DNA of 47,780 bases, taken from NCBI GenBank assembly GCA_003250475.1, contig QKGI01000115.1, positions 1 to 47,780 on the forward strand, written 5' to 3'. Every line of letters starts with the position of its first letter. Within the stretch, counting starts at the first letter, position 1. The notes beneath the pieces were generated by a model. The model did not search any database. It saw only the letters and a list, made by a program, of their open reading frames with translations, and was not told the DNA's origin. The DNA comes from Bacteroidota bacterium. Lineage in GTDB: Bacteria > Bacteroidota > Bacteroidia > Bacteroidales > VadinHA17. Made by a program: the position numbers and the translations under genes. This document shows positions 1 through 47,780 of this stretch, piece by piece.

Positions 1-1254
1 AACCTTTCCTCGGCTTCGGTCATGAAGCTTTATCCCACCTCGGTGGCACTATCCCTTCTCGGCCCGGACTACAGGTATTCCACCAGGATTTTCATTTCCG
101 GACAGCTGAACAAAAAGAGAGGAGTCCTTGATGGTGATATCGTCATTGTTGGAGGTGGAGATCCCGCCCTTGGCTCTGAGTACTTCGCGGATTACTATGG
201 TGACGTCACAGGGGACTGGGCAGCCTCTCTCTCATCCTGCGGGATAAAGCGTGTCAAAGGCCGTGTCACAGCCGGCAAATCAATATATGACTTTAATCCT
301 GCACCATCGGGATGGGCCTGGGGTGACCTGGGGCAGTATTATGGTGCAGGGGTCTACGATATAAACATCAATGATAATAAATTCAACATCTACATTACCG
401 GACGGAACGAAGGCCAGCCGGCAATGATCGACTCGGTTGAGGATTACGGAAAAGATATCGAATTAACAAATTACCTGGTATCCTCCGGGCGGACAGACAG
501 GGGTTATGTCTTCAACGCCCCCTACTCTGCCAGGGCCTGGATTAACGGGAGCGTTCCTGCGGACAGCAGCTTCGCCCTGAAAGCCTCAATAGCCGATCCT
601 CCGGTGGCGCTGGTCAGAAAGCTGGATGCCTCCCTGAGAGCTGCAGGGATCAAAATTGACGGGAGACCATCAGCATCCAGGGTTTTGTTTGACGGTGAGG
701 GTAGTGAGCCGGTGTGCCTGACTCTGTCACCGCCACTCGCGGAGCTGGTAAAGGTGACCAATCACGAGAGCGTCAATATGTATGCGGAGGCTTTCAGAAA
801 ACATCTCGGATACAAGATCCTCGGAGAAGGAACCTTCAGTGCCGGGTCTGAGGTTATACGTGACTTTCTTGACTCTATCGGTTGCAAACCCGGTGTAGCG
901 GTGATGCTTGACGGGTCGGGGCTCTCCTCGAATAACAATATCAATGCCCTTATGACTGTAAAGCTTCTTGTGCATATGTATAACAGCAGCTGTTCGGAAG
1001 CATTCCTGGCTTCTCTCCCCGAAGGCGCCGTCTCAGGTACCATGAAAAGCTATTTCAGGGACGAGTTCTTCAAAGGAAAGGTAGTGGCAAAAACGGGTAC
1101 AATCACAAGTGCGAAATCATTTGCCGGGTACTGCATAACCAATACCGGCAGAAGGGTGGCATTTACCATGTTCTGCAATGGTTTTACTGTTCCGTCAAGG
1201 AAGATGACCGACAACATGGAGAAGATAGTGAAAGAGATCATCCGGAATTATTGA
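1..1254 (+). CDS. dacB: D-alanyl-D-alanine carboxypeptidase/endopeptidase, PBP4 (DacB) family, 5'-truncated by window edge
   Basis: Periplasmic serine peptidase of the S13 family, which removes the terminal D-Ala or cuts peptide cross-links in peptidoglycan. The reading frame is open from base 1. The serine-lysine motif S-V-M-K is encoded at 16-27, so the ATG at 22 is the Met inside the active site and not the start; the signal peptide and N-terminus lie outside the window. The second motif S-V-N is at 769-777 and the K-T-G motif at 1090-1098, followed by T-I-T-S, so all three penicillin-binding motifs are present in order. The region between the first two motifs is long, as expected for the inserted domains of PBP4. 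The gene ends 119 bases before the efflux operon, with no clear terminator. Family assignment is firm; endopeptidase versus carboxypeptidase activity cannot be told from sequence. Confidence 0.93.
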   Translation, partial: NLSSASVMKLYPTSVALSLLGPDYRYSTRIFISGQLNKKRGVLDGDIVIVGGGDPALGSEYFADYYGDVTGDWAASLSSCGIKRVKGRVTAGKSIYDFNPAPSGWAWGDLGQYYGAGVYDININDNKFNIYITGRNEGQPAMIDSVEDYGKDIELTNYLVSSGRTDRGYVFNAPYSARAWINGSVPADSSFALKASIADPPVALVRKLDASLRAAGIKIDGRPSASRVLFDGEGSEPVCLTLSPPLAELVKVTNHESVNMYAEAFRKHLGYKILGEGTFSAGSEVIRDFLDSIGCKPGVAVMLDGSGLSSNNNINALMTVKLLVHMYNSSCSEAFLASLPEGAVSGTMKSYFRDEFFKGKVVAKTGTITSAKSFAGYCITNTGRRVAFTMFCNGFTVPSRKMTDNMEKIVKEIIRNY

Positions 1255-1336
1255 ATCATAATCCCCGGGCAGGAAAATAATCTATTGCCTCATTCCCGTT
1301 TTAAGATACTTTAACATAATGATTTAAATAAACCCG

Positions 1337-1344
1337 TAATTTTG
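1337..1344 (+). promoter_or_regulatory. Candidate Bacteroidota -7 promoter element
   Basis: TAATTTTG matches the Bacteroidota sigma-ABfr -7 consensus TAnnTTTG and lies 29 bases before the adaptor start of the RND operon. It sits in the loop of a short inverted repeat (ACCCG/CGGGT). I see no good TTTG -33 partner, so this is a motif match only. Confidence 0.4.
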
Positions 1345-1373
1345 CGGGTCAGAATATTGAATATGACCGATAG

Positions 1374-2507
1374 ATGAAAAAGGGAACGAAGGTAGTCTTA
1401 TGGATCAGCATTCCACTTGTCCTGTTAATCTGGTTTGCAGGTCCTCGTCTTGGCCTGTGGGGTGACAGGGACCTGAAGAAAAATGTCGTTGTTTCTCCTG
1501 CCCAGGCACCAGGGCAGGGACAGGGACCAGCGCAGGGGCAGCGCTCCGGCGGACAACAGGGCCAGGGACAACTGCCGGTGACAGGAACTGTGGCAAAACC
1601 ATCATACCTGACGAGCGGCATAAGGTCAGCAGGTTCACTTATTGCCAATGAAGAGGTGGATATCGTGAGCAAGGTATCCGGAAAGGTAACCGGAGTATAT
1701 TTCAGGGAGGGCAGCAGGGTAAAGAAAGGAGACCTGCTTGTAAAGATATACGATGAGGACCTGCAGGCACAGCTGAGACGTTCCGAGATACAGGAGAAGA
1801 TGCTTGCCGAGAAGCTTGAAAGGCAGAGAGTGCTGCTTACCAAAGACGCTGTCAGCCGTGAGGCTTTTGATCAGTTGCAGACAGATTACAATGTTATACT
1901 GGCGGACATAAATCTCCTGAAGGTACGTATAGCGGAGACAGAGGTTCGGGCACCTTTTGACGGAATAGTCGGATTCAGGTATGTCAGTGAAGGATCTTAT
2001 GTACAGCCATCGGTTAAGGTAACCCATCTGACAGACCCGTCTATACTTAAGCTTGAGTTCGCCATCGCTGAGAAATACGTCTCCGCCGATCTGGCCGGAA
2101 AGAAGATATCATTTCAGACGGAAGGGTATCCCAATGAGTTCTTTGCCACTGTTTACGCTGTTGACTACCGTATAGATGAAACAACACGTACCATAGGACT
2201 AAGGGCCCGTTATGACAACAGGGACGGACGGCTTGTGCCCGGGATGTTTGCCTCCCTCACCCTGATAACTGATGAAAACAACAACGCTCTCCAGATACCG
2301 ACGGAATCCGTTGTTCCCGAGATGAATGAAAAAAAGGTATGGGTCTGCAGGGGCGGCATGGCAAGCCTTATACCTGTAGTCACCGGAACCAGAACAGCTA
2401 CCATGGTTGAGGTCCTCTCAGGTATCTCGGCCGGTGATACCGTACTGACCACCGGCCTCATGCAGCTGAGGGAGAATATGCCGGTAAGAGTTACTATTAT
2501 ACAGTGA
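1374..2507 (+). CDS. RND efflux periplasmic adaptor subunit (AcrA/MexA-like, HlyD family)
   Basis: Membrane-fusion protein linking an inner-membrane RND pump to a TolC-type channel. The 377-residue product has an N-terminal hydrophobic segment (about 7-23). A Gln/Gly/Pro/Ala-rich linker covers about 43-67. The lipoyl/barrel-sandwich half starts near the N-E-E-V-D-I-V-S stretch at about 90, followed by a short alpha-hairpin rich in Glu, Arg and Leu (about 125-185). The second lipoyl half contains the family-typical A-P-F-D-G-I-V-G, then beta-barrel and membrane-proximal domains. The size is normal for the family. It is the first gene of an operon with the RND pump 40 bases downstream and the channel after that. 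The low-complexity linker is unusual. The substrate is unknown. Confidence 0.93.
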   Translation: MKKGTKVVLWISIPLVLLIWFAGPRLGLWGDRDLKKNVVVSPAQAPGQGQGPAQGQRSGGQQGQGQLPVTGTVAKPSYLTSGIRSAGSLIANEEVDIVSKVSGKVTGVYFREGSRVKKGDLLVKIYDEDLQAQLRRSEIQEKMLAEKLERQRVLLTKDAVSREAFDQLQTDYNVILADINLLKVRIAETEVRAPFDGIVGFRYVSEGSYVQPSVKVTHLTDPSILKLEFAIAEKYVSADLAGKKISFQTEGYPNEFFATVYAVDYRIDETTRTIGLRARYDNRDGRLVPGMFASLTLITDENNNALQIPTESVVPEMNEKKVWVCRGGMASLIPVVTGTRTATMVEVLSGISAGDTVLTTGLMQLRENMPVRVTIIQ

Positions 2508-2547
2508 GGTGACGGAGACCTGGCACCTTATTATCAAATCTGAATAA

Positions 2548-5500
2548 ATGAGTCTTTCGTCATTAAGCATAAAGAGACCGGTACTTGCCACAGTGATGGC
2601 CCTGGTGATCCTGATCTTAGGGGCTATAGGCTATACTTTCCTGGGTGTCAGGGACTATCCCAGTGTTGACCCTGCCATTGTAACGGTGTCAACCTCCTTC
2701 CCGGGTGCCAACTCTGATGTCATTGAGACACAGATCACTGAACCTATTGAGTCTGCCATAAACAGTGTTCAGGGCATACGTTCCATTTCAAGTTCCAGCA
2801 GTGACGGATCTTCACGTATCACCGTGGAATTCAAGCTGGAGGTTGATATGGAGACAGCTGTGAATGACGTGAGGGACAAAGTCTCAGGCGCCATGCGGCG
2901 GTTACCGCAGGATGTAGACCCCCCGGTGGTGCAAAAGGCAGATGCCGACGCCCAGCCGATTTTTGCCGTGACCCTTCGCAGTGACACGAGGTCAGTCATT
3001 GATGTCAGTACCTTTGCCGAGATAAATTTCCGGGAGAGACTACAGACCATCTCGGGGGTCAGTGCAGTCAGTGTCTGGGGTTCGAAGAAACTAGCCATCA
3101 GGATGAAGATGGATCCTTCCAGGCTGGCTGCTTACGGGCTGACGCCTCTTGACGTTCGTAATGCAGTCACAAGGGAGAATATAGAACTGCCTTCGGGAAG
3201 AATTGAAGGTGACAATACCGAACTTACAATAAGGACACTCGGACGACTGCGTACCGTTGACGAGTTTAATGACCTGATCATTACCAAGAACGGTGACCGC
3301 GTGGTCAAATTCAGTGACATAGGAATAGCCGAGATAGATGCTGAAAACATACGCTCGCATCTTTTGAGCAATAACAACCCGGCTGTGAATGTGGTACTGG
3401 TGCCTCAGCCGGGAGCGAATTACATTGACATAGTCGATGAAGCAAAGGTCATGCTTGAACAGCTTAAAAAAGACCTCCCCGATGATATCACTATGGAGGT
3501 TCTTTTTGACAACACCCGGTACATCAGGGAATCTATCAAGGAGGTGAAGAACACCATTTTTGTGGCCTTTTTGCTCGTAGTGCTGGTCATCTTCCTCTTC
3601 CTGCGAAACTGGAGGACAACCCTTATCCCGGTCGTGGCCATACCTGTGGCTCTTATAGGAGCCTTCTTTGTGATGTATATGTTCGGCTTCACGATTAACA
3701 TCCTGACACTCTTTGCCATTGTCCTGGCAATCGGTCTGGTTGTTGATGATGCCATTGTTGTTGTGGAGAACATATACACCAAGGTGGAGCATGGTATGTC
3801 ACCTATGGAGGCCGCCCTGAAAGGATCGAAAGAGATATACTTTGCCATCATAGCAACAACCATTGCGCTTGTTGCCGTCTTCTTCCCAATAGTATTTCTG
3901 CAGGGTGTCACAGGCCGGCTTTTCAGGGAGTTCAGCCTTGTTATTGTGGGGGCAGTGGTAATCTCGGCATTCCTTGCTCTCTCCCTGACACCGATGATCT
4001 CCTCGAGGATACTCAAGCCGAACGCAATAAGAGGCCGCTTCTACAAAACTACCGAGCCATTCTTTGCCGGAATGATTAACATTTACAGGAAAGCAATCAC
4101 CTCTTTCCTTAAAGTAAGGTACTGGGCGCTCATAATCATCCTCGTTGCCGGTGCTCTCATAGCATGGCTGTGGACACTCCTGCCATCAGAGATGGCACCT
4201 CTTGAGGACCGTGGGTACATCAATATCAGTGCAAGAGCGCCCGAAGGTGCTACCTACGAATACATGACCAGTTATATGGAAACCATCTACCCGGTTGTCC
4301 AGGAGCAGGTGCCTGAAAGTGACGATATAATGTCAATGGTAGGCCATGGAGGCGTTAACTCAGCCAACATGAGAGTGAGGCTCGTTGATCAGGGTGAACG
4401 CAAAAGATCGCAACAGGAAATTGCCGCCGGACTCTCACCTATCCTCAGGCAGTATACCGGCGCCCGGACCATTGTCTCGCAGCAGCAGACTTTTGGGTCA
4501 CGACGCGGAGGCCTGCCTGTGCAGTATGTGATTCAGGCCAAAAACCTTGAAGACCTTAAGAGGGTGATACCAGATTTCATGGCAGTGGTATCGGAGAGCC
4601 CGTATTTTTCGGCCAGCGACGTCAACCTGAAGTTTACAAAACCTGAGCTGACCGTCCTAATAAACCGTGAGAAAGCCTCAATGATGGGAGTCAATGTGCA
4701 GAACATTGCCCAGACACTTCAGCTCACCATGAGCGAACAGAGGATCGGTTATTACATCCTTAATGGAAAACAATATCAGATATTCAGCCAGTTTGACAAG
4801 TCAAAACGAAATGATCCCCGCGACCTCACAAGCACCTATGTGCGAAATGACAAGGGTAAGCTGATCCAGCTTGATAATATCGTCGATATACGTGAAAGCA
4901 GCCTGCCTCCCCAGTTGTACAGGTACAACAGGTTTGTCTCAGCAACAATTTCGGCAGGGCTTGAAGGAAAGCACACTCTCGGCGAGGGCATCGAGGAGAT
5001 GGACAGGATAGCCGACAGGGTGCTTGACGAGAACTTCAGCACCACCCTGTCAGGAGACTCCAAAGACTTTGTGGAGAGCACCTCCAGCCTGATCTTTGCA
5101 TTTGTGCTGGCTCTTGTGCTCATATACCTGGTTCTCTCTGCCCAGTTCGAGAGTTTCCGTGATCCGGTCATCATACTGGTAACTGTACCTCTGGCGCTCA
5201 TTGGGGCTCTGTTTGTGATGTTGTTAACCGGGCAGACACTCAATATTTTCAGCCAGATAGGATTGATCATGCTTATCGGTATGGTTGCCAAGAACGGGAT
5301 ACTCATTGTAGAGTTTGCTAACCAGCGGCAGCAGGCAGGGTTAGGTGTCACGGAAGCTGTTCGGGAGGCTGCCGTATCGCGCTTCCGTCCGATACTGATG
5401 ACAAGTCTTACAACTATTCTCGGCATCATGCCGCTGGCACTGGCTACAGGTGCAGGGGCAGAGAGCCGTATCTCCATGGGCGTGACTGTGGTTGGCGGAA

Positions 5501-5607
5501 TGTTCTTTGCCACATTCCTGACACTCTTCGTAGTTCCCTCGATTTACAGTTACCTGGCAGGAAGAAAAAAAGCAGAAACGGAAACCAATGAGACAACCCA
5601 GGCTTAG
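2548..5607 (+). CDS. RND family efflux pump, inner-membrane permease (AcrB/MexB, HAE1-like)
   Basis: Proton-driven trimeric exporter working with the adaptor upstream and the channel downstream. The 1019 residues match the usual AcrB length of about 1030-1050. The protein starts with S-I-K-R-P-V and TM1, followed by the porter region, TM2-6, a second porter region and TM7-12. The proton-relay residues are present: the Asp pair at 400-401 in G-L-V-V-D-D-A (TM4) and Lys915 in M-V-A-K-N-G (TM10), followed by R-F-R-P-I-L-M-T. The strong match to HAE1 pumps favours small hydrophobic substrates over metals, but the substrate is not readable. The last 20 bases overlap the start of the TolC-like gene, which points to translational coupling. 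Confidence 0.96.
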   Translation: MSLSSLSIKRPVLATVMALVILILGAIGYTFLGVRDYPSVDPAIVTVSTSFPGANSDVIETQITEPIESAINSVQGIRSISSSSSDGSSRITVEFKLEVDMETAVNDVRDKVSGAMRRLPQDVDPPVVQKADADAQPIFAVTLRSDTRSVIDVSTFAEINFRERLQTISGVSAVSVWGSKKLAIRMKMDPSRLAAYGLTPLDVRNAVTRENIELPSGRIEGDNTELTIRTLGRLRTVDEFNDLIITKNGDRVVKFSDIGIAEIDAENIRSHLLSNNNPAVNVVLVPQPGANYIDIVDEAKVMLEQLKKDLPDDITMEVLFDNTRYIRESIKEVKNTIFVAFLLVVLVIFLFLRNWRTTLIPVVAIPVALIGAFFVMYMFGFTINILTLFAIVLAIGLVVDDAIVVVENIYTKVEHGMSPMEAALKGSKEIYFAIIATTIALVAVFFPIVFLQGVTGRLFREFSLVIVGAVVISAFLALSLTPMISSRILKPNAIRGRFYKTTEPFFAGMINIYRKAITSFLKVRYWALIIILVAGALIAWLWTLLPSEMAPLEDRGYINISARAPEGATYEYMTSYMETIYPVVQEQVPESDDIMSMVGHGGVNSANMRVRLVDQGERKRSQQEIAAGLSPILRQYTGARTIVSQQQTFGSRRGGLPVQYVIQAKNLEDLKRVIPDFMAVVSESPYFSASDVNLKFTKPELTVLINREKASMMGVNVQNIAQTLQLTMSEQRIGYYILNGKQYQIFSQFDKSKRNDPRDLTSTYVRNDKGKLIQLDNIVDIRESSLPPQLYRYNRFVSATISAGLEGKHTLGEGIEEMDRIADRVLDENFSTTLSGDSKDFVESTSSLIFAFVLALVLIYLVLSAQFESFRDPVIILVTVPLALIGALFVMLLTGQTLNIFSQIGLIMLIGMVAKNGILIVEFANQRQQAGLGVTEAVREAAVSRFRPILMTSLTTILGIMPLALATGAGAESRISMGVTVVGGMFFATFLTLFVVPSIYSYLAGRKKAETETNETTQA

Positions 5608-6874
5608 TTTGATTATTATATTGCTTATTACCACGGTGACTCTGCAGGCGCAGAAGACCATGCCTCTTGACGAGTTCATCATACAGGCTCTCGAGAATAA
5701 CTACTCCCTCAAGATAAGCCGTAACGACGAAGCGATAGCCGGGAACAATGTGTCCCTGGCTCCCTTCCTGCCAACAATCACCGGTACCGGCAGGCAGTCT
5801 CAGACCGACAATAATACCAGCTCATCCTCCTCAACAGGCGAGCTGTCGCGAACCAACCTTTACAGCGCAGGGGTAAACCTTAACTGGAAGATCTTCGACG
5901 GCCTCGGGATGTTCACCACCTACAGCCGGCAACAGGAACTTCTTGCCATGAGCAGCCAGAGAGTGAAGATAGATGTCGAAAACCTGATCATGAGGGTTTG
6001 CTCTGAATACTACAACATCATTGTTCAGCAAAACCGGATGGAGTCGGCCCTTACCTCCCTGGCCCTATCTAAGTCGCGCTACGAGAATGCCGAAGAGAAA
6101 TACCTGCTCGGGGTGATTTCAGGGCTCGACCTTCACCAGGCCCGTATCGACCTTAATGCCGACAGCTCGGCAGTTCTGATGCAGCAGGAGACAGTTATCA
6201 GCGCATATATCCGGATGACAAACCTTCTGAATGCCGGTCACGAGATCAATTTTAATATCAGCGATACCATTATCCTGGCACGTGAAATAGACATTGACTC
6301 ACTGAGGGAGAGGACTCTCAGTTATAATAACCAGCTGATACTTGCGCGCCAGGGTGAAGTACTGTCCAAATATGACCTTGATGCCGTGAGAGCACAACGT
6401 TACCCGAACATATCCTTCTCCACCGGTTATAATTTCTCACGGTATGAATATCCATGGGCAGCCAGTTCTTATTCACAGACCAACGGCCTGAACTGGGGAT
6501 TTAACCTGTCATGGAGCATCTTTTCGGGTTTTGAGACCAACAGGAAGATAGCCAATGCAAAGATTGAGACCGAGAGCAGCAGGCTGGCCTATCTGGATAT
6601 AGAGAATGAGATTCTTGGTGAGCTCGACCTGCTATATAATACCTACAGGAATAATATTATCGTTACCAATTTCGAGACCCAGAGTGCTGAGCTGGCAAGA
6701 GCATCACTTGAAATCGCAATGGAGCGTTACCGGCTGGGGTCACTGTCAGGACTCGAGTTCAGGGAATATCAGAATAACTATCTTAATGCAATCAACAGGA
6801 GGCTGACTGCATTATACCAGGCAAAGATTTCTGAAATCGGACTGAGACTTCTGGCCGGAGAGCTCACTGAATAG
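5588..6874 (+). CDS. TolC family outer-membrane efflux channel (RND operon)
   Basis: Outer-membrane/periplasmic tunnel protein of 428 residues that completes the tripartite RND pump. A signal peptide (M-R-Q-P-R followed by a hydrophobic core, cut after about L-Q-A-Q at 19-22) is followed by two repeated alpha-helical halves typical of OEP domains. These carry the recurring pattern E-N-N-Y-S-L-K and later A-R-A-S-L-E-I-A-M-E-R-Y-R-L-G-S-L-S-G-L-E, which is diagnostic of the family. The start lies inside the pump gene in another frame. The 3' end overlaps the stop of the convergent DedA gene by 11 bases, so there is no room for an independent terminator between them. Confidence 0.95.
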   Translation: MRQPRLSLIIILLITTVTLQAQKTMPLDEFIIQALENNYSLKISRNDEAIAGNNVSLAPFLPTITGTGRQSQTDNNTSSSSSTGELSRTNLYSAGVNLNWKIFDGLGMFTTYSRQQELLAMSSQRVKIDVENLIMRVCSEYYNIIVQQNRMESALTSLALSKSRYENAEEKYLLGVISGLDLHQARIDLNADSSAVLMQQETVISAYIRMTNLLNAGHEINFNISDTIILAREIDIDSLRERTLSYNNQLILARQGEVLSKYDLDAVRAQRYPNISFSTGYNFSRYEYPWAASSYSQTNGLNWGFNLSWSIFSGFETNRKIANAKIETESSRLAYLDIENEILGELDLLYNTYRNNIIVTNFETQSAELARASLEIAMERYRLGSLSGLEFREYQNNYLNAINRRLTALYQAKISEIGLRLLAGELTE

Positions 6875-7496
6875 ATTTGTCTCTCCTCCCCTTTCTGTAG
6901 GCACCTATGCCTTTCCATACGAGCCAGACTACAAACAGTGCTCCTATGGCATACATTATCCAGTCGATGTAAGGAAGAATATATTCACGCTTGTCGTAGG
7001 CAAAATAACCTATGATGGCAAGAATGACATTCCAGATCGCAGCTCCGAGGAAAGTAAAGAGAAGGAACGCGCCTATCTTCATTCGCGACAGCCCTGCCGG
7101 GATGGATATCAGCTGACGGACTGCCGGCACGAGCCTCCCGATAAAGGTCGATGTCTTACCGTGTTTCACGAAGTAATGTTCTGCCTTTTCCACTGCCTCG
7201 CGGTTTATGAGGAGGAGGTGAGCCCATCTGGTGTCGGCCAAACGGTAAAGTAACGGTCTTCCAAGCCATACCGATAGATAATAGTTAATCACCGCTCCTG
7301 TCATGGCCCCGGCTGTCGATGAGAGCATCACCCCTGCCATGGTCAGGCTGCCCTCGGCTGCCTTCCATGCAGCAAATGGCACAACTATCTCTGAAGGAAA
7401 AGGAATAAATGAACTCTCAATGGTCATCAGGATGTATATGGAAAAGTAGTTAAGGTTAGCCATATACCAGTCAAAGACCGTCTGAAAAATATCCAT
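6864..7496 (-). CDS. DedA family (SNARE-associated/VTT domain) membrane protein
   Basis: Polytopic inner-membrane protein of 210 residues; this family includes undecaprenyl-phosphate and phospholipid flippases. The VTT-domain core is visible: E-S-S-F-I-P-F-P-S-E near 28-36, the F-I-G-R-L-V-P-A-V-R-Q-L segment with I-P-A-G near 138-154, and later hydrophobic segments around 160-200. The acidic and Arg residues in these two motifs are those conserved in DedA proteins. It is transcribed in the same direction as gyrB, which ends 168 bases upstream. That gap is filled with short repeats, so joint transcription is possible but unproven. The substrate is inferred from the family only. Confidence 0.93.
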   Translation of the reverse strand: MDIFQTVFDWYMANLNYFSIYILMTIESSFIPFPSEIVVPFAAWKAAEGSLTMAGVMLSSTAGAMTGAVINYYLSVWLGRPLLYRLADTRWAHLLLINREAVEKAEHYFVKHGKTSTFIGRLVPAVRQLISIPAGLSRMKIGAFLLFTFLGAAIWNVILAIIGYFAYDKREYILPYIDWIMYAIGALFVVWLVWKGIGAYRKGRRDKSIQ

Positions 7497-7511
7497 ATTC
7501 TGGTTTTGTTT

Positions 7512-7572
7512 GGTCTGAAGGTCTAAGGTCTGAAGGTCTGAAGGTCTGAAGTCTGAAGGTCTGACTTCTGAC
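7512..7572. repeat. Tandem GGTCTGAA octamer repeat, copy A
   Basis: About eight degenerate head-to-tail copies of GGTCTGAA, with units shortened by one base or carrying one substitution. They lie between the dedA start and the gyrB end. The same octamer array occurs again at 20821-20863, so it is a dispersed family and not a local accident. It is non-coding as far as I can see. Confidence 0.85.
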
Positions 7573-7639
7573 TTTTAATTCCTTATTACCACATTATTAA
7601 CTTCCGCCATCTGACATTAAGACTTAAGACCTTCAGACT
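7550..7639. repeat. 13-bp inverted complement linking repeat patch and gyrB 3' flank
   Basis: The 13 bases AGTCTGAAGGTCT at 7550-7562 are the exact reverse complement of AGACCTTCAGACT at 7627-7639, with 64 bases between. An mRNA crossing the gyrB-dedA gap could form a long-loop stem here. Further degenerate AGACTTTAGAC-like units follow to about 7653. The arms are a by-product of octamers in both orientations. Confidence 0.7.
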
Positions 7640-7663
7640 ATAAGACTTTAGACTATAATATCT

Positions 7664-9673
<2,010 letters not shown>

Positions 9674-9690
9674 TTAACAGTTTGATAACT

Positions 9691-9709
9691 TGTGATTTAT
9701 AAAATCACA
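9691..9709. promoter_or_regulatory. 19-bp palindrome in the gyrB leader/promoter
   Basis: The perfect 8-bp arms TGTGATTT and AAATCACA are separated by three bases. The palindrome lies directly downstream, on the gyrB strand, of the candidate -7 element at 9710-9717 and about 50 bases before the start codon. That places it over the expected transcription start, where an operator or a 5' hairpin would act. The half-sites recall CRP sites, but the spacer is 9 and not 6 bases. Confidence 0.5.
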
Positions 9710-9717
9710 CAAAGGTA
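9710..9717 (-). promoter_or_regulatory. Candidate Bacteroidota -7 promoter element for gyrB
   Basis: TACCTTTG on the minus strand matches TAnnTTTG and stands 69 bases before the gyrB ATG. No convincing -33 TTTG was found, so support is the motif plus its position. Confidence 0.45.
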
Positions 9718-9797
9718 ATAAAATCTACCGGTTTTACCTCCGGAATTGAGAAATAATCTTGAAATAGATATGAACAACAGGGCCTCCCAGGAAACAC

Positions 9798-11489
9798 CTA
9801 CAGGCTATATGAAAGACCTCCCAGAATCATGAAATTTCTGGAGGGGTAATAGTTCCATTCAAAATAGCGGTTGTATGAAATATTGTTGCACCTGACCCAG
9901 AATGAAATCTCCGGTGTATACCTGTATTCAATCCCCATGTTCAGGTTCGGATGCCAGGCTAACCTCGCTATGTTTTGCGGAGCCTTCACCCTGGCATACC
10001 TGTCACCGGTGAATGACAGTGCGGCCGATGCTATTATTTTGTTCCTGAGGTTATAGTCAGCTTTCATAAGGGCATCCCATCCTGGCTTATGCCATGCATA
10101 CTCCTGTCCTGACAGGTCATAGCCATAATAATTGCCTCTGAGAGTGAGCGTCATCTGTGGGTTGACCGGAAGGCCGATTTCTCCATGAACCTTGAGGAGA
10201 TTGCCATCGGAGTAAACCGGCACAAAGTAGTTACCGTAACCGATAGTATCATTCATGAACATAAGCATGTCCTTGAACAGTGTATAGCTCACGTTGAGGG
10301 CGTAGGTTGCGTTGACATTCATGGTGCCCGAGACTCCTGCGGTAATCCTGAGCTGATTATCAGTGTTGCGAAGGTTGTACAGGGTATCACCGGGAAGCAT
10401 CCATGGATTGACATAGGCGATGTTCCGTGCCTGGTTATTATCCAGGTTGCCGTCGATGGATGCTGTAAACCTGAGGAATTTTGGTATTACCCTGAAGGTA
10501 AAGGAGACATCAGGATAGAAATACATATAGAGCTTTAAATCGCCACCCACAAGCGGATCATGGTTCTCCTTGAAATCTCCGGCCACCTTCATTCCGAAGC
10601 GGAACCTCCAGTCTTCATTTCCTTTGGTGATATAAGGTGCAAGAGCAATGAGGTTACGTGATCTTTTTTCAATTCCGCCTGCAAAGAGGTAGAGGTCATA
10701 CTCCGCATCCATACCTGCATACAATCCGAACATATTCGTCCCTGCACTGACAGTCAGACCGGGGTTGTGCTGTATACCGTCTCCCTGGCGGGTGAACATA
10801 TTATATCTGAGTGTGGCATCCCAGTTGAGATCGCTCGAGTCAGGCTCCATCGTGAAGTATCTTACTTTCCCCGACAGGTCGTAATAGAGTGATCTTATAT
10901 CCTTTTTGTCGGGGTCATATCCCAACACTTCCGGATCATATCCATAGGCGAACCTTGACATCTGTCTGAAGTCAAGGTCAGCATCCAGCCGGCTTCGCCT
11001 GAAGTACTTCTTACCATACAAGAGTGCCTGGTTATCCAGGAATCCTCCATATACCCGCGCATCGTTCGCAAGTTCAATTTTACCTGCAGAGCCGTATGTA
11101 CGTGTAAACAGCCCCACAGCACCCTTTCTCGATCTGCCGTTGGATATGCTCACCTCGAGGAAAGGCGACAGGTAGGTTCCAAATCCAAGGCTCACATAGC
11201 CTTTTTTCAGAGCAGGCAGAGCTTCCGGGGAGAGCTGGGCTGATTTTATCGGACTGACAGCATACTCAGGCACAAACGATCCGGGTGTAAAATCATAGCT
11301 GAACGTTACATTCACTGTTGTCGTATCCTCTGCTGCCGGCAGAAGTGTCCTCTTGGCAGCTTCCTGCAGACTGGGTTTATAAGGATTATACAATGTAACT
11401 GACCTCCTTATTGTCTCTTCCTCGGTCTGACCAGCGGCAACCACTGAAATCAGAAGAGCAGCTGTTGTGATATACGTTTTTACTTTCAT
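9798..11489 (-). CDS. Outer-membrane beta-barrel protein, plug-less TonB-receptor-like
   Basis: Predicted 563-residue exported barrel. A signal peptide (M-K-V-K-T-Y followed by a hydrophobic stretch ending near V-A-A-G-Q) is followed by a short periplasmic segment. From about residue 105 the sequence alternates polar and aromatic residues as amphipathic strands do, for example L-D-A-D-L-D-F-R-Q and V-S-A-G-T-N-M-F-G-L-Y-A-G. It ends G-L-S-Y-S-L, resembling a barrel-terminal strand. No TonB box or plug domain is visible, and the length is below that of a full TonB-dependent receptor. It lies 20 bases downstream of the TPR gene on the same strand, so the two are probably co-transcribed and may act together at the outer membrane. 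No transport substrate can be assigned. Confidence 0.8.
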   Translation of the reverse strand: MKVKTYITTAALLISVVAAGQTEEETIRRSVTLYNPYKPSLQEAAKRTLLPAAEDTTTVNVTFSYDFTPGSFVPEYAVSPIKSAQLSPEALPALKKGYVSLGFGTYLSPFLEVSISNGRSRKGAVGLFTRTYGSAGKIELANDARVYGGFLDNQALLYGKKYFRRSRLDADLDFRQMSRFAYGYDPEVLGYDPDKKDIRSLYYDLSGKVRYFTMEPDSSDLNWDATLRYNMFTRQGDGIQHNPGLTVSAGTNMFGLYAGMDAEYDLYLFAGGIEKRSRNLIALAPYITKGNEDWRFRFGMKVAGDFKENHDPLVGGDLKLYMYFYPDVSFTFRVIPKFLRFTASIDGNLDNNQARNIAYVNPWMLPGDTLYNLRNTDNQLRITAGVSGTMNVNATYALNVSYTLFKDMLMFMNDTIGYGNYFVPVYSDGNLLKVHGEIGLPVNPQMTLTLRGNYYGYDLSGQEYAWHKPGWDALMKADYNLRNKIIASAALSFTGDRYARVKAPQNIARLAWHPNLNMGIEYRYTPEISFWVRCNNISYNRYFEWNYYPSRNFMILGGLSYSL

Positions 11490-11509
11490 AGCTTTCTCCT
11501 TTGTTTTGA

Positions 11510-14500
11510 TCAGTTCCGTGCCGCACTGCCCTGATTGCCGGAACCTCCGGAGGGTTCCTCAGAGGTTAGTTTCATGAGCTTTGCACGTGCTTCATCAAGA
11601 ATGCCATCGTTTGGCACGGTGTAATAGTCTATAAGGCTTTGCAGTGTTGCCTTTGCCTGGAAAGTGTCTCCCTTCCTGACGGCAATATCGGACAACAGTA
11701 TGAAGGTCTTACCTGTCCAGTAGGCATGCGGTGAACTCATATCAACAAACTCATTGGCCTCCTTCTCTGCTCCGCTTATATCACCCGCCATCCAGAGCAG
11801 TTCTGCCACGCGGTATTTTGACTCTGCGCCATATTTTGTCGACACTTCCTGGGCTACCCTGCGATAGTCATCGAGGGCCTCTTCATTATTGCCGAGCCTC
11901 TGGTTGGCTTTAGCCGTCAGGAATGTTGCCTCACGGGCGAGGTCCTCTGTCAGTTTCCCCGATTCAAGCACCATCCCGGCTGAGGAGATCACCTTTTCAT
12001 CATCGCCTATGGCAGATGCCGAACGCATCATCCCGAGATAGGCATACATCCTGTTCTCAGCATTGGATGCCTCCCGGCTCAGCTGTTCATATAGCTCCCA
12101 CGCCTGGTTATAGTCTGCTTTGCCGAAGGTAATTGAGGCAGCTCCCAGTAACGACTGTTCCATGAACTGGTTGTTACCTATCCGGATTACCTGGATATAG
12201 AGCCCTAGCGCCTCATCAGTATTACCTGACCTGTTAAGACAGTCAGCCAGGTAGAATCTGGCGTTAGTGACAAAGTTACCGGATGGGTAATCCCTGATAT
12301 AATTCCTGAATATCTCTGACGATCTGTCGCAGTTACCTTTTACATATTGGTTCTCACCTGAGATATACGTCATTGAATCACGTGTGGAAACCTCTATATC
12401 TCCCATGCCTTCCACGGTCTTCATATATGCAAAGAACGATTCCACGTCGTCCATATCAGTATATGCATTCCTCAGACCATTGACAGCATTACGGGCCTCG
12501 GGAGTGTTCCTGTAGTTCTCCATCACCTTTTTATATTGCGCCACTGCCTTTTCATTCTCGCCGGAATTATAGTATATCAGACCGAGCTGCACCAGGGCCG
12601 GTGGAACAAACTGGCTTTTTGTATACCAGGCTATAATATTTGTAAAGTCAGCTTCTCCCTTTGACGGCTGGTTTATGGCGACATAAGCCCTGCCTCTTTC
12701 AAAGAGGGCATTAGGAACATAGGTTGATTTCGGATACCTGTTAATCAGGGCCGTGAGGGTAGATATCTTCGCTTCATTGTTATTACTCAGTCCCTGTGCA
12801 AACCCTTTCTGGAACATCGCATAATCCGCATCGAAATTTGAATAAGCGATGACCTTGTCATAATAGCTTATTGCTGAAGGATAATCAGCCCTGATATAGT
12901 AGCAGTCAGCAATGCGGTTATAGGCATCTGCTGCTACATCAGGTCTGGAAGTCTGGTTAAAGCTGTTGATGAATGCCATAAAAAGTGACAGAGCCCTGGC
13001 ATACTCCCCCTCATTATACCATACATATCCCAGGTTGTAGTCAGTAAGTTCATATCCTGGAATAGTCCCGGCACCTGGCAGTCTTCTGAAAGCCTCCCAA
13101 TCGCCGGCTGCCTCTTCTGCTTTGCCCAGCCGGTAGTTTGCCTCCGCTCTCCAGTAGAGTGCCTGAGCCCGGAGCTCCGGGCTCATCTCCTTGTACAGGA
13201 GGGATTTGTCAAACAGACTAACAGCATCACCATACTGCTTGTTCCGGAACTGCTCCACACCGCGGTAGTAGGTAACCTTCTGGTATGCCCTCTTCAGTCT
13301 GTCATCCTTGCTGGATATCTTTTCAAGGGAGTTCAGAGCGGCCTGGTAGTTTTTCAATCTCATGTAGGCAGAGATAAGATAATCATATGCCTCTGAGACG
13401 TGCTCGGAGCCGGGGTATGTCTGGATATAATCATGCAGAGCCTCTATCCCCTCTCCGAAGGGTGCATATGAGTTCTCATATGCCAGCTTGGCGAAGTTAA
13501 GCAGTGCCTCCTCCTTAACGTCAGGGTCGTAACTCATCCTGGAAGCAGCGGAGAAAGCCATCTGTGCCTTCTTCTTGTCACCACTCTTCAGATAACAGGA
13601 GCCGAGCATGAAGTAAGCGTTCTGAGACAGGATATCACTTCTTCCGGCCACCTGAGTAAAAAGCTTTGTGGCCTTATCGATAGCGTCCGTTTTGTAGTAG
13701 CTGAACCCCAGTTCATACTTGTCATTCCTGTCGCTCAGCCTTGTCTCCTTAATGAATTTCTCAAGGTAAGGTATAGCTTCGTTATACTGACCTTTCTGAA
13801 AATGGGCATCGCCGATGAAACGGTACAATTCTGTCTCCCTGCTCTTTCCTGCCTGGTCAATCAACGACGGTGCCGTCTCGAGTATGCCGTCATAGTTTTT
13901 GTCAATGTAATAGATCTGTACGATATAAAAGGGTACAATGCCGCCGAAGGTCTCATCATTCCTGAGCCTCTCAAAGCCTTCGAGAGCTGTTCTGTAGAAT
14001 CCATTCTCGTACGCAATGGCAGCGTAATAATATATCGCCGGCGGAGTATATTCAGTATCAACGTCAATCAGTTCAGCGAAGAACATTTGCGCTTTCTTCT
14101 CATCTCCACGCCGGTAATGCGAATAACCTGACTTAAACAGGTATTCGGGTAGCTCCCTGTCAGATAACTGCAGCCTGTCTGTCTGTTCAAACCATTCTAT
14201 GGCACAGGTATAATTTCGTTGCTGATAGCAGTACAATCCTGATTCGTACCTGGCTTCATTCAGTCTTGGGCTCTCACCATTGGAGGCAATAAACTTCTGC
14301 ATCCGGAACTCGGCATCAGGACTCATCAGCCTCATCGATGCAAGGGCTGCATGATACTCAGCTTCGGCCCTTTCAAGTTTGTTTCCGTTCTTCTCTGCAG
14401 AAAGCCATTTGTCGAAAAGCTCAACAGCGGTGGCGTATTTGGCCTTCCCGTACATCTCGTATCCATTGTTCAGTAATGAGGTAAGCTCTTCGCCTGAGAA

Positions 14501-14575
14501 CGACGACTGCGCTTTTGTGGAAGCTCCTGCAGCAAGGGCTGCAACCATCAAGATCATCAGTATCTTCCTGTTCAT
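11510..14575 (-). CDS. Large tetratricopeptide-repeat periplasmic protein
   Basis: 1021-residue exported protein (signal peptide about 1-22, ending T-K-A-Q). It is built almost entirely of TPR/Sel1-like helical hairpins. Repeats with the TPR signature (G-x-x-x-[YF]-x-x-x-x-Y/A-I-x-x-[FY]-x-x) recur through the whole length, for example G-Q-Y-N-E-A-I-P-Y-L-E-K-F and G-D-K-K-K-A-Q-M-A-F. The C-terminus is a short Ser/Gly/Gln/Asn-rich tail. TPR solenoids are protein-binding scaffolds; family members in Bacteroidota are often annotated near Tol-Pal-like or outer-membrane assembly functions. The adjacent downstream barrel is the most obvious partner. It diverges from the ftsE-like gene across 224 bases. 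Confidence 0.88.
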   Translation of the reverse strand: MNRKILMILMVAALAAGASTKAQSSFSGEELTSLLNNGYEMYGKAKYATAVELFDKWLSAEKNGNKLERAEAEYHAALASMRLMSPDAEFRMQKFIASNGESPRLNEARYESGLYCYQQRNYTCAIEWFEQTDRLQLSDRELPEYLFKSGYSHYRRGDEKKAQMFFAELIDVDTEYTPPAIYYYAAIAYENGFYRTALEGFERLRNDETFGGIVPFYIVQIYYIDKNYDGILETAPSLIDQAGKSRETELYRFIGDAHFQKGQYNEAIPYLEKFIKETRLSDRNDKYELGFSYYKTDAIDKATKLFTQVAGRSDILSQNAYFMLGSCYLKSGDKKKAQMAFSAASRMSYDPDVKEEALLNFAKLAYENSYAPFGEGIEALHDYIQTYPGSEHVSEAYDYLISAYMRLKNYQAALNSLEKISSKDDRLKRAYQKVTYYRGVEQFRNKQYGDAVSLFDKSLLYKEMSPELRAQALYWRAEANYRLGKAEEAAGDWEAFRRLPGAGTIPGYELTDYNLGYVWYNEGEYARALSLFMAFINSFNQTSRPDVAADAYNRIADCYYIRADYPSAISYYDKVIAYSNFDADYAMFQKGFAQGLSNNNEAKISTLTALINRYPKSTYVPNALFERGRAYVAINQPSKGEADFTNIIAWYTKSQFVPPALVQLGLIYYNSGENEKAVAQYKKVMENYRNTPEARNAVNGLRNAYTDMDDVESFFAYMKTVEGMGDIEVSTRDSMTYISGENQYVKGNCDRSSEIFRNYIRDYPSGNFVTNARFYLADCLNRSGNTDEALGLYIQVIRIGNNQFMEQSLLGAASITFGKADYNQAWELYEQLSREASNAENRMYAYLGMMRSASAIGDDEKVISSAGMVLESGKLTEDLAREATFLTAKANQRLGNNEEALDDYRRVAQEVSTKYGAESKYRVAELLWMAGDISGAEKEANEFVDMSSPHAYWTGKTFILLSDIAVRKGDTFQAKATLQSLIDYYTVPNDGILDEARAKLMKLTSEEPSGGSGNQGSAARN

Positions 14576-14614
14576 AACTTTATCCTTTCATGAGCCTTTG
14601 TTGACACAGATCCC

Positions 14615-14635
14615 CTGGCAGCATATCTCTGCCAG
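14615..14635. promoter_or_regulatory. Inverted repeat upstream of the TPR gene
   Basis: CTGGCAG and CTGCCAG form a 7-bp stem with a 7-base loop, 40 bases before the TPR start codon in the divergent gap. It could be a 5' UTR hairpin or an operator. No U-tract follows on either strand, so it does not look like a terminator. Confidence 0.35.
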
Positions 14636-14799
14636 CAATTGTCTTATTAACAATATTTTGTGCGGGTTTCCCAGCCTGGTGTCTTAAGCCGTAAAAATAC
14701 AACTATAAAAGTCCCTTAAAGTCTCCATACCACTCAATTTATCAACATCCATGCCACTGATTGTTAATTCTGTTTTAATTTGCACTAAAAGAGATCCGG

Positions 14800-15516
14800 A
14801 TGGAAGAACCTGTGCCACTTGATACTATAATTGAACTTAAAGGCTGCTCGATCATGCAGCAGGATCACCTTGTGCTGTCAGACGTTAACCTTAAGGCAGA
14901 AAAGGGTGAATTCATCTATCTTGTCGGCAGGGTGGGCGGCGGCAAGACTTCACTTATAAGAACATTAAATGCCCAGTTGCCTCTTACCGACGGAGAAGGA
15001 TGGGTGGCCGGCTTCAACCTCAGGACAATAAAAAAGCGGGATATACCCCATCTCAGGAGGAAGCTTGGCATAGTGTTCCAGGACTTCCAGCTGTTGACAG
15101 ACAGGACTGTGCACGACAACCTCGAGTTTGCCCTCAGGGCTACGGGATGGACAAACAAGATAGCCCTGGAGGAGCGCATCAGGGAGGTACTTGAGAAGGT
15201 CGGACTGCAAAACAAAGGATTCAAGATGCCTCACCAGCTCTCAGGAGGCGAACAGCAGAGGGTGGTTATCGCACGTGCCCTGCTCAACGATCCTGAGATC
15301 ATCCTGGCTGATGAACCTACGGGCAACCTTGACCCCGAGACATCAGAAGAGATACACATCCTGCTCAGGAACATCAGCGATAACGGCAGGGCTGTCATTA
15401 TGTCCACCCATAAACATTCACTTGTAAAAAAATACCCTGCACGCACCATGCGCTGTGAAAACGGCAGGCTCACCGAATCGGACATGAACGACCAGGTGAT
15501 AGAGCTGCTTTTCTGA
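14800..15516 (+). CDS. ftsE: FtsE-like ABC transporter ATP-binding protein
   Basis: 238-residue ATPase that in the FtsEX complex controls peptidoglycan hydrolases at the division site. All ABC motifs are intact: Walker A G-R-V-G-G-G-K-T-S at 43-51, the Q-loop in F-Q-D-F-Q at 93-97, signature L-S-G-G-E at 147-151, Walker B I-I-L-A-D-E at 167-172 and switch His204. The G-R-V-G-x-G-K Walker variant and L-R-R-K-L-G-I-V-F-Q-D are typical of Bacteroidota FtsE. No ftsX lies next to it, so the permease partner must be elsewhere. The stop codon abuts the stop of the convergent transferase gene (TGATCA at 15514-15519). A LolD-type assignment is the alternative. Confidence 0.85.
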   Translation: MEEPVPLDTIIELKGCSIMQQDHLVLSDVNLKAEKGEFIYLVGRVGGGKTSLIRTLNAQLPLTDGEGWVAGFNLRTIKKRDIPHLRRKLGIVFQDFQLLTDRTVHDNLEFALRATGWTNKIALEERIREVLEKVGLQNKGFKMPHQLSGGEQQRVVIARALLNDPEIILADEPTGNLDPETSEEIHILLRNISDNGRAVIMSTHKHSLVKKYPARTMRCENGRLTESDMNDQVIELLF

Positions 15517-16422
15517 TCATTTCAAAAGTCTTACAGGCCAGGGCAGCCTGTTCCGGTAGAGACGCCAGTAGGTGGTCTTCTCACCCCCGAATGACTTCAT
15601 GAAAATGGCAATCGAAGGAACCGATGATCCTGCAAAATCTACAGTCACACCTGTCCCGGCATTGGTCTTGATGATGTGATCTATGACATGATAGGCAGTC
15701 CTTAGTTCACGGCTCTTACGGCTTCCTGCCGTAAAGAGCAGCGTGAGGCGGTCTGACGTATCAAGCACAAACATTCCCCAGAGAAGCTTTCCTTTCGGAG
15801 ACCTGACCCCAAGGATCCTGCCCTTCCTGGAATGAATGCAATAATCCATGAGCGAATGAAGGCGATGATAGCTTTCATCCCTGATGACACCGGCCCTTTT
15901 GCCTATGTTACTCCTGAAAAGGGATATCACCTCATGAGGTTTGACATCATCGACGATATCCTGAGGGTAACGGCGGGCGATGTTAATGTTCCGCCTGCAA
16001 TCTGTCATATAGTTTATCCAGACAGTATCATACGGCTCATCCAGCTTCAGTTCATAATTGGAACGCGGAGTAACCGTATAGCCGGCAGGACTCACCTCCT
16101 GCCCTATGCTCAGGTCAATAAGCCTGTAAGACTCCGGCATAAAGGAGATAAACTCACCGGCAATCTTTTCCCTGTCGCCATCCGGGGTGAAAAGACCCAG
16201 CTGTTGCAGAAAAACAGGTGTTGCTATATAGCTGAACCCGTATTTTCTTGCAGAAGGCAGCGGAAAAAGGGAGCAGTAATCATCGTCCACAAGGGCTGCC
16301 CAGCCGGGAGCCATGATATCAAGATACCATGACCATGCATATGGCTTTATCCCGGGTATTTCCGCCAGGCTTGCATCCCATCTTTGCCTGTCGATCTCCG
16401 CGTTATTAAGGTATGCTATCAT
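15517..16422 (-). CDS. GNAT/FemAB-like acyl- or aminoacyl-transferase domain protein
   Basis: 301-residue cytoplasmic protein with a FemAB/GNAT fold (Acetyltransf_6-like). The first half carries W-Y-L-D-I-M-A-P-G-W and the second half the F-x-x-N-I-G-K-R-A-G region, then L-W-G-M-F-V-L-D-T and L-L-F-T-A-G-S, as in FemAB-like transferases. The chosen start at 16422 overlaps the stop of the upstream deacetylase gene as ATGA. A longer in-frame start at 16506 would overlap that gene by 88 bases with an Arg/Lys-rich, unlikely N-terminus. The coupling suggests that both enzymes act on one surface glycan or peptidoglycan-linked substrate. The exact donor and acceptor are not visible. Confidence 0.82.
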   Translation of the reverse strand: MIAYLNNAEIDRQRWDASLAEIPGIKPYAWSWYLDIMAPGWAALVDDDYCSLFPLPSARKYGFSYIATPVFLQQLGLFTPDGDREKIAGEFISFMPESYRLIDLSIGQEVSPAGYTVTPRSNYELKLDEPYDTVWINYMTDCRRNINIARRYPQDIVDDVKPHEVISLFRSNIGKRAGVIRDESYHRLHSLMDYCIHSRKGRILGVRSPKGKLLWGMFVLDTSDRLTLLFTAGSRKSRELRTAYHVIDHIIKTNAGTGVTVDFAGSSVPSIAIFMKSFGGEKTTYWRLYRNRLPWPVRLLK

Positions 16423-17723
16423 ACTTTCTGCATCGCCAGGGTTTCTTCGAACACTCTTCTCCATCCTTCCCATCCGTTTCCTTCTGACAGGGATGTGTTG
16501 TGCCATATGGAAATAAAAAGTCCTCCCACGCTTCTGGTTGTCGATATAAGCGATCTGATGACAGGCAGGGCCGCCTCAGGAGACAGATGCAGGTACTGTC
16601 TCAGAGTGCCGTCCATGAACTGGAACGGGACGATCGTAAGGTCTGTTGTCCTTTCCTTTGAGAGATCGTAGAATGGGAATGGGCGGGCTATTCCGGCCCT
16701 GAATCCTGGTTCGTCAGCGTATCCCATGGTAAAGTCATATTTTATGCCGGCATCCTCAAAGGCCTGGTAGCTTTCCGGTAAGCGGAGGAGAAGCCAGTGT
16801 TGCCTGGCCCTGTCTGCAGAGTGACCGGTAATGCTGCCATAACGGTCAGCTTCCATCTTCAGTGTTGCGGGACGGCCGGCTGACCGGTACGAGGGATGCA
16901 GGCCGCTGCCGAACAATCTGTCATATCTGCTTATTATCTCCCTGTAATCATGATCCCGATACGGAGGATTATGGTCATACTCGCCCTGATCACCCACAGG
17001 GAAAAAGAAGAGCGCATCAGTGCCATTGTTTTTAAGGCTCTGTTCGATGTAGTCAAAACTGTCATATGGATCAGCAATGGTACCGGCCATCGTTTTAATC
17101 CGCTCTGCCGGTCTGGCACCGTTGCCGGCAAGACCCTTTACCAGGCCTCCCACACTCCTCAGAAAGCCCCTGCTCCTGTAGGCAAACGGCTGATCGACGT
17201 CAACAGTCATCAGAGGCTTATATTCATTGTGCCTGATAGCCAGTACAGGATATAATTTAACAAGTTCTCCCGCAAGGTATCTCGACCAGATATCAACTAC
17301 AGGTCTCTGCAGGAATCCCCCTCTGTATGCAAGTGATCTTGCACCGAGAAACCTTCCGTGTGCATCAGGTGAAAAAGGAAGATACTCCTCATACCTTGAA
17401 AGCATGTAAAACGCTGCGGAGAAGATATCGAAAGGGATACTGCCCCCGTCAACAGTAAAGATCATGGGAAGATCATCGAGATATGTCACCTCCGGTTCCA
17501 GCTGTGTTATTGTCCGACCGGAAAGAAGTCCCGATGGCTGAACCACAAAATGGTCTTTGACCTTCTCATCAGAGTAGATGATTGCCGGGTTGCCGCCTAT
17601 GGTCCTCCTGTCTGTAGTCAATTCGTAACCGATACCCAGTACCGATTCGAAAATGACCCCGGCAACATATTCAAGTCGCGGGGTGATATCGGGTGCGTAG
17701 ACAATTAACTTCTTCATTACCAT
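16419..17723 (-). CDS. Polysaccharide deacetylase family protein with N-terminal DUF7033-like domain
   Basis: 434-residue putative carbohydrate esterase (CE4/NodB-like fold) acting on a surface or secreted glycan. The N-terminal ~150 residues (L-E-Y-V-A-G-V-I-F onward) resemble the domain preceding such deacetylases in Bacteroidota. The catalytic half begins with M-T-V-D-V-D-Q-P, whose Asp pair fits the metal/base motif, and continues with G-L-H-P-S-Y-R-S, which supplies a His. S-I-W-H-N-T-S near the C-terminus fits the last CE4 motif. No signal peptide is evident. The start could be 17723 or 17717 (M-V-M-K-K). It overlaps the transferase gene downstream by four bases. A candidate -7 element directly upstream implies a very short or absent leader. 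Confidence 0.85.
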   Translation of the reverse strand: MVMKKLIVYAPDITPRLEYVAGVIFESVLGIGYELTTDRRTIGGNPAIIYSDEKVKDHFVVQPSGLLSGRTITQLEPEVTYLDDLPMIFTVDGGSIPFDIFSAAFYMLSRYEEYLPFSPDAHGRFLGARSLAYRGGFLQRPVVDIWSRYLAGELVKLYPVLAIRHNEYKPLMTVDVDQPFAYRSRGFLRSVGGLVKGLAGNGARPAERIKTMAGTIADPYDSFDYIEQSLKNNGTDALFFFPVGDQGEYDHNPPYRDHDYREIISRYDRLFGSGLHPSYRSAGRPATLKMEADRYGSITGHSADRARQHWLLLRLPESYQAFEDAGIKYDFTMGYADEPGFRAGIARPFPFYDLSKERTTDLTIVPFQFMDGTLRQYLHLSPEAALPVIRSLISTTRSVGGLFISIWHNTSLSEGNGWEGWRRVFEETLAMQKV

Positions 17724-17728
17724 ATGTG

Positions 17729-17736
17729 CAAATTTA
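17729..17736 (-). promoter_or_regulatory. Candidate -7 element for the deacetylase-transferase operon
   Basis: TAAATTTG on the minus strand matches TAnnTTTG and ends five bases before the ATG at 17723. If it is used, transcription would begin at or next to the start codon, giving a leaderless mRNA. Motif-only evidence. Confidence 0.35.
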
Positions 17737-17815
17737 ATAAATCAGAGGGTAACCTGCTCTGTCTTAACTGCCTAATTTATTAACAGAATTTCACGCCCCC
17801 AGTCCTTTATTTTAT

Positions 17816-17823
17816 TACATTTG
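17816..17823 (+). promoter_or_regulatory. Candidate -7 element for the bTHX gene
   Basis: TACATTTG matches TAnnTTTG, 44 bases before the bTHX start codon, in an AT-rich gap between divergent genes. The -33 element is not obvious. Confidence 0.45.
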
Positions 17824-17867
17824 TTGTTAACGCATTTTTATCTTCACAATTTAAATTTAGACAGATC

Positions 17868-18191
17868 ATGGGTAAAGGTGATAAAAAATCAAAGAGAGGG
17901 AAAATCATCAGAGGTTCCTTTGGTGTTCGCCGTCACAAAAAGGCAAAAAAGAGTGTTGTTCCGGCAAAATCCGTGTCAGCCGTTAAAGTAACCGAAGAAA
18001 AACTGGCAGCTACTCAATTATCACCTGAAGTGAAAGTCACCACAGAGAAAAGTGAAAAACCCAGGACTGCGGCAAGGAAAACCGCTAAGCCGGCGGCTCC
18101 AAAGGCGGTGAAGACGACAAAAGCTGTTGGTGAGAAGGCAGCAAAGCCTGCTGCCAGAACAAAGAAGGAAGCAGCAAAGAAGGAAGAATAA
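17868..18191 (+). CDS. Small ribosomal subunit protein bTHX with long Lys/Ala-rich tail
   Basis: The first ~26 residues (M-G-K-G-D-K-K-S-K-R-G-K-I-I-R-G-S-F-G-V-R-R-H-K-K) match the bTHX (Thx) family, which binds the head of the 30S subunit. The family domain is only about 25-30 residues, but this product has 107. The remaining ~80 residues are a disordered Lys/Ala/Pro/Thr tail with A-K-P-A-A-like repeats, reminiscent of histone H1 or other nucleic-acid-binding tails. The product is extremely basic. The start is fixed by the conserved M-G-K-G-D. It lies six bases from the stop of the convergent ThDP enzyme. The tail's function is not known to me. Confidence 0.85.
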   Translation: MGKGDKKSKRGKIIRGSFGVRRHKKAKKSVVPAKSVSAVKVTEEKLAATQLSPEVKVTTEKSEKPRTAARKTAKPAAPKAVKTTKAVGEKAAKPAARTKKEAAKKEE

Positions 18192-18197
18192 CCAATA

Positions 18198-19799
18198 TCA
18201 GGGTTTTACAATCAGATCACCATAAACAGCAGGATCGACCACAGCCTCAATTATCGTACTGCCCATGGATTGCAGTGCCTGTGAGACAGCAAGCCGCATC
18301 TGCCCTGATTCCGAAACACGTATCACTTCGACCCCCAGAAAGCTCTGAGAGCCGAACAAAGGACCGGTAATGACATCTGTCCCATATGGTTCCAGGTTTT
18401 TCCACGACTGTTTCAGTCTGATAAGATTCAACTCTCCGTCGGACAGTACGACGACTATTATCTTTAGTCCGTACCTTCTGGCAGTCATAATCTCACCGGC
18501 ATGCATCAGGAATCCTCCGTCACCGGTGATACAGACTACCGTAGTATCCATGTTATTCAAGGCTGCTGCCACGGCGGCGGGGAGACCAAAACCCATTGAA
18601 GACCAGCCGTTGGTCATAATGAGCTTACCGGCAGCCGGCACCTCCCACATCTGGCCCAGCAGATGCAGGTGAGACCCAACATCTGCAGTGACTATTGAAT
18701 TGCCGGGAATGGTCTCCCTCAGGATGGCCAGTGCGGTGACCGGACTGAATCCTTTGTTGGCAGCCTTCAGGCCGGCATTGATTTCCAGTCTTGCTTCAGC
18801 AGCCCTATCGACCATTGCCGGCGAGCTTCTCATCAGGCTCAGTGACTCAAACCATCCTGCCACGGGTGATACTGACCTGATGGATCCCTTTACCTGGAGA
18901 TCAGTATGACGGAGGTCGAAATGCACCAGCGGCACATCGGGCACCCATGACTCATAGTTGTATTCTACCGGGTCATAACCGAGGCCAATGATGAGATCGG
19001 CCTCACTTATCATCCTGTTAAGCCTGTCACTCAGAGCGTGAAACAATACTCCGGCATAGCATGGATGAGATGAGGGTATAATATCTTTGGCCATCGGTGT
19101 TACCACGACAGGCACACTGCACTGTTCCAGAAACCTGAGCAGTTCCGGTCCTGCCCCTGCACGTGCTGCGGTCAGCCCGGCGGCTATCAGGGGCCGGCGC
19201 GCTGAGGCTATCAGCACCCTTGCTCTCTCGTCGGAATAAGGCTTGCTCTCCGGTTCTTCCGGAAGAGGACCTGCCGCAGCCCGGACTGTGCCCCGGGAGT
19301 TAACTGCTTCTGTTCCCGCCAGGTCCGAAGGAAGTCCGAGGTGTACAGGACCGGGATACTCCTCATTGGCAATTACAAGGCTCCGGTTGATAATCTCCCC
19401 GGTATCATCTCCCGTCAGCCTGAAAGTGGCTTTGGTAACAGGTCTGAACAGTTCCTGATGGTCTATGTTCATTTGTGCTGTACGGCCCAGCCATGAGTCA
19501 GGCATCTCCGTTGTAAGAGCCAGGACAGGAGAACGGTCAAGAAGTGCTCCGCCAACACCAGAAGCCAGATTTACTGCACCGGGACCGAACGTAGCATGGC
19601 ATAGTCCAGTGATGCCTGTGAGACGGGCCGTGACATCAGCCATGACCGCCGCAGAAGCCTCATGCGAGGTAAGGATAAACTCTATACCGGCCTTCCGGAA
19701 TGCTTCCATATAGGGTATCGACGGTCCCCCCGGGATACCGAAGAACCACCTTATCCCATGATCCCGGAATCTTTGTGCAAGAAGCTCCTCTGCCTTCAT
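18198..19799 (-). CDS. Thiamine diphosphate-dependent enzyme, acetolactate synthase-like
   Basis: 533-residue enzyme with the three-domain ThDP architecture. The N-terminal PYR domain has the activating Glu47 in S-H-E-A-S-A. The central domain runs about 190-320. The C-terminal PP domain has G-D-G-G-F-L-M, followed after the usual interval by L-S-D-G-E-L-N-L-I-R where many relatives have an N-N pair. Asp at the metal-binding position recalls the V-D-x-x-Y-N form seen in catabolic acetolactate synthases. Other possibilities are a sulfopyruvate- or glyoxylate-type carboligase or a decarboxylase. It diverges from an EamA transporter with 76 bases between, so substrate export or import could be linked, but that is speculation. 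Confidence 0.83.
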   Translation of the reverse strand: MKAEELLAQRFRDHGIRWFFGIPGGPSIPYMEAFRKAGIEFILTSHEASAAVMADVTARLTGITGLCHATFGPGAVNLASGVGGALLDRSPVLALTTEMPDSWLGRTAQMNIDHQELFRPVTKATFRLTGDDTGEIINRSLVIANEEYPGPVHLGLPSDLAGTEAVNSRGTVRAAAGPLPEEPESKPYSDERARVLIASARRPLIAAGLTAARAGAGPELLRFLEQCSVPVVVTPMAKDIIPSSHPCYAGVLFHALSDRLNRMISEADLIIGLGYDPVEYNYESWVPDVPLVHFDLRHTDLQVKGSIRSVSPVAGWFESLSLMRSSPAMVDRAAEARLEINAGLKAANKGFSPVTALAILRETIPGNSIVTADVGSHLHLLGQMWEVPAAGKLIMTNGWSSMGFGLPAAVAAALNNMDTTVVCITGDGGFLMHAGEIMTARRYGLKIIVVVLSDGELNLIRLKQSWKNLEPYGTDVITGPLFGSQSFLGVEVIRVSESGQMRLAVSQALQSMGSTIIEAVVDPAVYGDLIVKP

Positions 19800-19816
19800 A
19801 TTTTTTTATTCTGACA

Positions 19817-19824
19817 CAAATGTA
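19817..19824 (-). promoter_or_regulatory. Candidate -7 element for the ThDP enzyme
   Basis: TACATTTG on the minus strand, 17 bases before the start codon, with a T-rich TTTTTTTG run upstream that could serve as a poorly spaced -33 element. Confidence 0.42.
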
Positions 19825-19875
19825 GTCAAACAGCGAAACAAAAAAACTGCGATATTTGCTCACTTTATCAATTAA

Positions 19876-20820
19876 ATGAAAGATCAGCACTACAACACTA
19901 TTTTCTGGGCAATAGTCACCTGTCTTATGTGGTCAACAGCATATCCGTTTATCAAGATAGGCCTCCATTACTCGACTCCCATACATTTTGCAGGAACACG
20001 TTTTATGATCTCGGGGCTGATGATCCTTCCCTTTACCATCAGGCCTCGCGATTATGTGAAGATGATCTCTGAAAACAGGAATCTTGCTCTCTGGGTGACT
20101 ATCTTACAGGTTCTGATCAACTATGTGCTCTTCTATTCCGGCATGAACCGGGTACCAGGGGCCCTTGGAGCTGTCATCGTAGGAGCTCAGCCCTTTGTGA
20201 CTGCCATCGTCTCAAGGATAATGATCAGGGAAGAGCGGTTCACACGCGCCAAGGTCATCACGATATTCCTTGGTTTTTCAGGTATCGTTCTCGTCAGTGT
20301 GGGAAGACAGGGGTTTCACTTTGGCCTGCCCGGGGAGATTGCCGGGGTAATAATGATATTCATCGCCAACATCTCAACGGCAACGAGTAATGTCCTCGTT
20401 TCAAAGAAAAGCAAAAACATGAACCCGCTGGTACTCAGCTCATTCTCACTGCTCATGGGAGGCCTCATAATGTTCCTCTTCTCATTCTTCATTGAAGATG
20501 TACCTGACAAACCTAGCTTCCCGATAGTTTACTGGCTTGTGCTTGCATGGCTCTCATTTATGTCGGCGTTCACCTTCTCAAAATGGTATGTTCTGTTAAA
20601 GAGGCCCGGGGTGAAAGTCTCCGAGTTGAATCTCTGGAAGTTCATACTGCCGGTCTTCGGCGCTATCCTGAGCTGGATTATTGTTCCCGGCGAAAAGCCT
20701 GACTGGGTAACTATCAGCGGCATGGTCATCATATCGGCTTCACTGATCTGGTTCTTTGGGTTCAACGGCAGGCGTGAACGCAAGGCCGGAGAGACTCCTG
20801 CAGGGCCGATAGCCAAGTAA
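19876..20820 (+). CDS. EamA/DMT family transporter
   Basis: 314-residue inner-membrane carrier with ten predicted transmembrane helices arranged as two EamA repeats. The first repeat opens W-A-I-V-T-C-L-M-W-S-T-A-Y-P-F-I-K-I and contains V-P-G-A-L-G-A-V-I-V-G-A-Q-P-F. The second starts around residue 155 and contains the family's F-x-x-P-V-F-G-A-I-L-S-W segment near 262. Members move small metabolites such as amino acids or nucleotide-derived compounds; the substrate here is unknown. The GGTCTGAA repeat array begins immediately after its stop codon. Confidence 0.93.
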   Translation: MKDQHYNTIFWAIVTCLMWSTAYPFIKIGLHYSTPIHFAGTRFMISGLMILPFTIRPRDYVKMISENRNLALWVTILQVLINYVLFYSGMNRVPGALGAVIVGAQPFVTAIVSRIMIREERFTRAKVITIFLGFSGIVLVSVGRQGFHFGLPGEIAGVIMIFIANISTATSNVLVSKKSKNMNPLVLSSFSLLMGGLIMFLFSFFIEDVPDKPSFPIVYWLVLAWLSFMSAFTFSKWYVLLKRPGVKVSELNLWKFILPVFGAILSWIIVPGEKPDWVTISGMVIISASLIWFFGFNGRRERKAGETPAGPIAK

Positions 20821-20863
20821 GGTCGGAAGGTCTGAAGGTCTGAAGGTCTGAGGTCTGAAGGTC
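20821..20863. repeat. Tandem GGTCTGAA octamer repeat, copy B
   Basis: Five degenerate head-to-tail copies of GGTCTGAA plus a partial one, starting at the base after the EamA stop codon. It is the same unit as at 7512-7572, with one unit shortened to seven bases. The rest of the gap to 21041 is described separately. Confidence 0.85.
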
Positions 20864-20909
20864 GTGCAGTTGTGTCGGAGCGAAGCGGAGATCCTCGGCC
20901 GTAAGGTCT

Positions 20910-20950
20910 GGACGGTTTTGCTGTAGAGTGGTCAGGACGGCTTTACAGTC
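20910..20950. repeat. Imperfect 16-bp direct repeat
   Basis: GGACGGTTTTGCTGTA (20910-20925) and GGACGGCTTTACAGTC (20935-20950) share 11 of 16 positions, including GGACGG. They lie between the octamer array and the DUF5916 gene. No gene was recognised in this gap. Confidence 0.4.
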
Positions 20951-21041
20951 GGGAAGAAAGACAAAAATCATATGCTATAAGTTGGCGACGTGCAACATTG
21001 GGATGATTTTTTAATCTTTATGTAAAAGTTATCCCCTGATT

Positions 21042-23198
21042 ATGATCCAGAAGCTGGTTTTCCTGTCAGCAATGATTGCCTTCTCAACAGTGCTTGCTGA
21101 TGCGGAACGATACACTCCCGTAAAACTATCAAATCCACCTGTAATTGACGGTATTTTAAACGACCAGGCCTGGACAGAATGCTCACCTGTAAGAGAGTTT
21201 ATAACCTTCATACCTGATTTTGACAAAGAGTTGGACAACCCAACAACGGCCTTCATGGGATTTGACAGCGAGAACCTATATTTTGCTTTCCGTTGTGATG
21301 ATGATGAGCCGGGGAAAATAAAATCTTCAGTAAATGCGAGGGATAATATCAGGGCAGACGACTGGGTGTGTATCAATCTTGACAGTTTCAACGATCAGCA
21401 GTCGTTGTATGCTTTTTATGTCAATCCGCGCGGAATACAGATGGACAGCAGGTTTGCTGCAGGAAATGAAGACTTCAGCGAGGACTATATCTGGTTCAGT
21501 GCTGGAAAGACTGACAGTACAGGTTATTCTGTTGAGATCAGGATTCCTCTTAAGAGCATCCGGTTTAGTAACCAGGAGCCGGTGGAGATGAGCATTTTCT
21601 TTGAGAGATTCGTAAGCCGCACTTCAGAACATGCATCCTGGCCACGGCTCGATCCGGCAAAAGGCTATGCATTTCTTTCGCAGATGTCCCCGTTGCAGAT
21701 GAATGGAGTGACTCACTTTACCCTGTTTGAACTGCTCCCGGCATTCACCTACAGCCATTCAGATACACGGCAGGAGGGTATTCTCGGCAGGGATGTACGC
21801 GATCCCAAACCAAGTCTTACAGCTAAATACGGGATTACTTCACAGCTTATACTGGATGCCACGGTCAACCCTGACTTCAGCCAGGTTGAGGCAGATGCCG
21901 GTCAGGTTGACGTAAACCTCAGATACCAGCTTTATTACCCTGAGAAACGTCAGTTCTTTCTCGAAGGAAACGAAATCTTTAACATTGCTTCCGAAGGCGT
22001 AAACGAGATCGATCCTGTTGCTGCATTCCTTCATACAAGGACAATAACAGATCCACTGGCAGGATTAAAACTAACGGGTAAGGTTGGGAAGAACGGCACG
22101 ATAGGACTGCTTTATGCAGTTGACAGAATCTTCGACGATACGGGCATCAGGACAGGATTCTCGCATTTTCCGGTGGCTAGATACAAGCAGCGGCTGAAAG
22201 GAGAGAATTATCTCGGGCTGCTCTTTACCGGCAGGGAGCAGAGTGACAGATTTAACAGGAATGCAGGAGCTGATGGTCAGATAAGACTTGATGAAGCAAC
22301 AATGATGGGGTTCAATGCCTTTGTCTCGCAAACGGGGATAAGGGAAGAAAACGGGACAAGGTCAGGATCAACAGCTGCTATAGATGTCCTGCATGATACA
22401 AGGAAGCTGGCATGGTCTTTCTCGGCAAAGGAGATAAGTAAAAATTATATTGCTGATGCAGGCTTTATAACCCGGAACGGCATAGCCTACTTTACAGGTA
22501 CTTTCAAACCGAAGTTCTATCCTGACTCCTCCTTTATCAGGCGGGTTGAGACCGAGTTTTTCACCTCCCATACCTATGACCTTGTTTACGACATGTGGGA
22601 AACACTTAACCACGCTTCATTGCAGGCATTTATGGGAAGATCATCAACTTTCAAGATCAAGTATGCGTATTCTACGGAAGTATTTCTCGGAGAGAGGTTT
22701 AAAACAGGCGGACTCTCCGTGCTCCTCTCCTCCCAGCTGACAAAGAGACTTTACCTCGGCACTCTCTACAGAAGACTAAATGCAATATATTATTCCTCAG
22801 AGCCATATCAGGGCTATGCAAACAGGCTGACATTCAATGTAGAATATAAGCCCACAGAAAATCTGCACATGGATCTCTCCCTGTTATATAATGACCTGAC
22901 GAAAAGTGATGACGGCGTTAAGATATATGAATACCCGATTACACGGGGCAAACTGACATACCAGTTAAATAAATATCTGTTTGTCAGGGCGATAACGGAA
23001 TATAACGCTTACAGGGAGTCGTTGGTTACCGATTTTCTTGCCTCCTTCACCTATGTACCGGGAACGGTTGTCTATCTCGGGTATGGTTCGCTTTATGAGC
23101 GACTGAGGTGGGACAGTGACATGTATGTTAGCGACGATCGTTTTCTCGAGATGAAGAGAGGATTCTTCTTCAAGTGTTCTTATCTCTTCCGTATCTGA
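21042..23198 (+). CDS. CBM9-like domain and DUF5916 outer-membrane protein
   Basis: 718-residue exported protein. A signal peptide (about 1-20, ending V-L-A-D-A) is followed by a carbohydrate-binding family 9-like beta-sandwich at about 30-215, with D-G-I-L-N-D-Q-A-W near 37 and D-D-W-V-C-I-N-L-D near 106. The C-terminal DUF5916 region runs from about 235, with P-D-F-S-Q-V-E-A-D-A and Y-P-E-K-R-Q-F-F-L-E-G near 285-310, which are hallmark segments of the family. Alternating strands to the end suggest an outer-membrane barrel. The function of DUF5916 proteins is not settled; glycan binding is inferred only from the N-terminal domain. It converges on a Tat-exported reductase. Confidence 0.9.
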   Translation: MIQKLVFLSAMIAFSTVLADAERYTPVKLSNPPVIDGILNDQAWTECSPVREFITFIPDFDKELDNPTTAFMGFDSENLYFAFRCDDDEPGKIKSSVNARDNIRADDWVCINLDSFNDQQSLYAFYVNPRGIQMDSRFAAGNEDFSEDYIWFSAGKTDSTGYSVEIRIPLKSIRFSNQEPVEMSIFFERFVSRTSEHASWPRLDPAKGYAFLSQMSPLQMNGVTHFTLFELLPAFTYSHSDTRQEGILGRDVRDPKPSLTAKYGITSQLILDATVNPDFSQVEADAGQVDVNLRYQLYYPEKRQFFLEGNEIFNIASEGVNEIDPVAAFLHTRTITDPLAGLKLTGKVGKNGTIGLLYAVDRIFDDTGIRTGFSHFPVARYKQRLKGENYLGLLFTGREQSDRFNRNAGADGQIRLDEATMMGFNAFVSQTGIREENGTRSGSTAAIDVLHDTRKLAWSFSAKEISKNYIADAGFITRNGIAYFTGTFKPKFYPDSSFIRRVETEFFTSHTYDLVYDMWETLNHASLQAFMGRSSTFKIKYAYSTEVFLGERFKTGGLSVLLSSQLTKRLYLGTLYRRLNAIYYSSEPYQGYANRLTFNVEYKPTENLHMDLSLLYNDLTKSDDGVKIYEYPITRGKLTYQLNKYLFVRAITEYNAYRESLVTDFLASFTYVPGTVVYLGYGSLYERLRWDSDMYVSDDRFLEMKRGFFFKCSYLFRI

Positions 23199-23230
23199 TA
23201 GTCTTCAAAACACCTCGTTACATGCAGTGG

Positions 23231-24256
23231 CTACCACTCAGGCGGCCACTCCGAAAGATTCTTGAAGAAAAGCATGTCTTTATAATAAGGCTTTGTTTTT
23301 GCTTCAATGGCAAGCATTTCGTCGGCGGTCAGTGGCTCGAACTCCCTGGCAATTTTTATATTCTCCTCCAGCTCGGCAATCTTGTCAATACCAACAATAA
23401 TAGTACTTACCGGGAGGGTCATCACATATTCCATGGCCTCTTTCATGGTTATTATTCCTCCGTTTGAGAAGATACGGTCCCTTGCCGGGATCTTCATACC
23501 GACAATACCCATACCCTTGCTGACGGCATTGGGAAGAAACTTCTCAATGAAAGGGTCATAATGTTTATCGGCAGCATTCAGTGCCACCAGCACATTGTCA
23601 AAGGGGAATCTTTCCAGCAGTGCATTAAGGACATCCGGGCCCTCATGCCCTGTAAACCCAATGAACCTGATAATCTTTTCATCACGGGCCTTGATCATTG
23701 CCTTCAGCACCCCTTCATCACCGGTTATCCTGTCGAGCGAATCCATCTCTGAAAGTTTGACATTATGTATCTGCCAGAGGTCAAGATGGTCGGTATTGAG
23801 TTGCTTCAGCGATTTTTCAAGCAGGCGCATGGAGCCGTCATAAGTACGGTCATGGGTCTTGGATGCCAGGAACACCTCATTACGACGATACTTCAGCACC
23901 TGGCCGAGGTTGCGTTCGCTGGTGCCCATTGCATCGGCGCGTGCTACGGTCGCTGTCTGCCTGCCGTAGGCGGCAGCTGTGTCAATATAATTAATTCCAA
24001 GATCTATTGCCCTGTTGATTATCCCAAGAGCAATATCCTCCTTGCCCGGGATCTCGATAGAGGCCTGGCCACCGAGGCTGTAAATGCCCACCATATGACC
24101 TGTCTTACCTAAAGGTCTTTGCGGCAGCCTGCCCTTTTTAAGATCAGGAAGAACCTGGCTCAATGCATCAGCATAGGGAGCCACACTGGCAAGAGCGGAT
24201 AATGCAATCAGTTTCTGCAGAAACTCGCGACGACTGTTAAGGTTTTTATCGTACAT
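23231..24256 (-). CDS. Aldo/keto reductase with Tat signal peptide
   Basis: 341-residue NAD(P)H-dependent oxidoreductase-like protein. The N-terminus has the twin-arginine motif S-R-R-E-F-L-Q-K (Arg9, Arg10) followed by a hydrophobic stretch, so it is predicted to be exported folded through Tat to the periplasm. The AKR catalytic set is present: Asp92 and Tyr97 in I-D-T-A-A-A-Y-G, Lys133 in A-S-K-T-H and His164 in W-Q-I-H-N. The later segment M-T-L-P-V-S-T-I-I-V-G-I fits the cofactor-binding end of the barrel. Similar Tat-tagged reductases occur in Bacteroidota. The natural substrate is unknown. It converges on the DUF5916 gene with 32 bases between the ends. Confidence 0.92.
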   Translation of the reverse strand: MYDKNLNSRREFLQKLIALSALASVAPYADALSQVLPDLKKGRLPQRPLGKTGHMVGIYSLGGQASIEIPGKEDIALGIINRAIDLGINYIDTAAAYGRQTATVARADAMGTSERNLGQVLKYRRNEVFLASKTHDRTYDGSMRLLEKSLKQLNTDHLDLWQIHNVKLSEMDSLDRITGDEGVLKAMIKARDEKIIRFIGFTGHEGPDVLNALLERFPFDNVLVALNAADKHYDPFIEKFLPNAVSKGMGIVGMKIPARDRIFSNGGIITMKEAMEYVMTLPVSTIIVGIDKIAELEENIKIAREFEPLTADEMLAIEAKTKPYYKDMLFFKNLSEWPPEW

Positions 24257-24347
24257 GTTGTATTTTTTTCTAAAGTTAACACCAACAGGCCATCCGGAGT
24301 TCGTTAATAAACATAATATTTATCATCTGAATGCCCTCCTTATCCTG

Positions 24348-26717
24348 CTATTCAGTCCTGATCGAACTGGCCGGGTTGGTTAGAGCTGCCTGCCATGCTT
24401 TGTAACTTATTGTAACAAATGTTATCAGAAGGGTAAGAAGGCCGGCAAGGAGGAAAAGCGGCACTCCCAGCCTGGTCCTGTATACATAATTCTCAAGCCA
24501 GTTGCTCATAAAGAAATATGCAACCGGTACTGCAATAACGATTGATATGCATGCCAGGATGAGAAACTCTTTTACAACCAACAGCAAAATAATTTTCTCG
24601 CTGGCGCCAAATACTTTTCTTATTCCTATCTCCTTGGTCTTTTGTTCCACTGTATAAGAAGCCAGGCCAAATAGTCCGAGACAGGCGATGATAATAGCCA
24701 GCACTGTGAATAATGTAAAAATCAGGCCTCTTTTTTCATCGGTCTCAAACTGCCTGTTAAACCGTTCCGAAAGGAACGTATAGTTGTAAGGCTGATCAGG
24801 GAAGACCTCTTTCCATGTCGATTCAATGAAGCTCAACGTCTGTTCAGTATCATTACCGCTTAACTTCACATAAACAAAATTATTGATTGTCCGGTAAGCA
24901 AGCAGCAGTGATTCAATCTCATTGTACATTCCTGTCTGGTGATAGTCTTTCATCACACCCACTACTCTTGCTCTCAGCGTGTTTTCATCCCCTGCTTCAA
25001 TCTTTTTACCAATAGGATCGCTCCAGCCCATACGTTTCACGAAAGTCTCATTGACAACCACTCCCGACAGGGTATCGGAGGGCATATCTTCCTGGAATTC
25101 CCTTCCCTGGAGAATCTGAATACCAAGAGCCTCGACAAAGTCATGATCAACCACCGCAAAGTTGATACCTCGCTGGGACATCCCCTGGTCTGTCTCCACA
25201 TCAAAAAGCAGTTTTCCCGAACCCTCTCCTACAGGAGTATTCGTCGATCCGACATATTTAATGTTCGGATTATCAAGCAGCGCCTGCTTCAAGACAGGAT
25301 ATCTGTTTGTCATTGTGCGGTTTAGCTCAAGGCCAAGGACATTTTCCTGGTTAAAACCCTGGTCTGCGTTCTTAAGGAAATTAAGCTGACGAAAGACTAC
25401 CAGGGTGCATACTATCATTATTACTGACACTGTGAACTGAATTACTACCAGTATCTTCCGGAATAAACTGCCGGCAGACCCCTGGGTGATCTCACCTTTC
25501 AGTACTGTCACCGGGCTGTATTTGGAAAGGAACAGGGCAGGATAGCTACCGCCGAAAAGACCTGCGATCAGTATAATTCCCAACAGGCTGAACAGCACCA
25601 CAGGACTGCTGATCACATGCAGATCAAATGATTTGCCGGCCAGGAGGTTAAACCTGGGGAGCAGGGCAGCCAGAAGTATAAGGCTGATAACCAGAGAGAT
25701 GACAGTAAACGCAGTTGACTCCGACAGAAATTGCAGGACCAGCAGGCCGCGGCGGGATCCGACAACCTTTCTCAGTCCAACCTCCCGGGCTCTTCTTGAT
25801 GAACGCGCCGTCGCCAGATTCATGTAGTTCATGGCGGCTATCAGGATAAGGAAGAGGGCAACGATAGCGAATATATAAACGTAGGTAATACTACCTGTCG
25901 GCTCCGGCTCTGAAGGATTGCTGGAATAGAGGTGTATCCTGGTGATGGGCTCAAGGATATATTCTATTTTGATATTCAACGGCCCGAAAATAGGTTCCAT
26001 ATATGCAGCATACATACCCTGCATTTTCGTCTCAAAGGCCTTGACGTCTATTCCTTCCGGCAACAGGAGATAGGTAAATACTCCGAAATTGCCCCAGGAG
26101 CCGATCTGTTCGGGCAGGTTATTTCTTGAAGCAAGGGCATCAAAACGAAAATGAGAATTTGAGGGCACATCCCCGATAATTCCCGTTACTTCAAACGAGC
26201 GGCTATCGGTTGACAGTGTTTTGCCAATGGGGTCAGCATCCCCGAAATACCTGGCGGCTGTTTTCTCTGTGAGTATTATCTTGTTCGGCTCGGTAAGTGC
26301 TTTTCGTACATCTCCCTTGATAACTTTATATGTAAAAATGTCAAAGAGAGCAGAGTCGACGAAAAAGAAATTCTCTTCATTATATTCTTTGTCTTCGTAT
26401 TTATAAAGGGCACGAGGCATATTTATAAACCTTACTGCCGCCTCCACTTCAGGATAATCCTGCACTACCTGGGGAGCAAAAGGCAACTGTGCAAAAATCC
26501 ACGTAAACTGGTCATCTGACTCTGTTATCCTGGACGAGACCCGGTAGATACGGTCTGCATTGACATGATACCTGTCATAGCTCACTTCATCAGAAACATA
26601 AATGACAAGAAACAGTGCACTGGTTATACCAAGAGACAAACCCAGGATATTCAGGATACTGTAGCCCGCATGTTTCACAATATGCCTTATCGCAGTCTTG
26701 AAAATGTTCTTAAACAT
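24348..26717 (-). CDS. Fused MacB/FtsX-type ABC permease, cluster permease 1
   Basis: 789-residue inner-membrane protein made of two similar halves. Each half is one TM helix, a MacB-like periplasmic domain, then three FtsX helices: TM about 18-40, domain 45-250, TMs 280-400, then TM 422-443, domain 450-640, TMs 670-780. The cytoplasmic coupling sequences E-V-G-L-R-K-V-V-G-S and E-I-G-I-R-K-V-F-G-A match family consensus. It has no ATPase domain and no adjacent ATPase gene on its strand; the nearest is at 29777. It ends N-P-A-S-S-I-R-T-E, like the other cluster permeases. Such mechanotransmission permeases move lipoproteins, lipids, peptides or drugs. It diverges from the TolC gene across 391 bases. 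Confidence 0.92.
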   Translation of the reverse strand: MFKNIFKTAIRHIVKHAGYSILNILGLSLGITSALFLVIYVSDEVSYDRYHVNADRIYRVSSRITESDDQFTWIFAQLPFAPQVVQDYPEVEAAVRFINMPRALYKYEDKEYNEENFFFVDSALFDIFTYKVIKGDVRKALTEPNKIILTEKTAARYFGDADPIGKTLSTDSRSFEVTGIIGDVPSNSHFRFDALASRNNLPEQIGSWGNFGVFTYLLLPEGIDVKAFETKMQGMYAAYMEPIFGPLNIKIEYILEPITRIHLYSSNPSEPEPTGSITYVYIFAIVALFLILIAAMNYMNLATARSSRRAREVGLRKVVGSRRGLLVLQFLSESTAFTVISLVISLILLAALLPRFNLLAGKSFDLHVISSPVVLFSLLGIILIAGLFGGSYPALFLSKYSPVTVLKGEITQGSAGSLFRKILVVIQFTVSVIMIVCTLVVFRQLNFLKNADQGFNQENVLGLELNRTMTNRYPVLKQALLDNPNIKYVGSTNTPVGEGSGKLLFDVETDQGMSQRGINFAVVDHDFVEALGIQILQGREFQEDMPSDTLSGVVVNETFVKRMGWSDPIGKKIEAGDENTLRARVVGVMKDYHQTGMYNEIESLLLAYRTINNFVYVKLSGNDTEQTLSFIESTWKEVFPDQPYNYTFLSERFNRQFETDEKRGLIFTLFTVLAIIIACLGLFGLASYTVEQKTKEIGIRKVFGASEKIILLLVVKEFLILACISIVIAVPVAYFFMSNWLENYVYRTRLGVPLFLLAGLLTLLITFVTISYKAWQAALTNPASSIRTE

Positions 26718-27108
26718 ATAGCAGTTCTGTTAGATGAAAATTTCAATATAAATATCTGTAAACTTATTCTTTGTTGTCTGCCAGAAAGAAAAAAAAACAT
26801 ATCATTCCCTTTCCTTATTCCTGTTGATCATCTTCCTTGTAAACGCCGGGCCACACTGTCCCGGTTATTAAAGACGCCGTCTGCATCTGTTTGTTACAGA
26901 TTTTATATACCAGATTACGGAAAAGTATAGGTTTCATAATCACTTGCACCCGGCCCTGCCTGTCTGACATATTGTAATAATTCTTTACAGTGAGTGTCTA
27001 ATATTTTTACATTTTTCACAACATGTCAAACACTATACCTCTGTATGTATGATACTTGCGACTATGGCACATTCTTTGGCAACTGAATAGGAAAAGAGAG
27101 ATATAGAA
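26718..27108. other. 391-base divergent gap between permease 1 and the tripartite operon
   Basis: No gene recognised. It must hold promoters for both directions. The only notable element is the sigma-54-like sequence at 27065-27081. An A-rich run lies near 26785. Confidence 0.6.
27065..27081 (+). promoter_or_regulatory. Sigma-54-like -24/-12 sequence with spacing one base too long
   Basis: TGGCACATTCTTTGGCA resembles TGGCAC-N5-TTGCA except for an extra G before GCA, so GG and GC are 11 bases apart and not the usual 10. It sits 27 bases before the TolC start codon, a suitable place, and a sigma-54 activator is encoded 7 kb away. Because spacing matters to sigma-54, support is weak. Confidence 0.28.
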
Positions 27109-28461
27109 ATGAAAAGGATAATACCAGCATTAATCATTCTGTTAATTACTGTTTCCGGTAAGATGTCAGCGCAGAAGGAGTACTGGACTCTTGAAGATTG
27201 CATAACATATGCCCTGGCCAACAACCTGGAACTGCAGAGGCAGGAGCTTCAGACAGAGGCGGCAAAGGTAGAAATACAACGGGCAAGGATGAATATGTTA
27301 CCGGATCTCAATTTAGGATCTGATGCGAGGGTAGGATTCGGCAGGTCAATTGACCCGGTGACCAACCTCATCACCTTCAAGCAAAACCTCAGTAACTCTT
27401 ACTCCTTGAGTTCATCAATTGAACTCTTTAACGGTTTCGCCACACTCAATACTATCTCTGCCGGCAAGTTTATGCTCCAGGCTGGTATCGAAGCAGACAG
27501 GATAGCCCGGAATACTCTTATTGTAAATATTATGGGCCAGTACTACCGGGTGATATATGCCGAAGGGCTTGAGGCTGCTGCCAGGATGCAGCTTGAACTG
27601 TCTGAAAGGCAATTATTCAGGATCAGCAAGATGGTGGAGGCCGGGAAAGAGGCTGTAGCCCGCAAATACGAGATTGAAAGCCAGGCATCAGCAGACAGGC
27701 TGACATATACAACGGCCCAGAGTTCAACAAGGCAGGCACTGACACAGTTACGACAGATGCTGCAACTCGGATCCGGTGCTGATTTCGGTATTCAGATGCC
27801 GGAATTTGATGCCATCCTGATAACTGATACAGGGTTTGACACAGACAGTATCTATAATATTGCCGCCCAGGTTCTTCCACGCCTCAAAGCCATTGAGTAT
27901 GAGCTCAGGGCTTACGACAGGCAGCTGGCTGCTGCCAGGGGCGCCCTGGCACCGAGCCTCAGTGTCGGAGGCGCCATATATACAGGGTACTATGCCGTTC
28001 TGGGTGAAGATACACTGGATCAGGCTTCATTCAACACCCAGCTCAGGAACAATAACAGCCAGGCAATATATTTTTCCCTGAATATCCCAATCTTCAACAG
28101 GTATTCAGCCACCAGGAACATTAAACTGGCGAAAATCAGAAAGACAGATACGGAATTGCGTCTTGAAATAGAGAGAAACAATCTTTACAAGGAGATAGAA
28201 GATGCATGCCTGACCTATAACAGCGGAAGGGAGGAATATGTTGCTGCTGAGGCCAACCTGGCATTTAACAGGAAATCCTACGCCGCTGTGGAGAAAAAAT
28301 TCGAAACCGGTCTTGTGGATGTAATGGATTTCGCTACTGCTAAAGCCACCCTGTTCACAGCCGAGACCGAAGCCCTGAGAACCAAGCTTCAGCTGCTCAT
28401 CCGTAAGCTCACGATCCAGTTTTATTCTACCGGCGAATATGTAAACATTGTAACTAACTAA
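27109..28461 (+). CDS. TolC family outer-membrane channel (ABC-type tripartite system)
   Basis: 450-residue outer-membrane factor. The signal peptide is about 1-22 (K-M-S-A-Q). Two OEP halves follow: the first begins W-T-L-E-D-C-I-T-Y-A-L-A-N-N-L-E-L, and the second holds V-E-K-K-F-E-T-G-L-V-D-V-M-D-F, the typical repeat of TolC proteins. It is distinct from the RND-operon channel at 5588. It is first in an operon with the adaptor (18 bases later) and the ATPase, which together form a MacAB-TolC-like exporter. A sigma-54-like motif precedes it. Confidence 0.95.
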   Translation: MKRIIPALIILLITVSGKMSAQKEYWTLEDCITYALANNLELQRQELQTEAAKVEIQRARMNMLPDLNLGSDARVGFGRSIDPVTNLITFKQNLSNSYSLSSSIELFNGFATLNTISAGKFMLQAGIEADRIARNTLIVNIMGQYYRVIYAEGLEAAARMQLELSERQLFRISKMVEAGKEAVARKYEIESQASADRLTYTTAQSSTRQALTQLRQMLQLGSGADFGIQMPEFDAILITDTGFDTDSIYNIAAQVLPRLKAIEYELRAYDRQLAAARGALAPSLSVGGAIYTGYYAVLGEDTLDQASFNTQLRNNNSQAIYFSLNIPIFNRYSATRNIKLAKIRKTDTELRLEIERNNLYKEIEDACLTYNSGREEYVAAEANLAFNRKSYAAVEKKFETGLVDVMDFATAKATLFTAETEALRTKLQLLIRKLTIQFYSTGEYVNIVTN

Positions 28462-28479
28462 TTACAAATAATATTTAAT

Positions 28480-29754
28480 ATGGACACACCTCTTGAAAGC
28501 ATGGATAAACCTATTCCTAAAAAGAAGGGACTTCAGAAGAAACACATAGGGTATATTGTCGGCGCGGCTGCAATTCTTGTATTGATTTATATGGCCTTTT
28601 TTGCTGACCGTACCTCAACATTCAGGGTAGAGAAGGAAAAACTTATTATTGAGTCAGTGGTTGAAGGCCAGTTCAACGATTACATAACTGTACCGGGAAC
28701 AGTAGAGCCTATAAGCACCATCCTTCTTGATGCCCAGGAGGGCGGACGCGTCGAAGAGATTTTGATAGAAGAGGGGTCAATGGTTAGAAAAGGAGACATT
28801 ATCCTCAGGCTTTCCAATCCTGATCTCTATCTTAACATTCTCGACAGCGAAGCCCAGCTGGCAGAGAAAGAGAACTTCCTGAGAAATACGCAGATAGCTA
28901 TGGAACAGGACAGGCTCCAGATCAAGCGCGAACTCCTTAATCTTAAATATGATGTTGAACGTAAGGAGAGGAACTACCTTCAGAATGTGGCGCTCATAAA
29001 AGACAGCCTCATCTCAAGGGAGGAATTTCTGAGGTCGGAAGAAGACCTTGAGATGGCCAGGCAATCGCGCGAGCTGTTCATTGAACGCCAGAAGCAGGAC
29101 TCCATTTTCCGCTCTGTGCAGGTGAATAACCTGGTTAACAATCTTGAAAATATGCGCAGGAACCTGTCACTGGTGAGGCAGAGGGTTGAGAATCTCAATG
29201 TGAGGGCAACCGTTGACGGTCAGCTGGGTCTCCTTGTACCTGAGATAGGCCAGTCAATATCACGGGGCACAAATATGGGCCAGATAAACGTATTGACCTC
29301 ATTTAAGGTCACAGCCCAGATCGATGAACATTATATTGACAGGGTAAAGACACAGCTGACAGCCAAGCTTGACAGGCAGGGGAGTGAATTTGACCTTGTG
29401 GTGAGAAGGGTTTACCCGGAAGTACGGAACGGAACCTTTGAAATTGATATGATCTTCGAGGACAGCATACCAGAGAATATCAGAACCGGACAGACTTATT
29501 ATATCAGTCTGCAGCTCGGACAGCCGAAGGTGGCAGTGATGGTGCCGATAGGCGGCTTCTTCCAGGAGACAGGAGGCCAGTGGATATTTGTCCTGGACCC
29601 AACAGAATCATATGCCACCAGGCGTGATATCTCAATAGGTCGCAAAAATCCGAAATATTATGAGGTCCTTGAAGGCCTTGAACCCGGAGAGAAAGTAATC
29701 ATCTCAGGATATGACACATTCGGGAAAAACGAAAAACTTGTATTTAAAAAGTAA
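28480..29754 (+). CDS. HlyD/MacA-family periplasmic adaptor
   Basis: 424-residue membrane-fusion protein. A Lys-rich cytoplasmic N-terminus precedes one TM helix (about 24-41). A lipoyl domain half with G-G-R-V-E-E-I-L-I-E-E-G-S-M-V-R-K-G-D near 88-108 follows. A long alpha-helical hairpin rich in Glu/Arg/Leu (about 125-235) is suited to contact the TolC tunnel. The second lipoyl half, barrel domain and C-terminal domain (L-E-G-L-E-P-G-E-K-V-I-I-S-G near the end) complete it. It sits between the channel and the ATPase genes, so it should dock a permease from this cluster to TolC. The family is clear; cargo unknown. Confidence 0.94.
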   Translation: MDTPLESMDKPIPKKKGLQKKHIGYIVGAAAILVLIYMAFFADRTSTFRVEKEKLIIESVVEGQFNDYITVPGTVEPISTILLDAQEGGRVEEILIEEGSMVRKGDIILRLSNPDLYLNILDSEAQLAEKENFLRNTQIAMEQDRLQIKRELLNLKYDVERKERNYLQNVALIKDSLISREEFLRSEEDLEMARQSRELFIERQKQDSIFRSVQVNNLVNNLENMRRNLSLVRQRVENLNVRATVDGQLGLLVPEIGQSISRGTNMGQINVLTSFKVTAQIDEHYIDRVKTQLTAKLDRQGSEFDLVVRRVYPEVRNGTFEIDMIFEDSIPENIRTGQTYYISLQLGQPKVAVMVPIGGFFQETGGQWIFVLDPTESYATRRDISIGRKNPKYYEVLEGLEPGEKVIISGYDTFGKNEKLVFKK

Positions 29755-29776
29755 GTAACATTAAATAATTACAGTC

Positions 29777-30442
29777 ATGATCAAAACCAATGATTTAACC
29801 AAGATCTTCAGGACCGAAGAGGTCGAGACTACAGCACTGAACAAAGTGAACCTGCATGTTAAAGAGGGAGAGTATGTAGCTATTATGGGCCCTTCAGGAT
29901 GTGGCAAATCAACCCTCCTGAACATACTGGGGCTGCTTGACAATCCGACATCAGGTAGTTACATGTTTAACGGTACTGAGGTGGCAAACCTCAGGGAGCG
30001 TGACCGGACTATCTTCCGCAAGGGCAATATCGGTTTTGTTTTTCAGAGCTTTAACCTGATAGACGAACTTAACGTTTATGAGAATGTTGAGTTACCTCTC
30101 ATATACCTGAAGATGAAAGCCGGGGACAGGAAGAAGAAGGTGGAAGACGCCCTGACAAGGATGAAAATCGCCCACCGGGCCAAGCACTTCCCGCAACAGC
30201 TTTCCGGCGGACAACAACAGAGGGTAGCTATTGCACGTGCAGTAGTGGCAAACCCCAAACTGATCCTCGCTGACGAACCTACAGGTAACCTTGACTCCAA
30301 AAACGGCCTGGAGGTTATTAACCTGCTTAGTGAGCTTAACAAAGAGGGCACAACCATAGTTATGGTTACACACTCCGATCATGATGCCGGCTATGCCCAC
30401 AGGATAGTCAACCTGTTTGACGGACAGATAGTGACACAATAA
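29777..30442 (+). CDS. LolD/MacB-type ABC transporter ATP-binding protein
   Basis: 221-residue ATPase with full motifs: Walker [10 protein letters not shown] at 38-46, Q-loop F-V-F-Q at 87-90, signature L-S-G-G-Q at 142-146, Walker B L-I-L-A-D-E at 162-167 and switch His199. This class powers separate FtsX/MacB-like permeases. It is the only such ATPase in the 19 kb holding five permeases, and is the natural partner for at least permease 2 downstream. A hairpin resembling a terminator follows it at 30479. It lies 22 bases after the adaptor gene. Confidence 0.95.
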
Positions 30443-30478
30443 TACCTGTAACCTTACCTATTTTTTGACAAGATCACT

Positions 30479-30506
30479 GAAGAGGTGCCCCTACCGGCAC
30501 CTCTTC
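30479..30506 (+). terminator. Rho-independent terminator-like hairpin after the ATPase gene
   Basis: Perfect 11-bp GC-rich stem (GAAGAGGTGCC / GGCACCTCTTC) with a 6-base loop, 36 bases past the ATPase stop. It is followed by a modest T-rich TCTATTTAAA. It would separate the three-gene operon from permease 2, and argues against any permease start before it. The weak U-tract keeps this from being certain; it could also be an attenuator. Confidence 0.6.
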
Positions 30507-30695
30507 TATTTAAATACCTCCTATCCTTGTTTTATGCTCTCCGTATTTACCTGGAGATGTCTGAAAAATCCATATAATGCCATCCCGGGCAAGTTTGCAT
30601 GGTTGCGTATTATCATACCTGTCACTGCCGGTTTTATGCATCATAGTGGTGATATGAACGTCTTTCATGAAACACTGCAATCAAAAAGATGTCAT

Positions 30696-33107
30696 ATGGT
30701 AACCAATGACTTCATGAAGCATGCCTTTAGATCTATCGCCGGCCAGGGACACCAGGCAGCAATAAACATGACCGGCCTGGCTCTGGCACAAACATGCTGT
30801 ATCCTGATAATATTATACACCCGTTACGAGTTCAGTTTTGACAGTTACCATGAAAATGCTGACCATATATGCAGAATAGTCTCGAATCAGCCAGGCAACT
30901 CCTACAAGGGAAAAGATGTTTTCGCGGTTACACCCGGACTTTTAAAAGAGGCTCTTGTCAGTGAGATTCCTGATGTAAAGAATGCTACCAGGTGTGCCAG
31001 GAAAACCCATACCCTTGAATATGAATCCAGCCTGTTCGAAGAAAGTGGATTTTTATACGCTGATCCGGACTTTCTGAAAATTTTCACCTTCCCGGTAATC
31101 TCGGGTGATCCGGCAGATGTTCTTAATGAACCATTTGCTCTCTTCATCACAAAAGATATGGCCCGGAAATACTTTGGCGACACAGATCCTGTGGGGAAAA
31201 CGATAAAAGCCGACAACAAATACCTGTTCATTGTCAGAGGCATAATTGAAAACATCCCGCAAAACTCTCATTTCCATTTCGATTTTCTCTCCGGATTTAA
31301 TACACTGGCAAAGATAAAGGGAGGAAATGGAAGAGTGGAAACCTGGAATACCTTTGAGTTCACAACATATGTTCTGTTAAATGACAGGTCCTCGCCCGGG
31401 GATATTAACAACCGCCTTAAAGAGTTATCAGTCAAATACCTGTCCGATAATTCCTTTTTCAGGGACTCCTACTTCACCGCCGAACCTCTCAGGAGGATCC
31501 ATCTCCACAGTAACACCAATTTCAGCATTGGAAAAAACAGTGACATCAGGTACATATATCTTATAACTGCCATAGGGATTCTGATCATCCTGTTAGCCTG
31601 CTTCAACTATGTGAATATGGCCACTGCAAGAGCGTATAGCAGGGGGAAAGAAATCGGTATATTAAAAATCTCGGGAGCCGGGAGAGGCGAGATGATCGTT
31701 CAGATAATCATGGAATCGGTCATACTCTCAATCGGAGGAATGATCCTGGCCTTTGCCATTACCGGCATCCTTATGCCGGCTTTCCGTAATTTCACGGAAA
31801 GACCAATTACCTACACGATGCTGTTTGAATACCCTGTGATCGTTTTGGTAACCGGTCTCTCCCTCCTAACCGGGGTATTTTCGGGTCTCTACCCGGCATT
31901 ACGCCTCTCATCATTCACTCCTGTAAATCTTATTAACGAGTCCTTTGATACTTACGGGGGACACAGGCCGGGAAATCTCAGGAATATACTGGTGGTAGCG
32001 CAGAATATTATCTCCCTGGTCTCCCTGGTTTGCACTTTTACAGTACTGAATCAGCTACGTTATATTAAAACCTCCCGTCTTGGTTTTGAAAAGGAAAACA
32101 TTATTACCGTGGAAATCAAAGACCCGGATATCAGAAGTAAACCGGGAGCCTTAATCGATGAATTGAAGAAATATCCGGCAATACAGGACATAACAACCTC
32201 TGCTAACCTCCCGGTTACAACACTTGGCACCTCTTCTGCTTCATGGGACGGCAAACCGGAAGAAACAAAACAATTTGTTTACAGGGCAGGGATTGGTAAC
32301 AATTACATGGATTTCTACAATCTTAAAATAATACAAGGGAGAGGGTTCTCGGATGACTTTACATCAGACACAATAAACAGTTTTATTATTAATGAGACTG
32401 CTGCAAGGATGACAGGTTTGGATGATCCGGTTGGAATGAAGTTTGGATTCAACAGGGAAAAAGGTCTCGGAACAGTTATAGGTGTCGTTGAAGACTTCCA
32501 CTTCCATTCCCTGCACCTTGCCATTGAACCTCTTGCGATTGCCTCCACAGGTAATGACAGACTCAAGATTCCAGGATACCTTTCTGTCAAGGTTACACCC
32601 GGTACTATTTCCGGAACCTTGTCCTATATTAACGGGTTACTAAAGGAATATTCACCACATTACCTTAATCATGTTTCAGTTTTAAGCGACCGTGTGGATA
32701 ATATGTACCGTTCAGAAAGAAAGCTTGCCAACATATTTATTTTCTCAACGGTTCTGGCAATCCTGCTTACCTGTCTTGGCCAGTATAGTCTCTCTTCCTA
32801 TATTGCGAAGCGCCGTACAAGGGAGATGGTTATAAGAAAAGTCATGGGAGCACAGCCACCCGGAGTTATGATACTAATCATATCACAGATGATAAAGTGG
32901 GTATTTGTTTCGGTGGTTTTCGCATGGCCGGCAGCATATCTTTTAATGACAAAATGGCTGCAGAATTTTGCCAGTCATGTCAAACTCAGTGCATGGGTTT
33001 TCCTCCTTTCTTTAACCATAATAATATCGATATCGCTGCTCGCAATTGGCTACCATGTGATCAGGCTGTCCCGCGTAAACCCCGCAGAAATGCTCCGGCA
33101 TGAATAA
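30696..33107 (+). CDS. Fused MacB/FtsX-type ABC permease, cluster permease 2 (divergent coupling sequences)
   Basis: 803-residue permease with the two-half plan of the other four. I chose the ATG at 30696 because residues from here (N-D-F-M-K-H-A-F-R-S) align with the conserved N-terminus of the other cluster permeases. Upstream in-frame starts such as 30465 would read through the terminator-like hairpin; 30714 is also possible. First half: TM, periplasmic domain, three FtsX helices; second half begins near N-L-R-N-I-L-V-V-A-Q. Its coupling motifs read E-I-G-I-L-K-I-S-G-A and E-M-V-I-R-K-V-M-G-A and depart from E-I-G-I-R-K-V-x-G-A more than those of its paralogues. It ends N-P-A-E-M-L-R-H-E. 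It has no ATPase domain. Confidence 0.9.
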   Translation: MVTNDFMKHAFRSIAGQGHQAAINMTGLALAQTCCILIILYTRYEFSFDSYHENADHICRIVSNQPGNSYKGKDVFAVTPGLLKEALVSEIPDVKNATRCARKTHTLEYESSLFEESGFLYADPDFLKIFTFPVISGDPADVLNEPFALFITKDMARKYFGDTDPVGKTIKADNKYLFIVRGIIENIPQNSHFHFDFLSGFNTLAKIKGGNGRVETWNTFEFTTYVLLNDRSSPGDINNRLKELSVKYLSDNSFFRDSYFTAEPLRRIHLHSNTNFSIGKNSDIRYIYLITAIGILIILLACFNYVNMATARAYSRGKEIGILKISGAGRGEMIVQIIMESVILSIGGMILAFAITGILMPAFRNFTERPITYTMLFEYPVIVLVTGLSLLTGVFSGLYPALRLSSFTPVNLINESFDTYGGHRPGNLRNILVVAQNIISLVSLVCTFTVLNQLRYIKTSRLGFEKENIITVEIKDPDIRSKPGALIDELKKYPAIQDITTSANLPVTTLGTSSASWDGKPEETKQFVYRAGIGNNYMDFYNLKIIQGRGFSDDFTSDTINSFIINETAARMTGLDDPVGMKFGFNREKGLGTVIGVVEDFHFHSLHLAIEPLAIASTGNDRLKIPGYLSVKVTPGTISGTLSYINGLLKEYSPHYLNHVSVLSDRVDNMYRSERKLANIFIFSTVLAILLTCLGQYSLSSYIAKRRTREMVIRKVMGAQPPGVMILIISQMIKWVFVSVVFAWPAAYLLMTKWLQNFASHVKLSAWVFLLSLTIIISISLLAIGYHVIRLSRVNPAEMLRHE

Positions 33108-33153
33108 CCGGTATTTTGATGCTATCTTTATGTCTCACATAAAAAACTCAAAA

Positions 33154-33846
33154 ATGAAAACGATCGGTTTGGTAGGTGGAACCGGATGGATATCAAGTGC
33201 TGAGTATTACAGGATTATCAATGAAGAGACTAACAGGAGAGAAGGCGGACTGGTTTCTGCAAGGTGCATCCTGTACTCCCTTAACTACGGCGATATTGAC
33301 AATTTCAACAGGCTTCAGGATAAGGACGGAGTATTCCGGCTTATCCTTGATGCATCTGAGAAACTGATACAATCAGGAGCTGATTGTATTATCCTGTGCG
33401 CAAACACCCTGCACCAGTTTGTTGACAGACTGTTGAACAAAATAGATGTTCCGGTGATCCATATAGCCCAATCAACAGCCGTGGAGATAAGGAGGCAGGG
33501 GATGAACACCGTCGGGCTCCTTGGCACTCAGCAGACAATGGAGATGGATTTTTATAAATCAGTATTAAAGGACAACAACATAGAAGTACTTGTCCCGGAG
33601 CCCGACGACAGGGTTTTCATACAGAATACCATATCGGATCAGTTGCTTAAGGGGATTTTCAGTGAGGAATCACGATTGCGGTTCATTGAGATATGCCAGG
33701 ATCTGAGAATGAAGGGTGCCGGGGGTATCGTGTTAGGATGCACTGAGATTCCTCTCCTGCTCAAACAACCCGACATAAACATTCCACTCTTCAATACTCT
33801 CGTCATTCATGCCAGGGCAGCTGTCGATTTTGCATTGAAACAATAA
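33154..33846 (+). CDS. Aspartate/glutamate racemase family protein
   Basis: 230-residue cofactor-independent racemase-like enzyme. The paired catalytic cysteines are both present: Cys82 in I-I-L-C-A-N-T-L-H and Cys196 in V-L-G-C-T-E-I-P. G-L-V-G-G-T-G at the N-terminus fixes the start at 33154; an in-frame ATG at 33100 would overlap the permease stop and add residues the family lacks. The A-N-T-L-H form resembles the aspartate racemase/YgeA branch more than MurI, so D-amino acid production for envelope or signalling use is possible but unproven. It follows permease 2 by 46 bases and may be co-transcribed. Confidence 0.9.
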   Translation: MKTIGLVGGTGWISSAEYYRIINEETNRREGGLVSARCILYSLNYGDIDNFNRLQDKDGVFRLILDASEKLIQSGADCIILCANTLHQFVDRLLNKIDVPVIHIAQSTAVEIRRQGMNTVGLLGTQQTMEMDFYKSVLKDNNIEVLVPEPDDRVFIQNTISDQLLKGIFSEESRLRFIEICQDLRMKGAGGIVLGCTEIPLLLKQPDINIPLFNTLVIHARAAVDFALKQ

Positions 33847-33902
33847 GATCAGTTGTGGTAATTTTCAATCCGGTTCCTTTCATATCAATGTCAGTTGCCG
33901 GT

Positions 33903-35267
33903 TCAGATGTTATAGTATTTTATCTTGTTGTACAGGGTCTGCCTGGTAATTCCAAGCTTTCCCGAAACGACACTGACATTATTGTTATATCTCCTCAGGC
34001 TTTCGGTTATCATTTTTTTCTCCATCTCCTCAAGTGTCATCTCCTGATTATTGTAACGCACAGGTGAAGTAGCAAAAACAAAGTCGGAAGGCTTAAGAAG
34101 TGGCACCTCGCTCATTATCACTGCCTTTTCAATTGAGTGCTGCAGTTCCCTCACATTACCCGGCCAGTCATGATTTGCCAGCTTTTCAAGAGCATGGGTG
34201 CTTATCTTCATCTGTCCCTTGTTATATCTTTCAGCATGAATCCTCAGGAAGTAGTTTGCCAGTATCGGAATATCATCCACCCTGTCCCGCAGGGGAGGCA
34301 CTTCAATCATTATAGTGTTTATCCGGTAGAGGAGGTCCTCCCTGAATCTTCCCTCGTTTACCATTTTTATCAGGTCACAGTTTGTTGCGCATACCAGTCT
34401 TATGTCAACTGGGATCTGCGTGTTTGAGCCTACTCTGACGATATACCTGTTCTGAAGCACACTTAATAGTTTTGCCTGGCTTGAAAGGGAGAGGTTACCT
34501 ATTTCATCCAGGAAAAGAGTGCCTTTATGTGCCTGTTCAAACTTTCCCTTGCGATCTTCCTTCGCGTCAGTAAAGGCTCCCCTGATATGACCAAACAGCT
34601 CACTTTCAAAGAGGGTTTCGGTTATTGAACCCATATCAACGCTGATCATCAATTCACCTGACCTTGCAGACCGGGCATGGATCTCCCGTGCAATCAGCTC
34701 CTTGCCGGTACCGTTCTCACCTGTTATCAATACGTTGGCATCTGTCCCGGCTACTTTTCTGACGATGTTCATAACGTTAATCATGGTCGGCGATGCACCC
34801 TGGATGATCTTCTCCCTGCCATTATTTATCACTTTCTTTAACTGAAGGTTGTCTTCCTTTAAAGAGCTTGCTTCCAGCCTGGAAATCCTGAGTTGCAGGG
34901 CGGTGTTGATTGTGGCAAGAAGCCTGTTGGCCTCCAGAGGTTTCAAAATAAAATCCAGCGCCCCTTCCTTTATGGCCCTGACGGCCAGATCGACATCACC
35001 CGAAGCGGCAACAATAACGACGCTAAGGTTCCTGTCATAGCTGAGTATCTCTTTCAGCCAGTAAAGACCCTCATTACCATTCCTTACGACAGATTTATAA
35101 TTAGATTCCAGAAGAACGACATCCACCTCATTTTTCCTGAGCATCTCACTGATTCTTTGAGGTGAGGTGATAGGAATAACATGTTCGTATTCCTTCTGCA
35201 GTGTCCTGCTTATTAATTTCAGAAAATCGCGGTCTTCATCAACTACCAGAATCGTTGCCTTTATCAT
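33903..35267 (-). CDS. Sigma-54-dependent NtrC-family activator with degenerate receiver domain
   Basis: 454-residue regulator. Receiver domain about 1-122: the acidic pocket D10/E11 and Lys109 (L-K-P) are kept, but the phosphoacceptor position 54 is Glu (L-L-E-S-N) and the switch Thr position is Ala87 (V-A-A-S-G-D). AAA+ domain about 155-385: Walker A G-E-N-G-T-G-K at 183-189, sigma-54 contact loop G-A-F-T-D-A at 230-235 (canonical G-A-F-T-G-A), Walker B with D254/E255. A Fis-type HTH (about 411-454) ends N-K-I-K-Y-Y-N-I. Asp-to-Glu is a known phosphomimic in NtrC-type regulators, so constitutive activity is inferred. It diverges from permease 3; no histidine kinase is in the window. Confidence 0.93.
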   Translation of the reverse strand: MIKATILVVDEDRDFLKLISRTLQKEYEHVIPITSPQRISEMLRKNEVDVVLLESNYKSVVRNGNEGLYWLKEILSYDRNLSVVIVAASGDVDLAVRAIKEGALDFILKPLEANRLLATINTALQLRISRLEASSLKEDNLQLKKVINNGREKIIQGASPTMINVMNIVRKVAGTDANVLITGENGTGKELIAREIHARSARSGELMISVDMGSITETLFESELFGHIRGAFTDAKEDRKGKFEQAHKGTLFLDEIGNLSLSSQAKLLSVLQNRYIVRVGSNTQIPVDIRLVCATNCDLIKMVNEGRFREDLLYRINTIMIEVPPLRDRVDDIPILANYFLRIHAERYNKGQMKISTHALEKLANHDWPGNVRELQHSIEKAVIMSEVPLLKPSDFVFATSPVRYNNQEMTLEEMEKKMITESLRRYNNNVSVVSGKLGITRQTLYNKIKYYNI

Positions 35268-35482
35268 ATCAGGAGCTTTTTACAAAAGACGGAATAAAAA
35301 ACTGAGTGTGTCAAATAAATGGACATTTTTTAAAATAAATTTTTCGGGATATTTCATAGTAAACCAAACAATTGTCCGGTATCCTACGCATCAGATAAGC
35401 AGATAAGACGTCTTTGTGGTAGAGAAAGATTCCAGGTGAGATTTTCATTATAAAATACTCTATACCCTTAATAAACCAAGCC

Positions 35483-37840
35483 ATGATAAAAGAACACTTA
35501 ACCCTGATCTGGCGCAAAGCCTCGAGGAACAAAGTCTTTACCCTGATCAACACCCTTGGCCTGTCGGTCGGGATAGCGGTTTTCATACTGATCATCCTCT
35601 GGGTACGGAATGAGTTCTCATATGACAGGTACAATGAAAATTTCGACAACATCTACCGGATTGAAATCGAAGGGTCAGTATATATGGTCTCGGCAATTGG
35701 TCCTGCATTTAAGAATGAGTTCTCTGAAATTGAAAAGTCTGTGAGGTTCTCAGGGATGGGGCCGGCTCTTCTTACCGTAGATATGAATTCGGTCATGGTA
35801 GAGAACACCGTCCTGGCCGACTCAACCCTCTTTGATGTGTTTACCTATGAGTTCCTGTATGGCAATCCCAAAGAGGCACTTGTGACACCTTTCAGTATTG
35901 TCCTGACCGAAACCACTGCCCGCAAACTTTTTGGCGACATAAATCCCGTCGGCAGGGCACTGAGGGTTGACAACAATTTCGAGACCACGGTTACAGGTGT
36001 AATTAAGGATGTCAGCCGGACACATATGCCGGTTGATGCCATTGCCTCATTTGTCACCCTGGGTAAAATGATGCCCCAGGAAGATTATCTGTATTCATTC
36101 GGGACTTCTCAGTATCCAACATATTTCCTGATCAGGGAGGGAGTTGACATCGGCAACCTGACGGGAAAGATGACAAAATTTGCCGATGAACTTTATGTTG
36201 CCCACGGAAGGAAATCCGGGGGACATGAAAGCGAGCTTGTTCCTTTGAAGGACATATATTTCCACGAAAATTATTTTCCTTCCCACCTGCACGGTAACCT
36301 CAGATTTGTTTATATCTTCCTGATGGTATCGATCCTTACGCTTGTAATTGCATGTATCAACTTCATTAACCTCACAATAGCGAGGTCATCAACCGTTGTG
36401 CGGGAAGTAGGGGTAAAAAAAGTATTCGGTGCTTCCCAGTCCCAGCTTTTCTTCCAGTTTCTGCTTGAATCAGTCAGTCTCAGTATCATATCAGCTCTTT
36501 TTGCATTGCTTATTATCAGGGGTATTCTCCCGGAATTCAACCGGATAACCGGAGCAAATCTATCCATGGGCAACTATCTGACTGTACCATACATTCTGGC
36601 ATATTTTCTGATAGTGGTACTTATTGGAATAATAGCAGGGATATACCCTTCCATAAGGCTCTCCTCCTTCAGTCCCATTCAGTATTTACGCAGATTCGGT
36701 GGCCGCGGCGTTACAAGGTCTCCATTCAGAACAGGCCTGGTAATATTTCAGTTCACTGTTTCTATAATTCTCATCCTGTCAGTCTTTGTGGTACTCCGGC
36801 AGCTAAGCTACATGAAGAAATACAATACAGGCTTCAATCCTGAAAACATAATCCTCTTCAGCATGGATGGTGATATTCGCCATAAAATGGATGCATTCCG
36901 AAACGAAATCATGTCGATACCCAATATCGAAGAGGTGGCTTTTACAAGCGCTCCTCCCGGAACGGTCAATAACTACGAGGGTTTCAGTTACCAGGAGATC
37001 AGGGAGGGTTTTCCGGTATTCACTGTTGATCCTTCATTCCTCACGATGCTGGATGTTAAGATCACCGAAGGCAGAAACTTTTCCCGGGAGAGACCAAATG
37101 ACAGATATGGAGTATGTATACTGAACCGTGAAGCTGTAAATTTATTCGGCATGGAGAATCCAGTTGGCAGTTTTCTGAAACATCCATATTATCTTACAAC
37201 CATACCGAGAGATGATATCGAGGTTATAGGAGTCATTGATGATTATCATTATATCTCCCCGAAAGACTCGGTAGGTCCGGCTTTGTTCTGTTACGGTAAC
37301 TGGTTTAACACGGTCTGTATGAAAATCAATCCCGAGAATCTGCCCGGGGCATTGAAGCAGATTGAAACTGTCTGGAATAAATTTGCGCCAGGGTTCCCTT
37401 TCAAATACCAGTACCTCGATGAATTCTACGGAAGGCAATATTCAGGAGAATCCACACTGAGTAAGATCCTGGTATATTTTGCATTGGTGGCTATCATTAT
37501 AGCCTGCCTTGGGCTCCTGGGTCTGACATCTCTTCTTGCGCAGGAAAAGACCAGGGAGATAGGGATACGGAAAGTATCCGGAGCAACGGGCAATCTTATC
37601 ATCGGACTGTTGTCAGTAACGTTTCTGAAGTGGGTGGCCGTGGCGATAATCATCGGAACCCCGGTTGCCCTGATAGCAATGCACAAGTGGCTGATGAATT
37701 TTGCATACCATACAGCTGTCTCATGGTGGCTGGTTGCTCTGGCAGCAGTAGCACTGCTTTCTGTATCCATGTTTACAATGATCTTTCATATTCTGAGGGT
37801 ATCACGTACCAATCCGGTAGTTGCTCTAAAGTACGAATAG
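35483..37840 (+). CDS. Fused MacB/FtsX-type ABC permease, cluster permease 3
   Basis: 785-residue two-half permease (TM, periplasmic domain and three FtsX helices, twice). The N-terminus M-I-K-E-H-L-T-L-I-W-R-K-A-S matches its paralogues. Coupling sequences E-V-G-V-K-K-V-F-G-A and E-I-G-I-R-K-V-S-G-A are near consensus. The second periplasmic domain is somewhat shorter than in permeases 1 and 4. It ends N-P-V-V-A-L-K-Y-E. There is no ATPase in the same operon. It diverges from the sigma-54 activator across 215 bases, so the activator could control it, but I found no -24/-12 match in that gap. Confidence 0.92.
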   Translation: MIKEHLTLIWRKASRNKVFTLINTLGLSVGIAVFILIILWVRNEFSYDRYNENFDNIYRIEIEGSVYMVSAIGPAFKNEFSEIEKSVRFSGMGPALLTVDMNSVMVENTVLADSTLFDVFTYEFLYGNPKEALVTPFSIVLTETTARKLFGDINPVGRALRVDNNFETTVTGVIKDVSRTHMPVDAIASFVTLGKMMPQEDYLYSFGTSQYPTYFLIREGVDIGNLTGKMTKFADELYVAHGRKSGGHESELVPLKDIYFHENYFPSHLHGNLRFVYIFLMVSILTLVIACINFINLTIARSSTVVREVGVKKVFGASQSQLFFQFLLESVSLSIISALFALLIIRGILPEFNRITGANLSMGNYLTVPYILAYFLIVVLIGIIAGIYPSIRLSSFSPIQYLRRFGGRGVTRSPFRTGLVIFQFTVSIILILSVFVVLRQLSYMKKYNTGFNPENIILFSMDGDIRHKMDAFRNEIMSIPNIEEVAFTSAPPGTVNNYEGFSYQEIREGFPVFTVDPSFLTMLDVKITEGRNFSRERPNDRYGVCILNREAVNLFGMENPVGSFLKHPYYLTTIPRDDIEVIGVIDDYHYISPKDSVGPALFCYGNWFNTVCMKINPENLPGALKQIETVWNKFAPGFPFKYQYLDEFYGRQYSGESTLSKILVYFALVAIIIACLGLLGLTSLLAQEKTREIGIRKVSGATGNLIIGLLSVTFLKWVAVAIIIGTPVALIAMHKWLMNFAYHTAVSWWLVALAAVALLSVSMFTMIFHILRVSRTNPVVALKYE

Positions 37841-38163
37841 ACACCACTGGCCCGGCATCCTTCGGGTTAGCCTGTTAGCAGCTTCCGGCATCACGGACAT
37901 CAGCCCCTGAAAGCATACAGGCAAGAGCATTATGTCCGTCCTGAAGAAAAACCCTCTGAAGGCAATGTTCCATCGGATCTCAGACAGGATGACTTCAACA
38001 ACCGTGTGGATGACCTGAGAATGAAATAAAGGGTAACAATGAGGATGGCAGTATTCGAAAAAATATACTGCCGCACACTATGCAACAAATTAATGCTGCC
38101 GGCGTCTTTTATTTGACATGACCACAAATGTGGCAGCCTTGATACTGAAAAAAAGTCAAAACA
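37841..38163. other. 323-base gap after permease 3, possible gene remnant
   Basis: No start-to-stop gene found. Bases 37871-38029 on the plus strand are open for 52 codons before TAA without an early ATG. The translation (for example Y-V-R-P-E-E-K-P-S-E-G-N-V-P and F-N-N-R-V-D-D-L-R-M-K at the end) looks protein-like, so a decayed gene end is possible. CCACA-AA-TGTGG at 38122-38133 is a small palindrome before the GRAM-like gene. Confidence 0.3.
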
Positions 38164-38472
38164 ATGACAGTCAAACTTAAACCCAACGAAGTCGTTCTGA
38201 AAGCCGGTGATACCAGCCAGGTGATTGACAATGCCACGATAGCAGGAAAACTGATAGTTACAAACCAGGGTTTGTATTTCAAGACCCTTGTGGAAGAGAA
38301 AGAGAAGTTTAATCTGGAGATCCTGTTCGATAACATACTTGAGGTCATCTATTTTAACCAGGGAATATTTTCTGCCAAGGGTTTAAATGTTGTTACAAGA
38401 GACGGTAATACATTCAGCTTCCCGCTCAGGAAGAGAGATGAATTCGGTCAGCTTATAAACAGGATGTACTGA
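38164..38472 (+). CDS. Small GRAM/PH-like domain protein
   Basis: 102-residue cytoplasmic protein with no signal peptide or TM segment. The pattern L-K-A-G-D-T-S-Q-V, then A-G-K-L-I-V-T-N-Q-G-L-Y-F-K and later G-N-T-F-S-F-P-L, is the strand order of GRAM/bacterial PH-like domains, which bind lipids or proteins in known cases. Length fits a single domain. It sits between permeases 3 and 4 and its end faces that of permease 4, 13 bases away. A role near the membrane with these permeases is only a guess from position. Confidence 0.7.
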   Translation: MTVKLKPNEVVLKAGDTSQVIDNATIAGKLIVTNQGLYFKTLVEEKEKFNLEILFDNILEVIYFNQGIFSAKGLNVVTRDGNTFSFPLRKRDEFGQLINRMY

Positions 38473-38485
38473 TCAAAACAGCTTA

Positions 38486-40906
38486 CTACTCATATTTCAG
38501 TGAACTTGCAGGATTGACCCTTGCAGCCCGGAGAATCCGGTAACTAATTGTTGTAAGTGCTATACCAAGAGCTATTGCAAATCCGGCAAAATAAGTGAGA
38601 ATGCCGGCATCTGCCCTGTAATAGAAGTTTTCAAGCCATTTTGCAGCTATGTAATAGATTAACGGCCACGCTATCAGAGCCGAGACAGCGACCAGTATTA
38701 CTATTTCCCTGGCGATTACCATATAGATACCTGATACCGTAGATCCCATGGCTTTTCTTACTCCAATTTCCTTTGTTCGTTGTTCGACGGTAAATGATGT
38801 AAGACCGAAGAGTCCGAGGGCTGCAATGAATATGGCCAGGATTGAAAATATTACTGCCATCTGAGCATTTTGCTTCTCCTGGCTGTACATACGCTCAAAA
38901 TCCTCATCAACAAAATAATATTGAAGAGGATTATTTGCAGTGAACTCCTTCCATAAAATCTCGATATCAGATATTGTCTCTGAATAATTTTGAGCTGAGA
39001 TTCTGACTGTCAGATAACCCCATAAAATGTCATCAGTCTTTAAACAGAAGATGTAAGGCTGAATTGGATTCCTCAGTGATTCAAAGTTAAAATTTTTGAC
39101 TACCCCTATTGTATGAAGGTATCTTATACCCCCATTGTCTGAAGGTTTCATAAATCTTGCCAGTTCGGGTTCCGATATTCCAAAGTTCCGGACAGCACTT
39201 TCATTGATCAGGCAGGCTTCCTGATCTGTGGTATGGTCCTCGCTGAAGAATCTGCCTGAAACAAGTGTCATACCATAGGTATCAAGATAATCATAATCTA
39301 CCCAGTTCGTTTGCAGTAGTAGGGTTTCGTCCTTTTTCCCCTCCAGCATGTAGCCGTTGTTGTTATTATTCCTTCCTGGAACAGCAGTGGAACTGGCAAT
39401 ATTTATGACTCCCGGGATATTCATGACTGCTTCTTTAAATGATTTCACTTTTGTTCCCAAAGCCCCGGCACGGTTTATAACAATCAGTTGTTCTTTGTTA
39501 AATCCAACATCTTTATTGAGCATATACTTTATCTGCCTGTACATTATCATAGTGCCAATAATAAGCAGAATTGACACAGAAAACTGGAAAACAACAAGCA
39601 CTCTTCTGAGCCGGCCGTTCTGCATACTGTTTTTCACACTTCCTTTAAGTACTTCATAAGGATTGAATGATGACAGGTACAATGCAGGATAGCTCCCGGA
39701 CAGGGCACCAACAACAATAGTGAAAAGAAGCAGAACCGGGATGGTATACCAGTTGGATAACAGGCTTAAAGCAAGGCTTGTGCCAAGAAGATTATTGAAA
39801 TATGGTATGGAGAGTTCAATAATAATAACAGCAATTATAAGCGATGCAAAAGAGAGAATCAGAGACTCTGAAATAAATTGAGTGATAAGCATACCACGTG
39901 TCGAACCAGCTACTTTCTTTATTCCAACCTCCTTTGCTCTTCTTGATGCCTGGGCGGTTGACAGATTCATGAAATTAACAGCTGCGATCAATACAATAAG
40001 AATGGCAATACTGGAGAAGATCCACAAGTACTTAGGATCTGCCGCTTCTTTAAACTCCTGCTGGATTGAAGGGTCAAGATGGATATCAGTAAGCTTCTGA
40101 AGATAATACCGGTATCTATTCCCCTGAGCCAGGAAATCATCGAGAGTGATCCCCATAAAATGCTGTATCTCAGGTCCAACATATTTAACCAGCAAATCAG
40201 GGATCTTATTATCTACATCAGCAGAACTGGAATTTGGTTTAAGAAGAAGATAGGTACTGAAACTGTTATTTGTCCATATTGGATCATTTGACCTTCTGTT
40301 GGTCATGAATGAAGAAATAAGATTCGCATTGAAATGTGATTTTGCCGGGATATCAGCCATGACTCCCGAAACAATATATTTGGTCGTGTCTGACCCCATT
40401 TTCAGGGCTTTGTCAATAGGATCAGCGTCTCCGAATATTTTTCTGGCTGTCGATTCGCTCAGTACAATTCTTCTGGGGCTGCTAAGCATTTCAGATGGAT
40501 CACCTTTGATAACAGGTATTGAAAAGAAATTGAAGAAAGAAGAGTCAGCGTCAACCCATCCTTCCTCAGTATAGGTCTGGCCGTCATACTCGATAACCGT
40601 TGGCCCGTGCCCAGTCATCCTCAGAAAATCTTCCACCTCTGGAAACTCCCTGTACATTGTAGGACCAACAATTGCAGCCGTTGAGGCCGCAGCTATCTCC
40701 TGGCCTCCTATCTTGCCGTCAAGTACAACCCTGTAGATGCGGTCCTTTTTAATATTGTACTGATCATAACTCGCTTCATTAAGTACAAAAAGAGAGATTA
40801 AAAGGCTGCAGGCAATCCCAATTGAAAGTCCCATAATATTAATAATAATATAGGATCTTTGTCTCTTGAATGACCTTGTAGTGTGTTTGATGAGCTTATT
40901 GAGCAT
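38486..40906 (-). CDS. Fused MacB/FtsX-type ABC permease, cluster permease 4
   Basis: 806 residues, the longest of the five, with the same duplicated plan. The start M-L-N-K-L-I-K-H-T-T-R-S-F aligns with the other N-termini. Coupling sequences are E-V-G-I-K-K-V-A-G-S and E-I-G-V-R-K-A-M-G-S, both ending in Ser where most paralogues have Ala. It ends N-P-A-S-S-L-K-Y-E. It is transcribed after permease 5, 66 bases downstream of it, so these two may form a permease-only operon. No ATPase domain. Confidence 0.92.
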   Translation of the reverse strand: MLNKLIKHTTRSFKRQRSYIIINIMGLSIGIACSLLISLFVLNEASYDQYNIKKDRIYRVVLDGKIGGQEIAAASTAAIVGPTMYREFPEVEDFLRMTGHGPTVIEYDGQTYTEEGWVDADSSFFNFFSIPVIKGDPSEMLSSPRRIVLSESTARKIFGDADPIDKALKMGSDTTKYIVSGVMADIPAKSHFNANLISSFMTNRRSNDPIWTNNSFSTYLLLKPNSSSADVDNKIPDLLVKYVGPEIQHFMGITLDDFLAQGNRYRYYLQKLTDIHLDPSIQQEFKEAADPKYLWIFSSIAILIVLIAAVNFMNLSTAQASRRAKEVGIKKVAGSTRGMLITQFISESLILSFASLIIAVIIIELSIPYFNNLLGTSLALSLLSNWYTIPVLLLFTIVVGALSGSYPALYLSSFNPYEVLKGSVKNSMQNGRLRRVLVVFQFSVSILLIIGTMIMYRQIKYMLNKDVGFNKEQLIVINRAGALGTKVKSFKEAVMNIPGVINIASSTAVPGRNNNNNGYMLEGKKDETLLLQTNWVDYDYLDTYGMTLVSGRFFSEDHTTDQEACLINESAVRNFGISEPELARFMKPSDNGGIRYLHTIGVVKNFNFESLRNPIQPYIFCLKTDDILWGYLTVRISAQNYSETISDIEILWKEFTANNPLQYYFVDEDFERMYSQEKQNAQMAVIFSILAIFIAALGLFGLTSFTVEQRTKEIGVRKAMGSTVSGIYMVIAREIVILVAVSALIAWPLIYYIAAKWLENFYYRADAGILTYFAGFAIALGIALTTISYRILRAARVNPASSLKYE

Positions 40907-40972
40907 ACCTGCCTGTTTTAATCTGATTTTACGAAAAGGACCAAATCACTTTAGTAAATTGAATGGCGCGGT

Positions 40973-43345
40973 TTACTCAATCTTTAATGCTTCCGCAGGA
41001 TTTATACATGAAGCCCTGTAAGCCTGATAACCCACGGTAAGTATTGCAATCAGTATTGTTCCGGCTGCAATACCGATAAATACAAGTATGCTCATGTCAA
41101 TCCTGTAAGCGAACTGCTGTAACAGTTTGTGGACTATCAGCCACCCTGCCGGAAGTGCAATAACGAGTGATATCACCACAAGCATGAGGAACTCCCTTGC
41201 CATTGCATAGATAACATTCAGAGAATCGGCACCCATTACTTTCCTGATACCTATTTCGTTCGTCCTCCGTTCAGTGGAATAGGATGACAGCCCGTAAAGG
41301 CCCAGTGATGCAATAATCAACGCCAGGATTGTGAAATACTTAAGAAGGTCTGCCAGACGCATTTCTGCCCTGAACAGGTTATTGTAATCCTGATCGATGA
41401 AGGTGTACTCGAGAGGGTATTCCGGGATTACCTCTTTCCATGTTGCCTCAACTGCTGCGAGTGACTCCTTCACCTTTCCCGGGGTCAGTCTCACCAGCAT
41501 AATTCTCAGGAAGCTGGTATCTGCCAGGGCAAAGGCCATTGGTTCTATCTCCCTGTCAGCTCCCTTAAAGTGGAAGTTTTTCAGTACCCCTACTATTGTT
41601 CCCTGCAGCCCCATGAATCTGAAGTTCTTTCCAACCGGATCACCTATATCCATCATCCTGACTACCTCTTCATTAATAAGGAAATTACCTGTCGTGTCCC
41701 CAGCCATGTCGGAAGTGAACTCCCTGGAGAAATCCCGTCCGGAGACAAGCTTCATCTTCATGGTCTCCAGGTAATCATAGTCGACTCCGTTTGTTCCGAT
41801 AAGCACATGTTTGTCAGGATCTTTCCCATCCCAGCTGGCACCTCCCGAGTTACTTCCCATCATCACGGGATTATGAAGCGAGGCTGTCACTCCCCTGATC
41901 AGCGGCTCCTGCAACAGTTCGCTCTTAAGTGAGTAATACTTGCCCTTCATCTCGTCAGACATGGGTATCCCTATAAGGTTCTCCTTATCAAAACCAAGGT
42001 CTTTGTTCTGAAGGAACCTGAGCTGCATATACATGAACACTGCAGACACGGCAATGATGACGGAAAGGGTGAACTGTACCACAACAAGAATCTTCCGGAG
42101 TCTGCCGTTCCCTTTCCCTGTCATACTATCACCCTTAAGTGTTGCCGCAGGTTTGATCGCAGACAGATAAAAAGCCGGATAAAGGCCTGACACTATGCCG
42201 GCAAGAATGCCTATTATGACAAAGCTGATAATAAACCTCCCGTGAAGCAGGTCTCTCAGGACAAACTCCTTCCCTGATACATCGTTAAACAGCTGCAGGG
42301 AAAGCCCTATTATTACCAGGGCAAGTATCATCGACATAGTCACGAGAATGAGCGACTCCGACATAAACTGTACGATCATTGTCTTTCTTTCAGCCCCTAC
42401 AACCTTCCTGATGCCTATCTCCTTTGATCTTGATGATGCCTTGGCTGTTGACAGGTTAATGAAGTTAATGCAGGCTATTAACAAAACGAATACAGCTATC
42501 AGAGAGAAAATATAAAGTACTATAACAGGGCCCTTGCGTTCCTGAAAGCCGAACTGCGCATGCAGATGAATGTCAAGCAACGGGAAGACGCTGAATTTTG
42601 TCGTGGTTGTCGGATGATACTCCAGCACCACATCTGTGAGCTTCCTGTTCACGTTTTCCAGGTCAGAGCCCTCTTCAAGCTGGACAAATGTGAGGATTGA
42701 ATTGCTTCCCCATGAAGTGCTTACAGCGCCTATCTCCTTCAGGAAAGAAAAAGGTATCACCCCTTCGAAGGAGAAGATAGAGTTCTCGGGTATCTCTTTC
42801 ATGACGCCGGTAACCATGAACTGGTATTTATTCTCCAGAGAAAGAGTTTTGCCAACCGGATTTGTGTCGCCGAAATATTTCTTTGCCAGCTTTTCCGACA
42901 GAATAATTGAATTGGGTGCATTCAGTGCTGTTGCGGGGTCACCTCTCAGGAGCGGCAGGGTGAACATCCTGAGTAACCCGGAGTCAGATGCGACTATTGA
43001 TGACTCAAAGAAGACCTTATCCTCATTTCGGAATAATATACGCGGCAGCCTGTTTATGCGGGCCTGCTCAACAATCTCCGGTATCTTTTCTTTCCAGACA
43101 GGTCCGCTGGGTTGCGGAGTAACGGTGACATGATACCTCTCACCGGAGTAGAACTGGTCCTCCTCCACCCGGTAGATACTGGCGGCATTTTTATGGAATC
43201 TGTCGAAGCTGAGTTCATCCTGGACCCACAATACCAGGAGCAGCGATGCAGACAACCCGATAGCCAGGCCGGCTATGTTCAGGAAAGTAAATACTTTATG
43301 TCTGGTGATGTTACGGAGCGCAACGCGAAAGTAATTTCGGATCAT
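40973..43345 (-). CDS. Fused MacB/FtsX-type ABC permease, cluster permease 5
   Basis: 790-residue two-half permease. I set the start at 43345 (M-I-R-N-Y-F-R-V-A-L-R-N-I), which aligns with its paralogues; an ATG at 43411 adds a 22-residue stretch absent from them. Coupling sequences E-I-G-I-R-K-V-V-G-A and E-I-G-I-R-K-V-M-G-A are the closest to consensus of the set. It ends N-P-A-E-A-L-K-I-E. It is the probable first gene of the permease 5-4 pair and lies 82 bases downstream of the MFS gene on the same strand. Confidence 0.92.
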   Translation of the reverse strand: MIRNYFRVALRNITRHKVFTFLNIAGLAIGLSASLLLVLWVQDELSFDRFHKNAASIYRVEEDQFYSGERYHVTVTPQPSGPVWKEKIPEIVEQARINRLPRILFRNEDKVFFESSIVASDSGLLRMFTLPLLRGDPATALNAPNSIILSEKLAKKYFGDTNPVGKTLSLENKYQFMVTGVMKEIPENSIFSFEGVIPFSFLKEIGAVSTSWGSNSILTFVQLEEGSDLENVNRKLTDVVLEYHPTTTTKFSVFPLLDIHLHAQFGFQERKGPVIVLYIFSLIAVFVLLIACINFINLSTAKASSRSKEIGIRKVVGAERKTMIVQFMSESLILVTMSMILALVIIGLSLQLFNDVSGKEFVLRDLLHGRFIISFVIIGILAGIVSGLYPAFYLSAIKPAATLKGDSMTGKGNGRLRKILVVVQFTLSVIIAVSAVFMYMQLRFLQNKDLGFDKENLIGIPMSDEMKGKYYSLKSELLQEPLIRGVTASLHNPVMMGSNSGGASWDGKDPDKHVLIGTNGVDYDYLETMKMKLVSGRDFSREFTSDMAGDTTGNFLINEEVVRMMDIGDPVGKNFRFMGLQGTIVGVLKNFHFKGADREIEPMAFALADTSFLRIMLVRLTPGKVKESLAAVEATWKEVIPEYPLEYTFIDQDYNNLFRAEMRLADLLKYFTILALIIASLGLYGLSSYSTERRTNEIGIRKVMGADSLNVIYAMAREFLMLVVISLVIALPAGWLIVHKLLQQFAYRIDMSILVFIGIAAGTILIAILTVGYQAYRASCINPAEALKIE

Positions 43346-43427
43346 ATCTTTAAGGTCAGGGTTCAGGCTAAAGACGATTGTTATCCGCATGCGCTGCACA
43401 AAGACCGTCAATGGGTTATATGATTTA

Positions 43428-44627
43428 TCAGCTCTTCCTCTCCTTTCTGCCGGAGATAATAAAGATGATCATCAGGATGACCGAGATAAATGCCGTCGAG
43501 GCGCCGAAATAAAAGGGCACGCTTGCATTAACCCTGTCGTACAGCGTACCTGCAATGAGACTTGCCGGTAACAGGGTTAACCCCAGAAGGGCGTTATAGA
43601 TACCCAGGCCGGTTCCTTTCTTGTTTTTTTCAATTGTATCGGATATAAATGCCTTCTGAATACCATCGGTAGCAGCCGAATAAAGGCCGTACAGGGCAAA
43701 CAGTGAGACAATGGCTCCGGCACTTGTTGCCACGCCGAAACCAAAATAGACCAGGGAATATATAAAGTATCCTGCAACGAGGATCTTCTCCTTGCCTATT
43801 CTGTCAGCCAGGCTTCCTATAGGAACAGAAGCGAGAACAGACACCGAGTTGGTGACCAGATAAACAAGAGGGATCAGTGCCACCTTTACTCCTACATCGT
43901 TTGCTTTCACCATCAACAGTGCATCGGTGGAGTTGCCAAGGGTGAAAACGAACACTATTGCCAGGAAAAGATAATATCTCTTCGGGAAGTCTTTAAAATG
44001 AAATTCCCTGAAAAGGCCGGTCTTTTCCTTTTTAGCCTCCTTAATACCGAAGATGATAACGAAGATGGCCAGTATAGCCGGAATTCCGGCAAGCATGAAT
44101 ATCAACCGGTAGTTCTCGAGACTCAGCGAAAGGAGGACAAAGGCCAGAAGAGGGCCTGCGATGGCACCGCTGTTGTCCATAGCCTTCTGCAGGCCAAAGC
44201 TCCTGCCTGTTTCATTGTTGATGACAGAAGCTGCTATAAGGCTGTCACGCGGAGCAGTCCTGATACCCTTTCCAAACCTTTCAACAAACCTCAGCACCAG
44301 GACCTGTACAGGAGAGATGACCAGGGCATAAACCGGCATCACAAGTGCCGACAGAGCGTACCCGACAAGCATAAAAGGTTTATTCTTACCAATCCTGTCA
44401 CTCCAGAAGCCTGAAAATGCTTTTATCAACGAGGCTGTACTCTCAGCCACCCCTTCAATCAAACCAAGGCTGGCTTTTGACGCTCCTATCGACATCAGAA
44501 ACATCGGCATGACAGAGTAAATCATCTTCACTGATGTGTCGGTAAGAAAACTGGTCAGCCCGGTGAACAGTATGTTCCTGTTAAACCCGAAGATCTTATC
44601 TGGTAATTTCCTGGCAGGTATTTTCAT
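43428..44627 (-). CDS. Major facilitator superfamily transporter
   Basis: 399-residue inner-membrane transporter with about twelve predicted helices in two six-helix halves. The MFS loop 2-3 motif appears as F-W-S-D-R-I-G-K-N-K-P near 73-84, and the matching second-half motif as S-L-A-D-R-I-G-K-E-K near 272-281. R-F-V-E-R-F-G-K-G-I-R-T-A-P-R-D in the first half suits drug/H+ antiporter-type members. Substrate unknown. It lies on the same strand as the P-type ATPase (78-base gap) and permease 5. Confidence 0.9.
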   Translation of the reverse strand: MKIPARKLPDKIFGFNRNILFTGLTSFLTDTSVKMIYSVMPMFLMSIGASKASLGLIEGVAESTASLIKAFSGFWSDRIGKNKPFMLVGYALSALVMPVYALVISPVQVLVLRFVERFGKGIRTAPRDSLIAASVINNETGRSFGLQKAMDNSGAIAGPLLAFVLLSLSLENYRLIFMLAGIPAILAIFVIIFGIKEAKKEKTGLFREFHFKDFPKRYYLFLAIVFVFTLGNSTDALLMVKANDVGVKVALIPLVYLVTNSVSVLASVPIGSLADRIGKEKILVAGYFIYSLVYFGFGVATSAGAIVSLFALYGLYSAATDGIQKAFISDTIEKNKKGTGLGIYNALLGLTLLPASLIAGTLYDRVNASVPFYFGASTAFISVILMIIFIISGRKERKS

Positions 44628-44705
44628 TGACGGTCAGTAACCTCATGCAGTCTGTAATTTCTGTAAACGAAACCGGAGGTATTTATATTAGTTGTTATCT
44701 GCATA

Positions 44706-47381
44706 TTATTTCTCGTCAAGCAGCACACCATTGATCCGGAACAGTTTGAACAGTTCGACAATGAATATAGGTGCGAAAGTCATAGTTATTACTATTATCC
44801 AGTGCATGCGGTCCATCGTTGCAAGGTTGAAAGCTTCACGCACAGGAGGAATCAGCAACACAACCAGGCCTGTCATAGCGGATACAAGTATAGCCCAGAT
44901 AAGCGGTATGTTTTTCAGTGGGTTTGTTCTGAATGAGGAGAGAGAATTTGAATGCAGGTTACGTACATGGACCAGTTGTGAGAACATCAGGGTGGCAAAG
45001 GCCATTGTACGTCCCAACACCTCTCCCCCGTCGTTTTTCCCGATCAGGAAGGCTATCAGCGGAATAGAACCTATCATAAGTCCCTGGTACATCACCCTCC
45101 ATATCATCCCTTTGGTCATGAAGCCTTTCCTGGCATTTCTTGGTTTGCGTTGCATGATACCCTCCTCGGGAGGCTCAACGCTAAGGGCCAGGGCTGGCAG
45201 GCTGTCGGTAACGAGGTTGATCCAGAGGATATGGATTGGGAGGAGTGGCATGCCCATGTTTAATACTGATGTCACAAGTATCAGAAACAGCTCACCGATG
45301 TTGCATGACAGAAGGTAGTGTATAACCTTGAGGATATTGTCATAGATCCTTCGTCCCTCCTCCACGGCAGAAACAATTGTTGCAAAGTTATCATCCGTCA
45401 GTATCATGTCGGCAGCACCCTTTGCCACATCAGTACCGACGATGCCCATTGCTGCACCGATGTCAGCCTGTTTCAGTGCCGGAGCATCGTTTACACCGTC
45501 ACCTGTCATGGCCACCACCTCGCTGTGACTCTGCCAGGCTTTTACAATACGTACCTTATGTTCCGGGGCTACCCTGGCATATACCGTGTACCTGGTGACG
45601 TTTTGGCACAGCTCTTCATCTGACAGGTTTTGCAGCTCTGATCCGGTAATGGCTGTATCTCCGTCTTTATAGATACCTATCTCGCGTGCAATGGCCAGTG
45701 CCGTGCTCTTATGATCTCCCGTTATCATTACAGGGCGAATGCCTGCTGTTCCACACCTGGCAACAGCATCAAGCACCTCAGGCCGGGCAGGATCGATCAT
45801 TCCCAGGAGGCCTGTAAATATCAATCCGCTCTCAAGGTCGCCGATAGTGACAGCCTGCGGTGCCTCAGGCAGCTCCTTGTATGCCATGGCCAGGACCCTC
45901 AATGCAGAGTCTGCCATTGCCTCATTGGCTTCCCTTATCTTTCCTATATCGTCATCGGTGACAGGCCTCACGTTGCCTTCAATAATAATCTTGTCGCAGA
46001 CCTCAAGAACCTCATCAAGCCCTCCCTTAACATTAACGCGGGTAAGGTTGTCAGATATCCGGTTCACCGTGGCCATTCTCTTTCTTCCTGAATCGAAGGG
46101 GATCTCTGCAACCCTTGGTGCAGACCTCTCCAGGTCATCTTTATAAACACCGTAGAGCACTCCGAACTCAAGGAGCGCTGTCTCGGTCGGATCTCCTGTA
46201 TAGGTCAACGTCTTATCTTCGTTCTTACCCATTGTGGCATCTGCACAGAGGACAGAGATGGCAAGCAGCCTCTTCTCCTCATCGTTAAGAATACTTGCAG
46301 GGCTGCTCCTGTTGATATGGTCCCGTGTATGGTTGACATAAGCTTCAACAACCGTCATCTTGTTCTGGGTAAGTGTCCCTGTTTTGTCGGAGCAGATGAC
46401 AGTGGCGCTTCCGAGGGTCTCAACTGATGGTAGCGTGCGGATTATGGCATGCCTGTTGACCATCCGTTGAACACCGATGGCAAGGACGATGGTTGAAACA
46501 GCAGGAAGACCTTCAGGTATGGCAGCGACAGCCAGGGTGACGGCTGTCATAAACATATTCATGACGGAGTTGCCATAAACCACCCCCACAAGAAATATAA
46601 CCCCGCAAATGATAAGAGCTACTGTTCCCAGTATCTTACCCAGCTGGTTCAGACGCCTGCTCATTGGCGTTTCCGTCTCCTCGGCATGTTGCAGCATACT
46701 GGCGATCTTACCAACTTCAGTCTTCATCCCTGTGTTGACTACAATGCCTTTCCCCCTGCCGTATGTCACAATGCTGCTTGAATAGGCCATGTTGATCCGG
46801 TCTCCCAGTGGTATCTCCTTCTCTTCAAGAGTATCTGTATGCTTGTCGACCGGCAATGACTCACCAGTAAGTGAAGATTCCTGTATCTTCAGGTTTACAG
46901 CCTCGAAGAGCCTCATATCTGCCGGAATCACAGCCCCTGTCTCCAGTATAACAATATCCCCGGGAACCAGATCCTGTGTGGGTATTTCTGAAACAAAACC
47001 GTTACGCAACACTTTGGATGCCGGTGCAGCCATCTTCCTGAGTGCTTCGAGGGATGTCTCCGCTTTCTTTTCCTGAATAGCGCCAATAAGGGCATTGACG
47101 ATGAGGATGCCAAGTATGACGAAGGTATCGAGCAGCCCTTCATCCTCCATGACACCTATGACAGCCGATATGACAGCTGCAACCAGGAGGATGATGATCA
47201 TGAAGCTCCTGAACTGGTCAAAAAACATTGAGAAGAAGCTTTTTCTGCGTTTCTCTTCCAGGATGTTATAACCATACTCAACAAGCCGTCTGGCGGCTTC
47301 TTCCCCGGTCAATCCATCAGCTTCGGATGTCCCGAACCCGGCAACGACTTCAGGAATGCCCTGGTTGTAATATGTAGTCAT
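44706..47381 (-). CDS. Type II P-type cation ATPase, Ca2+-ATPase-like
   Basis: 891-residue primary transporter, likely exporting Ca2+. Actuator loop T-G-E-S at 172-175, TM4 I-P-E-G-L-P-A with Glu290, phosphorylation Asp332 in S-D-K-T-G-T-L-T, hinge [10 protein letters not shown], then TM5 C-N-I-G-E-L and TM6 [10 protein letters not shown]. Compared with SERCA, residues for Ca2+ site II (the TM4 Glu, TM6 Asn and Asp) are all present. In TM8 the site I Glu appears to be Gln (F-S-Q-L-V-H), suggesting one Ca2+ per cycle. The N-terminal cation-ATPase domain (about 1-60) is present. Na+ or Mn2+ specificity is less likely but not excluded. Confidence 0.92.
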
Positions 47382-47666
47382 AACCTGTGAAATTTATATC
47401 AGCCTTCTTTTCATATCAAAGGCTCCAGATTAACCTGTAAAAGTACTGATTTATCTTTTTTTTAAAAGGCTATTAAGTAGTTATAATCGGAACCAAATAC
47501 GTTATCAGCCACCTGCTGTAAGTGCCATATTACCGGGTTATCCAGCGGGTCACACCCGGAGCAGTAAATGCGCCAGCAATGAATCCGTATGCCTTGCCGG
47601 TGTCAATTTTTCAGGTTTTTCGTTTAACATAAACTCAACATGCAGTGTATGCCCTGTTGCCGGTAA
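47382..47666. other. Upstream gap of the P-type ATPase gene
   Basis: 285 bases with no gene recognised. It should contain the ATPase promoter, but I found no TAnnTTTG on that strand. A short CCGGGT/ACCCGG inverted repeat lies around 47537-47562. Confidence 0.45.
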
Positions 47667-47780
47667 TCACAGTCGCCTGGCAAGGATCTCTGACCTGGCA
47701 GTTGCAGGCAGGTCGGCAGGATTATTCTTTACATCAGATTGGAGAGAAATTACATCCAGATCACCGGTCCCGATACCATA
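47667..47780 (-). CDS. C-terminal end of an unidentified protein, truncated by window edge
   Basis: The minus strand is open from the right edge to a TGA at 47667-47669, giving 37 residues that end P-A-T-A-R-S-E-I-L-A-R-R-L. The composition is protein-like and the direction matches the neighbouring ATPase gene. I cannot assign a family from this fragment, and chance openness over 37 codons is possible. Confidence 0.35.
   Translation of the reverse strand, partial: YGIGTGDLDVISLQSDVKNNPADLPATARSEILARRL

Follow-up and report, generated by a model that had tools for sequence, protein, structure and literature searches.

Genes of the locus

The window, ie the whole 47,780-nucleotide stretch that was analysed (contig QKGI01000115.1), comes from a Bacteroidota draft genome of 168 contigs. 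Its central genes are as follows.

24348..26717, minus strand: fused MacB_PCD-FtsX permease, 789 aa (ORF call, domain search, paralogue comparison)
27109..28461, plus strand: TolC-family outer membrane channel, 450 aa (OEP, 1.4e-42)
28480..29754, plus strand: HlyD/DarC-like periplasmic adaptor, 424 aa (NF038010 DarC, 200 bits, cut-off 450; RND_mfp, 139, over its cut-off of 94.9)
29777..30442, plus strand: DarD/LolD-type ABC ATPase, 221 aa, proposed common motor (NF038007 DarD, 284 bits, cut-off 375)
30696..33107, plus strand: fused permease, 803 aa from the ATG at 30696 (ORF, domains)
35483..37840, plus strand: fused permease, 785 aa (ORF, domains)
38486..40906, minus strand: fused permease, 806 aa (ORF, domains)
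40973..43345, minus strand: fused permease, 790 aa from the ATG at 43345; modelled (ORF, domains, structure model)

Five duplicated MacB/FtsX permeases of 785-806 aa thus lie within 19 kb around one TolC-adaptor-ATPase core. A Pfam-type domain search found two MacB_PCD and two FtsX stretches in all five and an ABC_tran match in none, which bears out the original prediction of five permeases of about that length, each with two MacB/FtsX halves and without an ATPase domain. The single ATPase, HlyD adaptor and TolC protein claimed for the interval were also the only ones found there by ORF and domain search; a second ABC ATPase, 34% identical to the one at 29777, lies at 14800-15516, about 8.8 kb outside. 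All five permease calls stood, and only one start codon had to be corrected: the ORF at 30465-33107 (plus) opens with TTG and would give 880 aa, while its in-frame ATG at 30696 gives 803 aa. Similarly, the ORF at 40973-43411 (minus) gives 812 aa from a TTG and 790 aa from the ATG at 43345. The C-terminal pattern N-P-x-x-x-[LI]-[KR]-x-E, from which paralogy had been argued, is present in all five, and the 40973 protein shares 31-36% identity with the other four; the likeness is therefore that of old paralogues and not of chance. Between two of the permeases lies an ORF of 102 aa (38164-38472) with no Pfam match, and between a permease and the regulator described below an Asp/Glu racemase (33100-33846), which is found at the same place in genome G014 (71%).

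Searches for MacB_PCD, FtsX and ATPase domains, together with blastp, gave nine full-length fused permeases in the genome: besides the five of the window there is a single one on each of the contigs C46, C17, C58 and C138. In the surroundings of the latter four (12.0, 15.5, 3.0 and 20.0 kb) blastp detected no homologue of the ATPase or of the adaptor; the C58 stretch says little, that contig being only 3 kb long.

Structure and conservation of the permeases

The model of the 40973 permease (pLDDT 87.6, pTM 0.81) has two periplasmic domains and eight long helices, at residues 17-45, 274-304, 320-357, 369-395, 411-446, 659-693, 708-742 and 753-779, which were assigned to the membrane by eye. Short helices at 307-316 and 695-703 occupy the positions of known coupling helices. 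Among the five permeases the two coupling segments are 49% and 64% identical and the two periplasmic domains 31% and 27%; over 32 sequences the figures are 47 and 57%, and 21 and 22%. The two best-conserved 27-residue windows end in the coupling segments. Conservation is thus highest in the cytoplasmic coupling segments, and the periplasmic domains have drifted apart.

The best fold match over the length of the model was YbbP (E 1.6e-19, TM 0.48), followed by MacB-like permeases, whereas the linear sequence profile favours MacB over YbbP and the best sequence match is the Porphyromonas permease domain 3is6. The coupling motif is degenerate in two of the nine fused permeases of the genome. It was rejected as a specific signature because similar motifs occur in the genome's single MacB-type permeases; the segment thus points to a kept docking site but not to the specificity of that site.

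Comparison with known systems

With a MacB periplasmic core and FtsX domains, a LolD/MacB-type ATPase and a coupling helix between TM2 and TM3, these proteins belong to the type VII (MacB-like) ABC superfamily. The ECF module is one ATPase unit for several importers, and MceG and FhuC are reportedly ATPases common to several importers. The present arrangement resembles these importers and MsmK in that one ATPase appears, by comparison of sequences, to be kept with several unlinked permeases; it differs in that theirs have other folds, while here the permeases are of the type VII export type and number up to about 30 per genome. MsmK serves several importers (PMC4519317).

The darobactin exporter DarBCD (NF038008, NF038010, NF038007) likewise has a fused permease, an HlyD-type adaptor and a separate ATPase, and DarC and DarD are the best NCBIfam equivalogs of the adaptor and ATPase, although the scores fall far short of the curated equivalog cut-offs (DarD 284 of 375, DarC 200 of 450, DarB 96-166 of 700). 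Neither a darA precursor nor a darE radical-SAM gene was found by Pfam among 19 window proteins, a scan which a short precursor would escape. The dar cluster as described has one permease (PMC9055067), whereas here the ATPase is proposed to serve many. The best NCBIfam match of all five permeases is ADOP (TIGR03434), at 262-330 bits and below its cut-off of 622, with DarB next. ADOP proteins too are two-half permeases of about 800 aa with no ATPase domain and in many copies, 28 and 33 being reported for two Dyadobacter genomes (PMC11573002) and 102 for one Acidobacteriota genome (PMC10564751); their name reflects the lack of a known ATPase, and one is proposed here.

MacAB-TolC shares the MacB periplasmic core and FtsX domains, the adaptor and TolC. 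Its ATPase, however, forms the permease N-terminus, while here it is a separate gene and ABC_tran is missing from the five permeases; unlike in MacAB-TolC, two permease units are fused and there are several permeases per ATPase. YbbAP-TesA has a fused permease of about 800 aa, a separate ATPase and two coupling helices, and gave the best fold match, but YbbP is described as having a dedicated ATPase and an additional pair of linking helices (PMC12646458), and the present model shows eight long membrane-type helices without the linking pair.

Co-occurrence of the ATPase and the fused permeases

A profile built from 17 DarD-type ATPases set these apart as a clade of their own: members, including copies outside the alignment, scored at least 398 bits, and all other ATPase ORFs compared scored at most 267. 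The nearest named records, among the best 80 matches listed, are from Bacteroidales, Aquimarina and others, at up to 77% identity. In the larger genome sets a second ATPase subfamily scored at E of about 1e-91 to 1e-99, and two E-value cuts are reported for that reason. The idea of an unusual constraint on a shared ATPase found no support when DarD was compared with the LolD-like ATPase in the same 14 genomes (83.2 vs 80.6%, p 0.22); against the MacB-type ATPase, DarD was the more conserved in the five genomes compared.

Genome counts are given in the order both genes, ATPase only, permease only, neither. Forty relatives gave 17, 1 (G018), 4 (G003, with a fragment, G008, G012 and G035) and 18; the genus alone, before crediting DarD fragments, gave 7, 1, 3 and 11 (Fisher p 0.006). 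G012 has a DarD fragment at a contig end, and the G008 contig breaks off within the adaptor gene, immediately ahead of the ATPase position. Among 392 genomes of the order (minimum completeness 90) the counts were 201, 8, 8 and 175, and at E ≤ 1e-100 they were 197, 1, 12 and 182, four more permease genomes holding just the weaker second subfamily at the strict cut. Two of the eight permease-only genomes, G159 and G381, hold DarD fragments at contig ends; the six with permeases in which no DarD was found are G035, G148, G175, G371, G400 and G405. G375 has DarD without a permease. Across the phylum (158 genomes) the ATPase was found in 44 at 1e-90 and permeases in 42; the two extra genomes, G480 and G495, hold only the weaker subfamily, so that the table becomes exact at E ≤ 1e-100 (42, 0, 0 and 116). 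In four genera (g213, g215, g216 and g225) whose listed congeners are not all in the same state, both genes change together every time. In the order scan only the two best permease candidates of each genome were scored, and in the phylum scan only the six best, so that these scans give presence and not counts. The co-occurrence is partly trivial where the permease sits in the DarD operon. LolD-like and MacB-type ATPases are present in genomes that have neither DarD nor fused permeases.

Four Acidobacteriota loci (L124, L125, L126 and L131) carry a DarD-like ATPase (271-328 bits), with fused permeases nearby in three. The pairing may extend to this, the original ADOP phylum.

Numbers and distances

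Eleven well-assembled genomes (1-20 contigs) were hand-picked from the ATPase-positive set and all their permease candidates scored, giving 80 fused permeases and 13 DarD in the following ratios.

G268, 31:2
G407, 25:2
G146, 5:1
G286, 4:1
G271, 4:1
G376, 3:1
G083, G214 and G399, 2:1
G196 and G314, 1:1

The ratio of one ATPase to many permeases is thus kept in relatives, and is often larger elsewhere than in the window; fragmented genomes gave up to 17:1 and 23:2, counts which are inflated by pieces at contig ends. DarD lies within 1.5 kb of 14 of the 80 permeases, and for 50 the distance exceeds 20 kb or the contig has no DarD. The same genomes were searched for the arrangement that would speak against the original prediction, in which every permease has its own adjoining ATPase: 56 of the 80 have neither DarD nor another type-VII-like ATPase (E ≤ 1e-40) within 5 kb, and another such ATPase lies within 1.5 kb of only two, both among the 25 of G407. 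In G268, 30 of 31 permeases are far from DarD and none of the 31 has another type-VII-like ATPase within 5 kb. In G407, a single-contig genome, one DarD gene is followed by a series of about 22 fused permeases that all lie on the same strand and span roughly 59 kb (G407:C1:2505431-2564818).

The converse arrangement also occurs. The TolC-adaptor-ATPase operon of G022 is free of permeases over the flanking 10.3 and 9.0 kb, and the genome has five elsewhere; G033 and G039 each have the ATPase without a nearby permease and one permease elsewhere. With no permease nearby, the ATPase of such loci would need one in trans, if it has any. In G014 the entire order of the window is kept, the five permeases being 62-85% identical and the ATPase 95%. 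The permease at 24348-26717 has an orthologue at the same place in G014 (79-80%), G011 (78%) and G017 (78%). The core and regulator are kept in G010, G011 and G021, where some of the permeases were lost or never present; broken permease copies occur in G021 (pieces of one) and G003. Four permeases follow the ATPase in Sinomicrobium and Pedobacter, and two in Aquimarina agarilytica. An adaptor stands beside the ATPase at most DarD loci examined, and none is nearby at G030, G033, G037a, G039 and G014b.

Promoter and regulator

Four further features concern expression.

26985..27011, plus strand: conserved upstream block TTTACA..TGTCTAATATTTTTACA, near -110 (alignment of six genus loci)
27065..27081, plus strand: sigma-54-like -24/-12 element TGGCACATTCTTTGGCA (TGGCAC-N5-TTGG), 27 nt before the TolC start
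30479..30506, plus strand: strong RNA hairpin separating the ATPase gene from the following permease (-21.1 kcal/mol, z -6.96)
33903..35267, minus strand: sigma-54-type response regulator (receiver, AAA+, Fis HTH; domain search), with Glu at the phospho-acceptor place

Over the whole window the first sigma-54 pattern gave 24 matches against 23.8 by chance, while a scan restricted to upstream regions showed the element before TolC and adaptor genes. The pattern was then adjusted after the data had been seen, a match being a score of at least 9 of 10, and the enrichment is therefore partly post hoc. The element was found before 27 of 63 core genes (TolC 12/20, adaptor 11/26, ATPase 4/17; loci L045 and L046 overlap, and the same TolC is counted twice), compared to 8 of 233 controls, and before 1 of 27 regulators. 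By hand count it stood 19-44 nt before the start in 20 of the 27 core matches and in 1 of the 8 control matches. A single sigma-54 regulon for all permeases was rejected, only 3 of 59 permeases having the element, a rate to be set beside that of the controls. Since the enrichment is before the core and not the permeases, the sigma-54 regulator probably controls the core, with the permeases expressed by other means. The block at 26985-27011, which recurs nowhere else in the window even when up to 3 mismatches are allowed, is a candidate activator site for that regulator. The hairpin was not called as a terminator (weak T run) and is possibly an attenuator or weak terminator; given its place after the ATPase gene, co-expression with the core may be incomplete even for the neighbouring permease.

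The phospho-acceptor residue of the regulator is Glu in four of six genus members (the window, G014, G010 and G012) and Asp in G011 and G021, and the Glu-bearing form is possibly always on. There is no kinase gene beside the regulator in the genus; at all loci, a motif heuristic placed 12 of 28 regulators next to a kinase. All but one of the 28 have G-[AS]-F-T-D-A instead of GAFTGA.

Proposed mechanism and alternatives

The computed basis for what follows consists of domain make-up, the obligate co-occurrence of the ATPase clade with the permeases, the many-to-one ratio, distance, conservation of the coupling segments and the sigma-54-type promoter of the core. The idea that one ATPase serves many permeases is strongly supported by the comparative genomics (co-occurrence, ratio and distance), and the ATPase is most likely common to all fused permeases of the cell. 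We propose, with a probability of about 0.75, a type VII tripartite exporter made up of one energising core and exchangeable permeases, in which the single ATPase serves all nine in trans. Each permease would be a tandem fusion of two four-helix MacB units, so that one polypeptide would replace the MacB dimer, and would dock two copies of the same DarD-type ATPase through its two coupling helices; a ratio of two ATPases to one fused pseudo-dimer is suggested by analogy with YbbAP (PMC12646458). Together with the adaptor and TolC, the ATPase would serve the window's five permeases as well as the four scattered ones, and by analogy with MacB as described in PMC5985334, export from the periplasm would proceed by mechanotransmission through adaptor and TolC. 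Common use of the adaptor and TolC is presumed in this scheme. Different permeases may carry different cargos, as the divergence of their periplasmic domains (27-31% identity) suggests; a Pfam scan of nine further window proteins gave no pointer to cargo. Most likely the system serves as a set of exporters or extractors that carry peptides, lipids or toxic compounds from the periplasm to the outside, a set that grows at little cost because only permeases need to be added.

The unlinked permeases might instead share the ATPase and bypass the adaptor and TolC, acting as envelope mechanotransducers or extractors like LolCDE, FtsEX and YbbAP, with only some permeases joining a tripartite pump. We regard this as possible, though doubtful. 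It would account for the failure of blastp to find adaptor homologues around the four unlinked permeases, for the DarD loci with no adaptor nearby, and for a sigma-54-type promoter on the core alone; the best fold match, YbbP, works without TolC according to the account in PMC12646458. On the other hand, most DarD loci examined do have the adaptor beside the ATPase, and by linear sequence profile the permease is closer to MacB than to YbbP.

Two readings would remove the scattered permeases from the reach of DarD altogether. It is improbable that DarD serves only the permeases adjoining it, with the scattered ones driven by the genome's LolD-like or MacB-type ATPases: further type-VII-like ATPases do exist there, and single MacB-type permeases carry a similar coupling motif, but genomes that have those ATPases without DarD are almost always without fused permeases, and the 31 permeases of G268 have none of them within 5 kb. 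We consider it very unlikely that the scattered copies are degenerating or independent of ATP (sensors, scaffolds or genes being lost). The two degenerate coupling motifs and the broken copies in G021 and G003 would fit such decay; against it, all nine permeases of the genome are full length and open, the G014 orthologues stand at the same places with 62-85% identity, and 80 of 102 such permeases are reported as transcribed in an Acidobacteriota genome (PMC10564751).

A common ATPase serving all nine permeases would, if true, be the first type VII ABC system with a common motor, and would extend to the MacB-like superfamily a shared-motor principle known for importers. No case in type VII systems was found in the open-access literature searched, and the available text of a review of the MacB superfamily describes fused and separate ATPases and no shared one (PMC5985334). 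It would also account for the energy supply of a large 'orphan' permease family, whose members, about 800 aa long and present in large sets in Bacteroidota and Acidobacteriota, stand without assigned function or ATPase in the accessible parts of two reports (PMC11573002, PMC10564751). We are inclined to think that the duplicated 'orphan' permeases of Bacteroidota, and likely the ADOP of Acidobacteriota, are interchangeable parts of one ECF-like export platform, in which a DarD core, with its own sigma-54 switch where the regulator is present, energises up to about 30 (perhaps 100) permeases. As one small gene, the DarD-type ATPase would be a lever that switches off the whole repertoire, which would make the role of these permeases testable by one knockout.

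Members of the weaker second ATPase subfamily were seen beside or near DarD or permeases at G455:C24:27368-28723, G467:C16:18740-20095, L120, L124, L128 and G407:C1:2561621. Such an ATPase may form one half of a heterodimer that matches the two unlike halves of the permease.
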